From NCBI RefSeq assembly GCF_001660705.2, contig NZ_LYBV02000001.1, positions 62,001 through 126,000 of the forward strand: 64,000 nucleotides of DNA. Reading direction: 5' to 3'. This document shows, in pieces, positions 1 to 64,000 of this stretch (positions within the stretch are counted from its first letter, which is position 1; each line of letters opens with the position of its first letter). A program made the translations under genes and the position numbers. Under the pieces are notes generated by a model. It searched no databases, was not told the origin of the DNA, and worked only from the letters and a program-made list of their open reading frames with translations. Source of the DNA: Saccharicrinis aurantiacus (GTDB lineage Bacteria; Bacteroidota; Bacteroidia; Bacteroidales; Marinilabiliaceae).

Positions 1-894
1 TACAATTGTTAAAGTGTTGTTTTCAGGAGAAAGACTAGCAAAAGTATTTCCCATTAAAACATCAGGATTAAAACCTAACTTATTTCTATACTTTCCATCT
101 GCCTTGTATTTCAAAATGCCATTATTAATAAGAATTCGGTCTTCATTAATATCACTTAAATAGATGCCAACTTCATTAAGTTTTACGTCTTTTTTTAAGG
201 GTATGTATACATTGGTATTGTCGCTTCCTGGAAGCATAGCTAAACTCCAAATACAGGGTAGTCCGCTTTGTTTAGTCCACTGTATGGTATCTTTGTTAAT
301 AAGAGAATGTTTACTGTTAAAAGCAACAGCTTTTATGCTACTATTCAGTTTAATGCCTAGGTTTGTTTCTATCTCATGTTTTTCTAATAACGAAATAGTT
401 TTATTCACTCGTATATTAAATTCGCTTCCTATAAAATTTCTTAACAGCATTTCTTTATACATCAAAACCAAATTTTCACTTTGGTTAATAACTTCATAGG
501 GTTCAGCATTAAAAGCATCTGGTACTTTCCAATTATCCTCGTCAATAGGCTTTATTTGTTGATAGTAGAAAGAGTATTGTCCACCAAGTGGCCCTATCCA
601 CAAGCGATCCTCTCCGCCAATATTTTGTCCCGTATTAAGGCTGTCATTATCAAAAGCATTGTAGTTAACCCAACCATTACTTGTCCCCTTAAGCCCATTA
701 TTTGATGAGCTAATAACTCTTCCTTGATAGTGCGGGGTAATCATTACTCTCGATTGCCCATCTTCTGAGCTTAACTCAATAACTTCCGTGTTCTTCTTAA
801 TAAAATCAAGGTCGTAATTATAGGTTTTTGTAGGAGGTTTTGTACAAGAGTATGCTGTAAAAGCGATCACTATTAATGATAAAATATTTTTCAT
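1..894 (-). CDS. Lipoprotein, DUF6786-like, cut by left edge
   Basis: The minus frame is open from the ATG at 894-892 to base 1 (298 codons, no stop), so the C-terminus lies outside the window. The N-terminus (MKNILSLIVIAFTAYSC) is a signal peptide ending in a lipobox with Cys17, so the product should be an envelope lipoprotein. A motif reading GGEDRLWIGPLGGQ at about residues 111-124 recalls the Bacteroidota family I know as DUF6786. That name is from memory and the function is unknown. A carbohydrate-related role is possible but nothing here shows it. Nothing else in the frame suggests a pseudogene. Confidence 0.7.
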   Translation of the reverse strand, partial: MKNILSLIVIAFTAYSCTKPPTKTYNYDLDFIKKNTEVIELSSEDGQSRVMITPHYQGRVISSSNNGLKGTSNGWVNYNAFDNDSLNTGQNIGGEDRLWIGPLGGQYSFYYQQIKPIDEDNWKVPDAFNAEPYEVINQSENLVLMYKEMLLRNFIGSEFNIRVNKTISLLEKHEIETNLGIKLNSSIKAVAFNSKHSLINKDTIQWTKQSGLPCIWSLAMLPGSDNTNVYIPLKKDVKLNEVGIYLSDINEDRILINNGILKYKADGKYRNKLGFNPDVLMGNTFASLSPENNTLTIV

Positions 895-986
895 GATATA
901 GTTTGTTTAAGGGTGATTAATTTCTGAAGCAAAAAAAAGGTAGAACGTAAAAGCTCTACCTCTGTATGTGTTAATGATATTAGTCT

Positions 987-1625
987 TTATTCAAAACCTT
1001 TGTACTTTTGTTTTAATTTGTTGAGCTCTCTCGCCAAATTCTGTTCTCTTTCAAGCGCCCATTTACGATGTTTATCCAATTCGTCTTGTTTATCGTTAAG
1101 AGATTCTTTTGTTTTAGTGGTAACATAGTTACTTCGCTTAAATAAGAATACCAATACCGCAATTGCAATAATTAAAACAAGCACAATTAACCACATCATT
1201 GTACTGTAAGTACCCTTAAGCATCAAAAAGCCCATAAAAGAGAAACTATCCTTCTCATTACTAACTAAGGTTAATTTCTCATTAGTTTCAGATAAGTTTT
1301 CTTTTAGCTTATTTATTTCCTTAATATGGTTATCGTTAATTACTTCTAAATCCTTAATTTGATCTTTGTAAATCTGAATAGAATCTAGAGAATTAACTTT
1401 TAATTTATTTAATGAAGAGGTTTTTACAACTTTGTATGATTGGTAGGATTCTGATTTAGTAATTACAAAATCAAATTGTTCTTTTAAATTTAATTCTTGA
1501 CCTTCTAAGCCTGATTTAACAATTTTGGCAGGCGTTGCGTTTTGTTCTTGTGCATTTATATCTTGATTGAATATTCCAATAATAAAAGCAAGAATAATAG
1601 TTGTTGTGTAAAATGCATTCTTCAT
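987..1625 (-). CDS. Coiled-coil membrane protein of unknown function
   Basis: This 212-residue protein has an N-terminal signal peptide (cut likely after INAQ, about residue 25) and a charged helical stretch at about 85-125 that looks like a coiled coil. One strong transmembrane helix follows at about 140-163 and then a basic, charged cytoplasmic tail to residue 212. Similar Bacteroidota proteins are sometimes named tRNA (guanine-N1)-methyltransferase in databases; I see no methyltransferase motif, so that name should not be copied. It stands alone, between the lipoprotein downstream and mdh upstream, both on the same strand. Function unknown; a membrane-anchored envelope scaffold is only a guess. 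Confidence 0.75.
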   Translation of the reverse strand: MKNAFYTTTIILAFIIGIFNQDINAQEQNATPAKIVKSGLEGQELNLKEQFDFVITKSESYQSYKVVKTSSLNKLKVNSLDSIQIYKDQIKDLEVINDNHIKEINKLKENLSETNEKLTLVSNEKDSFSFMGFLMLKGTYSTMMWLIVLVLIIAIAVLVFLFKRSNYVTTKTKESLNDKQDELDKHRKWALEREQNLARELNKLKQKYKGFE

Positions 1626-1832
1626 GTAGCTATCAATTATATTACAAAACTAAATTTAAACCTTTTTTTTAGTTATAACAGATTAAATTTTAGTTCTATT
1701 GTTAAAGAGATTAATTAAAACGACACTAAGGTAACGCAAAAAATAGCATAAGGTTATATAAAATGATGTTTTTTGTTGATTAAAGGTGTGATTTTGGTGA
1801 TGAATGATGATTATTCATGTCTGCAAATAAAA

Positions 1833-1861
1833 AATCCTGAGTCGGAGCTCGACTCAGGATT
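1833..1861 (-). terminator. Rho-independent terminator of mdh
   Basis: A perfect 12-bp stem (1833-1844 with 1850-1861) has a 5-nt loop. On the minus strand it is followed directly by a run of T, and it lies 25 nt after the mdh stop codon. Stem plus T-run make this a strong intrinsic terminator. Confidence 0.9.
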
Positions 1862-1886
1862 CAATTGTATATTTTATAATACTAAA

Positions 1887-2819
1887 TTATAAGCTACTTG
1901 CTAAGTCAGCATTGGTTTTTTTAACACCAGCAGCAGACTCTGTTAATTTAGCTTTTTCAGCATCTGAAAGTTCAATTTCAATGATCTTTTCAACACCATT
2001 TTTACCTATTACACAAGGTACTCCGATGCAAATATCGTCTAAACCATATTCTCCATCTAATAATACCGAGCAAGGGAAAATTTTATTTGAATCTAAAGCA
2101 ATAGCACGTACCATTTCAGAAACAGCAGCACCTGGAGCATACCATGCGCTAGTACCTAATAACTTAGTTAATGTAGCACCACCTACTTTAGTTTCTTCAA
2201 CTACAGAACTTTTTTGATCCTCAGAAAGGAATTCAGAAACAGGAACACAGTTACGTGTAGCTTTTTCAATTAAAGGAACCATACCTGTATCGCTATGTCC
2301 ACCAATAACCATTGCACTAACTTCTGATGAAGGACATTCAAGAGCTTCAGCTAAACGGTACTTGAAGCGAGCGCTATCTAATGCACCACCCATACCAATA
2401 ATTCGGTTTTTAGGTAAACCTGTAGCTTTAGCGGCAAGATAAGTCATTGTATCCATTGGGTTACTTACGATGATTAAAGTAACATCAGGAGAGTATTTAA
2501 TTAAGTTTTCAGAAACTTGCTTAACAATACCTGCATTAATACCAATTAACTCTTCGCGAGTCATACCTGGCTTACGAGGTATACCACTTGTAATAACAGC
2601 AACATCACTACCTGCAGTTTTTGAGTAATCACCAGTTACACCAGTAATGGTAGTATCAAAACCATTTAAAGAAGCAGTTTGCATTAAATCCATTGCTTTA
2701 CCTTCAGCAAAACCTTCTTTGATATCAACTAAAACAACTTCAGCAGCAAAGTCTTTGATAGCTACATATTCTGCTACACTTGCCCCTACGTTACCAGCTC
2801 CAACTACGGTTACTTTCAT
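1887..2819 (-). CDS. mdh: Malate dehydrogenase
   Basis: NAD-dependent interconversion of malate and oxaloacetate in the TCA cycle, cytoplasmic. The protein is 310 residues, the usual length of the LDH-like bacterial Mdh. It has the Rossmann motif GAGNVG at 7-12, Asp32 at the end of the second strand (NAD rather than NADP), substrate arginines R82, R88 and R151, Asn120 and the catalytic His175 in GGHSDTG. The frame is open 24 codons further upstream, but the family begins at MKVTVVGAG, so the ATG at 2819 is chosen. A promoter box TATATTTG at 2942-2935 would give a leader of roughly 110 nt. A terminator follows the gene, so it is probably transcribed alone. Confidence 0.96.
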   Translation of the reverse strand: MKVTVVGAGNVGASVAEYVAIKDFAAEVVLVDIKEGFAEGKAMDLMQTASLNGFDTTITGVTGDYSKTAGSDVAVITSGIPRKPGMTREELIGINAGIVKQVSENLIKYSPDVTLIIVSNPMDTMTYLAAKATGLPKNRIIGMGGALDSARFKYRLAEALECPSSEVSAMVIGGHSDTGMVPLIEKATRNCVPVSEFLSEDQKSSVVEETKVGGATLTKLLGTSAWYAPGAAVSEMVRAIALDSNKIFPCSVLLDGEYGLDDICIGVPCVIGKNGVEKIIEIELSDAEKAKLTESAAGVKKTNADLASSL

Positions 2820-2934
2820 AATTATATTTCTTTTAATTTTATTGAGATAATTTATTTCTATTTTTTCCAAAATGCTAAGGTGTAATATCATTATAAATTC
2901 TACACGAAAGCGATAAATTACGATTTTGGAGAGA

Positions 2935-2942
2935 CAAATATA
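2935..2942 (-). promoter_or_regulatory. Bacteroidota -7 promoter box for mdh
   Basis: Read on the minus strand this is TATATTTG, an exact match to TAnnTTTG. It lies 115 nt before the mdh ATG in a region with no gene. I did not find a clear TTG -33 element at the usual distance. Confidence 0.5.
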
Positions 2943-3070
2943 AATAGATGCATTTAATTGAAGATATTTTTCAGTAATTAAAACAGATGTTTCATAACAT
3001 TATTAGTGCAATTTCCACTATCAATTTAATAGGCTTTTAATAACTTCAGTTATGAGGTACAGTTAATCTT

Positions 3071-4306
3071 TTATTCAAACTTATTTGGGCGGGTTAATAA
3101 CACGGTTTCATTTTCGCTGATACCTTCTATAATTCTCATTTTTGTTTCGTTTTCACCTCCTGTTTTAACGTATGTTTTTATTGGTAATCCGCTAGTTTTT
3201 TTGAATACGTATTTAATGGTATCATTACCAAAAATAGCTTCACGTGGAAGTATTAGTTCAGATGGATAATCAGCAACCGTTATCATATTGGTGGTGGTCA
3301 TGCTAGGGAGAATCTTTTTCTCTTTTGCATTTATCTGAATCAATACCTTAAAGCCATTCATGCCTGTACCTGATATGGGTTGTCCTATATTGGCTATTCG
3401 AATAACTTCACCCTTAAAATTATCATCAGGAAATGCATCAATACCAATTTTTACTTTTTGCCCAACTTTCACTTTAGCGATATCAATTTCCTTAACAATT
3501 GCTTCAGAAACAAGTGTGCTTAAATCTGGTATTATTGCAATTGTAGGACTCCAAGGGCCAACATCACTATTAACTTTTACTTTATGACCACCCCAGCCTC
3601 GCGCATACACAACCATACCGTTTGAAGGAGATGTAATTTTTAACTGTGCAACTAATTCAGTTAGTTCGTTTTGCAGTTTAAGGGCATCTTGCAGCCTTTT
3701 ATTTGCTCTGTTAATTTTTACTTTATGTCTATTTTGCTCTTTACTTAGGGTTCTTTTTTTTCTACTTAATTCTAATTGAGCCAATTCTAATTCTATTGCA
3801 GTCTGACGTTGAATGGCCTTTGATTCAAATTTCGATTGTTCAACTTTTATTTCTTTTTCAAGAATATCGTCTGAGGCGTTAATTATCTGATCGCGAAAAG
3901 CTACAAGGGCAATAGTGCTATCCAAGGCGGCATTATCAAAAGCTAACTGATATTCATCTACTTTTTCCATGCTTTTTTTAAGCCTGTCTTCAACATCAGC
4001 AGGATCAAGCGTAGCCACATAATCTCCTTTCTTAACCTGAGTGCCTTCAGCAACTAGGTCGGTTATTTTTAAACCCCAAATACGGAGTTTTCTATTATTA
4101 AGTAGGGTAGGTATGGAAATTTCCTCATATTTTAAAGCTTGTATCTCTCCTGTAGCTTCAACTTCCATAGTAAATGGACCTTCTTTAACATCCACTGTTT
4201 TACTACTATTAACTATTGCTGAAGGTTTAAATATAAAAAAGGCAATTAAGCATAAGGCGCTTATTCCTATTATGAGTTGATTTCTTTTGGATACTTTATT
4301 GAGCAT
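3071..4306 (-). CDS. Periplasmic adaptor (HlyD/MacA family), last gene of efflux operon
   Basis: Membrane-fusion protein of 411 residues that would link an inner-membrane ABC permease to a TolC channel. An N-terminal membrane anchor (about 11-28) is followed by the first half of the lipoyl domain (about 55-105), a long coiled-coil hairpin (about 110-220), the second lipoyl half (ITSPSNGMVVYARGWGG, about 223-240) and a beta-barrel domain with the family-typical KVKVGQKVKIGIDAFP. It is clearly paralogous to the first gene of the operon (7325-8680), with the same domain order and the same KVKVGQ and IANIGQ segments. It starts 54 nt after the TolC gene. Two adaptors in one operon may work together or on different substrates; the substrate is unknown. 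Confidence 0.88.
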   Translation of the reverse strand: MLNKVSKRNQLIIGISALCLIAFFIFKPSAIVNSSKTVDVKEGPFTMEVEATGEIQALKYEEISIPTLLNNRKLRIWGLKITDLVAEGTQVKKGDYVATLDPADVEDRLKKSMEKVDEYQLAFDNAALDSTIALVAFRDQIINASDDILEKEIKVEQSKFESKAIQRQTAIELELAQLELSRKKRTLSKEQNRHKVKINRANKRLQDALKLQNELTELVAQLKITSPSNGMVVYARGWGGHKVKVNSDVGPWSPTIAIIPDLSTLVSEAIVKEIDIAKVKVGQKVKIGIDAFPDDNFKGEVIRIANIGQPISGTGMNGFKVLIQINAKEKKILPSMTTTNMITVADYPSELILPREAIFGNDTIKYVFKKTSGLPIKTYVKTGGENETKMRIIEGISENETVLLTRPNKFE

Positions 4307-4360
4307 AATTTTATTTTACGTCTTGTTATAAAGTGAAGCTTTTATAATAGAATACACATC

Positions 4361-5848
4361 TTATTTCTGAAGTAAATCATCAAGTTCATGAATTAATGAT
4401 TCATGAGTTTCAAAATCAAAAAGTGTTTTCTTTCTGATGGAGAAATAACTATTCCAATAAGATTGTATACTACTGATGTAATTTCTTTTAGCGGCATCTA
4501 ACGAGTTTCGAGCAGCATTAAGTTTTATCACGTCTACTTTATCAATTAAAAAGCGTTGCTTGGTTACTTCATAACCCATTTGTGCAATGGTATCAGCTTT
4601 AGATGCAATTTTAACTTGTTGTTCTTGCATGTTAAATTCCATTACGCTGATAAAAATATCTTGTTCAAAATCTATCTTAGCCTGCTTTACGGTGGCTTCA
4701 GTAACTTCTCTGTCTGATTTCGCCATTTGTACTTTTCCTTTTCGTTGTCCCCAATCAACGATTGGCATATCCAATGAAAAGCGCAAGTTTTCCTCTGTTC
4801 CAAAAGGGGTTTGATAGGCAAGTCCTAAATCATCCGTATTTTTATTAAATCCTACGTTTCCGTAGATGTTTGCATTTATACCATTTTGACTTCTGGTCTG
4901 CGCTAAATTCCTATCGGCTTCAATTAATTGTTGTTGAAACTGCAAAATCTCCGGATTATTGGCAAACGCTTCATCCATTGCTTCATTTACATTTATTTTA
5001 AATTTTGGGATGTCTCTAGGAATTATACATTGTATGAATACATTATCATCAAATCCTAAAAAAGAATTTAAAGAAATACGCGCCTGGTGCAAGTTAACTT
5101 TTGCACGAGCCAATGCCATACTTGCATTCAGATAACTTAATTCTAAATCTAATAGTTCGTCTTGCGTTACAGTACCAATTTCAAATCTACCTTTTCCTAT
5201 TCGATAAAGTGTATCTGCGTTTGAAACATTAGTTTCAGCTATTGATAAGTTAATTTCGGCATTGACCAGGTTGAAAAATGAATTAGTTGATCTAATTGAA
5301 AGTTCCTGTAAACTTTGCAAGTATTCTCTTTTGGCTTGTTCAAATTTAAGAGGTTCAAGTTTTGCCTGCCACTTAAATTGGTTGAAACCATTTAAAGGTT
5401 GCGAAATACCTATGGTAACCGGAGTTGTGTAATACGATAGATTTCCAGACTCAAAATTTTGTATGCGTTGTAGACTCGTAGATGCGTTGATTTTAGCACC
5501 AGTAGGTGTAATATTCTGACTAATTTGTAACGAAGCATCAGATGTGAGTCGTTCTGTTGGAACAAATACATCTTCGTTTGTATCAGGGTCGTACCTTGAG
5601 ATAACAGAATGCTGATAGTTAATTGGAGTAGAGGTTAAGCCTAATAAAGGTAAACGCTCTGCTTTGTAACTCCTGAATTCCCAGTATCGGGATAGATACA
5701 TGTTTTTTTGTCGGAAACTATAAATTGACTGAGAATAGGCAAACTCAATTGCCTGATCTAGACTCAGGCTGAGTGATATACTATCAGTTTGCGCATAAAC
5801 ACAGTTTATTGAAAAGGATATTATGAGGGCAATTATTATTTTTTTCAT
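4361..5848 (-). CDS. TolC family outer-membrane efflux protein
   Basis: Outer-membrane channel of 495 residues for the efflux system. It has a signal peptide (MKKIIIALIISFSINCVYAQ) and then two related halves of long amphipathic helices. The second half contains the typical MPIVDWGQRKGKVQMAKSD segment after which a long helix follows (about 365-400). The TolC trimer forms a beta-barrel and a periplasmic helical tunnel. It lies between the permease (82 nt upstream) and the second adaptor (54 nt downstream), all on the minus strand, so one operon is likely. Confidence 0.9.
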   Translation of the reverse strand: MKKIIIALIISFSINCVYAQTDSISLSLSLDQAIEFAYSQSIYSFRQKNMYLSRYWEFRSYKAERLPLLGLTSTPINYQHSVISRYDPDTNEDVFVPTERLTSDASLQISQNITPTGAKINASTSLQRIQNFESGNLSYYTTPVTIGISQPLNGFNQFKWQAKLEPLKFEQAKREYLQSLQELSIRSTNSFFNLVNAEINLSIAETNVSNADTLYRIGKGRFEIGTVTQDELLDLELSYLNASMALARAKVNLHQARISLNSFLGFDDNVFIQCIIPRDIPKFKINVNEAMDEAFANNPEILQFQQQLIEADRNLAQTRSQNGINANIYGNVGFNKNTDDLGLAYQTPFGTEENLRFSLDMPIVDWGQRKGKVQMAKSDREVTEATVKQAKIDFEQDIFISVMEFNMQEQQVKIASKADTIAQMGYEVTKQRFLIDKVDVIKLNAARNSLDAAKRNYISSIQSYWNSYFSIRKKTLFDFETHESLIHELDDLLQK

Positions 5849-5930
5849 CTGTATACTGATTTGTACTATGGAATAAAATCCAGTTTACTTATATGTTCTT
5901 TATCTGCAAATAATCTTACTATTAGTGCTA

Positions 5931-7289
5931 TTAGTGGCGAAGCGATTCAACAGGATCTTGACTTGCCGCGCTTTTTGCTGGGATATAACCAAAAACAATT
6001 CCTACTGTGGCAGATACTCCAAAGGCAATAAATACCGATATAAAGGAGACAATTGTTTTTATGCCAGCAGTAGCTTCTATGGTGTAGGCCAATAAAACGC
6101 CTAACACAATGCCAATTAACCCACCTCCAATACTAATTAGGGTAGATTCTGCTAAAAATTGAACAATAATATCTTTACGAGATGCGCCAATAGCTTGTCG
6201 TGTACCAATCTCTCGGATACGTTCCCACACTGAGGCTAGCATAATATTCATAATACCAATTCCCCCAACTATAAGCGATATGCTTGCAATGGCTCCTAGT
6301 ACTATGTTAAAAATATCATTGGTTTTCTGTTGTTGTTTCAGCAATAATTCAGGAACAGTAACCTCAAAATCGTAAAGGTTAGCATGCCTTCTTAACAACA
6401 TCCTTTTTATTATATCAGCTGTAGCACTCAACTCGTTGGTTTCTTTTACTTGAATGATAATTTTATCTAGCTGATTTTCAATCGTGGCTTTGTCTTCAGA
6501 GTTTGAATTATTACCGCCACGGCTCATTTGTTCAAATATTTTCGGATTAATTCTGGATCTATCTTTAAACCTTAAAAGAAGTGCTTTTGTGGGGATAAAT
6601 ATTTTATTATCCGATGAGGAAATTCCCATTTCATCAGATGCAGAAGCTGTAAAGTCTCGTTTCTCGGCAACGCCAACAACTCTTAACCAGTTTTCGCCAA
6701 CCTTAATGTATTTGCCAATTGGGTTTTCTTGATTAAAGAATTTTACTTTAATATTATCGCCAATAACACAAATGGGTACTCCCTTTTCGTTTTGCTCATC
6801 GCTAAATATTTTACCCTTAACAATGTCAATGTTTAGTAAGGAAAAATACTCAGGAGCTACACCCTCTAAAACAATGGGATAACTTTTATCGTATTTAACC
6901 GCATAATAATTCATTGATATAACCGGACTAACTTTATCAACACTTGGTATGGTTTTTTGAATAGACTCGGCATCTACCAAAGTAAGTCCTTTTGATTTTC
7001 GTTTTGATTTTTGGTTACTATCATCATCTGAATTGGTGCCATCTCCACTAATTACAGTTTCCTTAACAGGAGTGATAATAATGTTATTTACACCAACCAT
7101 TTTAATTTGCTCCAACACCTCTTGTTGAGCACCTTTTCCTATGGCAAGCATACTAATTACTGCTGCAACCCCAAACATAATTCCAAGGGCAGTTAGTAAT
7201 GATTTTAGTGTATTTGCCGTAATGGCCTCAATGGCTATTATTACGTTATGAATGTATCTTGTATATAGCTTCCTTATTGGTAAGTTCAT
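5931..7289 (-). CDS. MacB/FtsX-type ABC transporter permease
   Basis: Permease of 452 residues without an ATPase domain. The first transmembrane helix with the typical LTALGIMFGVAAVISMLAIGKG stretch is at about 28-50, followed by a large periplasmic MacB-type core domain (about 55-300) and the FtsX domain with three helices (about 330-440, containing GGIGIMNIMLASVWER). Full-length MacB carries its ATPase on the same chain; this protein needs a separate one, and none lies in this operon. The nearest candidate is the solitary LolD/MacB-type ATPase at 23580-24287. It starts 35 nt after the first adaptor gene. A substrate such as a peptide, antibiotic or lipid cannot be read from the sequence. 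Confidence 0.9.
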   Translation of the reverse strand: MNLPIRKLYTRYIHNVIIAIEAITANTLKSLLTALGIMFGVAAVISMLAIGKGAQQEVLEQIKMVGVNNIIITPVKETVISGDGTNSDDDSNQKSKRKSKGLTLVDAESIQKTIPSVDKVSPVISMNYYAVKYDKSYPIVLEGVAPEYFSLLNIDIVKGKIFSDEQNEKGVPICVIGDNIKVKFFNQENPIGKYIKVGENWLRVVGVAEKRDFTASASDEMGISSSDNKIFIPTKALLLRFKDRSRINPKIFEQMSRGGNNSNSEDKATIENQLDKIIIQVKETNELSATADIIKRMLLRRHANLYDFEVTVPELLLKQQQKTNDIFNIVLGAIASISLIVGGIGIMNIMLASVWERIREIGTRQAIGASRKDIIVQFLAESTLISIGGGLIGIVLGVLLAYTIEATAGIKTIVSFISVFIAFGVSATVGIVFGYIPAKSAASQDPVESLRH

Positions 7290-7324
7290 GTTATATAATT
7301 TATAGGGTGAACACTAAATAGGAG

Positions 7325-8680
7325 CTATGATTCTAGCTTCATTTTATTTCCACGTTTTCTTTTAGCCTTGGGGCTAATCGAATCAGGTTTAACAATTTCT
7401 TGAGGTTTTTTAATTTGTATCGTGTCATACATTTCAATTCCTTCAATTTGGCCTGCTTTGTTAATAGGTTCGTTAAGGTAAACAGACTCTTTTTCGCTCA
7501 AGCCATGTTTAATAACAACATAGTTTTCGTTTTCAGGACCTAGATATACTGCTTTTTTTGTGTTGTTTTTATTGGTGTAAACAAACGGTATACTATCTTG
7601 ATAAAATATAGCTTCAAGCGGAACATAAATTACATCTTCTAAGGTTTGGGTTGTAATTTTATTACTTGTGGTCATGGCTGGTCTTAGATCTGTATCAGAG
7701 CCATTTATTTTTATGGTTACTTCAAAAACCTTTGAATCTCCGCCAGGGATTACTTGTCCGATATTCGCTATTTCTAATACTTCACCTTCAAATTGTTTTT
7801 CAGCAAATGCATCAACACCAATGTGAACAATCTGGCCTACCTTTACTTTTGAGATATCAACTTCATTAATAAAAGTTTTAGAAATCATAGCTGTTAAATC
7901 TGGTAGTTCGGCAATTTTTGGAGCCCACCTGTTAACAGAACTTCCCACTTTAATTTTATTACCCATCCTATCAAAACTATAAATAACCATGCCTGGTGCC
8001 GGAGCTTTTATATCAAGTGCCTCAAAAAGATTCTCAATGTCATCTACTTTGTCTTGTACTTTCTTTACTTCGTTGTAAGCACGTTTTACCTTAAATTGAC
8101 TTTGTTGTTTTTTGAGTTTGTAGTTTCTCAAATCTTGTTCAAGTTTTCGTTCAGCCTTTGATAAATTCAATTCTGCCTGTCTGATAACGGCAGGAGATTC
8201 GTATTTAGATTGCTTTAAAACCAAATCTTTTTCTTCTAAATCAATACGGGTACTTTGTAAATCATCACGCAAATTACTAAGGTTGATGTTGGTGTCAATC
8301 TTAGCATCTTCAAAAGCTTCCATTTTTTCGGTAAGTGCAGTTAATGCATCAGCAAGTTTTTCTTCAACAGCACTGTGATCTAATGAGGCTACATACTCTC
8401 CTGAGTCAACCACAGTACCTTCTTCAATAATTTGGGTAACCTTAATTTCGTATATATTTATTGATCGAGCCCCAAGCTCTTTTGGTACATTTATGGAAAC
8501 AGATTTTTCGGCCTGAAGTTGCCCTGTGCTGTATACGAGTGATTGAAATTCACCCTGTTTAACTTTGCTAACAATGAGTGTGTCTTCGGTTATGGTTGTG
8601 CTAAAAAAGAAGTAATAAATTAAATAAGTGAGGAGCAGGCCTCCGCCTGTATAAACTCCGATTTTTTGTTTTTTCGTCAT
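7325..8680 (-). CDS. Periplasmic adaptor (HlyD/MacA family), first gene of efflux operon
   Basis: Adaptor of 451 residues with an inner-membrane anchor at about 8-27, a split lipoyl domain (about 55-105 and 228-250), a long helical hairpin (about 105-220) and a beta-barrel (about 255-335). The C-terminal 50 residues are rich in Lys and Pro (ending KRKRGNKMKLES), a tail missing from the paralogue at 3071-4306. It opens the order adaptor, permease, TolC, adaptor. A promoter-like element lies at 8736-8766. The frame start agrees with a basic MTKKQK run before the anchor. Confidence 0.88.
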   Translation of the reverse strand: MTKKQKIGVYTGGGLLLTYLIYYFFFSTTITEDTLIVSKVKQGEFQSLVYSTGQLQAEKSVSINVPKELGARSINIYEIKVTQIIEEGTVVDSGEYVASLDHSAVEEKLADALTALTEKMEAFEDAKIDTNINLSNLRDDLQSTRIDLEEKDLVLKQSKYESPAVIRQAELNLSKAERKLEQDLRNYKLKKQQSQFKVKRAYNEVKKVQDKVDDIENLFEALDIKAPAPGMVIYSFDRMGNKIKVGSSVNRWAPKIAELPDLTAMISKTFINEVDISKVKVGQIVHIGVDAFAEKQFEGEVLEIANIGQVIPGGDSKVFEVTIKINGSDTDLRPAMTTSNKITTQTLEDVIYVPLEAIFYQDSIPFVYTNKNNTKKAVYLGPENENYVVIKHGLSEKESVYLNEPINKAGQIEGIEMYDTIQIKKPQEIVKPDSISPKAKRKRGNKMKLES

Positions 8681-8735
8681 TATTCTGAGTTATATTATAT
8701 CAAGTTTTGATTTGATGAAGTAATTTGAAGTCGGC

Positions 8736-8766
8736 TAAAGGTAATTATTTAGTGCGAGTGCAACAA
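8736..8766 (-). promoter_or_regulatory. Probable promoter of the efflux operon
   Basis: On the minus strand TTG (8763-8761, part of TTGTTG) is followed after about 17 nt by TACCTTTA (8743-8736), one base away from TAnnTTTG. It lies 55 nt before the first adaptor ATG, which suits the Bacteroidota promoter layout. Confidence 0.45.
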
Positions 8767-8934
8767 GTAAGAATCTATATAACAATTGAATTGTTTCAAC
8801 AAGCAATTAAGTGCTTAATTGATGAGAGTGAGTGTTGTTTACAATTGAAATTGTATGCAGAGTGAACTAATAAAGCCGGTAGAGCTTATTATTGTAATTT
8901 TAGCATTAATTTAGCCTTTCAATTATTTATAGCA

Positions 8935-9735
8935 ATGTATAAAATGAAATCACGCATAAGTATAATACTTCCTATAGCAATAGTTAGTTTAATTATTGTT
9001 TTTGCCTCGTTTGGTGTAAGCCTCGAGTACTTTTCGGTATCAAATAAATTAATGGCTCAGTTATGGTTAGGCATAACAAATATTGGGGGTGTAGCAGGTA
9101 GTGGAATTATTCTACTTTTAACCGCCCTTTTTATCAGTATTATCAGAGGGAAATTTAAGTGGAAATATTTCTTGATGATATTTGTTGTTTTCTCAGGTGT
9201 TTTTATTGGGGTTGCTCAAATTAACGAACACTTTATTAAGGAAAAAATAAAAGCTCCACGACCAAATATTGAATGGTTATCAGAGTTTAACAAGTTTTCT
9301 TTAGAAGAAATGTATAGCCTCCATTCTAAAAAAGAGCGAACAGAGTACTTAAAAAATGTTATAGCTGAAACAAATCAAAGCCCTATCGTGTTAGGGGATA
9401 TGGAAGTGCAACCCATTATTTGGAAACACTGGCTAAAAGAAACAGGTTACTCGTTTCCGTCAGGACATTCAGTTAATGCCTTTTTAATGGCATTTCTGAT
9501 TAGTTATATTTTTTTGTTACGATTTAGTTGGTTTAACAAGTATGGTGTTGTTACTATTTATTTAATTGCCTTACTAATTGCTTACTCGCGAGTCTTATTG
9601 GGTGTTCATACAAACCTAGATATTAGCTTAGGTGCATTGTGGGGAACAATTATTGGCATTGGAATTGTGTATACTGGTTTATTCGATTACCTGGATTCAA
9701 AAAATCAGGCAAATGATAAAAAATATAAATCATAG
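8935..9735 (+). CDS. PAP2 family membrane phosphatase
   Basis: Integral membrane phosphatase of 266 residues of the PAP2 superfamily, which removes phosphate from lipid substrates such as undecaprenyl pyrophosphate or phosphatidic acid. The three signature parts are present: KIKAPRP at about 104-110, PSGH at about 175-178 and SR(x5)HxxxD at about 218-228. Several hydrophobic helices surround them. The ATG at 8935 is kept; a second ATG at 8944 (MKSRIS) is equally possible. It is divergent from the efflux operon. The exact substrate is not visible. Confidence 0.88.
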   Translation: MYKMKSRISIILPIAIVSLIIVFASFGVSLEYFSVSNKLMAQLWLGITNIGGVAGSGIILLLTALFISIIRGKFKWKYFLMIFVVFSGVFIGVAQINEHFIKEKIKAPRPNIEWLSEFNKFSLEEMYSLHSKKERTEYLKNVIAETNQSPIVLGDMEVQPIIWKHWLKETGYSFPSGHSVNAFLMAFLISYIFLLRFSWFNKYGVVTIYLIALLIAYSRVLLGVHTNLDISLGALWGTIIGIGIVYTGLFDYLDSKNQANDKKYKS

Positions 9736-9820
9736 GGTTTGAATGTGATGTTTAGGTTAAAAAAATAAAAGTATTTGGTAATGGGTAGTTAATATTGAAA
9801 TGATTTCTTTGATCCGAGTA

Positions 9821-9828
9821 TAAATTTG
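9821..9828 (+). promoter_or_regulatory. -7 box of the alkaline phosphatase gene
   Basis: TAAATTTG is an exact TAnnTTTG match that ends 9 nt before the ATG at 9838. The transcript would start within a few bases of the start codon. This box contains the TTG at 9826 that could otherwise be read as an upstream start, which argues against that start. Confidence 0.5.
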
Positions 9829-9837
9829 ATAGAAAAT

Positions 9838-11001
9838 ATGAGAATAGTAAAATTTGTGGCTTTAATAGCCATTTTTGTAGGGGGGAGTGCAGTTACAAGT
9901 GCACAAGAAAATTATAAAGATAAAGCGGAAAATCTGAGTTATCAGAACGAGGATTTTTATGAGGTAAAAAAGTATACTGAGAGTGAGCTAAAATTTAAAA
10001 AAGAGCCTAAAAATATTATACTATTAATTGGTGATGGAATGGGCGTTGCCCAGGTTTTTACTGGTCTAACAGCCAATAAGGGCGAGTTAAATCTTTGTAA
10101 TTTTAAGCATATTGGTTTTTCAAAAACCCAAAGTAGTGATAATTATGTGACGGATTCTGCTGCAGGAGGAACAGCTTTGGCAAGTGGAGTTAAAACTACC
10201 AATGGAACAATAGGCTTGGATGCTAACGGAAAGCCAGCAAAGACTATTTTAGAGTATGCTGAGGATAATCAGAAAGCCACAGGATTAGTAGCTACTTCGT
10301 CAATTACACATGCTACACCGGCTTCTTTTATTGCACATCAGCCATCAAGAAAAATGTACGAAGAGATTGCTGCTGATTTTTTAAATACAGATATTGATGT
10401 ATTTATTGGTGGTGGAGCTGCTCATTTCAAAAATCGTAAAGATGGTAAAGACCTAACAAAAGACTTATCTGAAAAGGGTTATCAGATCGTTTATTCGATG
10501 GAGGAAGCAGAGAAAATCCAGAATAATGGAAGATTAGCAGTTTTTACTGCCGACGAGCATAACGATGATTATCAATTAAGAGGAAATATGTTGGTTGATG
10601 CCACTAATAAAGCCATTTCAACTTTATCAGCTGATTTACATGGTTTCTTTTTAATGGTTGAAGGATCCCAAATTGATTGGGGTGGTCATCAAAATAGTAC
10701 TTCATTTGTAGCTGGCGAAATGTTAGATTTTGATAAGGTTATTGGTGAGGTATTAAAGTTTGCAATTGAAGATAAAGAGACTTTAGTAATTGTTACAGCT
10801 GATCATGAAACGGGAGGTATGGCAGTTACAGGTGGCGATATGTCAACAGGAAGTGTTAATGGTGGCTTTGTAACAGGGAATCATACAGGAATTATGGTGC
10901 CTGTATTTGCCATCGGTCCAGGAGCTGAAGAATTTATGGGTATATATGAGAATACTGAAGTGTTTGATAAAATGATGAAGCTTTGGAAATTTAAGAAGTA
11001 A
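9838..11001 (+). CDS. Alkaline phosphatase
   Basis: Exported metal-dependent phosphomonoesterase of 387 residues that releases phosphate from organic esters, probably in the periplasm. A signal peptide (MRIVKFVALIAIFVGG to SAQ, about 23 residues) is followed by the first metal site IGDGMG (Asp66), the nucleophile motif VTDSAAGGTAL (Ser107), VEGSQIDWGGH (about 275-285) and TADHETGG near 320. All parts of the core are present, so the enzyme looks intact. The ATG at 9838 is chosen over TTG 9826 because the signal peptide fits and the TTG lies in the promoter. A bidirectional terminator follows. No Pho-box was identified. Confidence 0.93.
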   Translation: MRIVKFVALIAIFVGGSAVTSAQENYKDKAENLSYQNEDFYEVKKYTESELKFKKEPKNIILLIGDGMGVAQVFTGLTANKGELNLCNFKHIGFSKTQSSDNYVTDSAAGGTALASGVKTTNGTIGLDANGKPAKTILEYAEDNQKATGLVATSSITHATPASFIAHQPSRKMYEEIAADFLNTDIDVFIGGGAAHFKNRKDGKDLTKDLSEKGYQIVYSMEEAEKIQNNGRLAVFTADEHNDDYQLRGNMLVDATNKAISTLSADLHGFFLMVEGSQIDWGGHQNSTSFVAGEMLDFDKVIGEVLKFAIEDKETLVIVTADHETGGMAVTGGDMSTGSVNGGFVTGNHTGIMVPVFAIGPGAEEFMGIYENTEVFDKMMKLWKFKK

Positions 11002-11021
11002 TATTTTTGTAACAATATAAC

Positions 11022-11055
11022 AAAGGCGCATTGTACTTAATTACAATGCGCCTTT
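11022..11055. terminator. Bidirectional terminator
   Basis: A perfect 14-bp stem (11022-11035 with 11042-11055) with a 6-nt loop, A-rich on the left and T-rich on the right. It sits between two convergent genes (alkaline phosphatase and the DUF6249-like gene) and can serve both. Confidence 0.9.
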
Positions 11056-11068
11056 TGTTTTTATTCGT

Positions 11069-11419
11069 CTACTTATCCGTTTTTTTATTTATTTGTTTCT
11101 GGATAAAATAGAAACTCAATAAACCACTTCCACCAAAGAGTAACATCATTGAAAAATATGCAACAGCTTCATTTATATCGGTGCTTTTAGCCAAATAATC
11201 ACCGACTAATAAACCAATGCCTAGGGCTACTGCAACAATACCAAACTTTAAGGCTCCAGATGTTTTTTCTTTCTTTTCCCCTTCATTAAACAAGCCCGCA
11301 TCTTTTCCTGCTGCAATTAAGGCAAGGCGTTCTGCTTTTCTGGTTCTAAAATGAGCTATTGATATTATAATGGCTGTTATAGAGCCAAATACGATTGCAG
11401 GTACTAAAATATTTTCCAT
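11069..11419 (-). CDS. Small membrane protein, DUF6249-like
   Basis: Protein of 116 residues with an N-terminal membrane helix (about 5-22), a short basic segment (FRTRKAERLALIAAGKD), and two further helices (about 55-75 and 85-107) ending in EAVAYFSMMLLFGGSGLLSF. This pattern matches what I know as the DUF6249 family of Bacteroidota. Those genes usually stand next to an ECF sigma factor gene; none is visible here, so it appears orphaned. Function unknown. Confidence 0.7.
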   Translation of the reverse strand: MENILVPAIVFGSITAIIISIAHFRTRKAERLALIAAGKDAGLFNEGEKKEKTSGALKFGIVAVALGIGLLVGDYLAKSTDINEAVAYFSMMLLFGGSGLLSFYFIQKQINKKTDK

Positions 11420-11515
11420 AATTATTATTTTTTATTTCTATTTATGTTCTGCTTAGTAAGACAACATCTATTGTAAAGAGGTTACAAAAAAAGAAAGAAT
11501 CCGTGCAAAAAATAA

Positions 11516-11523
11516 TACTTTTG
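11516..11523 (+). promoter_or_regulatory. -7 box of recQ, near-leaderless
   Basis: TACTTTTG is an exact TAnnTTTG match ending 4 nt before the recQ ATG (11528). Transcription would begin at or next to the start codon, so the mRNA would be leaderless or nearly so. Confidence 0.5.
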
Positions 11524-11527
11524 CGGC

Positions 11528-13636
11528 ATGCAAATAAATAGGGCTCAGCAAATTCTTAAAAATACTTTTGGGTATAGTAAATTCCGTCCAACACAAGAGG
11601 AGGTTATAAAAACTGTACTTCAAAAAAAGGACTGTATGGTTTTAATGCCAACGGGTGGAGGTAAAAGTATTTGCTTTCAGGTTCCTGCTTTATTGGGCAA
11701 AGGGCTTACAATTGTGGTTTCTCCTTTGATTGCTTTAATGAAAGATCAGGTTGAGGCTTTACGCGAGAATGGAGTATCGGCGATGTACCTAAATAGCTCG
11801 CTTGGCGATATGGAGCAACAGCAAGTGATGAATGATTTAGTAGATCACAAAATCAAGCTGCTGTATGTATCTCCTGAGAAAATGAATAGCGAGCATTTTT
11901 TCTATACTTTAAAACAACTTCAAATTAGTTTAATTGCCATTGATGAAGCCCATTGTATTTCATCGTGGGGACATGATTTTAGACCTGATTACAAAAAGTT
12001 AGGGTACTTAAAACGTCAGTTTAAAAATGTGCCAATTATGGCATTAACAGCAACGGCCGATCCGCTTACTCAAAATGATATTCTGCAGCAGCTTAATTTA
12101 GTGGAACCGGTTGTTTTTAAAGATTCATTTAGTAGGCCTAATATTTTTATTGAAGTTCAGCCTGCCTATAAACGTAAAGAAAAGATTCTCGAATTTATTA
12201 AGCAACACACAGATGAATCGGGAATAATATATTGTTTGAGTAAAAAAAACACAGAGGATCTATCAAAGTACTTAAGGGATAATGGCATATCTTCAGGGTA
12301 TTACCACGCTGGTATGGAGGCAGGATCGAGAAATAGGGTTCAAAGTGATTTTATTAATGATAGAATCAGGGTTGTTTGCGCAACAATTGCTTTCGGTATG
12401 GGTATTGACAAATCTAATGTTAGATGGGTAATACATCATAACCTGCCTAAAAATATTGAAGGGTACTATCAAGAGATCGGGCGAAGTGGAAGAGATGGGA
12501 TGGCAGCTAATGCTTTGCTGTTTTATGGCGTTCGCGATTATAATATACTAGCTCAATTTAACGAAGAGGCTGAACGTAGAGTGATTTTAAATGCCAGATT
12601 AGATCGCATGCTTCATTTTGCAGAGTCGAATCATTGCAGGCGAAAGTTGTTGTTGAATTACTTTGGCGAATGGACAACAGAAGATTGTGGTGCTTGTGAT
12701 AATTGCAAAGGGCGACAGTTTTTATTTGATGGTACGGTGTTGGCTCAAAAAGCTTTGTCGGCAGTGGTAAGAGCCAAAGGTAAGTTAAGTAAGGAATTGC
12801 TGCCATATGTATTAGTGGGAGAATCACGACCAGATGTTTTAGCTGGCGATTTTCATAAAATTAAAACCTTTGGTGCAGGAACCGAAAAAACAGCCGACCA
12901 ATGGGCTACAATATGTAATCAACTATTAGGTTTAGGATATCTAAAAATTGAATACCAACGCGGAAGTATTTTAGCATTAACGCCTTTGAGTAATAAAGTG
13001 CTTTTTGAAGGAGCTCAAGTTCAGTTACATTTACTCAATCAAAAGATTGAGAGAGAGACAAAGGTTGCACCTAAAAAGGTTTCGCATAAAGCTTCAGTAC
13101 CTAAAACAGAAGGAAGCTTATTCGAAAAATTACGACAATTGCGTAGAAAGATGGCTGTTGAAAGAGGCGTTCCTCCATATATATTGTTTTCAGATGCTAC
13201 ATTATCAGAAATGGTATCTCACATGCCAACTAACGAATGGGAGATGAAAGAAATTTCAGGTGTTGGAAATCAGAAATGGGATCAGTATGGTCAAGCTTTT
13301 GTTGATGAAATAATCACTTTTAAGAATAAAGGAAAAAGAACAAAACCAGCATACGAAAAAACTTACGATTTATATAAAAAAGGAAGTTCACCAGAGGTGA
13401 TTGCTGCTCAACTCGGAATTAATTTGATTACCGTATATTCTCACTTAGCTACGCTATATCAGAATGGAGAATCTGTTGATATTGAGCAATACGTTATGCC
13501 TTATGAGCAAATGGAGGTTGAAGAAATTTTAAAAGGTAACTCTAAAGCAACTTTGCAAGAAGTGTATGAGTCCGCCAATAAAGCAATACCGCATCATGTG
13601 GTTCGTTTGGCAATGGTTTTGGCCGAAAAGAATTAA
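11528..13636 (+). CDS. recQ: ATP-dependent DNA helicase RecQ (long form)
   Basis: 3'-5' DNA helicase of 702 residues acting in recombination and fork repair. The DEAD/helicase N-domain has Walker A PTGGGKS (about 39-45) and the box DEAHCISSWGHDFRP (about 138-152). The helicase C-domain includes the GRSGRDG motif. The zinc domain has its four cysteines in C-x16-C-x2-C-x2-C spacing near 371-395, then a winged-helix RQC domain and an HRDC domain (about 540-610). The last 80 residues look like a further helix-turn-helix (HTH_40-like) module. The full domain set separates it from the shorter RecQ at 50316. It is a single gene between a minus-strand small gene and doxX. Confidence 0.95.
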   Translation: MQINRAQQILKNTFGYSKFRPTQEEVIKTVLQKKDCMVLMPTGGGKSICFQVPALLGKGLTIVVSPLIALMKDQVEALRENGVSAMYLNSSLGDMEQQQVMNDLVDHKIKLLYVSPEKMNSEHFFYTLKQLQISLIAIDEAHCISSWGHDFRPDYKKLGYLKRQFKNVPIMALTATADPLTQNDILQQLNLVEPVVFKDSFSRPNIFIEVQPAYKRKEKILEFIKQHTDESGIIYCLSKKNTEDLSKYLRDNGISSGYYHAGMEAGSRNRVQSDFINDRIRVVCATIAFGMGIDKSNVRWVIHHNLPKNIEGYYQEIGRSGRDGMAANALLFYGVRDYNILAQFNEEAERRVILNARLDRMLHFAESNHCRRKLLLNYFGEWTTEDCGACDNCKGRQFLFDGTVLAQKALSAVVRAKGKLSKELLPYVLVGESRPDVLAGDFHKIKTFGAGTEKTADQWATICNQLLGLGYLKIEYQRGSILALTPLSNKVLFEGAQVQLHLLNQKIERETKVAPKKVSHKASVPKTEGSLFEKLRQLRRKMAVERGVPPYILFSDATLSEMVSHMPTNEWEMKEISGVGNQKWDQYGQAFVDEIITFKNKGKRTKPAYEKTYDLYKKGSSPEVIAAQLGINLITVYSHLATLYQNGESVDIEQYVMPYEQMEVEEILKGNSKATLQEVYESANKAIPHHVVRLAMVLAEKN

Positions 13637-13641
13637 AGATC

Positions 13642-13678
13642 GCTATGGTTTAGAATGATAATATTTCAAAACCATAGC
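13642..13678. terminator. Possible terminator hairpin between convergent genes
   Basis: A 10-bp perfect inverted repeat (13642-13651 with 13669-13678) with a 17-nt loop lies 6 nt after the recQ stop and before the convergent DoxX gene. There is no clear T-run after it, so termination is only probable. Confidence 0.4.
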
Positions 13679-13707
13679 ATATTTGTTACAAGAATTAGTT
13701 TTGGGAC

Positions 13708-14109
13708 CTAATCCCAAATATTGTTTTTAGAGAATGCGTATTTTCCTCCACCAGTAAAAAACAAAGCAAGGGCGCCAAATAAATAGAGTCCTAATAACTC
13801 AATAGCCCAACCGCCATGTTTGCCAAGGCTAAATATATCATTACTGTGTGCCATAAAAATGGCGACTAAACAATTAATTGCAAATACTGCTGAGGCTAAC
13901 CTTGTTCTTATACCAATTATTATGGCAATGGGAGCTAATATTTCTCCAACAAATACTCCGTAAGCTAAAAATTGAGGTAAGCCCAATTGTGATACCATTC
14001 CTTTAATAAAGTTAATTCCTCCGCTGAGTTTAGCTAAACCATGAAGTAGCATTAACAAGCCTATAGATAAACGGATCAATAGTAATCCGGCGTCTGTGTT
14101 CTTTTTCAT
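13708..14109 (-). CDS. DoxX family membrane protein
   Basis: Protein of 133 residues with four transmembrane helices in the DoxX arrangement: LLIRLSIGLLMLLHGLAKL (about 9-27), a second helix with EILAPIAIIIGIRTRLAS (about 51-68), a third at about 70-87 and a last at about 100-120. DoxX proteins are small membrane subunits of uncertain role, in some organisms tied to thiol stress or quinone reactions. It is a lone gene with no informative neighbour. Confidence 0.85.
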   Translation of the reverse strand: MKKNTDAGLLLIRLSIGLLMLLHGLAKLSGGINFIKGMVSQLGLPQFLAYGVFVGEILAPIAIIIGIRTRLASAVFAINCLVAIFMAHSNDIFSLGKHGGWAIELLGLYLFGALALFFTGGGKYAFSKNNIWD

Positions 14110-14220
14110 AATTTATTTTGATTATTTTGTTGTTTACAATATAACAACCGTTATTGGTAGTTTTTGTTCCAACAGAAGAAGTGCAAAAAGTATCTTTTTG
14201 TGGTGTAATTAGTTTGTAAC

Positions 14221-15360
14221 CTAAACTTCTTTCAATATAGAAAAGTGATTATTGTAGGATGGAACCCAAATGGTTAATCTTTGTCCTGGGTGTATATCTT
14301 TTGATTTTAAGTGATTCCAATGTAATATGTCTTCAATTGTACATCTATGCATTATGGCAATCTTATGGAAGTATTCTCCCTTTACCACTGTATGTATGAT
14401 TTTTTTTGTGCGAGGAAGAGGGTATTCTTTCTTTAATTTTTTCAGTTCCACATTAGAACCCGTTTCGATAAATCGAGAAATATATTTTTTTGGTAGAAAA
14501 AGGCAAGTTGGTTTTTCTCTGTTCGGAATTATATTTTTCGTGAACATTGGGTTTAGCTGCTGTAGTTCCACTAAATCAATACCTGTTCTGCTTACTATTT
14601 CATCAAACGATATTTTTTTGTGAACGTATACAGTATCTAAATCAGAAAATACATAATTGGGTTCAAGGTTTGGCGTGTCGTAATATTTTGAATATTCAAT
14701 GGCATACGTTGCTGCAATAAAAGCAGGTACATAACCTTTAACTTGTTCGGGTAAATATGGTCTGAGTTCCCAGTAATTTGTAATACCGCCAGATCGTTCA
14801 ATCGCTTTTTTCACTACACCTACACCACCATTGTATGCAGCCAACGCCAATTGCCAATCGTTAAAATTGCGGTATAAATATTCTAAATATTTGCAGGCAG
14901 CTTCAGTGGCTAAAATAGGGTCGCAGCGTTCATCAACATAGCTTGTAACCTTTAAATCGAACATTGTACCCGAGTGGTATAAAAACTGCCAAAGCCCCAT
15001 AGCTCCCGATGAGGATTTTGCTTTAGGGTCGAGTGCTGATTCAATAACAGCAAGGTATTTAAGTTCTAATGGTAGATTGTATTTTGCTAAATATTCCTCA
15101 AACAGGGGGAAGTATAGTTTTGAGCGACTAATAATGTTAGCTAAGTGATCTCTTCTTTTTACTGTGTAAACATCAATATAAGCTTTTACATTTTCGTTAT
15201 AATTAAGCTCAATAGGTGTTTGTTCATTTAGCGTTTCAATACGTTGCTTTATCATCCACTCCGGAAACTGTGGTATGGTATTATCTTGTCCTGAAATATT
15301 GCTATAAATAGTAATAGCGATAATCAAAACCCACCAATTTTTATTTCCTAATAGCATCAT
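14221..15360 (-). CDS. Lytic transglycosylase with LysM domain (MltD-like)
   Basis: Exported murein transglycosylase of 379 residues that cleaves peptidoglycan glycan strands. A signal peptide (to about residue 24) is followed by the SLT domain (about 90-215). Its catalytic Glu107 lies in VIESALDP, followed by SSGAMGLWQF and the AYNGG motif. A LysM-type module for peptidoglycan binding is at about 323-370 (HTVVKGEYFHKIA, ending in GQRLTIWVP). It starts 65 nt after the coiled-coil protein gene 15426-16322 on the same strand, so the two may be cotranscribed. Confidence 0.92.
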   Translation of the reverse strand: MMLLGNKNWWVLIIAITIYSNISGQDNTIPQFPEWMIKQRIETLNEQTPIELNYNENVKAYIDVYTVKRRDHLANIISRSKLYFPLFEEYLAKYNLPLELKYLAVIESALDPKAKSSSGAMGLWQFLYHSGTMFDLKVTSYVDERCDPILATEAACKYLEYLYRNFNDWQLALAAYNGGVGVVKKAIERSGGITNYWELRPYLPEQVKGYVPAFIAATYAIEYSKYYDTPNLEPNYVFSDLDTVYVHKKISFDEIVSRTGIDLVELQQLNPMFTKNIIPNREKPTCLFLPKKYISRFIETGSNVELKKLKKEYPLPRTKKIIHTVVKGEYFHKIAIMHRCTIEDILHWNHLKSKDIHPGQRLTIWVPSYNNHFSILKEV

Positions 15361-15425
15361 AAATTAAGGTATTGTTTTGATATTCGTTCATTTAAAAGCC
15401 AAACGAAATGCTTTTATCTCAATTA

Positions 15426-16322
15426 TTATTTGAGAGTAAAAGTCATTGTGCCAATATTTCTTTCATCAGCAAAAATATCAGCGGTATATTCTCCCTTTGT
15501 AAGTTCTCCTGAATCTACTTTATAGTATAAGCAAACATCCACTTCTTCGCCACCGTATTCAATTACCCTCTTACTCGAAAAATAAATCTCATCACTCTCG
15601 TATTTGAAAATATCTTCACGCGAGTGAAATAATAATGCGCCATCAGGTCGAAGGATTCTTAAAAATATTTCTTTTTCACCAACCTCGGCTGTAATATTTT
15701 TTTGAATAGTGAAGCAAATCTTAATTTTATCTATTCGAGATAAACGTGTGGTTTTGCGGCCATTTGCATTCACTGTAGAGGCTTCCATATTAAAAGTTTC
15801 TAATTTGGAGGCTATATCTACTACCTGCTCTAATTTTTCTTTTTCGGTTTCTAATTGCTGCGCACTCGATTGCATTGAGCTAACCCTTTTACGATAAGCA
15901 ATATTTTCTTCTGTTAGTTCTTGGTTTTTCTGATTTAACGAATCTATTTGTGAAACAAAGCTTTTCAATACCCGACGCATTGATGTTAATTGCTTTTTAT
16001 ATTCCCTAATTTTAGATGAATTGGTAGCTTTAACAGTTTGGATCTCTTCAATAAGTTGAGCAATCTTTTCCCTTTCCTGCTCAAGCATAATGTTTAACGT
16101 ATCACTATTTGATTGAAGCGAATCAAAATTCGTAGCTAGGTCTTGATATTCGTAGGTAAGAATTGCTTTTTCCTCCTGCATTTCATCTATATAGCCTTGC
16201 ATCTCACTTTTGTTCTGAAAGTACAAGTAGCCAATAATAAATACCAATATTGCAGCTGTAACTCCAATAATAATGGTGGTTTTATTCGACTTCTTTTGAG
16301 GGGGTGTGCTATTTTGCTCCAT
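15426..16322 (-). CDS. Membrane-anchored coiled-coil protein
   Basis: Protein of 298 residues with a short basic cytoplasmic N-terminus, one transmembrane helix (about 17-35), a long coiled coil (about 40-175), and a C-terminal beta-rich domain (about 195-298) that starts IDKIKICFTIQKN. Similar proteins are common in Bacteroidota and have no firm function. Its place next to the transglycosylase, and opposite the isomerase run, suggests an envelope role, but this is inference. Confidence 0.75.
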   Translation of the reverse strand: MEQNSTPPQKKSNKTTIIIGVTAAILVFIIGYLYFQNKSEMQGYIDEMQEEKAILTYEYQDLATNFDSLQSNSDTLNIMLEQEREKIAQLIEEIQTVKATNSSKIREYKKQLTSMRRVLKSFVSQIDSLNQKNQELTEENIAYRKRVSSMQSSAQQLETEKEKLEQVVDIASKLETFNMEASTVNANGRKTTRLSRIDKIKICFTIQKNITAEVGEKEIFLRILRPDGALLFHSREDIFKYESDEIYFSSKRVIEYGGEEVDVCLYYKVDSGELTKGEYTADIFADERNIGTMTFTLK

Positions 16323-16487
16323 CTTATACCTATGCTTAATTTTCTACAGCCCACAAAAATAAGATTTTTTACGGATGTCACAAGGTACAGCTGTTAAGTT
16401 TAATGTGTTGGCAATTTTCCATTGTCGGGCAATTTTATTTTCTTAGCACCGTTTTTAAAAAAACTTCACATTAATTGAATCTTTAAC

Positions 16488-18410
16488 ATGATAAGAAAAA
16501 CGATACAAACTGTTGCTTTAGGATTATTAGTGACTTTTGGTGCACAAGCACAAAACAGTTCTACACTATTGACAATTGGAGATAAAGAATTCTCTTCGGA
16601 AGAGTTTAATTTCATTTACGATAAAAACAACAGCTTTTCTGAAACAAAGCAATCAAAAAAGGAATATATAGATCTTTTTGTAAACTATAAATTAAAGGTT
16701 GCTGAAGCTGAGGCTCAAGGTTTAGATACCGTTCCTGCTTTTGTTAAAGAGTTTAATTATTATAAAAAAGAACTTGCTAAGCCATATTTAACCGATCAGG
16801 CAATAACTGATCAGTTGCTGAAAGAAGCTTATGAACATTTAAAAGTTGAAGTTGATGCGAGTCATATACTCTTAAGGTTAGATGAAAATGCTTCGCCCGA
16901 AGATACCTTAAAAGTTTATGAAAAGTTAATGGGTATCAAAAAACAAGCTGAAGAAGGAGCAGACTTCGGAGTATTGGCTCAGAAATATTCTGAAGATCCA
17001 TCGGCAAAACAAAACAAAGGTCATCTAGGATATTTTAAAGGTTTCATGATGGTTTATCCGTTTGAGCATGCGGCATATAACACTGAAGTAGGGCAACTAT
17101 CTGAGATTACACGTACATCTTTTGGTTACCATTTGATAAAAGTAAATGATAAGCGAGAGGATAGAGGAGAGTTATTAACAGCCCATATTATGATGATGTT
17201 TCCTCAAAATGCAACTTCAGAAATTAAAGCAGAGAAAAAAGCTAAAATTGACTCTGTTTATCAGTTAGTCCTTAAAGGGGATGATTTTGGTGCTTTGGCC
17301 ACTTCTTATTCAGAAGACAGACGCAGTGCCACAAACAACGGTGAGTTACCATGGTTTGGTGCAGGTAAAATGATTCCAGAATATAGCGAGCCTGCATTTG
17401 AGTTAGATAGTGTAAATAATATTTCAGCAGTAGTTGAATCGCCATATGGTTTTCATATCATAAAGTTATTAGACAAGCGCTCTATTGCTTCTTTCGAAGA
17501 GATGGAAGAGGAAATAAAAGGGAAAATTAAACGTGATGAAAGAGCCAATAAAGGCACTAAATCTTTAGTTGCTCGATTGAAGAAGGAATATTCGTATAGC
17601 GAAAATGGGGCTAATATGAGCTTGGTTAAAGATAAGGGTACTAGTACTGATTTATCCAACGAGGATTACGTTGAACTATTGAATAGTGAAGATGCTGTTT
17701 TATTTACTTTGGCTGATTCAAGCTATACAGGAGCTGATTTAGCAAAATTTATTATTGATAATAGAACTTATACCAAAGCCAAAAGAATAAAAGAATTTGA
17801 TGCAATGTTTGAGGCTTTTGCCGATGAAAAAATCTTGAGTTATGAGGAAGCACATTTAGAAGAAAAGTATCCAGAATACCGCTTCTTGGTTGATGAGTAT
17901 CATGATGGTTTATTGATTTTTGAGATTAGTCAAGCTGAAATTTGGAATAAGGCTAACGAAGATTCTATAGGAATACAGAACTATTTTAATGCCAACTCTA
18001 AAAGCTATTACGAGCCAGAACAAATACAAGGTGAGATTGCATTTTTTAAGTCAAAGAAGGATCAAAAAGCATTTAGTAAAATAGCAAAATCCACTATTTT
18101 ATCTGATTTTGATTCCATAAAGTCAACAATGCCTGAGCCCAATAAAATTAAATTGGTGAAGGGAACCTTTTCTCGTGGCGACTTTAAAACAGTAGATGCT
18201 CAAATTTGGAAAGATAAAAAATCGGAAGGCAATGTAGATAAAGAATTTCCTTATAGCTTTGCACGTGGGAAAACAATTCCTAAAGTTTACAAAGCTCTTG
18301 ATGAAACAAAAGGCCAGGTTATTGCAGATTATCAAACAGAATTAGAGGCACAATGGCTTAGTGTGCTAAAAGAGAAATTAAATCCTATTGTAAATAAAAA
18401 AGCCTTATAA
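16488..18410 (+). CDS. Peptidyl-prolyl cis-trans isomerase, PpiC/SurA type
   Basis: Periplasmic foldase of 640 residues. The signal peptide is MIRKTIQTVALGLLVTFGAQAQ. Two parvulin-type rotamase domains follow, at about 125-225 (ASHILLRL to GYHLIKVNDKRE) and about 233-330 (AHIMMM to GFHIIKLLDKR). The C-terminal 300 residues have no motif I recognise. This is the first gene of a plus-strand run with a lipoprotein, a SurA-like isomerase and an OstA-like protein. That order suggests chaperoning of outer-membrane proteins, where the last step would be LPS or OMP assembly. A stem-loop spans its stop codon. Confidence 0.9.
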   Translation: MIRKTIQTVALGLLVTFGAQAQNSSTLLTIGDKEFSSEEFNFIYDKNNSFSETKQSKKEYIDLFVNYKLKVAEAEAQGLDTVPAFVKEFNYYKKELAKPYLTDQAITDQLLKEAYEHLKVEVDASHILLRLDENASPEDTLKVYEKLMGIKKQAEEGADFGVLAQKYSEDPSAKQNKGHLGYFKGFMMVYPFEHAAYNTEVGQLSEITRTSFGYHLIKVNDKREDRGELLTAHIMMMFPQNATSEIKAEKKAKIDSVYQLVLKGDDFGALATSYSEDRRSATNNGELPWFGAGKMIPEYSEPAFELDSVNNISAVVESPYGFHIIKLLDKRSIASFEEMEEEIKGKIKRDERANKGTKSLVARLKKEYSYSENGANMSLVKDKGTSTDLSNEDYVELLNSEDAVLFTLADSSYTGADLAKFIIDNRTYTKAKRIKEFDAMFEAFADEKILSYEEAHLEEKYPEYRFLVDEYHDGLLIFEISQAEIWNKANEDSIGIQNYFNANSKSYYEPEQIQGEIAFFKSKKDQKAFSKIAKSTILSDFDSIKSTMPEPNKIKLVKGTFSRGDFKTVDAQIWKDKKSEGNVDKEFPYSFARGKTIPKVYKALDETKGQVIADYQTELEAQWLSVLKEKLNPIVNKKAL

Positions 18411-18421
18411 TAATAAGGCTT
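18396..18421 (+). terminator. Stem-loop spanning the stop codon
   Basis: An 11-bp perfect stem (18396-18406 with 18411-18421) has a 4-nt loop, and the TAA stop (18408-18410) lies in that loop. Only a short T-run follows, so it may be a partial terminator or an attenuator between the first and second genes of the run. Confidence 0.55.
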
Positions 18422-18479
18422 TTGGCTCATACTAAATGCAAATAATTATTTGCATGCATATTATATTCAACAACACATA

Positions 18480-19334
18480 ATGAAGTTATTAATCGTTAGT
18501 ATTTATATCACACTTTCATTGTTCATGTTTTCTTGTATTCAAGAAAGTGATACTGAGAATCTACAACCTGTAGCTCAAGTTGAGAGTTACATTTTAACAG
18601 TAAAAGAATTGTCGAGTGCAATCCCTGAGAACTTATCAGTTGCAGATAGTACATCTTTTGCACAAAATTATATTGCCAGGTGGGTGAAAAGAATGCTGCT
18701 TCTTCGTAAAGCGGAGTTAAACTTATCGGCTAAAGAAAAAGATGTGGCGCAATTACTAGAAGATTATAGAGCCTCGCTTTTAGTGCATAAATATCAGCAG
18801 AAACTCCTTGAGCAAAAGTATGCACCTGATATTACCAATAGTGAAATTGAAGCCTACTATGAGGATATGAAGGATAATTTTGCCCTACAGCAAACCATTG
18901 TGAAAGGTATGTTTATAAAAGTTCCGCTAACGGCGCCTAACTTGAATACCGTAAAAGCACTATTTAAGTCTGATAAAGAGGAGGATGTGAAAGAGCTAGA
19001 AGCTTACTGTTATCAAAACGCAAATAAATTTGAGAATTTTGCTGATAAATGGACCGAGACAACAAAGTTTAATGCTTTGATGCCAGAGCCTGTACCTAAT
19101 GATTCTCGCTTCTTTAAAAAGAATGAATTATTCGAAACTCAAGATTCTATCTACGTTTATTACCTTTATATTAACGAGTATAAACTCAAGAATGAGCTAG
19201 CACCAGTTGAATTTGTGAAGGGTAGGATTGAATCTATTTTATTAAATAAAAATAGAATTAAGTTTATACAAAATCTCGAAGAAGAACTCTATGAAGAAGG
19301 CCTAGAGCAAAAACAAATAAAGTTCTATGAATAA
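18480..19334 (+). CDS. Lipoprotein in isomerase operon
   Basis: Protein of 284 residues. The ATG at 18480 is chosen because it gives a clean signal peptide with lipobox (MKLLIVSIYITLSLFMFSC, Cys19). The frame is open 10 codons further upstream from a TTG, without support. The middle part is helical and resembles the N-terminal chaperone region of SurA-like proteins, but I see no rotamase signature. It is flanked by two PPIases, so a cooperating OMP chaperone without isomerase activity is plausible. That is inference. Confidence 0.78.
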   Translation: MKLLIVSIYITLSLFMFSCIQESDTENLQPVAQVESYILTVKELSSAIPENLSVADSTSFAQNYIARWVKRMLLLRKAELNLSAKEKDVAQLLEDYRASLLVHKYQQKLLEQKYAPDITNSEIEAYYEDMKDNFALQQTIVKGMFIKVPLTAPNLNTVKALFKSDKEEDVKELEAYCYQNANKFENFADKWTETTKFNALMPEPVPNDSRFFKKNELFETQDSIYVYYLYINEYKLKNELAPVEFVKGRIESILLNKNRIKFIQNLEEELYEEGLEQKQIKFYE

Positions 19335-19448
19335 GTTTCTGTAAAAGCTTAAAAGAATGTTTTTATGATACTTCAGATATTGCCTCTACATTTAAAGTTT
19401 AACTAGTTTTTAACTTTACTAAATATTAGCGACTAATTTAATATTACT

Positions 19449-19456
19449 TATATTTG
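19449..19456 (+). promoter_or_regulatory. -7 box before the SurA-like gene
   Basis: TATATTTG matches TAnnTTTG exactly and lies 45 nt before the ATG at 19502, in a 167-nt gap after the lipoprotein gene. It gives this gene a promoter of its own. No clear -33 TTG is seen. Confidence 0.45.
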
Positions 19457-19501
19457 TGCCTTTATTACAAGGAAACCTCTTGGATTTAATTTATTATACT
19501 G

Positions 19502-20857
19502 ATGCTAAAAACAAAACATATTTTCATAGTAGTTCTTACTTTTCTTATAGCAGGAACTACTGCTGAAGCCCAAAAAAACATTATTGACGAAGTAATAGCC
19601 GTTGTTGGAGATAATGCCATTCTTAAATCTGATGTCGAATATCAATATCAACAAGCTGTTATGCAAGGTATGTCTGCTAAGGGAGACTTAAAATGTAAGC
19701 TTTTTGAACAACAATTGATTCAAAAGTTGATGTTGAACCAAGCGATATTGGATAGTGTTGAGGTGAGTGAGAATAATGTAATTAATGAAGTTGATAGACG
19801 TATGAATGAGTTTATCAACAGAGCCGGAGGTAAAGAAAAGCTTGAAGAGTGGTTTAATAAATCGGTATTACAAATTAAAAAGGAGCAAATGAAAACCGTT
19901 CGTGAGCAAATCATGACGGAATCTATGCAGCGAAATATTACTGAGAATATTGAACCTACACCATCACAAGTACGTGCTTACTATCGTAAAACAAATCAGG
20001 ATAGTTTGCCTATGGTTCCTGTTCAATACCAAATTCAGAAAATCGCTGCTTATCCTAAAATTGAGCAAAAAGAAATTGACGCTGTAAAAAATAAACTGCG
20101 CGATTTCCAAAAGCAAGTTGCTGATGGTAGAGATTTTTCAACTTTAGCAGTATTGTATTCTGAAGATCCAGGTAGTGCCACAACAGGTGGAGACTTAGGT
20201 TGGAGTACACGTGGTACTTTTGTACCCGAGTTTGCCAACGTAGCATTTAACTTACAAGAAAAGGATAAGGTTTCTAAGGTAGTTGAAACTGAGTTTGGTT
20301 ACCATATCATCCAGTTAGTCGATAGAAAAGGGGAGCGTATTCATGTTCGTCATATTCTTCTTAAGCCAAAAATTTCATCTCAATCCAATAACGATGCAAT
20401 TGCCCGTTTAGATTCTATTAAGGGGTTAATTGACGATGAAAAAATGTCTTTTGATGAGGCTGCATTGCGTTTTAGTATGGATAAAGAAACACGAAACAAT
20501 AGTGGATTAATGGTAAATATGCGAACGCAATCTTCAAGTTTTGAGTTATCAGCTATTCAAGATCCTTCTTTGGCAAAACAATTGCAACGATTAAAAGAAG
20601 GAGAAGTATCTGAACCTTTTAAAATTAAGGATGAAAAGGCGAAAGATGTTTACGTGATTATTAAACAGAAAGAAAAAATAGAGCCACATAGAGCCAATCT
20701 TAAAGACGATTATCAATTGGTACAAAACATTATGACAGAGAAAAGACGTAGTGATGCCATTGATGATTGGGTAAGACAAAAACAGCTCGAAACCTATATT
20801 ACCATCAACGAAGATTGGGCTGGCTGCAGCTTCGACTTTAAAAACTGGATTAAATAA
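19502..20857 (+). CDS. SurA-like peptidyl-prolyl isomerase
   Basis: Periplasmic chaperone of 451 residues with a signal peptide (to about AEAQ, residue 24), the N-terminal SurA-type helical domain that opens with DEVIAVVGDNAILKSDVE, and two parvulin domains. The first has QIQKIAAYP to GYHIIQLVDRKGE (about 179-280) and the second begins HVRHILLKP (about 282-390). This layout matches SurA closely, and it is followed 51 nt downstream by the OstA-like gene. The likely clients are outer-membrane beta-barrels. Confidence 0.9.
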   Translation: MLKTKHIFIVVLTFLIAGTTAEAQKNIIDEVIAVVGDNAILKSDVEYQYQQAVMQGMSAKGDLKCKLFEQQLIQKLMLNQAILDSVEVSENNVINEVDRRMNEFINRAGGKEKLEEWFNKSVLQIKKEQMKTVREQIMTESMQRNITENIEPTPSQVRAYYRKTNQDSLPMVPVQYQIQKIAAYPKIEQKEIDAVKNKLRDFQKQVADGRDFSTLAVLYSEDPGSATTGGDLGWSTRGTFVPEFANVAFNLQEKDKVSKVVETEFGYHIIQLVDRKGERIHVRHILLKPKISSQSNNDAIARLDSIKGLIDDEKMSFDEAALRFSMDKETRNNSGLMVNMRTQSSSFELSAIQDPSLAKQLQRLKEGEVSEPFKIKDEKAKDVYVIIKQKEKIEPHRANLKDDYQLVQNIMTEKRRSDAIDDWVRQKQLETYITINEDWAGCSFDFKNWIK

Positions 20858-20859
20858 AA

Positions 20860-20889
20860 ACCTTGTCTTAAGCGAGGGCTTTTTTTCTA
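20860..20889 (+). terminator. Probable terminator after the SurA-like gene
   Basis: A short stem (CCTTG with CGAGG, with one G-T pair) around CTTAAG is followed by a run of seven T. It lies directly behind the stop of the SurA-like gene and before the OstA-like gene. The stem is weak, so it may only attenuate. Confidence 0.4.
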
Positions 20890-20908
20890 TTAAAGTAATA
20901 CTTCAATA

Positions 20909-22516
20909 ATGAAGAGTGATTGTGTAAATGGTAGCGGAATCAAAAACAAGGTGTTATTCCTACTGATTCTTTTTACTGTTATTGCGACTAATGTTGTAGC
21001 TCAAAAGAAAGTAGATATTAAACATGCTGATTTTTTACGTCATAATGAAGTGAAATTCGGTGCTGATGTTCGTGTTTTAATAGGTAATGTTGAGTTTAAA
21101 CACGGTAGTGCTTTAATGTATTGTGATACCGCTTATCAATACGAAAATGCCAATAGAATATACGCAATAGGTAATGTTCATATTATCCAAAATGACACCT
21201 TAAATTTGTGGGGAAATACGTTAGATTATGATGGACAAACTAGTTTAGCAAAAGTGCGAGGTGATGTTAGATTGCAAAATAAAGAGACAACATTAACTAC
21301 AGAGTTTCTCGATTTTGATAGAATAAATAATATAGCCTATTATTTTAATGATGGAAAAACGGTTAACAAAGAAACTGTTTTAACTAGTAAAGAAGGCTAT
21401 TACTATCCCGATACCGAAGATGTATTTTATAAAGATAGTGTTGAAGTGGTGAATCCTAAATACACTATGTTTTCTGATACTTTAAAATACAACACAATTA
21501 CCGAAATAGCTCGTATTGAAGGGCCAACCTTTATTGTTAGTGATAGCAATACAATTTATGCTGAGGATGGTTATTATGATACAGCAAAAGATTTTGGAGT
21601 GCTTAGAGAAAATGCTTACGTTGAAGGCGAACAGACCCTTTATGGCGATACAATCTACTACAATCGTAATACTGGTTTAGGGGAAGTTTTTAATAGTATG
21701 GAATTACACGATACTATTAATAATACCATAATAAAAGGCGAGTACGGTTACTATAACGAGCAAACCAAATACGCCTTAGCTACCGAAGATGCCTTAATGA
21801 TACAGATTTATGAGTTAGACACTCTGTATTTGCATGGCGATACGCTTCAAGCGGTCCCTATTGAAGAGGAGGAAGGTGAGAAGCTTATAAAAGCATACAG
21901 ACACGTAAAGTATTTTAGGCGTGATATACAAGGTAGATGCGACTCCATGGTATTTGATTCCAGAGATTCTACCAATACTTTTTATTACGACCCTATAATG
22001 TGGTCATTGGGTAATCAACTGACTGCTGATGTAATTAAAATGTACAGTAAGGATGGAGTAATGGATAGGGTTGATTTATTAAATCGAGCTTTTATTATTT
22101 CCGAGGAAGATACTGGTTCTTACAATCAGATTAAGGGTAAAGAAATGACCGGTTTTGTAAAGAACAATGAGCTTTATAAAATTGATGTGAATGGTAACGC
22201 TCAAACCATATATTATCCGATGGATGATGAAGTGGTTATTGGCTTAAATAAGGCAGAATGTAGTAATATGACCATAAAGCTAAAGGAGCGCCAATTAGAG
22301 CGTATTATAATGCGTGTTTCTCCAAATGGTACTATGAATCCAACGCAATTGGTTGTGCCAGAAAATACAAAGTTAGTGGGCTTTTATTGGCTCGATGTTT
22401 TTAGGCCTAAGGTATATACTGATATTTTTACTTGGGAGGAACTGCCCAAATTTGATAGAGGAGAGGATAGGACAGAGTATAACCTCGATAATACCTACGA
22501 TGACTTTAAGGAATAG
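20909..22516 (+). CDS. OstA/LptA-like envelope biogenesis protein
   Basis: Protein of 535 residues with a hydrophobic N-terminal signal at about 12-31, then repeated short beta-strands of the OstA type. These carry alternating motifs such as LIGNVEFKHGSALMYCDTA and VRGDVRLQN. In E. coli the OstA fold is found in LptA and LptD, which carry LPS across the periplasm. The Bacteroidota form is longer and its exact role is less clear. It is the last gene of the isomerase run and ends before a bidirectional terminator. The function is therefore inferred from fold and context. Confidence 0.85.
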   Translation: MKSDCVNGSGIKNKVLFLLILFTVIATNVVAQKKVDIKHADFLRHNEVKFGADVRVLIGNVEFKHGSALMYCDTAYQYENANRIYAIGNVHIIQNDTLNLWGNTLDYDGQTSLAKVRGDVRLQNKETTLTTEFLDFDRINNIAYYFNDGKTVNKETVLTSKEGYYYPDTEDVFYKDSVEVVNPKYTMFSDTLKYNTITEIARIEGPTFIVSDSNTIYAEDGYYDTAKDFGVLRENAYVEGEQTLYGDTIYYNRNTGLGEVFNSMELHDTINNTIIKGEYGYYNEQTKYALATEDALMIQIYELDTLYLHGDTLQAVPIEEEEGEKLIKAYRHVKYFRRDIQGRCDSMVFDSRDSTNTFYYDPIMWSLGNQLTADVIKMYSKDGVMDRVDLLNRAFIISEEDTGSYNQIKGKEMTGFVKNNELYKIDVNGNAQTIYYPMDDEVVIGLNKAECSNMTIKLKERQLERIIMRVSPNGTMNPTQLVVPENTKLVGFYWLDVFRPKVYTDIFTWEELPKFDRGEDRTEYNLDNTYDDFKE

Positions 22517-22544
22517 CTAGGTAATTACGATTTACAACATAAAA

Positions 22545-22566
22545 AAAGGAGGCATTTGCCTCCTTT
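22545..22566. terminator. Bidirectional terminator
   Basis: A 9-bp GC-rich stem (AAAGGAGGC with GCCTCCTTT, 4-nt loop) has A-runs on the left and T-runs on the right. It is shared by the convergent OstA-like and DUF2795 genes. Confidence 0.88.
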
Positions 22567-22581
22567 GTAGTTTTTTTGAGT

Positions 22582-22803
22582 TTAATACTCATCCTCGTTA
22601 AAGAAAAAATCATCTTTACTTGGATAGTCTGGCCAGATATCTTCGATACTCTCATAAACATCTCCCTCATCTTCTATTTCTTGAAGATTCTCAATGACTT
22701 CTAATGGAGCTCCAGAGCGAATGCCAAAATCAATCAATTCGTCCTTTGTAGCAGGCCAGGGTGCATCCTCTAATTTCGATGCTAGTTCTAGTGTCCAATA
22801 CAT
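22582..22803 (-). CDS. Small acidic protein, DUF2795
   Basis: Protein of 73 residues, strongly acidic at the C-terminus (DDFFFNEDEY). The family-typical LASKLEDAPWPATKDELIDFG starts at residue 7, and the pattern SGAPLEVIENLQEIEDEG follows. DUF2795 has no firm function. It is short but clearly conserved, so I regard it as real. It ends before a terminator. Confidence 0.85.
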   Translation of the reverse strand: MYWTLELASKLEDAPWPATKDELIDFGIRSGAPLEVIENLQEIEDEGDVYESIEDIWPDYPSKDDFFFNEDEY

Positions 22804-22879
22804 ACCCTGAAATTTTTATAGTTTATTATTATGTAATTATTATTTGTATTTTCTGCGAATATAGAAAAAAAGTAAAAAC

Positions 22880-23440
22880 TTACAACTCTGGAACCCATGG
22901 AATTTCATTTATATTGTAATATTTTGATAAATATCGAGATAAAACAAATAAGTAATCAGATAATCTGTTAACATATCTGATCACCCAAGGGTGAATTTCA
23001 CTCTCTTCCATCATGCTTAATATTCTTCTTTCGGTTCGTCGGCAAATGGTACGAGAAATATGACAATAACTAACTGCAGGATGACCGCCTGGTAGCACAA
23101 AATACTTCATAGGAGGAAGCTCGCTTTCCATACGATCCATTTCGCTTTCAAGCTTTTCAATTACTGCCTCGTCATACTTTATTTTTTCTCGTAAATCAGT
23201 AACGTTTGAATCAGTTGCAAGAAAGGCCCCAATATAAAAGAGCTTGTGTTGGATATCGATAATTTGTTTGTCGGTAACTTCATCAAGTTCATATGACCTA
23301 ATCATCCCAATAAAGGTATTCAGCTCATCAACCGTTCCATATGCTTCGAGCCTGTAGTGGTTTTTAGGAACCCTTGTTCCACCAATTAAACTCGTTTTAC
23401 CTTTATCTCCTGTTTTTGTATATACTAAACTTTTACTCAT
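22880..23440 (-). CDS. Cob(I)alamin adenosyltransferase, PduO type
   Basis: ATP:cob(I)alamin adenosyltransferase of 186 residues, which makes coenzyme B12. The N-terminal MSKSLVYTKTGDKGKTSLIGGTRV holds the ATP-binding TKTGDxGxT motif (about 8-16), and the family helices follow with GGHPAVSYCHISRTICRRTERR near 118-139. It implies adenosylcobalamin-dependent enzymes in this organism. No cobalamin riboswitch was recognised upstream. It follows the ABC ATPase at 139 nt on the same strand. Confidence 0.92.
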   Translation of the reverse strand: MSKSLVYTKTGDKGKTSLIGGTRVPKNHYRLEAYGTVDELNTFIGMIRSYELDEVTDKQIIDIQHKLFYIGAFLATDSNVTDLREKIKYDEAVIEKLESEMDRMESELPPMKYFVLPGGHPAVSYCHISRTICRRTERRILSMMEESEIHPWVIRYVNRLSDYLFVLSRYLSKYYNINEIPWVPEL

Positions 23441-23579
23441 TGTTTTACTGTTTGTTTCTATCCATCAAACACTAAACATTATAAAAAGTTTATCATAATG
23501 GCTAATTGATTTATTAGCTTTACTAACTAGAAATTTGGAAAAGCAGTACAAGTTCGGATTATTACTTAAAGCATATTGA

Positions 23580-24287
23580 CTATTGCAATACAACAACCTC
23601 TTTGTTAACTATATCGCTTTCAACCACGCCATCTCTAAGCCTGATTATGCGGTGGGCATGTTGAGCAATATCTTCTTCGTGAGTAACTAATATTATGGTG
23701 TTTCCTGATGCATGAATATCGCCAAATAAGCGCATAATATCTACAGAAGTTTTGGTATCAAGGTTTCCGGTTGGCTCATCGGCCAAAATTATGGATGGGT
23801 TATTTACCAATGCACGCGCAACAGCGACACGTTGGCGCTGTCCACCCGACATTTCGTTGGGTTTATGTGAGGCGCGTTCTTGCAGTCCTACTTTGTTAAT
23901 AACCTGACTAGCACGTTCAATTCTATCGGGTTTTGAAACTCCTGCATAAATAAGGGGGAGCATTACATTTTCTTGAGCTGTGTAGCGGGGAAGTAGATTA
24001 AAGGTTTGAAAAACAAAGCCAATTTCTTTATTTCTAATTTCGGCAAGCTTTTCATCTGTTAGGTGACTAACATCTGTTCCGTTTAAAATATATTGCCCGC
24101 CAGAAGGAGTATCTAAAGCCCCTATTACATTCATGAGGGTACTCTTACCAGAACCTGAAGGACCCATTATAGCTACATACTCTCCTTTGTTGATTTGAAC
24201 AGTAACGCCTCTCAGCGCCTTTACAACTTGTGTTCCAACTTCGTAATGTTTTATAATGTCTTTAATTTCTATAACGGGCTTGCTCAT
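23580..24287 (-). CDS. Solitary ABC transporter ATPase, LolD/MacB type
   Basis: ATPase of 235 residues with Walker [10 protein letters not shown] at 42-50, the signature [15 protein letters not shown] near 140 and Walker [13 protein letters not shown]. The family (LolD, MacB, FtsE) powers FtsX-type permeases. The frame is open upstream for 34 more codons, but these overlap the methyltransferase gene and lie before the family start [11 protein letters not shown]; the ATG at 24287 is therefore chosen. No permease gene is adjacent. It is the most obvious partner in this window for the MacB-like permease at 5931-7289, which lacks an ATPase. Confidence 0.92.
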
Positions 24288-24351
24288 AAATGTAATTGTT
24301 AGATGTGTAAAGTTAATGTTTTGATCGAGTTTTTTATCATAACTGTATCCT

Positions 24352-25143
24352 TTATGGCCAAGATACTTTATAGTGTTGCTTGCGAACATTCATGTTAATA
24401 AAAGCCAGTCCGAAACGGAATAAATCAAAAGACACAGAAACTTCGTTATGAGCTATTATTTCATTCCATGCTTTGGTCATTTCTTTCGACCAGTTGATAT
24501 CATCAAAAATAAATAGTGCTGATTCGTTTGCGTGTGGCAAACACATTTGGAAGTAATTTAGTGTGGCTTCATAATTATGATGGCCATCAAAATAAACCAA
24601 GTCTACTTTATCAAGCTTGTTTAATACTTTGGGTAATTTCTCTTTAAAACTGCCAATATGTTGTGTTATATTTTTAACCTTCGATTGTGCAAAAGTATTC
24701 TGAGCTGCTTTAGCAATAGCTGGGCAGCCCTCAATGGTGTGTATGTTTGCTTTTGAATTTGGTTTCGCTAAATATAAGGTGCCTACTCCTAGCGAGGTGC
24801 CAAGCTCCACTATATTATTAGGTTTGAGGTGGCATACCAACCTCGAAATTAACTCGCCTTGTTTTTGAGGAGTTGTGTTGTATTTAGCAATCTTGGCAAT
24901 CTGTCTGTTATTCGATTTAAAAACTTTTGAGCCGGCACCAAAGTCGCTTACCTCTATGGTTTCTTTATTTCTTAACAAAGCTTTACGTACCTCACTAATC
25001 TCATCAAAATGATAGTAAGGATGCTTTTCGAAGAAAATGTTGCGAACTAAATTAAATGCAAAAGGCGGATGTATTCTGTGCCCTTTTCGGTATTTGGCTC
25101 TTCGTTTATGTTTTACGTAAGCTTTTAGTTTGTATCTATTCAC
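24352..25143 (-). CDS. Class I SAM-dependent methyltransferase
   Basis: Protein of 263 residues with a basic N-terminus (about 1-20) and a Rossmann methyltransferase domain. Motif I is [15 protein letters not shown] (about 113-127), an acidic residue follows in HTIEG, and [18 protein letters not shown] (about 178-195) resembles the O-methyltransferase group that reads DGxH. Substrate unknown. It sits 64 nt before the ABC ATPase and 10 nt after the patatin gene, so these are probably transcribed together. Confidence 0.82.
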
Positions 25144-25153
25144 TGTAAATAAT

Positions 25154-25930
25154 TTATTCGAGGTCGGGAAGTATCTTTTTCTTAATTATTTTTTTTGCAG
25201 CATAGTAGCCAAGCTGAACTATTTCGTCCATTTTATTAAAATCCCACATTGAATAATCAACTAAGGTTGGAGGCTCAATAAAATAGTCGCAGTAGGTTTT
25301 ACTAATTCTGAGGTTTTGAATGATGGATAAGTTAAAAACACGCTCGGCAACATCTTTGGGGTTCGATATTTCATCAATCTTAGAATCGGCAACAACATTT
25401 GAACCTATAACCGTATCGCAATTTAAAACCAAAGGGTTAGAGGGTAAATTCATAAAAATGCCACCATCAGAATAGTGGGCATTATTTATTTCAACAGGCG
25501 TAAAAATAACAGGTACACTGCTGCTTGCAATAACCCATTTTAAAAGTTGGTTTCCCTCGCTTATCACTTTAGCTTTGCCCGAGTGTAGGTTGCTAACCGC
25601 AATCATAAGCGGCGTTTTTAGTTTCTCAAACTCGTTGTGCTTAATGTGTTTAAATAAATTCTTTTCTACAGTATTTAGGTTTACAAAACCACCTTTAAAT
25701 AAATCTATTTTAAACCAATTCCACACCTTCTCATCATGAAGAATTTGTAGCATTTCCCTTGGCGAAAAGCCAGCACAATATAGCACCCCAATTATTGAGC
25801 CCATGCTAGTGCCAGATACAATATCAATCGGAATTTTAAACTCTTCAATGGCTTGTAATACGCCAATATGAGCCAATCCCTTTGCACCTCCGCCACCGAG
25901 GGCTAAACCAACTTTGCCAAGTTTATGCAT
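25154..25930 (-). CDS. Patatin-like phospholipase
   Basis: Serine lipid hydrolase of 258 residues. It has the oxyanion motif GGGGAKG at 12-18, the nucleophile motif GTSMG with Ser42, and the catalytic Asp155 in SDGG. No signal peptide is seen, so it acts on the cytoplasmic side. Its substrate is not known. The gene starts 5 nt after the DUF1456 gene, a spacing typical of an operon. Confidence 0.9.
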   Translation of the reverse strand: MHKLGKVGLALGGGGAKGLAHIGVLQAIEEFKIPIDIVSGTSMGSIIGVLYCAGFSPREMLQILHDEKVWNWFKIDLFKGGFVNLNTVEKNLFKHIKHNEFEKLKTPLMIAVSNLHSGKAKVISEGNQLLKWVIASSSVPVIFTPVEINNAHYSDGGIFMNLPSNPLVLNCDTVIGSNVVADSKIDEISNPKDVAERVFNLSIIQNLRISKTYCDYFIEPPTLVDYSMWDFNKMDEIVQLGYYAAKKIIKKKILPDLE

Positions 25931-25935
25931 ATGTT

Positions 25936-26415
25936 TTATTTTTTAGGAGCAGGTCTGTTAAAGCTCAACCATTTTTGAAGACCAAATAAAAAGCGTCGTA
26001 AAATCTGGTCTTTACACGTTCTGTATTGTCCCTGACCTGGCTTTCTGAAAAAAGCACTTAGCTCGTGTTTGCTAATCTCAAAATCAGCCACCTTCAGAAT
26101 TTCCAACATATCCGTATCCTTCAAGTTAAAAGCAATTTTTAGCTTTCGAAGTATGATGTTGTTGTTCAGCTTTTTTTCGTTAATAACAGGCTTGTCATCT
26201 TGCTTGCCTCGTTTCATAATGATAACACCATTTAAAAAGGCTGATAATTTTATATCGTATAGCGATTTATATTTTTCGTCTTCATCACTCAAAAACCAAG
26301 CTTTCACTTCCTCTAAAGGCACTTCAATACCAGCCGATTTAAGTAACTCAACAGTATGTTCATCTCTCAGGTTTAGTGTGAACCTAAGGTTTTTTAATAT
26401 GTCGTTATTATTCAT
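25936..26415 (-). CDS. DUF1456 family protein
   Basis: Protein of 159 residues made of two related halves. Each begins with a NDILKNLRFTLNLRDEHTVELLK-like helical stretch and ends with a segment rich in F/W and basic residues (AWFLSDEDEKYKSL and AFFRKPGQGQYRTC). This is the layout of the DUF1456 (YehS-like) family, whose function is unknown. It is the first gene of the patatin run. Confidence 0.87.
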   Translation of the reverse strand: MNNNDILKNLRFTLNLRDEHTVELLKSAGIEVPLEEVKAWFLSDEDEKYKSLYDIKLSAFLNGVIIMKRGKQDDKPVINEKKLNNNIILRKLKIAFNLKDTDMLEILKVADFEISKHELSAFFRKPGQGQYRTCKDQILRRFLFGLQKWLSFNRPAPKK

Positions 26416-26510
26416 TCATCTAAAATTTTGTCAAAGATAGTCATTCGGCACAAATATCAATTGTATACCAATGTAAGTATAAGAACTAAATAGTTTTGTG
26501 GGCACCTTAA

Positions 26511-26643
26511 GCCGCCATCCACTATAGCCTTTATTATTTTGCCTAAGTGTTACTAGTTAATGCGTGTGCTCCCCTGTCGCATCCGCTTAACAAGCGCCAC
26601 TATGGCAAAATACCAAAGGGCTGCCGTTTCTGTCAGCGGTGCG
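26511..26643 (+). repeat. Structured intergenic repeat, copy 1
   Basis: An element of about 130 nt bounded by a motif of type CTATCCGCTATAGC (here CATCCACTATAGC at 26516-26528) and CTGCCGTTTCTGTC (26621-26634). The flanks pair (26528-26543 with 26604-26619, 14 of 16 positions), and the loop holds the core TGCGTGTGCT...GTCGCATCCGC (26561-26586). Two more copies occur in the window (26690-26826 and 58321-58454). The stems differ in sequence but pair in each copy, which argues for a folded element. Confidence 0.75.
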
Positions 26644-26689
26644 GGTTGGCAGTAATTTATTTCGTATGCCTCTCTTCTTAATTTTGCCG

Positions 26690-26826
26690 ACGCAGTGTGG
26701 ATAGAAATGGCAGTAAGTGCATTGCTTGGCCTTTTTATAAGGAGGGCGTAGGCGACCTCAGGAAGCCCACGCACCGACTATATAAAAAGAGCTAAGCATT
26801 GTGCTTGCTATAACGGATAGCCACTT
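26690..26826 (-). repeat. Structured intergenic repeat, copy 2 (inverted)
   Basis: The copy runs on the minus strand, facing copy 1 with about 45 nt between. End motifs are GCTATCCGTTATAGC (26821-26807) and CTGCCATTTCTATC (26713-26700). The stem 26715-26739 with 26781-26806 pairs at 24 of 25 positions with one bulge. The core is TGCGTGGGCT...GTCGCCTACGC (26773-26746). The sequence of the stem is unrelated to that of copy 1. Confidence 0.75.
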
Positions 26827-26904
26827 TAACTGCCCTCAAAAATTTAGACAAAAGAGAAGAGAAGAAAGACTTTTTGCTTTGAGTGTGTAAATTAGGAGCT
26901 TCTA

Positions 26905-26934
26905 TTGCAAAACCATAATTATAACTTATTTTTG
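26905..26934 (+). promoter_or_regulatory. Promoter of purT
   Basis: TTG (26905-26907), 19 nt, then TATTTTTG (26927-26934): both elements and the spacing fit the Bacteroidota sigma-factor consensus. It lies 30 nt before the purT ATG. It also covers the upstream TTG that could have been taken as a start, which argues against that start. Confidence 0.72.
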
Positions 26935-26964
26935 CAGAAATTATACCCAATTAAAATAATTAAG

Positions 26965-28146
26965 ATGACTGTAATAGGAACACCTTTATCGGCGGTAAGT
27001 AAAAAAGCCGTTTTATTGGGCTCAGGGGAGCTAGGGAAAGAAGTAGCGATTGAATTACAGCGTTATGGCGTTGAAGTGATAGCGGTTGATAAATATAAAA
27101 ATGCTCCGGCAATGCAGGTGGCACACCGTTCTTACGAGGCTTCGATGCTTGATGGAGAACGATTGGCTGAAATTATCAGAGCTGAGAAGCCTGATTTTAT
27201 TATTCCTGAAGTTGAGGCTATTGCAACAGATACATTATTAGAATTGGAAGATGAGGGTTTTAATGTAATACCTACTGCTAATGCTACTAAGTTAACCATG
27301 AACCGTGAGGGAATTAGAACTTTAGCAGCTGAGGAGTTAGGCTTGTCTACTTCGCCTTATCGTTTTGCAGGTAGTCGTGAGGAGTTTAATCAGGCGGTTG
27401 CTGAAATAGGATATCCTTGTGTGATTAAGCCTATAATGAGCTCGTCGGGTAAGGGGCAGAGTGTTGCGAAAAGTGATGCCGATCTTGATTATGCTTGGAC
27501 TTACGCCATTGAAGGAGGAAGAGGAAATAGCGATAGAGTAATTATTGAGGGTTTTGTTGATTTTGATTATGAAATAACGCTTTTAACCATTAGCCATGTT
27601 GATGGGATTTCGTTTTGCGAGCCTATTGGGCACAGGCAAGAAGGCGGCGATTATCAAGAATCGTGGCAGCCACAAGTAATGACAGACGTAGCATTGGCCG
27701 AAGCCAAAACAATTGCAGAGAAAGTAGTACGCGCTTTAGGCGGATGGGGTTTGTTTGGCGTAGAATTCTTCATTAAAGGCGATAAGGTATATTTTAGTGA
27801 ACTATCTCCGCGTCCGCACGATACGGGAATGGTAACTATGATATCTCAAGATCTTAGTGAGTTTGCATTACACGTAAGGGCTATTTTAGGATTGCCAGTT
27901 CCAAATATTGCATTTCACGGTCCATCGGCAAGTAGTGTTATCATGGTAAAAGGAACTTCTAATCAGGTTACTTTTTCAGGATTAGATTCTGCCTTAACTC
28001 AAGAAAACACGCAGGTGCGATTATTCGGTAAACCAGAAGTTGACGGAGAGCGCCGCATGGGCGTTTGTTTAGCCCGTGCAAACTCAGTAGAAGAAGCGCG
28101 TGCCATCGCTAAAAAGGCGAGTGGCTCTATTACAGTTTCACTGTAA
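26965..28146 (+). CDS. purT: Formate-dependent phosphoribosylglycinamide formyltransferase
   Basis: PurT of 393 residues catalyses formate + ATP + GAR to formyl-GAR, the folate-free route for the third step of purine synthesis. It belongs to the ATP-grasp superfamily, with the N-terminal [21 protein letters not shown] (about 13-33), the ATP-grasp part with [11 protein letters not shown] (about 156-166) and [26 protein letters not shown] near 275-300. The ATG at 26965 begins the family sequence. It needs no cofactor other than formate and ATP, consistent with a formate-producing lifestyle. The structured repeat lies upstream. Confidence 0.95.
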
Positions 28147-28149
28147 TGA

Positions 28150-28239
28150 AGTTATAAATGATAAGTGTTAAGTTATAAATTGCTTTACATCATCTAGGCG
28201 TTTATAACTTAACACTTATAACTTATCATTAATTTTAAA
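28150..28239 (+). repeat. AT-rich repeat, left of four-helix-bundle gene
   Basis: It contains a perfect 17-bp inverted repeat (28163-28179 with 28201-28217) around a 21-nt loop, and a 42-nt block (28198-28239) that recurs without change at 28681-28722. A 21-nt block (28170-28190) recurs at 28613-28633. The gene between is described at 28245-28607. Confidence 0.85.
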
Positions 28240-28244
28240 AATGT

Positions 28245-28607
28245 ATGGCAGCTAGTATTGTTAGGGATAAGAGTTTTAGTTTTGCAATTAGAATAGTTAA
28301 GTTGTATAAGTACTTAACTAAAGAGCAAAATGAATATATACTTTCAAAACAAATATTAAGAAGCGGTACAAGTGTTGGAGCTATGATTAGGGAGGCTGAG
28401 TTTGCAGAATCGAAAGCAGACTTTATTCATAAGATGGCAATAGCACAAAAAGAAATTAATGAAACTAAATATTGGCTCGACTTATTGAAGGAAACCTCCT
28501 ATTTGTCAGAGGATATGTACAATTCGATAAATAAAGACGCAACTGAAGTAATTAGTTTAATCACCAAAATAATAATCACATCAAAAGCAAATTTAAAAAA
28601 GTTATAA
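28245..28607 (+). CDS. Four-helix-bundle protein (23S rRNA IVS/Avd-like)
   Basis: Protein of 120 residues with the family signature FAIRIVKLYKYLTKEQNEYILSKQILRSGTSVGAMIREAE (about 11-50) and three further helices. Members of this family (TIGR02436) are encoded inside 23S rRNA intervening sequences, as solitary genes, or as Avd in diversity-generating retroelements. Neither a reverse transcriptase nor variable repeats are found nearby. The gene is inserted between purT and recG and is framed by long, near-identical AT-rich repeats. This suggests a small mobile or recombining unit. Confidence 0.87.
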   Translation: MAASIVRDKSFSFAIRIVKLYKYLTKEQNEYILSKQILRSGTSVGAMIREAEFAESKADFIHKMAIAQKEINETKYWLDLLKETSYLSEDMYNSINKDATEVISLITKIIITSKANLKKL

Positions 28608-28722
28608 GTGCTAAGTTATAAATTGCTTTACATGAAGTAAGCGTTTATAACTTATCATTTAACACTTATAACTTAAGAAGGCGTTTATAACTTAACACTT
28701 ATAACTTATCATTAATTTTAAA
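28601..28722 (+). repeat. AT-rich repeat, right of four-helix-bundle gene
   Basis: It repeats the left block with an additional stretch of about 40 nt, itself of the same kind. The last 42 nt (28681-28722) are identical to 28198-28239 and end 2 nt before the recG start codon, so the repeat supplies the recG leader. Confidence 0.85.
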
Positions 28723-28724
28723 GC

Positions 28725-30824
28725 GTGAGCGACTTATCCACATTAGATATAACTTACCTGCCAGGTGTTGGACCCAAAAGGGCAGAGGTACTAAAGCGTG
28801 AACTGAAAATTCAGTCTTACGAGGATTTGTTGTATCATTTTCCATACAAGTATGTGGATAGAAGCCGTACTTATTTGATAAGAGAAATTGACAATTCGGC
28901 ATCGCATATTCAGCTAAAAGGTAAAGTCGCCTCTTTAAATACAGTTGGTACAGGAAAAGGGCAGCGTTTGGTGGCCAAATTTACAGATGGAACCGGAGTG
29001 CTTGAATTGATTTGGTTTAAGTATATCGATAAGATGAAGAAAATACTCGATGCCAAATCGGAGTATATCATCTTTGGGAAACCTTCTGCTTTTAAAGGTA
29101 CATATAGTATTGTGCACCCTGAGATGGAGAAGGTGGATGAAAGCAAACCTAAAATAGCATCGGCCTTACAAGCCTTTTACAATACCAGTGAAAAAATGAA
29201 GAATAGCTATTTGAATTCAAAAGCTATTCAGAAGATGCAGCAAGGTATATTTCTATCTTTTAAGGGAGCCATTTCTGAAACATTACCAGCTTATATTGTG
29301 AAGCAATATAATTTAATGATTTTAGATAGTGCTCTTCGTACGGTTCATTTCCCAACTGATGCTAAGTTGTTGGAGCAGGCACAATTTCGCTTAAAATTTG
29401 AAGAGTTATTTTATATTCAACTCAATATATTAAAACAAAAAACACAGCGCAGTAAAAATATACAAGGACATATTTTCGGAAAGGTTGGTGATATATTTAA
29501 TCAGTTTTTCTTTAATAATTTACCCTTTGAACTCACAGGTGCTCAAAAAAGAGTAATTCGTGAAATAAGAAACGATGTAGGTACAGGTCACCAAATGAAT
29601 CGCCTGCTGCAGGGCGATGTTGGTAGCGGAAAAACAATGGTGGCACTCATGGTTATGCTTATCGCTTTGGATAATAATTTCCAGGCTTGTTTAATGGCAC
29701 CTACTGAAATATTGGCATCGCAACACCTGGAATCTATTCAGGAGATGCTAAAAGAGATGCCAATTAACGTGAAGTTATTAACCGGTTCGAGCAAAAAGAA
29801 AGAGCGCGAACAGATACATGCAGAGTTATTAAGCGGAGAGCTGCAAATTTTAATTGGTACACACGCCTTGCTTGAAGATGTGGTGCAATTTAAAAACCTA
29901 GGTATGGTGATTGTGGATGAGCAACACCGCTTTGGGGTAGCGCAACGCGCCAAGTTATGGCGTAAAAATAGTATTCCACCACACGTGTTAGTGATGACGG
30001 CAACTCCAATTCCTCGTACACTCGCCATGACGGTTTATGGCGATTTAGATGTATCCGTTATCGATGAGCTTCCACCAGGGCGTAAACCTATTGAAACGAA
30101 GCATTATTTTCATAATAAGCGAAATAACTTAAATCAGTTTATAAAAGGCGAAATTACAAAAGGTCGTCAGGTTTATGTGGTTTATCCTTTAATTGAAGAG
30201 TCTGAGAAAATGGACTTTAAAAACCTTGCTGAGGGTTTAGAGTATATGCTAAGTGCATTTCCTGAGTTTAAAACAACTATGGTTCATGGGCGCATGAAAC
30301 CCGCAGAGAAAGATGCTGCCATGCAAGAATTTGCTAGCGGTAAAGCACAAATATTAGTGGCAACTACCGTAATAGAGGTGGGCGTTAACGTACCTAATGC
30401 TTCGGTAATGATTATTGAAAGTGCAGAGCGTTTTGGTCTTTCGCAGTTACACCAGTTACGCGGACGAGTAGGTAGAGGTGCTGAGCAGAGTTATTGCATA
30501 TTAATGACGGGCTATAAAATGGGCGAGGATACTAAAAAACGGATGCGCATTATGGTGGATTCCAATGATGGTTTCGAGATAGCTGAAGCAGATATGAAAC
30601 TACGTGGCCCGGGTGACCTAGAAGGTACCCAACAAAGTGGACTTCCCTTTGAACTAAAAATTGCCAATATAACCCGCGATGCCCAACTCATGCAGCATGC
30701 GCGCAATGTGGTGGAGGTAATTTTAGAAAATGACCCAGATTTAATAAAACCCGAAAATCAAATTCTCAACAAACAACTTACTAAGCTAGCTAGGCAAAAG
30801 ATGAACTGGAGTTTAATTAGTTAA
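28725..30824 (+). CDS. recG: ATP-dependent DNA helicase RecG
   Basis: Fork-reversing helicase of 699 residues. The N-terminal wedge/OB domain (about 8-200) contains TYLPGVGPKRAEVLKRELKI. The helicase domain follows with Walker A GDVGSGKT (about 295-302), DEQH, TATPIPRTLA and the C-terminal QLRGRVGRG. It starts with GTG at 28725, right behind the repeated block; the following residues (SDLSTLDITYLPGVGPKRA) fit the family start. It would be cotranscribed with the four-helix-bundle gene unless the repeats hold a promoter. Confidence 0.96.
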   Translation: MSDLSTLDITYLPGVGPKRAEVLKRELKIQSYEDLLYHFPYKYVDRSRTYLIREIDNSASHIQLKGKVASLNTVGTGKGQRLVAKFTDGTGVLELIWFKYIDKMKKILDAKSEYIIFGKPSAFKGTYSIVHPEMEKVDESKPKIASALQAFYNTSEKMKNSYLNSKAIQKMQQGIFLSFKGAISETLPAYIVKQYNLMILDSALRTVHFPTDAKLLEQAQFRLKFEELFYIQLNILKQKTQRSKNIQGHIFGKVGDIFNQFFFNNLPFELTGAQKRVIREIRNDVGTGHQMNRLLQGDVGSGKTMVALMVMLIALDNNFQACLMAPTEILASQHLESIQEMLKEMPINVKLLTGSSKKKEREQIHAELLSGELQILIGTHALLEDVVQFKNLGMVIVDEQHRFGVAQRAKLWRKNSIPPHVLVMTATPIPRTLAMTVYGDLDVSVIDELPPGRKPIETKHYFHNKRNNLNQFIKGEITKGRQVYVVYPLIEESEKMDFKNLAEGLEYMLSAFPEFKTTMVHGRMKPAEKDAAMQEFASGKAQILVATTVIEVGVNVPNASVMIIESAERFGLSQLHQLRGRVGRGAEQSYCILMTGYKMGEDTKKRMRIMVDSNDGFEIAEADMKLRGPGDLEGTQQSGLPFELKIANITRDAQLMQHARNVVEVILENDPDLIKPENQILNKQLTKLARQKMNWSLIS

Positions 30825-31232
30825 TAGCTAAATTATTGTGATCTAATAAGTTTCACAAGGTAATGTTTATTAAATATTTTTAACATAAAAGTTAAAGAAT
30901 CAATTAAACAAAAGAGGCTTAATATTATTTTATAGCATGAGGTTTTAAGTGAAGAAAGTGGGGGCTTTTAACTATAATCAAATATAACGTTAATTATTTT
31001 TTTAGTTATTATGTGTAGTTAATAGGTTTGTTAGTGTAACTATTTTGAATGTTTATAAAAAAATATGCTTTTAGCTGATTTATACAAGGGTAATAGTAGA
31101 TGTTTTTGTGTGTTATAGATGAAACTTTTATGATGTTATTAAGTATAAAGGCAGAAGCTCACACTACCTACAGTAACAAATAAAATAAGCAAATTGAAAA
31201 ATTGCTTATGGTGTTGAAAAAAAAACAGAATA
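30825..31232. other. Gene-free AT-rich stretch upstream of giant gene
   Basis: About 400 nt without a plausible gene on either strand. It is very AT-rich. I could not place a convincing TTG/TAnnTTTG pair. It presumably holds the promoter and leader of the giant T9SS-type gene. Confidence 0.5.
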
Positions 31233-34200
31233 ATGATTAAACCTAATTTTTCAGGTAAGATAAAAGGGATTATATTAACTTCTATTTTCTTACTAGTAAG
31301 CGTAAATCTTTTTGCAGAAACCTGGTACTCACTAGCTAGTGGTGATTGGGATGATCCTACCATTTGGACTTTAGATCCTGCTGGAGCGGTTTTTGTTAAC
31401 CCAAGTAATACCTACCCTAAATTATCAAGTGATAACATAGTTATTCTTTCGGGTAAAACAGTAACAATGCCAGATGGTATTGCACCCTATGATTCTCCTT
31501 TACGCAATTTAAGTGTTATCTGCGGAGTGCTTACTGTTGACGGTCGCTTAGATTTGAGGAGTTCTGATCAATCAACATTCTCGGCAATAAGGGGTGGAGG
31601 TAAAATTATTTTAGGAATAAATAATTTTCCTATTGGAGACAGAACTCATTTTGTAAGCAAGGGGCAAGGGGAAGGAACGGTTGTTTATAATAATAACTAT
31701 CCTTGGCCTTGGCAAGAAGAATTTTTTAATGTAGAGGTAGATTTTATCGATCTTACAGATAATAGACGATTGACCATAAACCACGAACTTAAGGTTAACG
31801 GTAGCTTAACTATTAAAAATGGAAAAGTAATACTTGGTGGAGATAGTGGGGCCGTTAACGTTGTTGTTAGTGAGGATTTAATTGTAGAGGAGGGAGCTGA
31901 ATTGCTATCGTCTACAGATGGTGGAGTAACGGGTTTTCATACATTAGAACTATATGGTGATTTTATAAATAGAGGGACTGTTGATTTTACCGACGGTGAT
32001 CAATATGCAGAACCTAATACCAGTGCCGTGAAAGTTAGGTTCCTAGGAGCAAGCGATAATACCATGCTTTGTGATGGACTAACGAACCTGTATCGTATTT
32101 TTGTAAATAAAGGAACAGATAAAACTTACGGACTAACAATTAGTGCCAACAATTCAAATAACTTTACTTTATATGGACCAGTCACAGGATCTACTTCAGA
32201 TAACACAGATGGCTCTGGCGGTTGGCAAAAGTTACCTTTGGTTATAGAGAACGGAACTTTACAATTAGGTGATAATATAAAAATTGATCGTTTAGGCGAG
32301 AATATGAATGGTTCTTCACCTAATGAATTTACTATTCCGGAAACTGCTAGATTATGGATTAATGGAGCAGATGTTGTTACTGGATTAGAAGGGAAATATT
32401 GGCAACAAAACTGGAATGGAGTATCTGTTTATGGTGAATTAAAAGTATCATCAGGTGCGTTTACCTGTCCGCAATATTCGGCAGGTATTTCTTATTACAC
32501 GCCTGTTAATAGCACAGGTGCTTTGGTAATTGAGGGAGGTGCGGTTAATACGCCTCAATTGGCTCAAATTGACAATGGAGCGCCTTTTATCTACCGACAG
32601 AGTGGAGGTGTGTTTAATGTCGATGTTGAGGTAGAGCAGGATCACCTGCACCCATTCTTTGAGCTTAGAGAATCTACATCAGTGTTTGAAATGAGTGGAG
32701 GTACAATTATTCTTGCAGAAGATAATGGTCAGGATAACGGAGGTTTTTATGTGGCTTCTGCTGAAGGGAATTACAATGTAACAGGAGGTACCATTCAGGT
32801 TGAAACTTTTGGGGGAGATTGTAAAATATACACTACTGCCCCTTTGTATAATCTTAAAATTACTAAAGGTACAGGGGGTAATAGAGCAGTGATTGTTGAT
32901 TATGACGGATTAACTGGCACAACTTGGCAACCCCCATCATTGACAATTCTTAATGACCTTACTATTGAAACAAATAGCATATTTGATGATGGTTCCTATC
33001 AGGTTTTTATTGGAGGTGCTCTTAATATTGGAGGTACATATAATCAAAGCGGAAAATTGGTGTTTAATGGATCGCAAAATGGATCTATTAACAATACAAC
33101 AGGTGGCACCATAGAACTGAATGGTTTATATATTAATAAAGAAAAGCATCCTACAAGCAATCAGTTCTATTCTGTAGTTATGGGAGGTAATAGTAATATT
33201 GAGATTAATGGAACTATTAAATTGCAACGAGGTTCTTTTGATCCGGTTAACTTTTGGCCTACAGTTACAGATAGTGTATGTATACAAGAGGGGATGCTTA
33301 CCTCTAGCGGAACCGGCGGTTTAGAGTTAGTAGGGTCGATAATGCAAAATATAAAAGGTAAATTTGGTAAGGATTATGACTTTGGGCGTATACATCTAAA
33401 TAATGCCAATAATGGTATGGTATTGGCTTCTGATGTAAGGATTAATGATTTTAATTTTTCGTCTTCAGGCAATGCTAAGGTAAATATGGGCGCTTATCAA
33501 CTTAAAGTTGATGGGGTAATTACCAATGCTAATAGCGAACGATATTTTTATACTGCCGGTAATGCTAGTGATAAAGGTTTATCCATTAAAAGCACCATTG
33601 GATCCTCGGTAGGTCATTTGGTAACTTATCATTTAGGTACATCTACATCTGATTATTGTTATGTATCGCTTTCTACCATTGCCGCACAGTCGCCTGAAAC
33701 AACAGGTTATTTCTCTATTACACCTGTTAATAGTCCACATCCATCAACAACTGATCCATCAAAAGTTATGGCCTACTATTGGAAAAGTACGGTAGAAGGC
33801 TTTGATAATCTAGTAGATAATATTATTAGCCTAGAGTTTACTTCCAATAAGAACCTTAAGGGTTGGAGTACTGCCTACATGGAAAATCTAGAATGGCAAT
33901 TAGGTGATGCAAAGTATGGAAAAAATGAAGAAACCCTTATTGTTGATCCCACTGCTAATTATGGTTCTTATAAAAAACTTATAAATAGTGAGTATACAGC
34001 AGGTTTGGATAACGGTAACGGACAAATACCAATAGCTGGAGCTAAAACATATACTAGTACAGGTTCGCATAATTGGCATACTACTAGCTGGATAGACCAA
34101 GATGGAGTAAGTGGTCAGCCAGGTTCATCAGATATTGCTATTGTTAGAGAAGGCGATACAGTAACTATAACTGAAAGTGATGCAGATGCTTCACAAGTGA

Positions 34201-37200
34201 GTATTAGTGGAATGTTAAAAGTGAAAAATGGAACTTCAGGTCATGATATAGGAGTAATTAAAGGTTCTGGTCATTTAATATATGAAAAGAATGGTAATTG
34301 GGCAGTTTACACCACAATAAATGGCGATCATACTGAGTTTTGTGATAATCCTGAAGCAACGATTGAATTTACCTCTACCGATAATAACCTCAAAGTATTT
34401 CCAGATCAAAGTATTATACCATATTATCCTAATTTAGAGATTACAGGTACAGGTACAACACAAATAGATCATGGAAATGGTAAACAGGTCGAGTTGGTAG
34501 TACTAGGAGATTTCTCAGTGAACGGTCCTGCATTCGATATAAAAGGCATGAATGATGGAGAAGTGGAGGTTTTTGGTGATGTTATAATAAATGCAGGAAG
34601 TATAAAATTTCCCGAAGCTCATAATCATAATATGACTGTTTATGGTGATATAAGGTTTATAGGTAATGGAGAATTTATAGGTAATATAGATAGTAAACTG
34701 TTAACTCTTCATGGAGGCATTGATACCGGTACCTCAGGTGTTTTTAATTTTACCCAAACAGATGTAGTATTTGAAGGTGTAAATTCTTCGGAGGTAAAAG
34801 GTGATGGAACTCTTATGTTTCATCGTATTTATGTTGATAAACCTATTGCAGAAAAGCTAGAGTTTACATCAAATTTTAGTGTTAATGGCCCAACCAATGA
34901 TGCTTCTAAATCATTGATTATAAAATCAGGAGAATGTCATTTAAATAATGCTGCAATTAATATCAACCTTACAACAGGAGGAGATAACTACAATATTCCC
35001 TTAGAGTCGAAATTAATAGTTAGTAGCGGTACAATAAATGCTTCAGGTAATTCTGGTATTCAACTTAGCGGTGCCTTGATCTTAAATGGAGGTATGGCTA
35101 ATTTTGATGGTACAGGAGGAAGTAATAGTAGTTTTATAGAGTACACTACTTCAGGACTCTCTTATCTCGAAATTAGTAACTCTAGTATGCTTCAGGTGGG
35201 CGATCAAATTCGACGTTCCGTTAATACTGATCAAGGAATACTAACTTATGTTCAAAATGATGGATTGGTTTTCCTTGGAACAAAGGCCACAAATATGGAG
35301 TCATCAAGAGGAGTATTTGAGATTAGTGGAGAAGGGAGCTCTTTTTCTCAAGGCGAGAGTGACGTTATTCTAATAAATAATAGTAATGGAAGTAGTAGTA
35401 TGGCATCTTTGTACTATTACCCTGAACTTGTTAATGTGGCCACTGGTTCTGGTTTTGTTATTGGAGCTTCTGGAGAATTTGGGGTAAATGCAAGTCAGGC
35501 TATTAATAATCTAATTCTGGCAGGAAATAGTAATAGTCATGTAAAACTCTATACTAATGCACTTACAGTTACTGAATCTTTAAATATTGGGTCAACAACA
35601 AATTTCGATGCCAACGATTTGTACTTATATGTAGGTGGAGATATTACCAATGATGGAACCTTTACTCCGGGCACTGGTGCTGTATTTATGACAGGTACAG
35701 ACGCTCAAACCATTAATGGATCTGCTGCATCTACACTATTTTATGATTTTACTAAAATTGGCGGAACTGGTGAATTAAGTTTAGAATTATCAGGAGTAGA
35801 AGTAAATCGTTTCTTAACACTAGAGGATGGCTCAATCAACACCAATACTAATATTATAACAGCCAAAGGCGATGTGGTTAATAACGGGCAGTTTATAACT
35901 ACATCTGGTGATGGTCTTGTAATGGGAGGTTCTGAATTACAGGGTATTCAAGGGCAGGGAAGCATTGATGTATTAACCATAAACAATACAGCAGGTATTA
36001 ATTTGCCTACACAATCATCGGCTTTTGCCATTGGTAAAAAGTTAAAGTTGGCTAATGGTATTTTTGATATTGGGCGTAACTTACTCGAAATAAATGATGA
36101 GGCTATTATAGTAGATGCAAGTGATGGTTTAACAGGCTTTAGTTCTGGTAATATGATCCAAACAAACTTATCCTTTACAGATGCAGGTATCAAGAAATTC
36201 TTTTCATCCTCATTTGTTGGAGATTTTGTTTATCCAATAGGTTCTTTTGGAAAGTATACACCAATAACTCTTGATGTTAGCGGTAATACTGTAAATGATG
36301 GCTCAATACGAGTAAAAGCAGCTAACGAAGCTCACGTTAGTGTTTTAGATCCAAGTAAGGTTCTTCAATATAATTGGACTTTAGATGCAGATCAAATTTC
36401 AGGGTTATCAGCAGATGTTGTTATGCAATATGAGAATGCGGATGCATTGGGTGATGAGAGTAAGTATATTAATGCTAAAATATTATTAAATTCTGATGAG
36501 TGGAATAAGTCAGATGGAAGTATTGATATTGCAGCAGATCAAATAAAATATAGTTGGACAGGTGCTGATGATTTGGTGATAGATGGAGATTATACAGCTG
36601 GCGAGCCTGATGCTATTCCTGATAAATTAGCTACTTATATTACCACGAGTGATGGTTCATGGGATGATGAAAATAATTGGGCTACTTATGATCCGGATAC
36701 AGGAGTAAAAGGTACACCTGGGGATATGATTCCAGCTGGAGGCCCGTCTGGGGCAATTGTTTATGTAGAGCATGAACTGACCTTACCTGCTAGTCCAAGT
36801 AAGGTAGCTTATCGTACAATTATTAACACAATGGGTATAATTGATGTAGGATCAACTTACGGGCATCGTTTAGGTACAGTGAGTGGAACTGGTCTTATAA
36901 AAATCTCTGATGGTGGATCTTTACCTGCAGGGGTTTATGATGCTTTTATTGATGCTGTAGGGGGAACTATTGAATATTATGGTTCTACTGATTATGATAT
37001 TATGAATGAATTGCCTGTCTATAATAATGTTACAATATCGGGTAGTGGAAAGCGTAGGTTACCCAATAGTGATGTTGTTGTTGGTGGAAGTTTGCTTATA
37101 GAGGGTGCTAACCTAGTAAATGAATATAATGAGGTGCTGTATATTGCAGGAAACTTAACATTACAAGGTGGCGGTGTTTATACTGCAAATCAAGGAACAA

Positions 37201-39473
37201 CTTCTTTTGTAGGAAGTACAACTCAAAATATTGATAGTGAGTTTTCAGATAGTAATGCATTCTACAATTTTGAAATTGATAATCTAAAAGGGGTAAATAT
37301 CAATAGCAATGTTGAAATAAAGAATAACCTAAAGCTCAAAAATGGAATATTAAATATAGCAGATGGTTTAGCCTTAACTTTAAGTTCTCATTCGAGCAAT
37401 ATTGTTACAGGAGGGAGCGACAATTCGTATGTCTCAGGAAAAGTAAGAAAATATATAGTATCTGGTAGTAGTTTTGTTTACCCGTTAGGTGATGGGTATC
37501 GTTATGGTTACATTAAAGTGCTTCCACAGGGAGGGTCTTTAGGATACTGGGATGCACAATACTATAGTCAGGGAAAGGATAATACTGTTAAGTCAGATGA
37601 TGTAGAGTATGTTAGTAATAGTGAATATTGGCAGTTGTCTGCTCCATACGAAAATGCACTTGCAAAAGTGACTCTCAGGTGGGATGCTCTTAGTGGTGTT
37701 GATGCAAGCGATGTGCAAATAGTAAACTGGACAGACAATACAAGCTCAGGTAATAAACGTGAAGAATGGGATGTTTTACCTATTAGTAATGTGATAGGAG
37801 ATAATAATTCAGGCACTGTCGAATTACAAAACTATTTAGAATTTGGGTATAAAGCAGGAGAAGTTCATCATTATTTAACATTTGGTTCCGAATCCGAACC
37901 ACCTGCGTTTTCATGGACAGGAGACGTAGATACAGATTGGTTTGAACCCGGTAATTGGAGTACTTTTGAAGTGCCGCATTCAGGTTCAGATGTTACTATA
38001 GTAAACACAACAAATAAACCTGTTGTTTCAGCCCTAGGGCATGTGTATTGTAATGACATAGAGATACAAAAAGACGCAAGTTTAACAATTCAACCAGGAG
38101 CACGTGTTGATGTATTAGGAAGTGTAAATTGTACAGATTCAGAGCAGTTGGTTATTCAAAATACAACTGATTTACCTACTTCGGTAATTATAGGAGGAAT
38201 TGTTAGTCACAATATTAAATCAGAATGGACTTATGCGGAAGCAAGTAGGTATTGGTATATAGGACAAGCTATTAATGGTGCTACTGTAAGTGATTATGGA
38301 ACGTCAGGTGTTGATGTAATTATCTATAATTATTTAGAAGGATGGAATAACCTCACATCAGGTACATTAGATGCAAAGTTAGAGGGGTATAGCGTTAATT
38401 TTAAAGACGCAAACACAAAAGTTGCAGTTACCGGAAGTATCAATAATGGAGAATTAACATCTAGTTTATCAGAAGGTTGGCATTTAATAGGTAACCCTTA
38501 TTTATCATATTTAGATGTTAATCGCGAATCAGCATGGGATTTTGATAATGATAAAATTGATCAAACAGTTTGGATTAGAACTGACTTAGCTAGTGTTAGA
38601 GGCTTTGCCACTTATAATATTACTGAAGGTGTCGGTGCAAATGGTGGATCAAATGAAATTGCTCCAGGTCAAAGTTTTTGGCTAAATGCAAATACTACTG
38701 CTAATTTTAAGATTAATGAAGCAGCACAAATTCATGGAACGAACTCCGGTGGTGAAGGAAGTTTAAAATCAACATCAACTATTGAAAGAGAAGAGGTTTT
38801 TAGATTTACAATTGGAGATGGTGTTTATGCCGATGAATTAATTGCTGTATTCAGACCTTATGGAAGTACAGTATTAACCTCACGAGATTCAAAAAAGAGA
38901 TTCGTTTCTAATGCTGACTTTCCTCAAGTATACGCAATAAAATCATCAACACAAGTTGTAATAAATATTGCTTCAAGTTTAATTGATGAGCAAAGTATAC
39001 CATTAGGTATAAGCGTTCCTGAGAGTAAAAGCTACGTTTTTAAAGCAACTAATTTAAATACATTTTTACCAACATATGATATGTCTCTTGAAGATAAGTT
39101 AATGGGAGAGTATTATGATCTTAGGATTAATCCTGAGCTTGAGATAGAAATGGAAGAGGGAACAAGCGATGATCGTTTTGTTCTGCATTTTGCCCAACGT
39201 AGTACTGATTTAGAAGAACCAGTAATTGCAAAAAAACCAACTATTTATGCAGCTGATGGTGATGCTTACATAAATATTGACACTGAGCAATTTAATAATA
39301 ACACAGGAGGCTGTTTTGTAGAGGTTTACGACTTTGCCGGAAAGAAACATATTATTCAAGACCTACATGCAGCACTAACCCAACTAAAATTGCCAGAAAG
39401 TAATAAGTTGTGGATTATTGTAGTACGTATTGGTAATAAAAGTTACCACGAGAAAGTGAGTAGTTTTAATTAA
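31233..39473 (+). CDS. Giant secreted T9SS-type beta-repeat protein
   Basis: Protein of 2746 residues with a signal peptide (cut after NLFA, about residue 28). Segments of the type GxWDDxxxWxxxxxxxxPxxxDxVxI start at about residues 28, 940, 1800 and 2223, each followed by long runs of short strands with conserved Gly and Asn that should form beta-helices. The last 80-90 residues (with GGCFVEVYDFAGKKH, LPESNKLWIIVVRIG and a final KVSSFN) have the layout of a T9SS type A sorting domain. It is therefore probably secreted or anchored on the cell surface. A binding or adhesin role is likely but not shown. No enzymatic motif was found. No por or spr genes are present in the window. Confidence 0.85.
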   Translation: MIKPNFSGKIKGIILTSIFLLVSVNLFAETWYSLASGDWDDPTIWTLDPAGAVFVNPSNTYPKLSSDNIVILSGKTVTMPDGIAPYDSPLRNLSVICGVLTVDGRLDLRSSDQSTFSAIRGGGKIILGINNFPIGDRTHFVSKGQGEGTVVYNNNYPWPWQEEFFNVEVDFIDLTDNRRLTINHELKVNGSLTIKNGKVILGGDSGAVNVVVSEDLIVEEGAELLSSTDGGVTGFHTLELYGDFINRGTVDFTDGDQYAEPNTSAVKVRFLGASDNTMLCDGLTNLYRIFVNKGTDKTYGLTISANNSNNFTLYGPVTGSTSDNTDGSGGWQKLPLVIENGTLQLGDNIKIDRLGENMNGSSPNEFTIPETARLWINGADVVTGLEGKYWQQNWNGVSVYGELKVSSGAFTCPQYSAGISYYTPVNSTGALVIEGGAVNTPQLAQIDNGAPFIYRQSGGVFNVDVEVEQDHLHPFFELRESTSVFEMSGGTIILAEDNGQDNGGFYVASAEGNYNVTGGTIQVETFGGDCKIYTTAPLYNLKITKGTGGNRAVIVDYDGLTGTTWQPPSLTILNDLTIETNSIFDDGSYQVFIGGALNIGGTYNQSGKLVFNGSQNGSINNTTGGTIELNGLYINKEKHPTSNQFYSVVMGGNSNIEINGTIKLQRGSFDPVNFWPTVTDSVCIQEGMLTSSGTGGLELVGSIMQNIKGKFGKDYDFGRIHLNNANNGMVLASDVRINDFNFSSSGNAKVNMGAYQLKVDGVITNANSERYFYTAGNASDKGLSIKSTIGSSVGHLVTYHLGTSTSDYCYVSLSTIAAQSPETTGYFSITPVNSPHPSTTDPSKVMAYYWKSTVEGFDNLVDNIISLEFTSNKNLKGWSTAYMENLEWQLGDAKYGKNEETLIVDPTANYGSYKKLINSEYTAGLDNGNGQIPIAGAKTYTSTGSHNWHTTSWIDQDGVSGQPGSSDIAIVREGDTVTITESDADASQVSISGMLKVKNGTSGHDIGVIKGSGHLIYEKNGNWAVYTTINGDHTEFCDNPEATIEFTSTDNNLKVFPDQSIIPYYPNLEITGTGTTQIDHGNGKQVELVVLGDFSVNGPAFDIKGMNDGEVEVFGDVIINAGSIKFPEAHNHNMTVYGDIRFIGNGEFIGNIDSKLLTLHGGIDTGTSGVFNFTQTDVVFEGVNSSEVKGDGTLMFHRIYVDKPIAEKLEFTSNFSVNGPTNDASKSLIIKSGECHLNNAAININLTTGGDNYNIPLESKLIVSSGTINASGNSGIQLSGALILNGGMANFDGTGGSNSSFIEYTTSGLSYLEISNSSMLQVGDQIRRSVNTDQGILTYVQNDGLVFLGTKATNMESSRGVFEISGEGSSFSQGESDVILINNSNGSSSMASLYYYPELVNVATGSGFVIGASGEFGVNASQAINNLILAGNSNSHVKLYTNALTVTESLNIGSTTNFDANDLYLYVGGDITNDGTFTPGTGAVFMTGTDAQTINGSAASTLFYDFTKIGGTGELSLELSGVEVNRFLTLEDGSINTNTNIITAKGDVVNNGQFITTSGDGLVMGGSELQGIQGQGSIDVLTINNTAGINLPTQSSAFAIGKKLKLANGIFDIGRNLLEINDEAIIVDASDGLTGFSSGNMIQTNLSFTDAGIKKFFSSSFVGDFVYPIGSFGKYTPITLDVSGNTVNDGSIRVKAANEAHVSVLDPSKVLQYNWTLDADQISGLSADVVMQYENADALGDESKYINAKILLNSDEWNKSDGSIDIAADQIKYSWTGADDLVIDGDYTAGEPDAIPDKLATYITTSDGSWDDENNWATYDPDTGVKGTPGDMIPAGGPSGAIVYVEHELTLPASPSKVAYRTIINTMGIIDVGSTYGHRLGTVSGTGLIKISDGGSLPAGVYDAFIDAVGGTIEYYGSTDYDIMNELPVYNNVTISGSGKRRLPNSDVVVGGSLLIEGANLVNEYNEVLYIAGNLTLQGGGVYTANQGTTSFVGSTTQNIDSEFSDSNAFYNFEIDNLKGVNINSNVEIKNNLKLKNGILNIADGLALTLSSHSSNIVTGGSDNSYVSGKVRKYIVSGSSFVYPLGDGYRYGYIKVLPQGGSLGYWDAQYYSQGKDNTVKSDDVEYVSNSEYWQLSAPYENALAKVTLRWDALSGVDASDVQIVNWTDNTSSGNKREEWDVLPISNVIGDNNSGTVELQNYLEFGYKAGEVHHYLTFGSESEPPAFSWTGDVDTDWFEPGNWSTFEVPHSGSDVTIVNTTNKPVVSALGHVYCNDIEIQKDASLTIQPGARVDVLGSVNCTDSEQLVIQNTTDLPTSVIIGGIVSHNIKSEWTYAEASRYWYIGQAINGATVSDYGTSGVDVIIYNYLEGWNNLTSGTLDAKLEGYSVNFKDANTKVAVTGSINNGELTSSLSEGWHLIGNPYLSYLDVNRESAWDFDNDKIDQTVWIRTDLASVRGFATYNITEGVGANGGSNEIAPGQSFWLNANTTANFKINEAAQIHGTNSGGEGSLKSTSTIEREEVFRFTIGDGVYADELIAVFRPYGSTVLTSRDSKKRFVSNADFPQVYAIKSSTQVVINIASSLIDEQSIPLGISVPESKSYVFKATNLNTFLPTYDMSLEDKLMGEYYDLRINPELEIEMEEGTSDDRFVLHFAQRSTDLEEPVIAKKPTIYAADGDAYINIDTEQFNNNTGGCFVEVYDFAGKKHIIQDLHAALTQLKLPESNKLWIIVVRIGNKSYHEKVSSFN

Positions 39474-39491
39474 AAGCTATACTAAATACAT

Positions 39492-39533
39492 AAAAAAGCA
39501 CCCCCCTCATTCATTTGTGGTGGGTGCTTTTTT
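39492..39533. terminator. Strong terminator after the giant gene
   Basis: A 12-bp stem (39492-39503 with 39522-39533) with an 18-nt loop. A-runs and T-runs flank it, so it may serve both strands. It is 19 nt after the stop codon of the giant gene. Confidence 0.85.
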
Positions 39534-39694
39534 ATAGAGTAATCAGTAAACTTTGCATCAGACTTTATATAGTCTTTTTAGATGGATAGAGGCTACGATT
39601 TACTTCTAGGATGCTCCAAGTAATTTTACTCACAGGGTTAGTTTATTACTTAATAAAGCAAGGGTATTTCATTATATGAATGTTGAGAACAGGC

Positions 39695-40510
39695 TTACTT
39701 CGTTATTTCCGAAGTCAACGGATACCTAGCCCCTTCAACATCAACAAACATAGCTTTAACAGAGCCTACTAAAATCTTAGCTTCAACAACTACTGGTATA
39801 CGGTTTTTATCATCTGTAACATAAACAGTCATTCCTTCTCCTGATGAGAATATGGTGCCTTCTACTAACAGAGGTGTGAATTTTAAGCATCTAAATTTGC
39901 GTCCGTTGCGTGTCTTCACTTCTTGTTTACCTAGGTAACGAATGTATAGGTCGTGTATTTCTCCATCTACAATCATTCTAATGGGTATTTTATCGCCTTC
40001 GTTATAGTTTGAGAAGTCAAGGTTGCGCGCCTTATAAACCATCGTAATTAAGTCTCCTGTGCAATCTTTTAATTCAATGGAGGCATCTTTGTAGTTTGCA
40101 GGCTCTCCTTTGCTAATGTGAGTGTCAACTTTGTTATTTTCGTAATCAAAGTTATATTGATGGTGCGACACTGTGCTGCCTTCTTTTGTAACTCTATTAA
40201 AGAAAAGAGGGTTGAAATTACTCTTATCTATGTAAGTTTCAAAGGTATCCCTAACTGTCATGAATTTATCGTAACTAGGATATGTTTTTCCGTAGGCAGA
40301 TAAAAACCATGTGTCTTTATCATTATACGTTTTATCCTCCACTGAGAAGTGAACAATACCTGCATTTATCCATATAAAATGCCAATTATAATAAGCATGG
40401 TAGGTTACCACTTCGCCTGATTGAAAAGCAAAATTAGTTACATTACATTGGCTATAGCTATTTTGTAGTAAGCCTACGAATAAAGCAATTACGAAAAGTA
40501 GTTTGCGCAC
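39695..40510 (-). CDS. DUF3108 family exported protein
   Basis: Protein of 271 residues with signal peptide MRKLLFVIALFVGLLQNSYSQ. The body is beta-rich with the DUF3108 pattern FQSGEVVTYHAYYNWHFIWINAGIVHFSVED (about 28-58) and later GRKFRCLKFTPLLVEGTIFSSGEGMTVYVTDDKNRIPV. The function of the family is unknown; it is periplasmic or on the outer membrane. It ends a minus-strand run starting at cytochrome b, with a 57-nt gap upstream. Confidence 0.88.
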   Translation of the reverse strand: MRKLLFVIALFVGLLQNSYSQCNVTNFAFQSGEVVTYHAYYNWHFIWINAGIVHFSVEDKTYNDKDTWFLSAYGKTYPSYDKFMTVRDTFETYIDKSNFNPLFFNRVTKEGSTVSHHQYNFDYENNKVDTHISKGEPANYKDASIELKDCTGDLITMVYKARNLDFSNYNEGDKIPIRMIVDGEIHDLYIRYLGKQEVKTRNGRKFRCLKFTPLLVEGTIFSSGEGMTVYVTDDKNRIPVVVEAKILVGSVKAMFVDVEGARYPLTSEITK

Positions 40511-40567
40511 TAGTTTGTTATTTAGTAATACTCAATAATGAGTTTATGGAGTCAAAACAATTTCGTA

Positions 40568-40879
40568 TTAATGATTCACAGGACCTATGTTGGATTCAAT
40601 GGCTTCAATTTTTGATTCCATTCTTCCCATTTCTCCTTTTCTGGCATCAATTGTTATGCTCGAATAAACTCTTTCATGATCTTTCTCAAGCAAAGAGTAT
40701 GCCTTGTTTACAATTTCCAAGGCTTCCTGCATGGTTTCGGTTTCTACAGTAGTGCTCATGGGGCTCAGTTTATAGCTGACTCCACTTTTTTTAATCATAT
40801 CTAAAACCTGACTAACGGCTTTGCTTTTGCTAATGCCAGCATCTGTTGGAAACATGGCAAAATTGAGTAAAACTGACAT
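40568..40879 (-). CDS. MTH1187/YqgV-type thiamine-binding protein
   Basis: Protein of 103 residues with the family's alternating charged strands. It begins MSVLLNFAMFPTDAGISKSKAVSQVLDMIKKSGVSYKLSPMSTTVE and contains YSSITIDARKGEMGRMESKIEAIE near the end. It has the ferredoxin-like fold of MTH1187, and some homologues bind thiamine or its pyrimidine part. A role in thiamine handling is from the family only. It lies between the DUF3108 and Ig-like genes on the same strand. Confidence 0.88.
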   Translation of the reverse strand: MSVLLNFAMFPTDAGISKSKAVSQVLDMIKKSGVSYKLSPMSTTVETETMQEALEIVNKAYSLLEKDHERVYSSITIDARKGEMGRMESKIEAIESNIGPVNH

Positions 40880-40943
40880 ATTGTTGTATTTAAAATATTA
40901 AAGACACCTTAGTTACTAACACCTAACACCTAGCACCTAGTAT

Positions 40944-42749
40944 TTATTCTCTCTTTTTCGCTTTTCGATTGTTTTTAACAAACTCGTAGATGTCAAATTC
41001 GTATGGATCCCATGATATTTCTACATCCCAGTTCGCTCTTACGTTAACAGGCTCTGCATAGTAATATACTTTTTCTGGTTGACGTTTCTCAGAGTAATCA
41101 CCCGGATCCCATTGCCCATTCATATTTTCATCAATCACTAATTTTATGATGTATGAACTAGGTTTGATGTATTGAAATGCTAATTTTCCTGATGCTGGAA
41201 CATACTTTTGTTGTAATATATTTCCTGAGGCATCTTGTAGTTGTATCAGCCAATTTTCTTCAGAGTTAGCAATATCTAAAAGGAATAATCCGTAGCTGTC
41301 GAGTTTCTTTACCGAAAATTGACTGCCAATAGAATCGGTATGTAGGCCATAAATATCAGTAATGGCTAATGAGTCTATCCCAAAACTATATTGCCCTCCT
41401 GGAGTCCATCTTGTTTTTACCCAGTATTTGCGTTTAAAGAAAGCATCTTGTTCTAATTCAAAGTCAAGTTGCTCGGTAATCGTATCTATTTGTTGGTATA
41501 AGTATAGCTTCTCTCTATCAATATTAGCAATTGGCGTAGGCATTATAAAGGCATAGTTGCTATAAACATCAACTTGCGATGATGATTTCTGAACTTTAAG
41601 CATTTCTTTTTTCTCAACTTGATCTTTATCGCGTTTACGCTTACGTTCTTTTTTTACAAACTCAAAATGGAACATAGTTAATGTATCACGCATTAAAGCG
41701 GGATTAAATAACGTATCTAAAGCCATGTAGTTGAGTTCTACCTTTAGCGTATCTTTTTTATAAAGGTTGCTATCAGCTACCCAAACTAATACAGTATCAT
41801 TATTTACAGAAGGTTCGTAAATGGCCCAATCAGGTCCAACAACGGTATCTATTGGCGTAATCTTAAATTCTTCAGCAGGATTGTTGAAAAAGAACGACAT
41901 GGTATTTTTTGTCTTTCTTTCGTTACCTAGCATATATTGGTTCCCATTGTCTTCTGTAAACAAAAACATTCTTACGTCATTAGGGCTATACACAAGCTGA
42001 TCGTAATAGTATATGGAATCTTCTGAAATTGTATCTGCAAATTCAACGTATTCCATCGATGGCGATACGATTGAGTCGAACCAAGCAATTTGTTCTGCTG
42101 GCTGATCAAACATGTAATTGTTATTGGCATCACCAAGTGCATATAATCTATATTCGCCCGGACTTAAGTTTTTAAGAGCAAAAAAGCCTTCTTCGTCTGT
42201 TTTAGCAAGACGTTCAGGTACGCTATTGGTAAAGGCAGTATCGTTTAAATTTTTGTGCGCTAAAATCAGTATGCCTTCCATTGGGGATAAATCTTCAGCA
42301 TCCCAAAGATTACCCATTATGGCAAATGAATCTACCACTTCTCCGGTTGAAAACGAAAATACAAAACTTGGAATTGGGTTACCTTCATTATTATCTTGTA
42401 TGGCATTACCAAAGTCGAAAGTATAGGTAGTGTTTTCCTGAAATTCTTCTTCTTCGTCTAGTTTAATTCTAAGTTTTGCACCTCTAGCATCTATTGCAGG
42501 GCGCTTTTTAAGAGGTGGCGAAGTAACAAATTTATTGAATACATCATCAAGCTTAATAATTTCATCAAACTCAATGTTAATTGTTTTTTTGCGGTAATTG
42601 AGTGCATTAAGCTCAGGAGTTGATTTCTTTACAACTGGTGGCGTTTCATCCTTTGGTCCACCCGTTGGAAAACCTGGGTTAGCGCATGAGTATGCAATAA
42701 TTATTAAGGCAACTATTGCAGGTATAAAACTATATTTGGTATTATGCAT
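40944..42749 (-). CDS. Ig-like domain lipoprotein (SbsA-Ig type)
   Basis: Protein of 601 residues with lipobox (IAYSC, Cys22), then the family-typical FPTGGPKDETPPVVKKSTPE. An SbsA-type Ig-like domain is at about 31-130 (INIEFDEIIKLDDVFNKFVTSPP). A carboxypeptidase-regulatory-like segment with FALKNLSPGEYRLYALGDANNN is at about 190-210, and another Ig-like part lies near the end. It would be an outer-membrane lipoprotein of unknown function. It starts 39 nt after the octaheme gene stop, so it may belong to the same transcript. Confidence 0.85.
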   Translation of the reverse strand: MHNTKYSFIPAIVALIIIAYSCANPGFPTGGPKDETPPVVKKSTPELNALNYRKKTINIEFDEIIKLDDVFNKFVTSPPLKKRPAIDARGAKLRIKLDEEEEFQENTTYTFDFGNAIQDNNEGNPIPSFVFSFSTGEVVDSFAIMGNLWDAEDLSPMEGILILAHKNLNDTAFTNSVPERLAKTDEEGFFALKNLSPGEYRLYALGDANNNYMFDQPAEQIAWFDSIVSPSMEYVEFADTISEDSIYYYDQLVYSPNDVRMFLFTEDNGNQYMLGNERKTKNTMSFFFNNPAEEFKITPIDTVVGPDWAIYEPSVNNDTVLVWVADSNLYKKDTLKVELNYMALDTLFNPALMRDTLTMFHFEFVKKERKRKRDKDQVEKKEMLKVQKSSSQVDVYSNYAFIMPTPIANIDREKLYLYQQIDTITEQLDFELEQDAFFKRKYWVKTRWTPGGQYSFGIDSLAITDIYGLHTDSIGSQFSVKKLDSYGLFLLDIANSEENWLIQLQDASGNILQQKYVPASGKLAFQYIKPSSYIIKLVIDENMNGQWDPGDYSEKRQPEKVYYYAEPVNVRANWDVEISWDPYEFDIYEFVKNNRKAKKRE

Positions 42750-42788
42750 ATCGGTTTAATATTTTAAAACTCAAACAAAAGAATAAAA

Positions 42789-45080
42789 CTATTTAATTAA
42801 AGCTTCAATTTGTGCTTTATCTTGAATATTCGGGAATTTTGCAAGTATGGTTTTAGCTGTTGCTTTTGTTTTATCGGCTTTATTATTTTTCATATATAAA
42901 TTTAATAATGCCATATAGTTGTTTGCATCATTTGGATTGATGTTTATAGCTTTATTTAAGTATTTTTCAGCATTAGCTAGTTCGTTTTTAAAGTCGTACA
43001 TCATTGCTATGTTATACATTACTCTAGGATTATCAGGAGATAATTTAGCAGCCTTTAATAGGTAAGTCATTGACTCATCATAGCGTTGTCGTTCTGATAA
43101 AAACAAGGCATAAGTAAAGGTTGTTGATCCATCCTCAGGTGAATGTTTTAAGTAGTCGAGCAATAGCTTTTCTGCTTTGTTGTGCTCTCCTTTGTTGTTG
43201 TACAAGATGGCCAAGTTAACTTTAATAGCGTGTAATTCGGGATCTTGTTTTAGTGCTCTGATATAAAATTTCTCAGCCTGTTGCACATTATTGGTATTGT
43301 AATAAAAATTAGCCAAGTTGAACTTTCCTGATGGGAAATCAGCGCTATACTCTAATGCAGCCTTATAATCCTTATTGGCTTTGGCAAACTGTTTTTTATA
43401 TTTTGCTGGTATCTGATCTTGCGAAACATTATTAAGCTTTGTAGCCGCTTCAATTCTCATGGCTCGTGTGGGATCACTTAATTTATCTAATACCTTATCA
43501 AGCGATTTTTCATCATCAACCATTAAAGCTTGCAGTGCATTGTACCTAATGTGGCCGTTGAAATCATTCATAGCTTGATAAAGAATCTCTTTACTACGAG
43601 TTTGATAATGACGGCCCATATAACTAATAGCTGTAGCTCTAACAATCTCAGGATATACTTCGTCGTTATAAATATTAACTAAGCCTTCGTATCCAGCATC
43701 ACTTCCTGTTAAAGCCTCTTTGAAAGCCTCACCATATTGTGATTTCTTACTAGTTCCGTGCCATTTGTCAACGTTATCCATAGCCCATTGGGTTGATTTA
43801 TCGGCATGGCATTGATTACAGGCATTTGGTGTTCCTAGTGTTTTGGTTAAATCCGGACGAGGAACTCTAAAACTGTGATCGTTTCTGTAATCCGGTCCCA
43901 TATAAAATTTAGCAGGCATGTGGCAATTGATACAGCGTGTACCTTCGCCAACCTCAAACTTTACTCCATCATCAGCAATAACAGCTTCTCCACTTTCGCC
44001 ATATCCTTTATGGAAGTGATGATTATAAGTATCGTAATCATCGGCACGGTGGCATTGTGTACAAAGTCTGTTGTCTTCGAAATGACGTTTGGTACTGTGT
44101 ACATCATGGCAATCGTTACACTTCACATCGCGCATGTACATTTTACTTTGCGTAAATGAACCATACACATAATCTTCATCCAATATTTGACCATCAATAT
44201 GGTAATTATCTGGCATAGGAAGATTTGGGATAGAGTGATTGTAAATGTCAGCACTGTGGTGGAAATCAGACATAGAACCTCTTCGTGTATGGCATCGCAT
44301 ACATAAATCAACATATTCTTTGTTGTCAATTCCGCTGGTTTTTAGTACTAAACCGTAGTTGTTATCTGTATCTCGGGCATATTCTGCTTTAGCAGCCCAT
44401 TTTAAGTGATTGGAAGCTGGCCCGTGACAAGCCTCACAACTTACATTTATCTCACTCCAAGTGGTATTATAGCTATCCGACTCAACATCGTATCCTTTTA
44501 CCAAGTTTGTAGAGTGGCAATCGGCACACATCCCATTCCAGTTTTGAGCTTGGTTGGTCCAGTGTAACCAGTTTGTACTTTCAATCATTTCAGTAGGATA
44601 CACCTCAGTGGCCATATGGTACCACTTGTTGTTTTTTGAATCCCAAGTAATTGGTAAACACTGTAAGCGACCTCTGCTAAACTCAATTAAATATTGTTGT
44701 AAAGGGTAGTAACCGAAGGTGTATTTAATCTCGAACTCTTCCATTTCACCAGATTCTCCATCTGTGTAAACCATGAACTTACCATCTTTCTTATACATTT
44801 TATGGGTCATCCCATTGTACTCTAAAGTTTGGTTATTAAAGTCGCCAAGTACTGTAGAATCGTTTACATGTTGCATGGCTTTATCATGATCAGAGCCCAC
44901 CCAACTATTGTATTCGTTTAGGTGACATTCTTTACAAGTTTCTTTACCCACAAATTGCGCTTCCTCATTAAGCGGTTCTGTACCCTGGTAGGTTCTGATA
45001 ACCGTATATAGCGGAATAGTTATGATGGTAACTAAAAGTGCAATTAAGCTGATACGTTCTATTTTTTTACGATTCTCCAT
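42789..45080 (-). CDS. Octaheme c-type cytochrome with C-terminal TPRs
   Basis: Protein of 763 residues with an N-terminal membrane anchor or uncleaved signal (about 8-27). Eight CxxCH motifs follow, among them CKECH, CADCH, CEACH, CMRCH, CNDCH, CTQCH, CINCH and CNQCH (about residues 37-430). The second half has HEAT-like helices (about 450-560) and about five TPRs (about 580-760). It would carry electrons in the periplasm. Its ATG overlaps the Rieske stop codon (TAATG), and cytochrome b is the gene before, so it probably takes the place of cytochrome c1. The final acceptor is unknown. Confidence 0.88.
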   Translation of the reverse strand: MENRKKIERISLIALLVTIITIPLYTVIRTYQGTEPLNEEAQFVGKETCKECHLNEYNSWVGSDHDKAMQHVNDSTVLGDFNNQTLEYNGMTHKMYKKDGKFMVYTDGESGEMEEFEIKYTFGYYPLQQYLIEFSRGRLQCLPITWDSKNNKWYHMATEVYPTEMIESTNWLHWTNQAQNWNGMCADCHSTNLVKGYDVESDSYNTTWSEINVSCEACHGPASNHLKWAAKAEYARDTDNNYGLVLKTSGIDNKEYVDLCMRCHTRRGSMSDFHHSADIYNHSIPNLPMPDNYHIDGQILDEDYVYGSFTQSKMYMRDVKCNDCHDVHSTKRHFEDNRLCTQCHRADDYDTYNHHFHKGYGESGEAVIADDGVKFEVGEGTRCINCHMPAKFYMGPDYRNDHSFRVPRPDLTKTLGTPNACNQCHADKSTQWAMDNVDKWHGTSKKSQYGEAFKEALTGSDAGYEGLVNIYNDEVYPEIVRATAISYMGRHYQTRSKEILYQAMNDFNGHIRYNALQALMVDDEKSLDKVLDKLSDPTRAMRIEAATKLNNVSQDQIPAKYKKQFAKANKDYKAALEYSADFPSGKFNLANFYYNTNNVQQAEKFYIRALKQDPELHAIKVNLAILYNNKGEHNKAEKLLLDYLKHSPEDGSTTFTYALFLSERQRYDESMTYLLKAAKLSPDNPRVMYNIAMMYDFKNELANAEKYLNKAININPNDANNYMALLNLYMKNNKADKTKATAKTILAKFPNIQDKAQIEALIK

Positions 45081-45535
45081 TATGCGTAAGTTAATTGCGA
45101 TTTTAAGTAGGATGTTCTTTTAAATGGTTTAGTGGTATCAATTAATACTTCACCATTTTCAATGATAACCGGAAATAAATCAAGCGGGCGAGTTGCTGGC
45201 GCGGCCATTACTTCTCCGTATTTATTAAATTTTGATGCGTGGCAAGGGCATGCAAAGCCTTTACTATCTTGATTAACTACACAGCCTAGGTGTGTGCATT
45301 TAATTGACATTGCAAGAAATCCTCCATCTTCAAATCGTCTTAAAAAGAATTGATTTGATAAATAAGGATAGGTCTTTCCGTTTGAGAAGTTCTCGGCACT
45401 ACCCGCATTAAACAATTCCTTTTCGTTACTACTAACACTTGATTTGTTAATGCCTCCTTTAATAAGGTATATCGCTTCTAAGGCAGCAATTCCTGCCAAT
45501 AGACGTTTTATGAATTTTCTTCTGTTGAATTTCAT
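45080..45535 (-). CDS. Rieske [2Fe-2S] protein
   Basis: Protein of 151 residues. A Tat-type start ([10 protein letters not shown]) lies before a hydrophobic helix that serves as signal or anchor. The cluster site is CTHLGC (Cys80, His82, Cys85) and CPCH (Cys96, Cys98, His99): Cys80, His82, Cys96 and His99 should bind the cluster, and Cys85 and Cys98 should form the disulfide. It should transfer electrons from quinol to the octaheme cytochrome. It lies 33 nt behind cytochrome b and overlaps the octaheme gene by 1 base. Confidence 0.93.
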
Positions 45536-45568
45536 TTTATTTTCAATGTAAACGGAAAAGTAATCAAA

Positions 45569-46852
45569 TTAAAAAATTAAAGTCATTCCTTCACCTCTAA
45601 GCAGCAACGAAATAAATAACATGGATAGGTATGAAGAAAGAAGAATGCTTGTGCATGCCAATAATATTTCTGTATTCTCAGCTTGTTTTTTTGCCTTCCA
45701 AAAATATACATAAGCACCCATTGGTAGCATGTAAGCTAAAAATGGCAATATACCGTTACTAATCCACATTGGCCACGAGGTAAACCATAGCTGAAAGTGT
45801 AAAAAGTGATCGAGTAGGTATATTAATACAAAAGTAAAAACAAAGGAAACAATGCTTGATTGTATGGTAATTTGTTTGCCTAATGGCGAATTAAACCAAA
45901 CGCCAACGTTTAAATTCTTTACTCTAAAAAATGGCAGATAAACAAAGAAAGCAGTTACAGCTAAAGGAACCAATACCGCACCAAAAACTGGGTGAAGGTG
46001 GAGTAGTAATTCTTGAGCTCCCAAGAAATACCAGGGTGCTTTACTTGGGTTTGGACTTACCAAAGGGTTGGCTTCTTCTAATAATGGGGCATGGTAAAAT
46101 GCCGATGTTAAAAATAATGCAGCAATAACAATAGCGGCTGCCATTATCTCAATCCAAATTAAATTTGGATTTACATTAACTTTCTCTGGTTTCTCTATTT
46201 TAGGTAGTGCAACACCTCCTGCTTTTCTGATTAACCAAAAATGCATACTCATTAATACTATAAATAATAGAGGTAGTATGCCCGTATGTAATGTATAAAA
46301 GTTTAATAAAGTTTGTTCATCAACTGTTGAACTGCCACGCACCATATCAGCTAATGGAACACCAATAAAAGGAATGTATTCGATGATCTGAGTAACTACA
46401 GTAACTGCCCAAAATGCCAACTGATCCCATGGTAAAAGGTAGCCTGTGAAACTTGCTGCTACCACAAAAAACATCATTACTAAACCATAAATCCAGTTCT
46501 CGGCTCTCTTCTTAAAAATAGCCATAGAGTATATAACCCTTACCATATGTAAGAACGATACAATAATCATAAGTTTAGCTGACCAATGGTGTAAGTTGCG
46601 AAGAAAATGACCAAAGATAGTTTCTCTCTCCAAAGCTAATATTGAATCATAAGCTCCGGCAACAGATGGTACATACGAAAAACGTAATACCATTCCGGTA
46701 ACACAGAGTATTATAAACAATAATGCAGTTATGCCTCCTAAGCCAAATGTTCGTGTAAATTTTACAGCCCGAGCATCAATTTTTATGGGATGCAGGTGAA
46801 GAAGGAAATTTTCAATGGACTTCGGAAAGTTAATAGCTTTTTTATCTTTCAT
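45569..46852 (-). CDS. Cytochrome b, full-length
   Basis: Quinol-oxidising membrane subunit of 427 residues. The N-domain has two conserved His pairs: NLHHWSAK plus FLHMVRV, and TLHTG plus SMHFWLIRK. The C-domain has three or more helices and PWYFLGAQELLLHLHP where classic b-type proteins read PEWY; the Glu is replaced. Such variants are common in cytochromes b that use low-potential menaquinol, in line with an anaerobic or microaerobic lifestyle. The domains are fused as in bc1 rather than split as in b6f. It is the first gene of the operon. Confidence 0.92.
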   Translation of the reverse strand: MKDKKAINFPKSIENFLLHLHPIKIDARAVKFTRTFGLGGITALLFIILCVTGMVLRFSYVPSVAGAYDSILALERETIFGHFLRNLHHWSAKLMIIVSFLHMVRVIYSMAIFKKRAENWIYGLVMMFFVVAASFTGYLLPWDQLAFWAVTVVTQIIEYIPFIGVPLADMVRGSSTVDEQTLLNFYTLHTGILPLLFIVLMSMHFWLIRKAGGVALPKIEKPEKVNVNPNLIWIEIMAAAIVIAALFLTSAFYHAPLLEEANPLVSPNPSKAPWYFLGAQELLLHLHPVFGAVLVPLAVTAFFVYLPFFRVKNLNVGVWFNSPLGKQITIQSSIVSFVFTFVLIYLLDHFLHFQLWFTSWPMWISNGILPFLAYMLPMGAYVYFWKAKKQAENTEILLACTSILLSSYLSMLFISLLLRGEGMTLIF

Positions 46853-47089
46853 TATTGAATGACTTGTAGTTTCAATTTGAACAATATGACAAAGAAAGCC
46901 AAAAAGCTGCTAAAGTGAAAATGATATTCCAATAGATTGTTAGGCTATTGGATAATAGACATTATACTTTCTTAAAGTTGCTTTAGGTTAGGTGATTATA
47001 AGAATTGCCTTTTACAAAACAAGCATCATTTAATAAGACGAAAAGCTAAGGTAGTTAAAGAGTTTAAGGTTTTTAGCTAGAGTTAGGAA
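46853..47089. other. Promoter region of the cytochrome b operon
   Basis: About 240 nt without a gene between cytochrome b and the permease. It presumably contains the promoter of the b/Rieske/octaheme operon and the end of the arsenic-type cassette. I found no exact TAnnTTTG and no obvious terminator in it. Confidence 0.35.
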
Positions 47090-48190
47090 TTAAAGAATAA
47101 GGTTAAAAAGATAACCCAAAGCAACGATAAACACGGTTATTGTCCCGAAAAATATAATAATAAGCTTCCATGTCATCACCTTTTTTAACAGGGTGGCTTC
47201 AGGTAAAGAAAGTCCGACTATTGCCATCATAAATGCAATTGCAGTGCCTAGAGGTACGCCCTTGGCAACAAAAACTTGAATGACAGGAACAATTCCGGCT
47301 GCATTAGCATACATGGGTACAGCTAGAATTACGGCTAATGGCACTGCATACCATTTGTCAGCTGAAAGATAACTTGCGAATAAGTTTTCAGGAACATAGC
47401 CATGCATAGCGGCTCCTATTGCAATGCCAATAATTACATACACTATTACTTTACGAACAATGCTCCAACCTTCTTCAATTATGGAAGGCAATCGATCTAT
47501 GAATGGTGTTTGCTCTGATTCCCAAACTTCTGTTTCTTTTTCAGAATTGGTCTGTATTTGTTTTACCCATTCGCTTAAATATCTATCTAGTTTAAACTTT
47601 CCTAGGATATAGCCTCCGATTGATCCTAACAATATCCCGCTTAAGGTATACACCATTGTAGCTTTTACTCCAAACAAACCCAAAAACATGGCAACAGCAA
47701 CTTCATTAACAAGAGGTGAGGTAATTAAAAAAGAAAAAGTTACTCCCAATGGAATGCCTCCTTTAACTAAGCCGATAAAAAGTGGTATAGAGCTGCAGGA
47801 ACAGAATGGGGTAATAGCTCCAAAAAGTGCTGAAAAGAAGTATTGGAAACCATACATCTTTTTTGTGGTCAGATAAATCCGTAATCGATCTATAGGAAAG
47901 TAGGCATTTACTATTCCCATTAAGGTACTCACTAGAAATAGTAAAATAAGAATTTTGATGGTATCGTAAAAAAAGAAATTGATGGATTGCCCAAGGTGAG
48001 AGTCGGGGTTGAGTGTGAATAAATCATAAGTTACATAATCAACAATTGTAGCCAAGTAGTGGTATAACACTATCAAAGTAGGCAGAACAAGTGCAATGGA
48101 AGTTATGATATTGATTTTTCTTTTATTAGCAAGTTTATCTCCTTGGTCAGTATTGCTTTCAATGCTATATTCTTCAGTTGTAGATGGCAT
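47090..48190 (-). CDS. ArsP/YraQ-like permease
   Basis: Membrane protein of 366 residues with at least eight helices. It carries the family motif TPFCSCSSIPLFIGLVKGGIPLG (about 129-151), whose Cys residues may bind the substrate, and a second motif PMYANAAGIVPVIQVFVAKGVPLG (about 285-308). Relatives include ArsP, which exports trivalent organoarsenicals. Its place at the end of an ArsR-controlled cassette supports a metal or metalloid role, but the substrate is not visible. It lies 40 nt after the ArsG-like gene. Confidence 0.88.
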   Translation of the reverse strand: MPSTTEEYSIESNTDQGDKLANKRKINIITSIALVLPTLIVLYHYLATIVDYVTYDLFTLNPDSHLGQSINFFFYDTIKILILLFLVSTLMGIVNAYFPIDRLRIYLTTKKMYGFQYFFSALFGAITPFCSCSSIPLFIGLVKGGIPLGVTFSFLITSPLVNEVAVAMFLGLFGVKATMVYTLSGILLGSIGGYILGKFKLDRYLSEWVKQIQTNSEKETEVWESEQTPFIDRLPSIIEEGWSIVRKVIVYVIIGIAIGAAMHGYVPENLFASYLSADKWYAVPLAVILAVPMYANAAGIVPVIQVFVAKGVPLGTAIAFMMAIVGLSLPEATLLKKVMTWKLIIIFFGTITVFIVALGYLFNLIL

Positions 48191-48230
48191 AGTTTATTTA
48201 TATAGATAGTTATGAATTGGGTGAGTTATT

Positions 48231-48932
48231 TTATACGAAAAAGAATATGATACTTTGGTAGAGTCCAATACCAATAAACACAAGAGCAACAATTCTTCTA
48301 AACCAAGTTTCAAAGGTTTTGATGTTATTGTATACTTTTCCCAAAGACCCTACACTGAAAGCAATGAGCCATGCAAATAGGATAACAGGGATTCCTGTGG
48401 CTAGGGCAAAAATAATAGGAAGTATCAAGCCTCCTGTGCTGCTCATAGTCATGGGTATTAACATGCCAAAATACAATACGCCACTATAAGGACAAAAGGC
48501 TAGGGCAAATACAATACCCAATAAAAGCACTCCCCAAAAACCGGTATTTGATTTCTCTTCCATTTTTTCGCTGAGCGAGCCAAGTATTGCAATATTAAAG
48601 TTTAACACGCCCAACATAAATAAACCAATAACGATAAGGATTGGTCCAAGTAGTTTTTCGCCCCATTCTTGAACTATGCCACTCAATTGAAACTGATCTG
48701 CTCCCAAATAAAATACCATGCCTATGGCCGTATATGTAATGGCTCTGCCTAAAGTATATATAAGGCCATTTAAAAACACCTTGCGTTTGTCTTCTATATC
48801 TTTGCTGATGAATCCAATGGCGGTTATATTGGTAGCCAGTGGACATGGACTTATGGCAGTCATTAGTCCTAATAAAAATGCCGAAAAAATAGGGAACTGT
48901 GAGTTCTCAAGAAAGTTTTGTAAAAGCTCCAT
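48231..48932 (-). CDS. ArsG-like efflux permease (DsbD/CcdA type)
   Basis: Membrane protein of 233 residues with six helices, with SPCPLATN (about 28-35) and FCPYSGVLYFGMLIPM (about 146-161), the paired Cys-Pro sites of the CcdA/DsbD superfamily. This variant is known as ArsG, proposed as an efflux permease for trivalent aromatic arsenicals. It follows the ArsF-like gene with 1 nt between the stop and the start codon, so the two are translationally close. Alternative: a general thiol-electron carrier of the CcdA type. Confidence 0.85.
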   Translation of the reverse strand: MELLQNFLENSQFPIFSAFLLGLMTAISPCPLATNITAIGFISKDIEDKRKVFLNGLIYTLGRAITYTAIGMVFYLGADQFQLSGIVQEWGEKLLGPILIVIGLFMLGVLNFNIAILGSLSEKMEEKSNTGFWGVLLLGIVFALAFCPYSGVLYFGMLIPMTMSSTGGLILPIIFALATGIPVILFAWLIAFSVGSLGKVYNNIKTFETWFRRIVALVFIGIGLYQSIIFFFV

Positions 48933-48933
48933 T

Positions 48934-49425
48934 CTACAACATTGAATCTATGGTTGATTTAATTTTTTGTTTTAGCTTTTCAGGCTTTGTGCGCGCATTC
49001 ATAAAAGCATCGTTGGTTAAATTTACCACCTTGTCGCCTTTAATAATCAATAAAGTCTGTCCACTAATTTTATATTTTTCAATCATAAGGTTATCCTTAT
49101 TTTCATCTCTATTAATCGATGTAAATGATACGCTAGAGCCATAGAATTCTTTTAAACTTTCTTTTGTAACGGTTTCTACAGCCTCGCAGGTAGCGCATCT
49201 GCGTGTAGCATGAAAATAGTAAGCATTAATTACAGTAGAATCATTTTTAGTAGAGCAGCATCCTGTTTCGGCAGAATTACCTGCTTCTATTTTTGAAGCA
49301 CAACAACTTTCTGTTTGCCCTGTGTTTTCGGCTACAGTCTTTGTTTTTGAGTTTGAATTAGCGCAAGATTGAATAAATGTTGCCACTAATAATACGATGC
49401 TGAACTTGTAAATTGTGTTTATCAT
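48934..49425 (-). CDS. ArsF-like thiol-redox lipoprotein
   Basis: Protein of 163 residues with a lipobox (IQSC, Cys21) and Cys-rich stretches (CCASK, CCSTK) before a thioredoxin-like domain with CATC (in YYFHATRRCATCEAVE, about 70-85). It fits the ArsF family, taken as the subunit that, with ArsE, helps reduce nitro-aromatic arsenicals. It is probably bound to the outer face of the inner membrane. The cassette order (thioredoxin-like, ArsF, ArsG) follows the arsEFG order. Confidence 0.85.
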   Translation of the reverse strand: MINTIYKFSIVLLVATFIQSCANSNSKTKTVAENTGQTESCCASKIEAGNSAETGCCSTKNDSTVINAYYFHATRRCATCEAVETVTKESLKEFYGSSVSFTSINRDENKDNLMIEKYKISGQTLLIIKGDKVVNLTNDAFMNARTKPEKLKQKIKSTIDSML

Positions 49426-49446
49426 CTGAGTATATATTGAGCTTTA

Positions 49447-49683
49447 TTATTTAGTTAGTAATTCTTTTACTTCTTTGGTAGATAGTAACTTTCCTTTTGA
49501 CACAACTTTACCATCTATAACTAATGCTGGGGTTGACATTACGTTGTAATTCATAATCTCAACAATATCCTCAACTTTATTAACCTTTGCGTTGAGGTTT
49601 AATTCTGTCACAGCTTCTTCAGTGTTTTTTGTTAATGTTTTGCATTTGCTGCAACCTGTTCCTAAAATTTTTATTTCCATCAT
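49447..49683 (-). CDS. Small thioredoxin-like protein (ArsE position)
   Basis: Protein of 78 residues with the CSKC active site (Cys11-Cys14) at the end of the first strand and the cis-Pro loop STPALVIDGKVV (about 52-63). This is the redox-active disulfide protein 2 / small thioredoxin type. Its cytoplasmic position and the following arsF- and arsG-like genes match the place of ArsE. I name it only by its position. It may start at the first or second Met. It lies 21 nt before the ArsF-like gene. Confidence 0.88.
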   Translation of the reverse strand: MMEIKILGTGCSKCKTLTKNTEEAVTELNLNAKVNKVEDIVEIMNYNVMSTPALVIDGKVVSKGKLLSTKEVKELLTK

Positions 49684-49831
49684 TTTATCTATTAATTTTC
49701 TAATATTTATATGTTCTTAACCCAATGGTTTTAGGTTGATAATTCTATTGCAATAAAAATAGGGTTCTATTTAAAATTGTATTCATTGCTGACTTCTGGC
49801 TATAAACTAGATACTATTTTCAATTACGTAT

Positions 49832-49847
49832 TTCGCAAAACAACGAA
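49832..49847. promoter_or_regulatory. Second ArsR-type operator (TTCG-N8-CGAA)
   Basis: TTCG (49832-49835), 8 nt, CGAA (49844-49847): the same half-sites and spacing as the site in front of arsR at 50162-50177. It lies in the 182-nt gap between arsR and the thioredoxin-like gene, so the resistance genes may have a repressed promoter of their own. Confidence 0.5.
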
Positions 49848-49865
49848 CAGTAGGTGCAAATTTTT

Positions 49866-50156
49866 TTAAAGATTCAAGAATTCTTTAAATAGTAATTGTG
49901 CTTCACTCCAATTTTGCTTGTTGATGCAATATTTAATTTTGGGAGATTCAATTTCTCCTTGAATTAAACCTGCATCTTTAAGTTCTTTTAAATGTTGCGA
50001 TAATGTAGATTTTGCAATGGGCAGTTTCTCGCTGAGGTCGCCACTATAACAACAACTTTGCTCCGATAGTAAATTTAAAACATAGATGCGCACAGGATGT
50101 CCCAATGCTTTTGCATATCGAGCTATCTTTTTGTCTTTATCTTTTAATTCGCTCAT
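49866..50156 (-). CDS. ArsR-family repressor
   Basis: Winged-helix regulator of 96 residues. The helix-turn-helix is at about 38-60 (SGDLSEKLPIAKSTLSQHLKELKDAGLIQGE) and a paired Cys motif SEQSCCYSG lies at about 31-39, near the beginning of the DNA-binding helices, where As(III) or another thiophilic ligand could bind. It should repress its own operon until the ligand binds. The promoter and operator overlap just upstream. It is followed by the thioredoxin-like gene after 182 nt. Confidence 0.92.
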   Translation of the reverse strand: MSELKDKDKKIARYAKALGHPVRIYVLNLLSEQSCCYSGDLSEKLPIAKSTLSQHLKELKDAGLIQGEIESPKIKYCINKQNWSEAQLLFKEFLNL

Positions 50157-50160
50157 TGTA

Positions 50161-50209
50161 GTTCGTTAATTTACGAACAAATGTAATTGTTATTTTTTAA
50201 TAGCAAAAA
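50161..50209 (-). promoter_or_regulatory. arsR promoter with overlapping operator
   Basis: On the minus strand TTTTTG (50209-50204), 18 nt, then TACATTTG (50185-50178) form an ideal promoter. Directly behind lies GTTCGT-N6-ACGAAC (50178-50161), an inverted repeat that would cover the start of transcription. Binding of ArsR there would block RNA polymerase. The arsR ATG is 4 nt behind the repeat. Confidence 0.8.
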
Positions 50210-50315
50210 TTTCAGTGGAGAATATTGCCTATTAGGTGTTGTTCACAATTCAGCCTTCACTCTTATAAACTAAGTAACTATTACTATATTCACATCCTCA
50301 ATTAATTTAAGATTT

Positions 50316-52211
50316 TTGCAAAAATACCTCGACATATTAAAAAAGTACTGGGGCTACGATGGTTTCAGAGAGAAGCAAGATGAGATTGTTAAATCAATAG
50401 CTTCTGGTAGGGATACATTGGGGCTATTGCCTACAGGTGGTGGAAAATCCATAACTTTTCAGGTGCCTGCTATGGCGATGGACGGAGTTTGTATTGTAAT
50501 AACTCCATTGGTAGCTTTAATGAAAGATCAGGTAGCCAATCTTCAGAATAAGGGAATTAAGGCACTGGCTGTTTTTAATGGTTTAAGCAATAGAGAAATA
50601 AATATTGCTTACGATAATTGTATTTATGGCGATTATAAATTCCTATACATGTCGCCCGAGCGTTTATCAACAGAATTATTTTTAACAAAGCTGCCGCAGT
50701 TGAAGGTGAGTATGTTGGTGGTGGATGAGGCGCATTGTATTAGTCAATGGGGATATGATTTTAGACCATCGTACATTAAAATAGCTGATATTCGTAAAGA
50801 ACTACCTGAGGTTCCTATTCTTGCTTTAACAGCTACAGCTACGCCGCAAATTGTTGATGATATTCAAGATAAGCTCTTGTTTGAAACTAAGCATGTGGTT
50901 CAAAAAAGTTTTGAACGTAAAAATTTGGCTTATATCGTTCGTAATGTCGAGGATAAGTTGGGTGAGCTTATTAAAATAGTAAAAGCCATTAATGCATGTA
51001 CTGTTGTATTTGTTCGTAATCGTAAAAAAACAAAGGAATATTGTGAGTGGCTTATTCAAAATGGTATTTCAGCGCACTATTATCATGCAGGTTTAACGCA
51101 TCAAAGTAAAGATAAAAAGCAGAAGGAGTGGATGAACGACTCTGTGCAAGTAATGGTTTGTACCAATGCTTTTGGTATGGGAATAGATAAGCCTAATGTA
51201 CGTTTGGTGGTTCATATGGATGCCCCGGATTCTTTAGAAGCTTATTTTCAAGAGGCGGGAAGAGCAGGGCGTGATGAGAAAAAAGCCTACGCTGTTATGC
51301 TGTGGAATAACGCTGATAAAACACGTTTGAAAAGAAATATGGCCGTAACATTTCCTGAAAAGGATGTGATTAATAGGGTGTATCAAGCCTTGGGTAATTA
51401 TTTTCAGATTGCCGTGGGGCATGGAGCAGAGCGCACCTTCGATTTTGAAATGATTCCCTTTGCTAAGGCTTATGGTTTTAATTTGTTGCAGGTGTTTAAT
51501 AGTTTAAAGATTCTACAACGTGCAGAATATGTTGAATATACCGAAGAGTTAAACATTCCCGCCCGATTGCATATTACGGTTGGTAAAAGTGAATTGTATC
51601 ATTTACAAGTGAGTAATTCTAATTTTGATGCCTTCCTGAAATTATTATTACGTTCCTACACTGGTTTCTGGACCGATTATGTTGCCATTGACGAACAAAC
51701 CTTAGCCAAAAGAGCTAACGTGCCACTGAAAACCATATTTACTTATTTAAATCAGTTAAGTAAGATGAAGGTGGTGCATTATATACCGAGAAAGAAAACT
51801 CCTCAAGTGTTTTATGTTCAGGATAGGGAGGAGCAGCGTTTTGTAAAACTACCCAATGCGATTTACAAAGATAGAAAAGCCGATTTTGAAAAACGCGTAT
51901 CGGCAGTTATCAATTATAGCGATGATACACACATGTGTCGCAGCCAGTTTTTGCTCCAATATTTTGGCGATAAAAAAGCCAAGTCTTGCGGACAATGCGA
52001 TGTTTGTATTGATAAAAAGAAGAAAGGAATTAACGCGGATGACTTGCAAGAATTAGAGCAAAGTATAAAAGAATTTCTGCAGGAACCCAAATCAAAATTA
52101 GAGCTTACAGCTAAGTTTTCAGATAAAAAACAGTGGGAGTCCATATTAGATTGGCTCATTGATAATGAAATAATTTATCAAAACGAAGAGGATAAATGGT
52201 GTATGAAATGA
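50316..52211 (+). CDS. RecQ-family DNA helicase (short form)
   Basis: Helicase of 631 residues with Walker A PTGGGKS (about 37-43), DEAHCISQWGYDFRPSY, the C-terminal domain with GRAGRDE, a RecQ zinc site (CxSQFLLQYFG...CGQCDVC) and a winged-helix part. The HRDC domain of the long RecQ at 11528 is absent. The frame has no ATG after the preceding in-frame stop; the TTG at 50316 gives MQKYLDILKKYWGY, which matches the family start. A -7-like GATTTTTG overlaps this TTG, so the promoter used is unclear. Probably a second, specialised RecQ. Confidence 0.92.
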   Translation: MQKYLDILKKYWGYDGFREKQDEIVKSIASGRDTLGLLPTGGGKSITFQVPAMAMDGVCIVITPLVALMKDQVANLQNKGIKALAVFNGLSNREINIAYDNCIYGDYKFLYMSPERLSTELFLTKLPQLKVSMLVVDEAHCISQWGYDFRPSYIKIADIRKELPEVPILALTATATPQIVDDIQDKLLFETKHVVQKSFERKNLAYIVRNVEDKLGELIKIVKAINACTVVFVRNRKKTKEYCEWLIQNGISAHYYHAGLTHQSKDKKQKEWMNDSVQVMVCTNAFGMGIDKPNVRLVVHMDAPDSLEAYFQEAGRAGRDEKKAYAVMLWNNADKTRLKRNMAVTFPEKDVINRVYQALGNYFQIAVGHGAERTFDFEMIPFAKAYGFNLLQVFNSLKILQRAEYVEYTEELNIPARLHITVGKSELYHLQVSNSNFDAFLKLLLRSYTGFWTDYVAIDEQTLAKRANVPLKTIFTYLNQLSKMKVVHYIPRKKTPQVFYVQDREEQRFVKLPNAIYKDRKADFEKRVSAVINYSDDTHMCRSQFLLQYFGDKKAKSCGQCDVCIDKKKKGINADDLQELEQSIKEFLQEPKSKLELTAKFSDKKQWESILDWLIDNEIIYQNEEDKWCMK

Positions 52212-52308
52212 GTTATAAAATACCAAGGTATTTCAATTTACAGTTAACAATTAATCCTAGTTAATCGCCTTTAGCGCTAATATACTGTTATCTTATACTT
52301 TATTTTCT

Positions 52309-52316
52309 TATTTTTG
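52309..52316 (+). promoter_or_regulatory. -7 box of the DUF5063 gene
   Basis: TATTTTTG matches TAnnTTTG exactly and lies 31 nt before the ATG at 52348. The gap to the RecQ gene is 136 nt, so this could start the DUF5063/exonuclease/RlmI transcript. Confidence 0.55.
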
Positions 52317-52347
52317 CAACGCAAAATTTAAAAATGATTGAATAAGA

Positions 52348-52962
52348 ATGGAAGAAGGATTAGATCACGTAGTATATACAAAAAACGTATTGGAGTTTGT
52401 AACCGTTGGTAACGAGTTTTGTCAGCAGTTAGAACATTCGGCAGAGGCCACCTCCGCAGAACTGGTTTACGTTATGGTTCGAATACTTCCTTTATTATAT
52501 GTAAAATCATTAACGCTTCCTAAGGTGGATTATGAGTTAGAGGAACAAATTGAGAAATATATTTCTGAGGAAGATTACATCAGAATGAATCATTCTTTAT
52601 TAGGAACTTTAGGTGCTAATGATGATTATTTAGAAGTTTTTGTTCCTGATAATGAATATGAGGAACAGGAGGTTGCATCAAGCATTAGTGAGAATTTAAC
52701 AGATGTTTATCAAGAGGTTAAAGATTTCTTATTTTCATACCGAATTGGCCAAACAGAGATAATGAATGATGCTTTGGTTGATTTAGTAAATAATTTTGAG
52801 TTACATTGGGGACAAAAATTAGTGAATGTACTCCGTGCCTGTCATAGTTTAGTGTATGGAGGTAAAAACCTAGAGGATGAACTAGGCGGAAATGAGCTTG
52901 GTGATAACCCCGATGGAAATAGTGGTTGGTTCGATAATTTCCAACAGCAATGGCAAGATTAA
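52348..52962 (+). CDS. DUF5063 family protein
   Basis: Protein of 204 residues, acidic and helical, with the family-typical HSAEATSAELVYVMVRILPLLYVKSLTLP near 30-60 and HWGQKLVNVLRACHSLVYG near 150-168. Its function is unknown. In Bacteroidota it is found next to the exonuclease gene that also follows here (54-nt gap), which suggests a shared pathway in nucleic acid metabolism. Confidence 0.87.
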   Translation: MEEGLDHVVYTKNVLEFVTVGNEFCQQLEHSAEATSAELVYVMVRILPLLYVKSLTLPKVDYELEEQIEKYISEEDYIRMNHSLLGTLGANDDYLEVFVPDNEYEEQEVASSISENLTDVYQEVKDFLFSYRIGQTEIMNDALVDLVNNFELHWGQKLVNVLRACHSLVYGGKNLEDELGGNELGDNPDGNSGWFDNFQQQWQD

Positions 52963-53016
52963 ATTTAATAAAATAGCAAAGTAAGGTTCAGCCTTCCACG
53001 ACTAAAATAAAATATT

Positions 53017-53625
53017 TTGATATACAATTCGATAAGTAACGATACCTTAAACGAACTTCCATTACGCCATTACGAAGGCGAAGTTGTAGTAATTGAAAAT
53101 GCAGAAGAGATTCCTCAAATGATGGGTCACTTGAAAAAATGCAAAGTTTTAGGCTTCGATACAGAAACAAAACCAGCTTTTAAAAAGGGCCAAACTAATC
53201 AAATTTCATTACTACAGATTTCAAGTGAAGAAAAAACCTTTTTGGTACGGCTGAATAAAACAGGCTTAACAAATGAGTTAGTTGAGCTTTTGGCATCGAA
53301 TGAGATATTAAAAGTTGGCGTGGGTATTCGCGATGATATTCGCGGATTAAAACGACTCTCGGAGTTTGAAGATGGTGGTTTCATCGAATTACAAACCAAA
53401 GCAACTGATTTAGGAGTAAAAGATTTTTCTCTTAAGAAGTTAGCAGGTATCTTATTGGAATTTAGAGTATCTAAACGTCAGCGTTTGTCAAATTGGGAAA
53501 CAGAAACCCTCTCTGAAGGACAAATAACCTATGCTGCTACCGACTCTTGGGTTGCACTCGAAATTTATAAATCGCTCGAAGAGCTTGATCCTAGTACACT
53601 GCAGGATTTACCAGAAACAGAATAA
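53017..53625 (+). CDS. 3'-5' exonuclease, RNase D-like
   Basis: DEDD-type exonuclease of 202 residues. Exo I is LGFDTETKPAF (Asp47/Glu49 region), Exo II lies near GVGIRDDIRGLKR, and Exo III is YAATDSWVALEIY (about 175-187). The domain takes up the whole protein; there is no HRDC domain, so it is not full RNase D. It starts with TTG at 53017: the in-frame stop at 53008-53010 leaves no ATG before the domain. It is followed by the RlmI-like gene with 25 nt between. Confidence 0.9.
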   Translation: MIYNSISNDTLNELPLRHYEGEVVVIENAEEIPQMMGHLKKCKVLGFDTETKPAFKKGQTNQISLLQISSEEKTFLVRLNKTGLTNELVELLASNEILKVGVGIRDDIRGLKRLSEFEDGGFIELQTKATDLGVKDFSLKKLAGILLEFRVSKRQRLSNWETETLSEGQITYAATDSWVALEIYKSLEELDPSTLQDLPETE

Positions 53626-53650
53626 CACATCAGATAGAAATTATAAAAGC

Positions 53651-54835
53651 ATGTCATATATTAAAGTAGTTCTCAAGTCGGGAAAAGACCAATCAATGCG
53701 CCGTTACCACCCATGGGTATTTAGCGGAGCCATCAAAAAAATTTACGGTCAGCCAGCGGAGGGCGATATTGTTGAAGTATTCGATAATAAGGATGAGTAT
53801 TTAGGAACAGGTCATTACCAAATAGGCTCTATTGCCGTTCGTATTGTATCGTTTCAACAAGTAGAAATCAACGAAGCATTTTGGAAGTCTCAAATCAAAA
53901 AAGCTTACGACTTACGTAATGTGCAGGGTTTTATTAATAACCCAGAAACCAATGCTTATCGTTTGGTAGGTGCTGAAGGCGATAACTTACCAGGATTAAT
54001 CATTGATATGTATGACGATACTGCTGTAGTACAAATGCATTCAATTGGTATGTATCTAATTAAGGATACTGTTGATGCTATTCTTAAAGAATTATTTGGT
54101 GATGCATTAAAAGCCATCTATAATAAATCAGAAGGAACCATTCCTTTTAAGGCAGATGTTACGCCGGAGAATGGCTACACTTTTGGTCAGTCAGAAGCAC
54201 GTATTGCTTTGGAGAACGGATTGAAATTTCGTGTGGATTGGGAAAAAGGTCAGAAGACAGGTTTCTTTGTCGATCAGCGCGACAACCGTGCCTTGTTAGA
54301 GCATTATAGTAAAGGGCGCAAGGTATTGAATATGTTTTGCTACACAGGTGGCTTCTCGTTTTATGCCATGCGTGGAGGTGCTGAGTTGGTGCACTCGGTT
54401 GATAGTTCAGCAAGAGCGATTGATCTAACAAATGAAAACGTGGAGTTAAACTTCCCTGAAGATCCTCGCCACGATGCATTTGCGGTTGATGCTTTTAAAT
54501 ATTTAGATGATATTAAGGATAAATACGATTTGATTATCCTTGATCCTCCGGCCTTTGCCAAACACAATAATGTGTTGAATAATGCTTTGCAAGGTTATAA
54601 AAAGCTGAATGCAAAAGCATTTGAGCAAATTGCACCAGGTGGTATTATCTTTACGTTTTCGTGTTCAGGAGTAGTGAGTAAAGAAAATTTCCGTAAGTCA
54701 GTTTTTGCTGCTGCAGCTCGCTCAGGACGTACAGTTCGTATCTTAAATCAATTAACACAACCAGCAGATCACCCGGTAAATATTTACCATCCAGAGGGAG
54801 AGTACCTTAAAGGATTAGTGCTGCAAGTTGAATAA
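53651..54835 (+). CDS. Class I SAM-dependent rRNA methyltransferase (RlmI-like)
   Basis: Methyltransferase of 394 residues with an N-terminal PUA-type domain (about 1-75, with RRYHPWVFSGAI), an intermediate domain and a Rossmann domain with VLNMFCYTGGFSFYA (about 225-239) and LIILDPPAFAK (about 297-307). RlmI methylates C1962 of 23S rRNA in E. coli; the homologous target is assumed here. The ATG at 53651 begins the family sequence MSYIKVVLKSGKD; the frame is open 40 codons upstream inside the exonuclease gene, without support. Confidence 0.92.
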   Translation: MSYIKVVLKSGKDQSMRRYHPWVFSGAIKKIYGQPAEGDIVEVFDNKDEYLGTGHYQIGSIAVRIVSFQQVEINEAFWKSQIKKAYDLRNVQGFINNPETNAYRLVGAEGDNLPGLIIDMYDDTAVVQMHSIGMYLIKDTVDAILKELFGDALKAIYNKSEGTIPFKADVTPENGYTFGQSEARIALENGLKFRVDWEKGQKTGFFVDQRDNRALLEHYSKGRKVLNMFCYTGGFSFYAMRGGAELVHSVDSSARAIDLTNENVELNFPEDPRHDAFAVDAFKYLDDIKDKYDLIILDPPAFAKHNNVLNNALQGYKKLNAKAFEQIAPGGIIFTFSCSGVVSKENFRKSVFAAAARSGRTVRILNQLTQPADHPVNIYHPEGEYLKGLVLQVE

Positions 54836-54937
54836 AAATAATAGGGTTTAGTTTAAGCTTGAAGGCTGAAGAGAAAAAACTGAAGAATTTTCTCTTCATA
54901 CTTATCACTAATTTTTACTACTTATCTAAAATAAATA

Positions 54938-56176
54938 ATGAAGTTTACTGAATTAGATTTTACACCCGAAGTACTAGAGGGATTGGATGCCATGAGGTTT
55001 GAAGATACCACGCCCGTACAAGAATTAACAATTCCGGTTATTAAAACTGGTAAAGATTTAATTGCTTGTGCACAAACAGGTACCGGAAAAACAGCAGCTT
55101 ATTTATTGCCTGTTTTAGATAGGATAGTGCGTGATAAACCAGAGGGCTGTAATACCCTAATACTTGTGCCTACACGTGAGTTAGCCCTGCAAATTGATCA
55201 GCAGATTGAAGGTTTTGGTTACTTTTTGCCCGTAACCTCATTGCCTGTTTTTGGTGGTAACGATAAAAAATTGTGGGATCAGCAAAAAACAGCTCTAACA
55301 CAAGGTGCTAATATTATAGTTTCCACACCAGGACGTATGATACAGCACCTAACAATGGGATATGTTGATTTTAGCACCATCTCCCACTTTATTTTAGATG
55401 AGGCCGATCGTATGCTCGATATGGGTTTCAACGAGGATATTATGCAAATAGAAAGTCATTTGCCTAAAAAGCGTCAGAACTTATTGTTCTCGGCAACTTT
55501 TCCTCCAAAAATTCGAACGCTAGCTAAAAACTTATTAACAGATCCTGAGGAAGTAAATATTGCTATTTCAAAACCAGCTGAAGGAATATTACAGGCAGCT
55601 TATGTGGTTTACGAGGCGCAAAAAGATCCTTTGATTGTTGATCTTTTAAAAGATAAGGAGCTACAGAGTATTATCATATTTGTGGGTCGTAAAGCTCGAG
55701 TAAATGATATTACCCGTATGTTGCGTCGTAACGATTTTAATGCGCGTGCCATACATTCTGATTTAGACCAAAATGAACGCATCGAAGTATTACGGGAGTT
55801 TAAAAATCGTAACGTACAAATATTAGTAGCCACTGATATTGTGGCGCGTGGTATCGATATTGAAAATATCGATTTAGTAATTAATTACGATGTTCCGGGT
55901 GATGCTGCAGATTATGTACATAGAATAGGACGTACTGCACGCGCAAAAACCACAGGTGTAGGTATCACCTTTGTGAGTGAAACCGACCAGGCTGATTTTC
56001 ATCAGATAGAGCAACTTATAGAGTCAACTATTTATAAAGTGCCGTTGCCTCCTGAGTACGATGAAGCACCAGAATACAATCCTCAGAAAAACCGTAAGTT
56101 CAATAAAAAAGGTAAAGGTGGCGGAAAAGGCAAAAAACCCTTTAAAAAGAAATCACCTCCAAAAGATAAAAAGTAA
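54938..56176 (+). CDS. DEAD-box RNA helicase
   Basis: RNA helicase of 412 residues of the RhlE type. It has the Q motif (about 1-30, FTELDFTPEVLEGL), AQTGTGKTAAYLLP (about 45-58), PTRELA, DEADRMLDMGF (about 152-162), SATFPP, and HRIGRTARA at the end of the helicase C-domain. The last 40 residues are Lys/Gly-rich (about 372-412), a basic tail for RNA binding. It acts in rRNA maturation or mRNA decay, often in the cold. A strong terminator follows. Confidence 0.93.
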   Translation: MKFTELDFTPEVLEGLDAMRFEDTTPVQELTIPVIKTGKDLIACAQTGTGKTAAYLLPVLDRIVRDKPEGCNTLILVPTRELALQIDQQIEGFGYFLPVTSLPVFGGNDKKLWDQQKTALTQGANIIVSTPGRMIQHLTMGYVDFSTISHFILDEADRMLDMGFNEDIMQIESHLPKKRQNLLFSATFPPKIRTLAKNLLTDPEEVNIAISKPAEGILQAAYVVYEAQKDPLIVDLLKDKELQSIIIFVGRKARVNDITRMLRRNDFNARAIHSDLDQNERIEVLREFKNRNVQILVATDIVARGIDIENIDLVINYDVPGDAADYVHRIGRTARAKTTGVGITFVSETDQADFHQIEQLIESTIYKVPLPPEYDEAPEYNPQKNRKFNKKGKGGGKGKKPFKKKSPPKDKK

Positions 56177-56195
56177 CGCAAGTTGTTGTACTTAT

Positions 56196-56227
56196 AAAGA
56201 CGTAAATGTTATAACATTTACGTCTTT
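56196..56227 (+). terminator. Terminator of the DEAD-box helicase gene
   Basis: A long palindrome (AAAGACGTAAATG with CATTTACGTCTTT and a small central loop) is followed by a T-run. It starts 19 nt after the stop codon. Confidence 0.9.
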
Positions 56228-56276
56228 TTTTGTTGGTATAATTAGCTAATTTTGTAATTCACCAAAACTAAATTAC

Positions 56277-56882
56277 ATGCGTTATTCAATAGCTACACTT
56301 ACTTTTGTCTTCACCCTATCTTCTTGTCACTTCAGCTCTAAATCATCCTCAAATATTAAGGAGGAGAATAGTAACTCAAACGTATTCAATAAAGAACTGT
56401 CACTACAAGGTATTGACTTTTCAGTAACTTCAATAACAGAAAGCTATACAACAAAGCTCCATGTAAAATCATCAGGTCTTGAGATAAGAGAGTACGATGA
56501 AATCATAGATGTGCAGGGAGATTTTATAGTTGGTGCCGAAGTATCAGATTTAAATTCGGATGGTTCTCCCGAGCTATTTGTTTTTACCCAAAGTCCTGGC
56601 AGTGGTTCTTATGGTAAGGTATATGCCTTCTCTGTGAATAATAAAAAGTCGATGAGTCAAGTGTACTTTCAGCTAACTGCTGAAAATAAGGCTATCAATG
56701 AAGGTTATATGGGGCATGATGTATTTTTAATATCAGAAAACAGTTTAGTGCAGCGGTTTCCTATTTATAAAAGAAGCGATAGTAATGCAAATCCAACAGG
56801 AGGAATGCGAAAGGTATCTTATAAAATGCTAAATGGAGAATCCGGTAGAAAGCTTGTTGTTGATAGAGTTGCAACGTATTAA
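56277..56882 (+). CDS. PliI-type lysozyme inhibitor, lipoprotein
   Basis: Protein of 201 residues with lipobox (LSSC, Cys17). The body has the order of the I-type lysozyme inhibitor family PliI: SLQGIDFSV, the acidic motif EVSDLNSDGSPELFVF (about 87-102), SPGSGSYGKVYAFSVNNKKSMSQ (about 105-127), GYMGHDVF and RFPIYKRSDSNANPTGGMRKVSYKML. PliI inhibits invertebrate-type lysozymes and protects Gram-negative cells against animal hosts or predators. The enzyme targeted here is unknown. It stands alone behind a terminator. Confidence 0.85.
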   Translation: MRYSIATLTFVFTLSSCHFSSKSSSNIKEENSNSNVFNKELSLQGIDFSVTSITESYTTKLHVKSSGLEIREYDEIIDVQGDFIVGAEVSDLNSDGSPELFVFTQSPGSGSYGKVYAFSVNNKKSMSQVYFQLTAENKAINEGYMGHDVFLISENSLVQRFPIYKRSDSNANPTGGMRKVSYKMLNGESGRKLVVDRVATY

Positions 56883-56965
56883 TTGTTCTGTAAATAATAT
56901 GAGGCGTGTTACTTTTTTTTATGGTTTCCTTTAAGCTTGATAGAGTGCGAATTAAAGCCAAATAA

Positions 56966-58021
56966 ATGAATAGAATTGCAATATTATATCAGGCTCAACT
57001 TCCTCCTGCAAAGGATGGAATTCAGAAGCCTATGAAAGTAGGAGGGTATTCTGATAGTGGTGCTGATATCGCATTTGAGTTATTAGAAAATAATTTTGAT
57101 GTGATTACGCCAGTTGAAAATCCAGATATAACTAATGATAAGGATTGGGTTTTCCCGGATACGAAAGATGGGATTGAGGCTGCATTACAAAAGGGAGTAA
57201 AAATATTTTGGTTGAATACAGTTTTGTATCAGCAGCATACCATTGAAAGTTATCTTTACAAAGGAATTGAAGTTGTAGGTCAGGTACCAAGTTCGGTAGA
57301 TGTTTATGATGATAAATTGTTCACAAATAGTTTATTGAAATCCCATAATATTCCCATTCCTAAAAACAAACTTATCACAATTGAGAATTATAATAATTTA
57401 TCCTTAGAATTGGAGTTTCCCTTGGTTTTAAAACCAATTAGAGGAAGAGGTAGTCAGGGAGTTATTAGAATTGACAGTCGATATGAGCTCAATGAAAATC
57501 TAGATAAATTATTCTCTGATAATCAATATGGAAATGCTGTGTATGTTGAGCAATATTTAGAAGGACAGGAAATTACCATTACGGTAATGCCAAAAGGAAA
57601 ATACTGGATTAATAATAATGAGGAATACTTCAGCACCCCTTGGTGTTTACCAGCGGTTAAAAGATTCAATCATAATAGGGGAATTGCACCTTATAATGGA
57701 ATTACTGCAGTTATTGAAAATAGTGAAGTTTTGGATGATGACGAGTTGCAGACAATCGAAATTCAAGAAGTGTACCAACACTGTATCAAATCAGCCGAGT
57801 TAATTGGAATTAAGGCTCCAATTAGAATTGATTGCAGAGCCAATAATCAAGGAAGATACTTGTTGTTTGACCTAAATATGAAACCGAATATGACTGGCCC
57901 ATCACGGCCTCATAGAAAAAGACAAGATAGTTTAACGCTACTTTCTGCAAGGAAAATAGGCTGGAATTACGTCGACTTATTGAGTAATATATTGAATCAA
58001 AGATGGAAGGCTAGTAGATAA
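56966..58021 (+). CDS. ATP-grasp ligase-like protein
   Basis: Protein of 351 residues with an N-terminal preATP-grasp part (IAILYQAQLPPAKDG), the ATP-binding subdomain (FPLVLKPIRGRGSQGVIRID, about 151-170), VYVEQYLEGQEITITVMP and the Mg-binding C-part (RIDCRANNQGRYLLFDLNMKPNMTGPSRPHR, about 290-320). This resembles D-alanine-D-alanine ligase, but the substrate residues I know for Ddl are not clear, so the reaction remains open. It might join amino acids or a modified peptide. It is a lone gene. Confidence 0.83.
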   Translation: MNRIAILYQAQLPPAKDGIQKPMKVGGYSDSGADIAFELLENNFDVITPVENPDITNDKDWVFPDTKDGIEAALQKGVKIFWLNTVLYQQHTIESYLYKGIEVVGQVPSSVDVYDDKLFTNSLLKSHNIPIPKNKLITIENYNNLSLELEFPLVLKPIRGRGSQGVIRIDSRYELNENLDKLFSDNQYGNAVYVEQYLEGQEITITVMPKGKYWINNNEEYFSTPWCLPAVKRFNHNRGIAPYNGITAVIENSEVLDDDELQTIEIQEVYQHCIKSAELIGIKAPIRIDCRANNQGRYLLFDLNMKPNMTGPSRPHRKRQDSLTLLSARKIGWNYVDLLSNILNQRWKASR

Positions 58022-58080
58022 GCCAGAATTAAGGAAACAAACCCCTTCGTGGGAGTATATAGTAGATGATGTAAGGGCAT

Positions 58081-58305
58081 AAAAAAAGGGATTTCAACCG
58101 TTGTTGAATCCCTTTTCTTTAACCTAAACCCTAATCTATGAAAAAAAACTTCTTATGTCTGTTTAATGTGGATTTCTATAAAATAGGAATGCCTTGGAGC
58201 CATTCCTATTTATAACCTAAACCCTAACTTATGAAAAACTCTCATGCTCTTCGGTATGGGGTAATACAAAGCTTGTGCCTAAAATTATCTGATTTGAATA
58301 ATTAA
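58081..58305 (+). repeat. Two tandem hairpin-leader units
   Basis: Unit 1: a hairpin (58084-58116), then AACCTAAACCCTAATCTATG (58121-58140) and A-rich codons. Unit 2: a hairpin with a 10-bp stem (58182-58191 with 58201-58210), then AACCTAAACCCTAACTTATG (58214-58233) and A-rich codons. The two leaders agree at 18 of 20 positions. They open frames of 25 codons (58138-58215) and 24 codons (58231-58305) that have no similarity to each other beyond the start. The leader resembles the region before SusC-type genes of this group, but no such gene follows. Confidence 0.65.
58084..58116 (+). terminator. Terminator after the ATP-grasp gene
   Basis: A stem of 13 bp with one bulge (58084-58097 with 58104-58116) is followed by TTTTCTTT. 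It lies 62 nt after the stop codon. It also forms the first half of the hairpin-leader unit described at 58081-58305. Confidence 0.8.
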
Positions 58306-58320
58306 CTCTTGTTAACGGTA

Positions 58321-58454
58321 TTGCCCCTGATAGAAGCGGCAGCCCTATGTAATAGTGGCTTAGTGCTGGTTGGCTGGCGGATGCGACCTTAGGAGCACAC
58401 GCACTGCCTAGCAGTACTTAGCCAACATTACATAGGCTATAGCGGATAGCGGGA
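58321..58454 (-). repeat. Structured intergenic repeat, copy 3
   Basis: The copy runs on the minus strand. End motifs are GCTATCCGCTATAGCC (58450-58435) and CTGCCGCTTCTATC (58342-58329). The outer stem (58344-58353 with 58427-58436) is 10 bp and perfect. An inner stem (58355-58368 with 58412-58426) pairs at 12 positions with a bulge. The core TGCGTGTGCTCC...GTCGCATCCGC (58403-58377) matches copy 1 closely. Confidence 0.75.
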
Positions 58455-58478
58455 TATGGGCCCAAAAAGTAGGGTTTG

Positions 58479-59816
58479 TTATTTATATTTGATGACTCCT
58501 TTGTTTTTCCATTTGCCGCTTAGGTAATAGATTAAGGAGCCTAGCATGCCGGTGCACCATCCGGCTGGTATGGCCCACCATATACCTGCAACGCCTATTT
58601 TTTCGGAGAAGAAGAGGGCTAGTGGTATACGGATTAGCCATAGTGATAATAGGCTAATAAACATGGGTATTAGTGTGGCACCGGCTCCTCTGAGTACCCC
58701 ATGCAGCACAAACATGGTTGAAAATATGAGGTAGAACGAGCTTACAATTACCAGATAGTCGACTCCGTATTGAATTACGGCAGCATCGGAGGTAAATAGT
58801 TTCATGAGTTGCTCGCCAAAAAGATAGGCACTTGCCATTACAATGATACTGATTCCCCATGCCATGAAAAGGGTGGCTCGGAGTCCGTTTTTAATTCTAT
58901 CGAGTTTACCTGCTCCTAGGTTTTGCCCCACAAAGGCCGAGAGGGCCGAGGCGAGGTTAAGTGCTGGCAGTGCGGCAAGGGAGTCAATGCGTCCGGCGGC
59001 TGTATAGGCCGCTAATACATCGGGCTCAAAGTTATTAACAATACGAATTAAGGCCATGATACCGAGGGCCACAAAGGTTTGCTGAAAGGCTGTGGGTAAA
59101 CCTATGCGCATGCTTTCTTTCAGCAGACGAAGGTCGATAACCCACTTACGAAGGTTAAAAGAAATGATGTGTTGTTTTTTCTGTAGGTGTATAATGGCCG
59201 CTCCAAATGTGATGAATTGTGCGCTTACCGTGGCATATGCTGCACCTTGTATGCCCCATTTAAATACCATAACAAACAATACATCGAGCACAATATTTAA
59301 TACGGTGGAATATATCATGAAACGGAGTGGGGTTTTTGAATCGCCCAAGCCTCGGAGTACAGAGGATACGCCATTAAAGCCAAAGAAGGCTATCATGCCC
59401 GTCATGTAAGCATTAAAGTATTCAACCGATTGGGGTAGGATGGCTTCGTCTACTTTAAGGAGTGTAAATATTTGGGTGCTGTAGCCTATGCCAACGGCCA
59501 TAATAATGAGGCTGGCAAAAAATAATACAGAGAATATTGTGGTAATGGTTCGTTTTACTTTGGTGGTTTGTTTGGCGCCATAAAATTGCGATATTACTAT
59601 GGTGGCTCCACTACCAATACCAATCATAAAAGCAATGAGTGCATAAAAAACTGGGAACGAGGCACCCACGGCTGCTAGGGCTTCTTTGCCTAAAACTTGG
59701 CCTACAATAATACTATCGATTACGTTATAAAGCTGCTGCAGTATATTCCCCAATACCATTGGGATTGCAAATCGGAATATAAGTTTTGCTTCGTTTCCTA
59801 CCGTAAGGTCTTTCAT
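58479..59816 (-). CDS. MATE family efflux transporter
   Basis: Membrane protein of 445 residues with twelve helices in the MATE layout. The first helix holds IPMVLGNILQQLYNVIDSIIVGQVLGKEALAAVGASFP (about 15-52), and the C-half starts at GLPTAFQQTFVALGIMALIRIVNNFEPDVLAAYTAAGRIDSL. MATE pumps export drugs or metabolites in exchange for Na+ or H+. The substrate is not visible. It is a single gene, next to the structured repeat. Confidence 0.9.
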   Translation of the reverse strand: MKDLTVGNEAKLIFRFAIPMVLGNILQQLYNVIDSIIVGQVLGKEALAAVGASFPVFYALIAFMIGIGSGATIVISQFYGAKQTTKVKRTITTIFSVLFFASLIIMAVGIGYSTQIFTLLKVDEAILPQSVEYFNAYMTGMIAFFGFNGVSSVLRGLGDSKTPLRFMIYSTVLNIVLDVLFVMVFKWGIQGAAYATVSAQFITFGAAIIHLQKKQHIISFNLRKWVIDLRLLKESMRIGLPTAFQQTFVALGIMALIRIVNNFEPDVLAAYTAAGRIDSLAALPALNLASALSAFVGQNLGAGKLDRIKNGLRATLFMAWGISIIVMASAYLFGEQLMKLFTSDAAVIQYGVDYLVIVSSFYLIFSTMFVLHGVLRGAGATLIPMFISLLSLWLIRIPLALFFSEKIGVAGIWWAIPAGWCTGMLGSLIYYLSGKWKNKGVIKYK

Positions 59817-59985
59817 GTATTAATGCTTTCTATAATTGAAATAGTCTGCGGCTTAAGCCGGATGTTAGAGCTTAAAAGCAGTGTGTAAAGCAACATAAAT
59901 AAAAACTTTTATTCAAGTTTTAAACTCGCTTAATTAAGGGTAGGTGCTTGGTTTTTGAGTTAAGGTGAGTTATGGGGTATAAAAA

Positions 59986-60007
59986 AAGGCCGCTTATGGG
60001 CGGCCTT
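59986..60007 (-). terminator. Terminator after the nucleobase permease gene
   Basis: An 8-bp GC-rich stem (59986-59993 with 60000-60007) has a 6-nt loop and is followed on the minus strand by a run of T. It lies 29 nt after the permease stop codon. Confidence 0.85.
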
Positions 60008-60036
60008 AATATATTTTAGTTTTCAACTAAAGTAAT

Positions 60037-61329
60037 CTATATGAAAAACTTAAAGAGGAATAGTATCGCTAGTATGTACATAATAGGACTTAACTCTTTT
60101 GTTTTGCCAGTAAATAGTTTTAACAGAACGTATGATAATAATCCGAATACAATACCATCGGCAATACTGAAGGTAAGTGGCATCATAATTACCGTTAAAA
60201 ATACGGGAATTGATTCTGTGAAATCATCAAAGTTTACTTTCAGAATAGGACTCATCATAAACGAACCTACTAATATTAATGCCGGAGCAGTAGCTGCACC
60301 TGGAACCATTAAGAATACTGGCGCAAAGAAAAGAGCTAAGAAAAACATACCAGCAGTAGTAAGCGAGGTTAAACCAGTACGGCCACCCTCAGCAACACCT
60401 GAAGCACTCTCAACATAAGTTGTTACGGTTGATGTTCCTAACATAGCACCTGCTGTAGTACCAATTGCATCGGCAAGTAATGCTTGCTTAACTCTAGGTA
60501 CTTGTCCTTTTTTATCTAACATATTTGCTTTTGAAGCCACACCAACTAAAGCACCAATGGTATCAAACATATCCACAAATAATAGAGTGAATAATACAAT
60601 TACCATATCAGCTGTAAATATATTATGGAAGTCGAACTTAAATGCAATAGGTTCAATGCTTGGCGGTAGAGAAACTAAAGTTCCATCAGGAATGGTTGTA
60701 ATACCTAAAGGAATACCTACTATTGTTGCAGCAAAAATACCAATTAATAAAGCGCCTTTTACATTACGTGCTAAAAGTATACCGATTAAAACAAGCGTAC
60801 CCAAGGCAATATAAGCTGCTGGCGACGAAAGATTACCTAAGGCAACAAAAGTGGCATCGTTTGATACAATAATTCCTGCATTTTTAAGACCAATAAAAGC
60901 AATGAACAGACCAATACCCGTGGAGATGGAATGCTTTAAATTCATAGGAATGGCATTCACAATCATCTCTCTAATATTAAACATGGTTAATAATATAAAG
61001 ATGATACCTTCAATGAATACCGCCGTTAAAGCAAATTGCCAACTGTGGCCCATTCCAATTACAATGGAAAAGGCAAAGAAAGCATTCAGTCCCATTCCTG
61101 GAGCTAAAGCAAAAGGAAGTTTAGCAACTAATGCCATAACTAATGTACCAACAATGGCAGATAGTGCAGTTGCTGTGAAAAGTGCATTTTTGTCCATTCC
61201 TGTTGCAGAAAGGATATCAGGATTAACAGCAAGTATGTATGCCATCGTCATAAACGTGGTAATACCTGCAATTACCTCAGTTCTGATTGAGGTATTGTTC
61301 TTTTTCAGTTGAAAAAACTTTTCTAACAT
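60037..61329 (-). CDS. NCS2 purine nucleobase permease (PbuG/GhxP-like)
   Basis: Membrane protein of 430 residues with about twelve helices. It has the AzgA-like N-part (ITTFMTMAYILAVNPDIL, about 25-42; ALAPGMGLNAFFAFS, about 76-90) and the family motif TVTTYVESASGVAEGGRTGLTSL (about 300-322). These permeases import guanine, hypoxanthine or adenine with protons. It follows a Tsx-like outer-membrane protein after 10 nt, so both probably form an import route for purines across both membranes. Confidence 0.92.
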   Translation of the reverse strand: MLEKFFQLKKNNTSIRTEVIAGITTFMTMAYILAVNPDILSATGMDKNALFTATALSAIVGTLVMALVAKLPFALAPGMGLNAFFAFSIVIGMGHSWQFALTAVFIEGIIFILLTMFNIREMIVNAIPMNLKHSISTGIGLFIAFIGLKNAGIIVSNDATFVALGNLSSPAAYIALGTLVLIGILLARNVKGALLIGIFAATIVGIPLGITTIPDGTLVSLPPSIEPIAFKFDFHNIFTADMVIVLFTLLFVDMFDTIGALVGVASKANMLDKKGQVPRVKQALLADAIGTTAGAMLGTSTVTTYVESASGVAEGGRTGLTSLTTAGMFFLALFFAPVFLMVPGAATAPALILVGSFMMSPILKVNFDDFTESIPVFLTVIMMPLTFSIADGIVFGLLSYVLLKLFTGKTKELSPIMYILAILFLFKFFI

Positions 61330-61339
61330 AGTATACTAT

Positions 61340-62098
61340 TTAAAATGTATATTTTGCTGCTACAGTAGGGTTTACCATCCAGCCTTTGTTTAATGCAAAG
61401 TTGTTGCTGATTTCAATTTCAGAACCTAAGGAGAAGTTTTTGTTAAAGTTATACCAGAATTGAGGTTCGGTAAGGAAAACAGAACTTGCAGTTTCTTCGT
61501 TAAGGCCAGGGATGTAAGCACCATTTACAGGAACTTTCTCAGTCCACCAGTCTGCAAAACCAGTAGCAGTAAATTTGTTATCGAAGAAGTTAAGTACCCA
61601 AACAGCAGTAAATTGAACGTTGTTGTAACCAAAACCTTCAATGTTATTAACATTAACCGATTGTTTGTATAATGCTTTAAAGGTTAATACTTTCGACCAA
61701 TCTTTGCTGTTCATGGTGTAGCTTGGTCCTGCCAAGTATGCTGTAGATAGTGGGTAACCTCCAGCAGAAGCATCTCTTAAGAAACCGCCATTATACTCAA
61801 CAGTCATTTCAATAGGAGCTTCCCAAAATTTAAAACCACGTGCAATCTCAAAATAGGCTAAGTTCATATTGTTAGTGCGCTCACCAACAAAATCTGCTAC
61901 AGGAGTACCATTTGTGCCTCCAAAGTCCATGTCAACAAAAAAGAAAGTACTACCATACTTATCTGGTTTAAACATTTCAATGGTTGCTGTGGCAAGTTTT
62001 CTTGATTCTCCGAAATCGTAGTGTAATTGAATGTTTTGTGCTTTTGCTGCTACTAGGGAAATAGCGACAAATAATACTAAAAAATAAGCTTTTTTCAT
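61340..62098 (-). CDS. Tsx-like nucleoside channel (DUF5020)
   Basis: Outer-membrane beta-barrel protein of 252 residues. The signal peptide is MKKAYFLVLFVAISLVAAKAQ. Typical elements are NIQLHYDFGESRKLATATIEMFKPDKYGSTFFFVDMDFGG (about 22-61) and the C-terminal strand that ends in YTF, the usual signal for BAM. DUF5020 is related to Tsx. The frame is open 39 codons upstream, but the signal peptide shows that the ATG at 62098 is the start. It stands 10 nt before the NCS2 permease, with which it shares a transcript. Confidence 0.9.
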   Translation of the reverse strand: MKKAYFLVLFVAISLVAAKAQNIQLHYDFGESRKLATATIEMFKPDKYGSTFFFVDMDFGGTNGTPVADFVGERTNNMNLAYFEIARGFKFWEAPIEMTVEYNGGFLRDASAGGYPLSTAYLAGPSYTMNSKDWSKVLTFKALYKQSVNVNNIEGFGYNNVQFTAVWVLNFFDNKFTATGFADWWTEKVPVNGAYIPGLNEETASSVFLTEPQFWYNFNKNFSLGSEIEISNNFALNKGWMVNPTVAAKYTF

Positions 62099-62172
62099 AA
62101 GTGTTTTTTTTGAAAATAGGATATAAAACGTTGAAATTAATATTTTTAGCTTAGGTTTTAAATTTGAAGGCG

Positions 62173-62199
62173 CAAAAGTAAACTTTTTTTTTAAACCAA
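62173..62199 (-). promoter_or_regulatory. Promoter of the Tsx-like/NCS2 operon
   Basis: On the minus strand TTG (62199-62197), 16 nt, then TACTTTTG (62180-62173), an exact -7 match with a spacer one base short of the usual range. The leader to the ATG at 62098 would be about 70 nt. I recognise no purine riboswitch in it. Confidence 0.55.
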
Positions 62200-62311
62200 T
62201 AAGTGATATGTTCACATTTTCTTAATGTTTAATCAGAATATTATCTTATTGTAGATGTCCTTAATATGTCATTTGAAATAGATAATAGCGCATTATAAAA
62301 AAGAGTTTTTC

Positions 62312-62319
62312 TATCTTTG
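62312..62319 (+). promoter_or_regulatory. -7 box of the porin gene, near-leaderless
   Basis: TATCTTTG matches TAnnTTTG exactly and ends 6 nt before the ATG at 62326. As with recQ, the transcript would start at or close to the start codon. No -33 TTG was found at the usual distance. Confidence 0.5.
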
Positions 62320-62325
62320 TCGGCA

Positions 62326-64000
62326 ATGAAATTAAACTGTATATATTTATTCTTGTTTCTTATCAGTATCAATTCAACGTTTGCTCAAGGCAGCTTTGAA
62401 GAGGAGCCAGAAGAAAAAGAAGTTGAGACGGTTGATGTGCACGACCGATTTAGAAATTGGGTGTTAATTGACAACAATACTTTTATAGATAGCGTTGCTA
62501 TAGATACTACTTTAGCAGGCTTTCATGTTGATAACTTATCTTTTAAAGAGAGTTTCTCAAATACTTCTACAGGTAATATAGGTTCTCCATTTACTTCCAA
62601 TTTATTATCGAATCAAGAGAGTTTTAATGAGTTTATTTTTGTAAGTAATATCAAATATTTGCTGAATCAACCCGAAGATATTGTTTGGTTTAATACTAAA
62701 ACACCTTTCTCTGAATTAACTTATCGTAATGGTCAGCCAGCTAGGCGTAAGGAAGAGAACTTTTCTGCTTTCTTTAGTACTAATGTTACAAAGGATTTTA
62801 ATTTTGGTGCTGAGTACAATACTTTATCTACGCAAGGTATGTATAATGCGCAAAATGTTGATGTGCGTAACTTCAAGTTTTTTACAAGTTACGTTGGAGA
62901 AAAATACGCCATTCATTCGGCTTTCTTATATAATAAAGCACTTCACCTTGAAAGTGGAGGTTTACTTAATGCAGATCATGAGTATATAACAAATCCTAAT
63001 CCTGAGTCTGGCGATTTTAGTAAGCCCGAAGATATCCCCGTTGAATATCAGGATGCTTTTAGTAGGGTTCAAAACTATAATTTCTTTTTATCGCATAGTT
63101 ATAATATTGGTAGTATTACTATCAATAAACCAGCTTCTGAGGAGCTTGATTCTTTGGGTAATGTTATCAAAGATGATTCATTTGAACCTATATCGGTACC
63201 GGTGAGTACCATATATCACACATTGAATGCTAGTACTTATAGGAGGAGTTATAATATTGATGATTTAACAAATAAGTATAACGATGCTGGGGAGATTCCA
63301 ATTTATGATAGTATTTATATCAACCCTTACGAAACAATGGATAGTACAACCTATACGAAGTTAAGTAATGTATTCCAAATAAAATTTAATGAGGAAGCCA
63401 ATTCCTTATTGCGTTTTGGATTAAGGGCCTATATAGGTAACGATATAAAAACGTACATGATGCCTGATGAGTCTATCAAAGATGAGGATGATAATGGTGA
63501 TCTTGTTTATACTTACCAATACCAAAAAGAAACTCTTGTCACGAGTTATTTTGGAGGGCAAGTTTTTAAGAACCTAGGAGATAACTTTTGGTGGAATGCA
63601 GACGGCCGTTTGTATTTTCAAGGATATAAGGCCGGAGATATACATGTATCTGGAGAAATAAACTCATTATATCGTGTTTTTAAAGATACAGCAGGTATCT
63701 ATGCTAAAGGGTACTTAGATTTACGCTCAGCTGAATATTTTGAGGATAATTATTATTCTAACCATTTTCAATGGGAAAATGCAATTAGTAAACAAGAAAA
63801 AACAATTAACCTAGAGGCAGGTATAAATATTCCTACACGACGAATGAAATTATCGTGGCAATCGAAAACCATGAGCGATTATATTTATTGGGATCAAAAT
63901 GCTATGCCTAAGCAAACAACAGATGTAATTAGTGCATTTCAAATATCTTTAAATAAAGATTTTACGGCAGGGCCTTTTCATAGTAATAATAAGTTAGCCT
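62326..64000 (+). CDS. Putative porin (Porin_10 type), cut by right edge
   Basis: The frame is open from the ATG at 62326 to the edge (558 codons read without a stop), so the C-terminus lies outside. The signal peptide MKLNCIYLFLFLISINSTFAQ is followed by an acidic linker, then DRFRNWVLIDNNTFIDSVAIDTTLAGFHVDNLSFKES, typical of the large Bacteroidota porin family (Porin_10). The region from about 130 has alternating strands with aromatic residues, consistent with a beta-barrel of the outer membrane. The substrate is unknown. It is divergent from the Tsx-like operon. Confidence 0.82.
   Translation, partial: MKLNCIYLFLFLISINSTFAQGSFEEEPEEKEVETVDVHDRFRNWVLIDNNTFIDSVAIDTTLAGFHVDNLSFKESFSNTSTGNIGSPFTSNLLSNQESFNEFIFVSNIKYLLNQPEDIVWFNTKTPFSELTYRNGQPARRKEENFSAFFSTNVTKDFNFGAEYNTLSTQGMYNAQNVDVRNFKFFTSYVGEKYAIHSAFLYNKALHLESGGLLNADHEYITNPNPESGDFSKPEDIPVEYQDAFSRVQNYNFFLSHSYNIGSITINKPASEELDSLGNVIKDDSFEPISVPVSTIYHTLNASTYRRSYNIDDLTNKYNDAGEIPIYDSIYINPYETMDSTTYTKLSNVFQIKFNEEANSLLRFGLRAYIGNDIKTYMMPDESIKDEDDNGDLVYTYQYQKETLVTSYFGGQVFKNLGDNFWWNADGRLYFQGYKAGDIHVSGEINSLYRVFKDTAGIYAKGYLDLRSAEYFEDNYYSNHFQWENAISKQEKTINLEAGINIPTRRMKLSWQSKTMSDYIYWDQNAMPKQTTDVISAFQISLNKDFTAGPFHSNNKLA

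Follow-up and report, generated by a model that had tools for sequence, protein, structure and literature searches.

Three intergenic elements in a 64,000-nucleotide stretch of the Saccharicrinis aurantiacus genome (hereafter the window) are copies, chromosomal as far as is known, of a large family that has the Flavo-1 motif of Rfam (RF01705) as its core. Its copies are dispersed and sharply bounded, the fold resides in one strand of the element, and plasmids of three phyla also bear full copies. Our preferred, though tentative, reading is that the element works as single-stranded DNA, as a start site for synthesis on the folded strand. Since 2010 (Weinberg 2010) Flavo-1 has been listed as a candidate RNA whose function is not known, and Rfam files it under Gene; sRNA.

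The elements were assessed with RF01705, with a wider covariance model (R1), with an alignment of 11 rows (A1: the three window copies and 8 other copies of the same genome) and by DNA folding. Strands follow the Rfam orientation.

26511-26643, minus strand: Flavo-1-type element, long form (copy 1); RF01705, R1, A1, DNA fold
26562-26586, minus strand: copy 1 apex core hairpin; sequence inspection, conserved A1 columns
26644-26689, no strand: spacer of 46 bp separating the inverted copies 1 and 2; sequence inspection
26690-26826, plus strand: Flavo-1-type element, long form (copy 2); A1, DNA fold
26745-26772, plus strand: copy 2 apex core hairpin; sequence inspection, A1
58321-58454, plus strand: Flavo-1-type element, long form (copy 3); RF01705, A1, DNA fold
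58376-58402, plus strand: copy 3 apex core hairpin; sequence inspection, A1

The initial annotation had placed three structured elements with common end motifs and a common core at these positions, and all of this was recovered; its strands (plus, minus, minus) are the reverse of the Rfam orientation. The three copies begin with GATAGAAGCGG and end with GCTATAGCGGATAGC, and their apex core is of the GCGACC-nnn-GGAAGC type. Copies 1 and 2 face each other, as had been proposed, with their 5' sides inward. Divergent DUF1456 and purT-like genes flank this pair, and convergent ATP-grasp and MatE genes flank copy 3.

The suspected link to Flavo-1 was borne out to a different degree for each copy. 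Copy 3 scored 50.6 bits with RF01705 in the window scan, which exceeds the 42-bit gathering score, but when the whole genome was searched it aligned to part of the model, for 28.9 bits. Copy 1 fell under this cut-off (30.6 bits, E 1.2e-4 for 431 bases searched) and scored 28.1 bits with R1. For copy 2, neither RF01705 (E up to 10, searched over 26450-26880) nor R1 (E 0.05) produced a match; it is placed in the family solely by its alignment with copies 1 and 3 in A1. The window elements share with RF01705 the sequence and structure of a stem with two 3x3 purine loops, and the pair counts of A1 and of alignment A3 show that this stem is kept by covariation. The Rfam model describes one stem of 76 positions, whereas the full element also has an outer stem and often a third one, and the window form a long distal arm with the apex core; moreover, Rfam files Flavo-1 as RNA, while we favour DNA. 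The long form of the window is a distant subtype of the family.

Selection for a fold, proposed earlier from the three copies, is supported by two-sided changes in both alignments. RNAalifold pairs 47 columns of A1, and 32 of these show two-sided changes in one row or more. The R1 consensus is a three-way junction with two-sided changes in 16 of 22 pairs; 94.9% of the cells of its alignment are paired, and none of 500 shuffles equalled it on any of five measures. DNA folding of the Rfam strand gave -25.4, -25.7 and -30.1 kcal/mol for copies 1, 2 and 3 (z -3.56, -3.47 and -3.53), as compared to -21.0, -23.8 and -24.6 kcal/mol (z -2.84, -3.48 and -2.20) for the opposite strand, so that copy 2 shows hardly any difference between strands. 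Four plasmid copies gave -22.0, -31.9, -41.6 and -41.8 kcal/mol on the Rfam strand versus -17.5, -22.9, -32.5 and -30.5 kcal/mol on the opposite one. Mismatches in the 11 long copies are also asymmetric, which points to one functional strand: there are 75 G/A versus 3 C/T, and 55 G-U versus 32 A-C with an aligner that weights G-U and A-C equally (these are whole-element totals; the variable stems alone were judged by eye).

The earlier proposal had left the fold open between RNA and single-stranded DNA. The strong covariation, the excess of G-U over A-C on one strand and the listing by Rfam and Weinberg 2010 would suit a structured non-coding or cis-regulatory RNA, and the G-U excess and the G-A loops are compatible with RNA as well. 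We nevertheless consider an RNA improbable, as the copies show no preferred arrangement relative to genes and number at least 117 in one genome. Further, a transcriptome paper on F. psychrophilum reports Flavo-1 matches both sense and antisense to transcripts, with many outside them. The single-stranded DNA half of the proposal is partly supported and is now favoured, on indirect evidence.

The S. aurantiacus genome holds at least 63 copies; 35 of its 57 RF01705 matches at E up to 10 reach the gathering score, and the last 3 of the 57, which look like chance, were left out. The initial annotation held that a lack of further copies, or further copies with unpaired stems, would speak against a folded element, and instead there are many copies whose stems still pair. 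Across 27 named genomes, copy numbers range from 1 to at least 117. The ends and flanks of 117 elements read YY|GCGTTA...GCCC|WAA. The ends are sharp, target-site duplications were not clearly above shuffles in these 117 elements, and pairing of the flanks does not extend the outer stem more than in shuffles. Flanking genes in S. aurantiacus occur in all four arrangements (15, 12, 8 and 7 of 42 copies; 14 of 56 copies are omitted, 9 that overlap a predicted frame and 5 without a gene on one side), and in other genomes they are convergent in 24, tandem in 70 and divergent in 20 cases, near the baseline. A consistent gene orientation is thus absent on the chromosomes of S. aurantiacus and the other genomes, and there is no UTR-like rule. 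One S. aurantiacus copy lies after 5S and tRNA-Met; a link to rRNA was considered and set aside as a general feature. A phage collection of 50,697 records gave 1 partial match, and R1 matched in 4 of 6 viral stretches.

Such a distribution could also come from a non-autonomous mobile repeat without host function, spread by a recombinase or polymerase with specificity for the folded strand, and we regard this as a serious competing possibility. Its sharp ends fit, and so does a copy number that is patchy within one genus: the same search gave 46 copies in S. aurantiacus, 3 copies in three of the 8 other genomes and none in five. Near-identical, lineage-specific subfamilies are seen by eye in three genomes (G000, G051 and G427). 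In this explanation, inverted pairs could flank cargo, for instance defence genes, and might move it. In four genomes, pairs at most 8 kb apart have their 5' sides inward in 15 cases, outward in 8 and in the same direction in 7 (n=30), while far pairs are distributed 15, 20 and 37 (n=72). The 21 pairs from fetched stretches comprise 13 inward, 6 outward and 2 same-direction pairs, a raw count in which 2 pairs rest on weak matches and 7 come from one Aquimarina isolate. Inward pairs enclose a type I restriction-modification system and PARIS (AriAB) in G051, and HNH genes in G187, L171, L216 and a Paraclostridium plasmid.

However, the inward-pair idea was derived from G051 and S. aurantiacus, and in G430 and G427, which were looked at later, 8 of 19 pairs face inward (two G427 pairs are omitted, as their tiles were chosen because the pair was already known). 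Many pairs, including those of high-copy genomes, enclose ordinary genes, and therefore a cargo cassette was rejected as a general rule and is retained only as a rival. The HNH endonuclease was rejected as the element's own enzyme because 2 of 28 HNH loci of the enclosed family carry the element and most do not. No candidate enzyme and no empty site emerged for the mobile repeat. An interrupted methylase considered as proof of insertion was weakened by G394, where a short N-terminal methylase piece lies beside an element-free HNH gene (by eye).

The initial annotation had more specifically suggested REP-type pairs moved by a RAYT/Y1 transposase. Flavo-1 elements resemble REP elements in being small, intergenic, structured and present in many copies with inverted pairs, and they are palindromic and lack target-site duplications; some Y1 match is found in 21 of 28 Flavo-1 genomes, and one copy (G391, L118) has what looks by eye like an IS200-type Y1 frame about 1 kb away. 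Subclass 2.6 RAYTs of Bacteroidetes have been reported beside 'atypical' repeats, also without the GT[AG]G foot, which is absent from the ends and flanks of our 117 elements. We rejected this mobility and consider it very improbable. Seven of the 28 genomes, with 14-98 copies each, have no Y1 match at E 0.01, although these are drafts in which a gene could be missed. At a threshold of E 1, the S. aurantiacus genome yields four Y1 matches; the four stretches that surround these contain nothing that Rfam recognises at E 0.05, and one RAYT-like gene of this genome sits among another palindromic repeat. The two RAYT-like proteins of S. aurantiacus have no relative at E 1e-3 in 126 stretches with the Flavo-1 pattern. 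No link to a Y1 gene was therefore found, and the Flavo-1 ends are not of the GTAG type. Integron attC sites have GTTRRRY-type ends and paired R'/R'' core sites, and occur in arrays with an integrase. They resemble Flavo-1 in their conserved ends, variable paired middle and single folded strand, whereas Flavo-1 copies are dispersed rather than arrayed and have no GTTRRRY-type end, as judged by eye against the familiar consensus.

Full elements are found on plasmids of Paraclostridium, Moraxella, Shewanella, Vibrio, Acinetobacter and Bacteroidota, and R1 confirmed copies in all 19 fetched BLAST-positive plasmid stretches. Two Shewanella plasmids each carry three copies in one direction, 223-277 bp ahead of the start codons of an ArdC-type gene (identified by Pfam in one of the two plasmids), a ParB gene and a third gene; such even spacing suggests use, which argues against a repeat without host function. 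For most plasmid copies, the folded strand serves as template for the 5'-side gene. This gene is antisense to the element in 25 of 33 copies, with the two of F among the 33; the count draws on an incomplete gene table, drops L401 (identical numbers to L400) and a weak second L398 match, and does not represent independent copies, because genes beside plasmid copies lie mostly on one strand. In F, Moraxella and Acinetobacter, the element is opposite in direction to the transfer genes. In Shewanella pS22303, unlike F, the elements run along the transfer operon, so if its oriT is placed as in F, the folded strand would not be the first to enter.

A parallel may also be drawn with the Frpo/ssi sites, the single-stranded DNA promoters of F-type plasmids. 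F has two R1 matches (E 8.3e-7 and 3.9e-4; R1 E-values are rough), which BLAST of two canonical elements on the plasmid collection did not list, and 166 kb of other plasmid DNA gave no R1 match at E 0.1. Both lie inside a 559-bp duplication, 89% identical, whose copies stand ahead of ssbF and ahead of a second operon, which agrees with the published description of Frpo2 and Frpo1; the Flavo-1-like block next to Frpo2 measures 86 nt. The matches occupy the strand that is the template for the leading genes, the one from which these genes are reportedly read while the DNA is still single. ColIb-P9 is reported to carry Frpo homologues; R1 gave no match on it. The blocks common to F and ColIb-P9 start where the R1 matches end, beside rather than within them, and the element is thus at most a candidate for the promoter hairpin. 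Elsewhere, repeated Flavo-1 copies likewise precede several plasmid operons; in contrast to Frpo/ssi, Flavo-1 also fills chromosomes.

Under the single-stranded DNA reading, the unpaired strand would fold into a three-way junction or a long hairpin and might, by analogy with Frpo/ssi, help start synthesis on itself through a primer or an early transcript. The missing R1 match in ColIb-P9, the direction of the elements in pS22303 and the lack of a consistent gene orientation on chromosomes speak against this reading. Chromosomal copies would spread by copying through some machinery and persist in intergenic positions that limit their harm; their role may be in DNA that becomes single-stranded during uptake, transfer or replication, or they may be passengers. 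A broader proposal, which we regard as possible but rather doubtful, is that Flavo-1 represents, across phyla, one class of single-stranded DNA start site that lies on the incoming strand of conjugative plasmids, stands beside Frpo in F and is abundant in many Bacteroidota chromosomes.

If the element does work as single-stranded DNA, the whole Rfam family would need re-reading, signals like those of the F-type leading region would be present in Shewanella, Vibrio, Moraxella, clostridial and Bacteroidota elements as well, and the reason why some chromosomes hold so many copies would become a testable question. If the broader proposal is true, conjugative plasmids would carry a start site ahead of anti-restriction, ParB and SSB operons, and defence genes flanked by inverted copies would have a start site on either entering strand. 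Tens to more than 100 copies on many Bacteroidota chromosomes would put a start signal on much of their incoming or exposed single-stranded DNA.

The three intergenic structured repeats claimed by the initial annotation are present, and in the Rfam orientation, which reverses the strands first assigned, they read as follows.

Intergenic Flavo-1 elements of the window (strands in Rfam orientation)
26511-26643, - strand: copy 1, RF01705 at 30.6 bits
26690-26826, + strand: copy 2, placed by alignment A1
58321-58454, + strand: copy 3, RF01705 at 50.6 bits, above the cut-off

The suggested kinship with Flavo-1 holds through RF01705, the Rfam model, for copy 3 and, at a score below the cut-off, for copy 1, while copy 2 matches neither RF01705 nor R1, our wider covariance model, and its membership rests on A1, an alignment of 11 copies from the same genome (GCF_001660705.2). 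The covarying stems are borne out in A1, where 32 of 47 consensus pairs are changed on both sides in one or more rows. On folding as DNA, the Rfam strand was in each copy more stable than its complement, by a small margin in copy 2. Copies 1 and 2 form an inward pair, with their 5' sides facing across 46 bp. Elsewhere in the window, a 2746-residue ORF (31233-39473) has no Pfam match at E 1e-5.

Compared between genomes, the canonical element has the sequence GCGTTA GGGATWG nAG nGGAAATCC (variable arm) GATTG nAnCG GAWAGCCC GA CC..GG nAACGCCC, preceded by YY and followed by WAA, and forms a three-way junction, in which an outer stem is joined to a main stem interrupted by two 3x3 purine loops and, optionally, to a third stem. 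In a 65-row alignment, 94.9% of cells are paired, two-sided change occurs in 16 of 22 pairs, and 500 shuffles gave no value as high on any of five measures; 5' variation is understated here because two pattern scans, which prescribed many 5' letters, supplied 49 of the rows. The distal arm and third stem diverge widely between copies and, by eye, keep their pairing. The long form in the window carries a long distal arm capped by a GCGACC-nnn-GGAAGC type hairpin, an arm type also found on canonical ends in Flavobacterium (L327). The fold is carried by one strand: mismatches in 11 long copies are G/A in 75 cases vs C/T in 3. At three loci (L155 3992, L188 3500, L256 2226), the distal arm has long unrelated inserts, and the flanking arms still pair by eye.

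Further copies were sought, and the union of searches gives at least 63 distinct places in the genome, including window copies 1 and 2, which were unmatched in both whole-genome searches. RF01705 gave at least 57 matches (E up to 10), at least 35 of them exceeding the cut-off, and R1 at least 52; these are lower bounds because at most the best 150 preliminary candidates were scored and copy 3 reached only 28.9 bits, vs 50.6 in the window scan. Flavo-1 occurs in 13 of 61 genomes of relatives (E 0.001) and, at order level, in 22 of 392 (E 1e-6; best 11 candidates per genome scored), this genome being counted in both. Scanning the genome collection by pattern returned at least 120 stretches, and 27 named genomes hold from one to at least 117 copies each.

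The flanking genes take all four arrangements in this genome (15, 12, 8 and 7 of the 42 copies used, with 14 of 56 left out). Among 141 copies elsewhere, 24 are convergent, 70 tandem (44 antisense, 26 sense), 20 divergent, 20 at edges and 7 within predicted frames, which is near the baseline of gaps (108/506/106 convergent/tandem/divergent); 29 of 94 copies adjoining a gene 3' end lie within 10 bp of it. An ordinary RNA is unlikely, given these mixed arrangements near baseline and a report that Flavo-1 in F. psychrophilum lies both sense and antisense, with many copies beyond transcripts. At one contig start of this genome (C1; L025 84-640), a 5S rRNA and a tRNA-Met are followed by Flavo-1. 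In three genomes of the same genus, most of nine copies are no more than about 1 kb from a contig end and perhaps adjoin rrn operons.

REP-type pairs moved by Y1 (RAYT) transposases, as first proposed, were rejected. The genome has four Y1 matches (E up to 1), the stretches around them contain no Rfam family at E 0.05, and 7 of 28 Flavo-1 genomes, one with 98 copies, lack a Y1 match (E 0.01). A 184-aa RAYT-like gene sits amid several palindromic repeats of GCTGCCGCACGTGTCCCCACGTGTGGT type, other than Flavo-1, and together they are a REPtron-like set of this genome (C21; L033 1169-2611). With two RAYT-like proteins as queries, tblastn (E 1e-3) found only their own two genes in stretches that included 126 from Flavo-1 patterns. 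An IS200-type frame was judged by eye to lie near one copy in genome G391. Bacteroidetes Y1 subclass 2.6 is reported with atypical repeats, and a Flavo-1/RAYT link may exist in other genomes.

Among 72,556 plasmid records, BLAST with one canonical element found 17 and with a Moraxella copy 31, and all 19 stretches fetched (13 and 6, respectively) contain R1 matches. On plasmids of Shewanella, Vibrio, Moraxella and Acinetobacter, the elements, frequently in repeated same-direction copies, lie among ArdC/ArdA-type, ParB, RadC and other genes, which we label leading-region-type; one neighbour is ArdC by Pfam. The gene on the 5' side is antisense in 25 of 33 copies and sense in 8, a count from an incomplete gene table that includes two F copies and non-independent copies of the same plasmid; in 19 of the antisense cases it starts at a distance of 199-470 bp. 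Relative to the transfer genes, the element is opposite in F, Moraxella and Acinetobacter and along them in pS22303.

On F (46-70 kb), R1 unfiltered gave two matches (E 8.3e-7 and 3.9e-4). Both lie within a 559-bp duplication (89% identity) that precedes ssbF and a second operon, and their strand is opposite to that of the leading genes. According to published descriptions, the single-stranded DNA promoters Frpo2 and Frpo1 are 92% alike and lie about 5 kb from each other, upstream of ssbF and ygeAB, from which we infer that the duplication is the Frpo2/Frpo1 region. At E 0.1, R1 found nothing in 29 kb more of F (covered from 46 kb onward), all of ColIb-P9 or 43 kb of a Shewanella plasmid (best E 0.71). 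ColIb-P9 is reported to carry Frpo homologues, and a simple identity of Flavo-1 with Frpo is disfavoured because the blocks common to F and ColIb-P9 start where the R1 hits end. Among the papers listed by our literature search, none names both Flavo-1 and Frpo.

Among 30 pairs spaced up to 8 kb apart in four genomes, the 5' sides point inward in 15 (p 0.005 vs 25%) and outward in 8, and 7 pairs run in the same direction; the idea arose from G051 and the present genome, and after removing these and two G427 pairs in stretches picked for them, 8 of 19 are inward. Far pairs (n = 72) divide 15/20/37, and 21 pairs in another set of fetched stretches 13/6/2. Genome G051 has three inward pairs, around a type I RM system (L110 6560-12186), PARIS (AriAB; L108 6956-8898), both with housekeeping genes outside, and 1.6 kb of short frames alone. 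G187 has only two RF01705 matches overall, and the pair (L112/L126, C6 8465-9597) brackets an HNH gene amid C5-methylase gene parts. HNH genes are also enclosed in L171, on one Paraclostridium plasmid and in L216 (1490-3362, adjoining a methylase start by eye); G394 (L268) has HNH next to a short piece resembling a methylase, without Flavo-1. Only 2 of 28 HNH loci carry Flavo-1, and many pairs enclose ordinary genes. In the present genome, an inverted pair (C28; L102 4026-8200) surrounds a dCTP-deaminase-like gene and a methyltransferase.

It has been reported that anti-defence genes in leading regions can be read off the incoming strand, where Frpo/ssi hairpins serve as single-stranded DNA promoters. 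Flavo-1 shares the place and strand of Frpo/ssi relative to the leading genes on F, and the same relation to neighbouring genes on most other plasmids, and we therefore favour a single-stranded DNA element. As single-stranded DNA, Flavo-1 would most likely help to start synthesis, presumably at a promoter or priming step, and the copies on chromosomes would be dispersed repeats of such an element.
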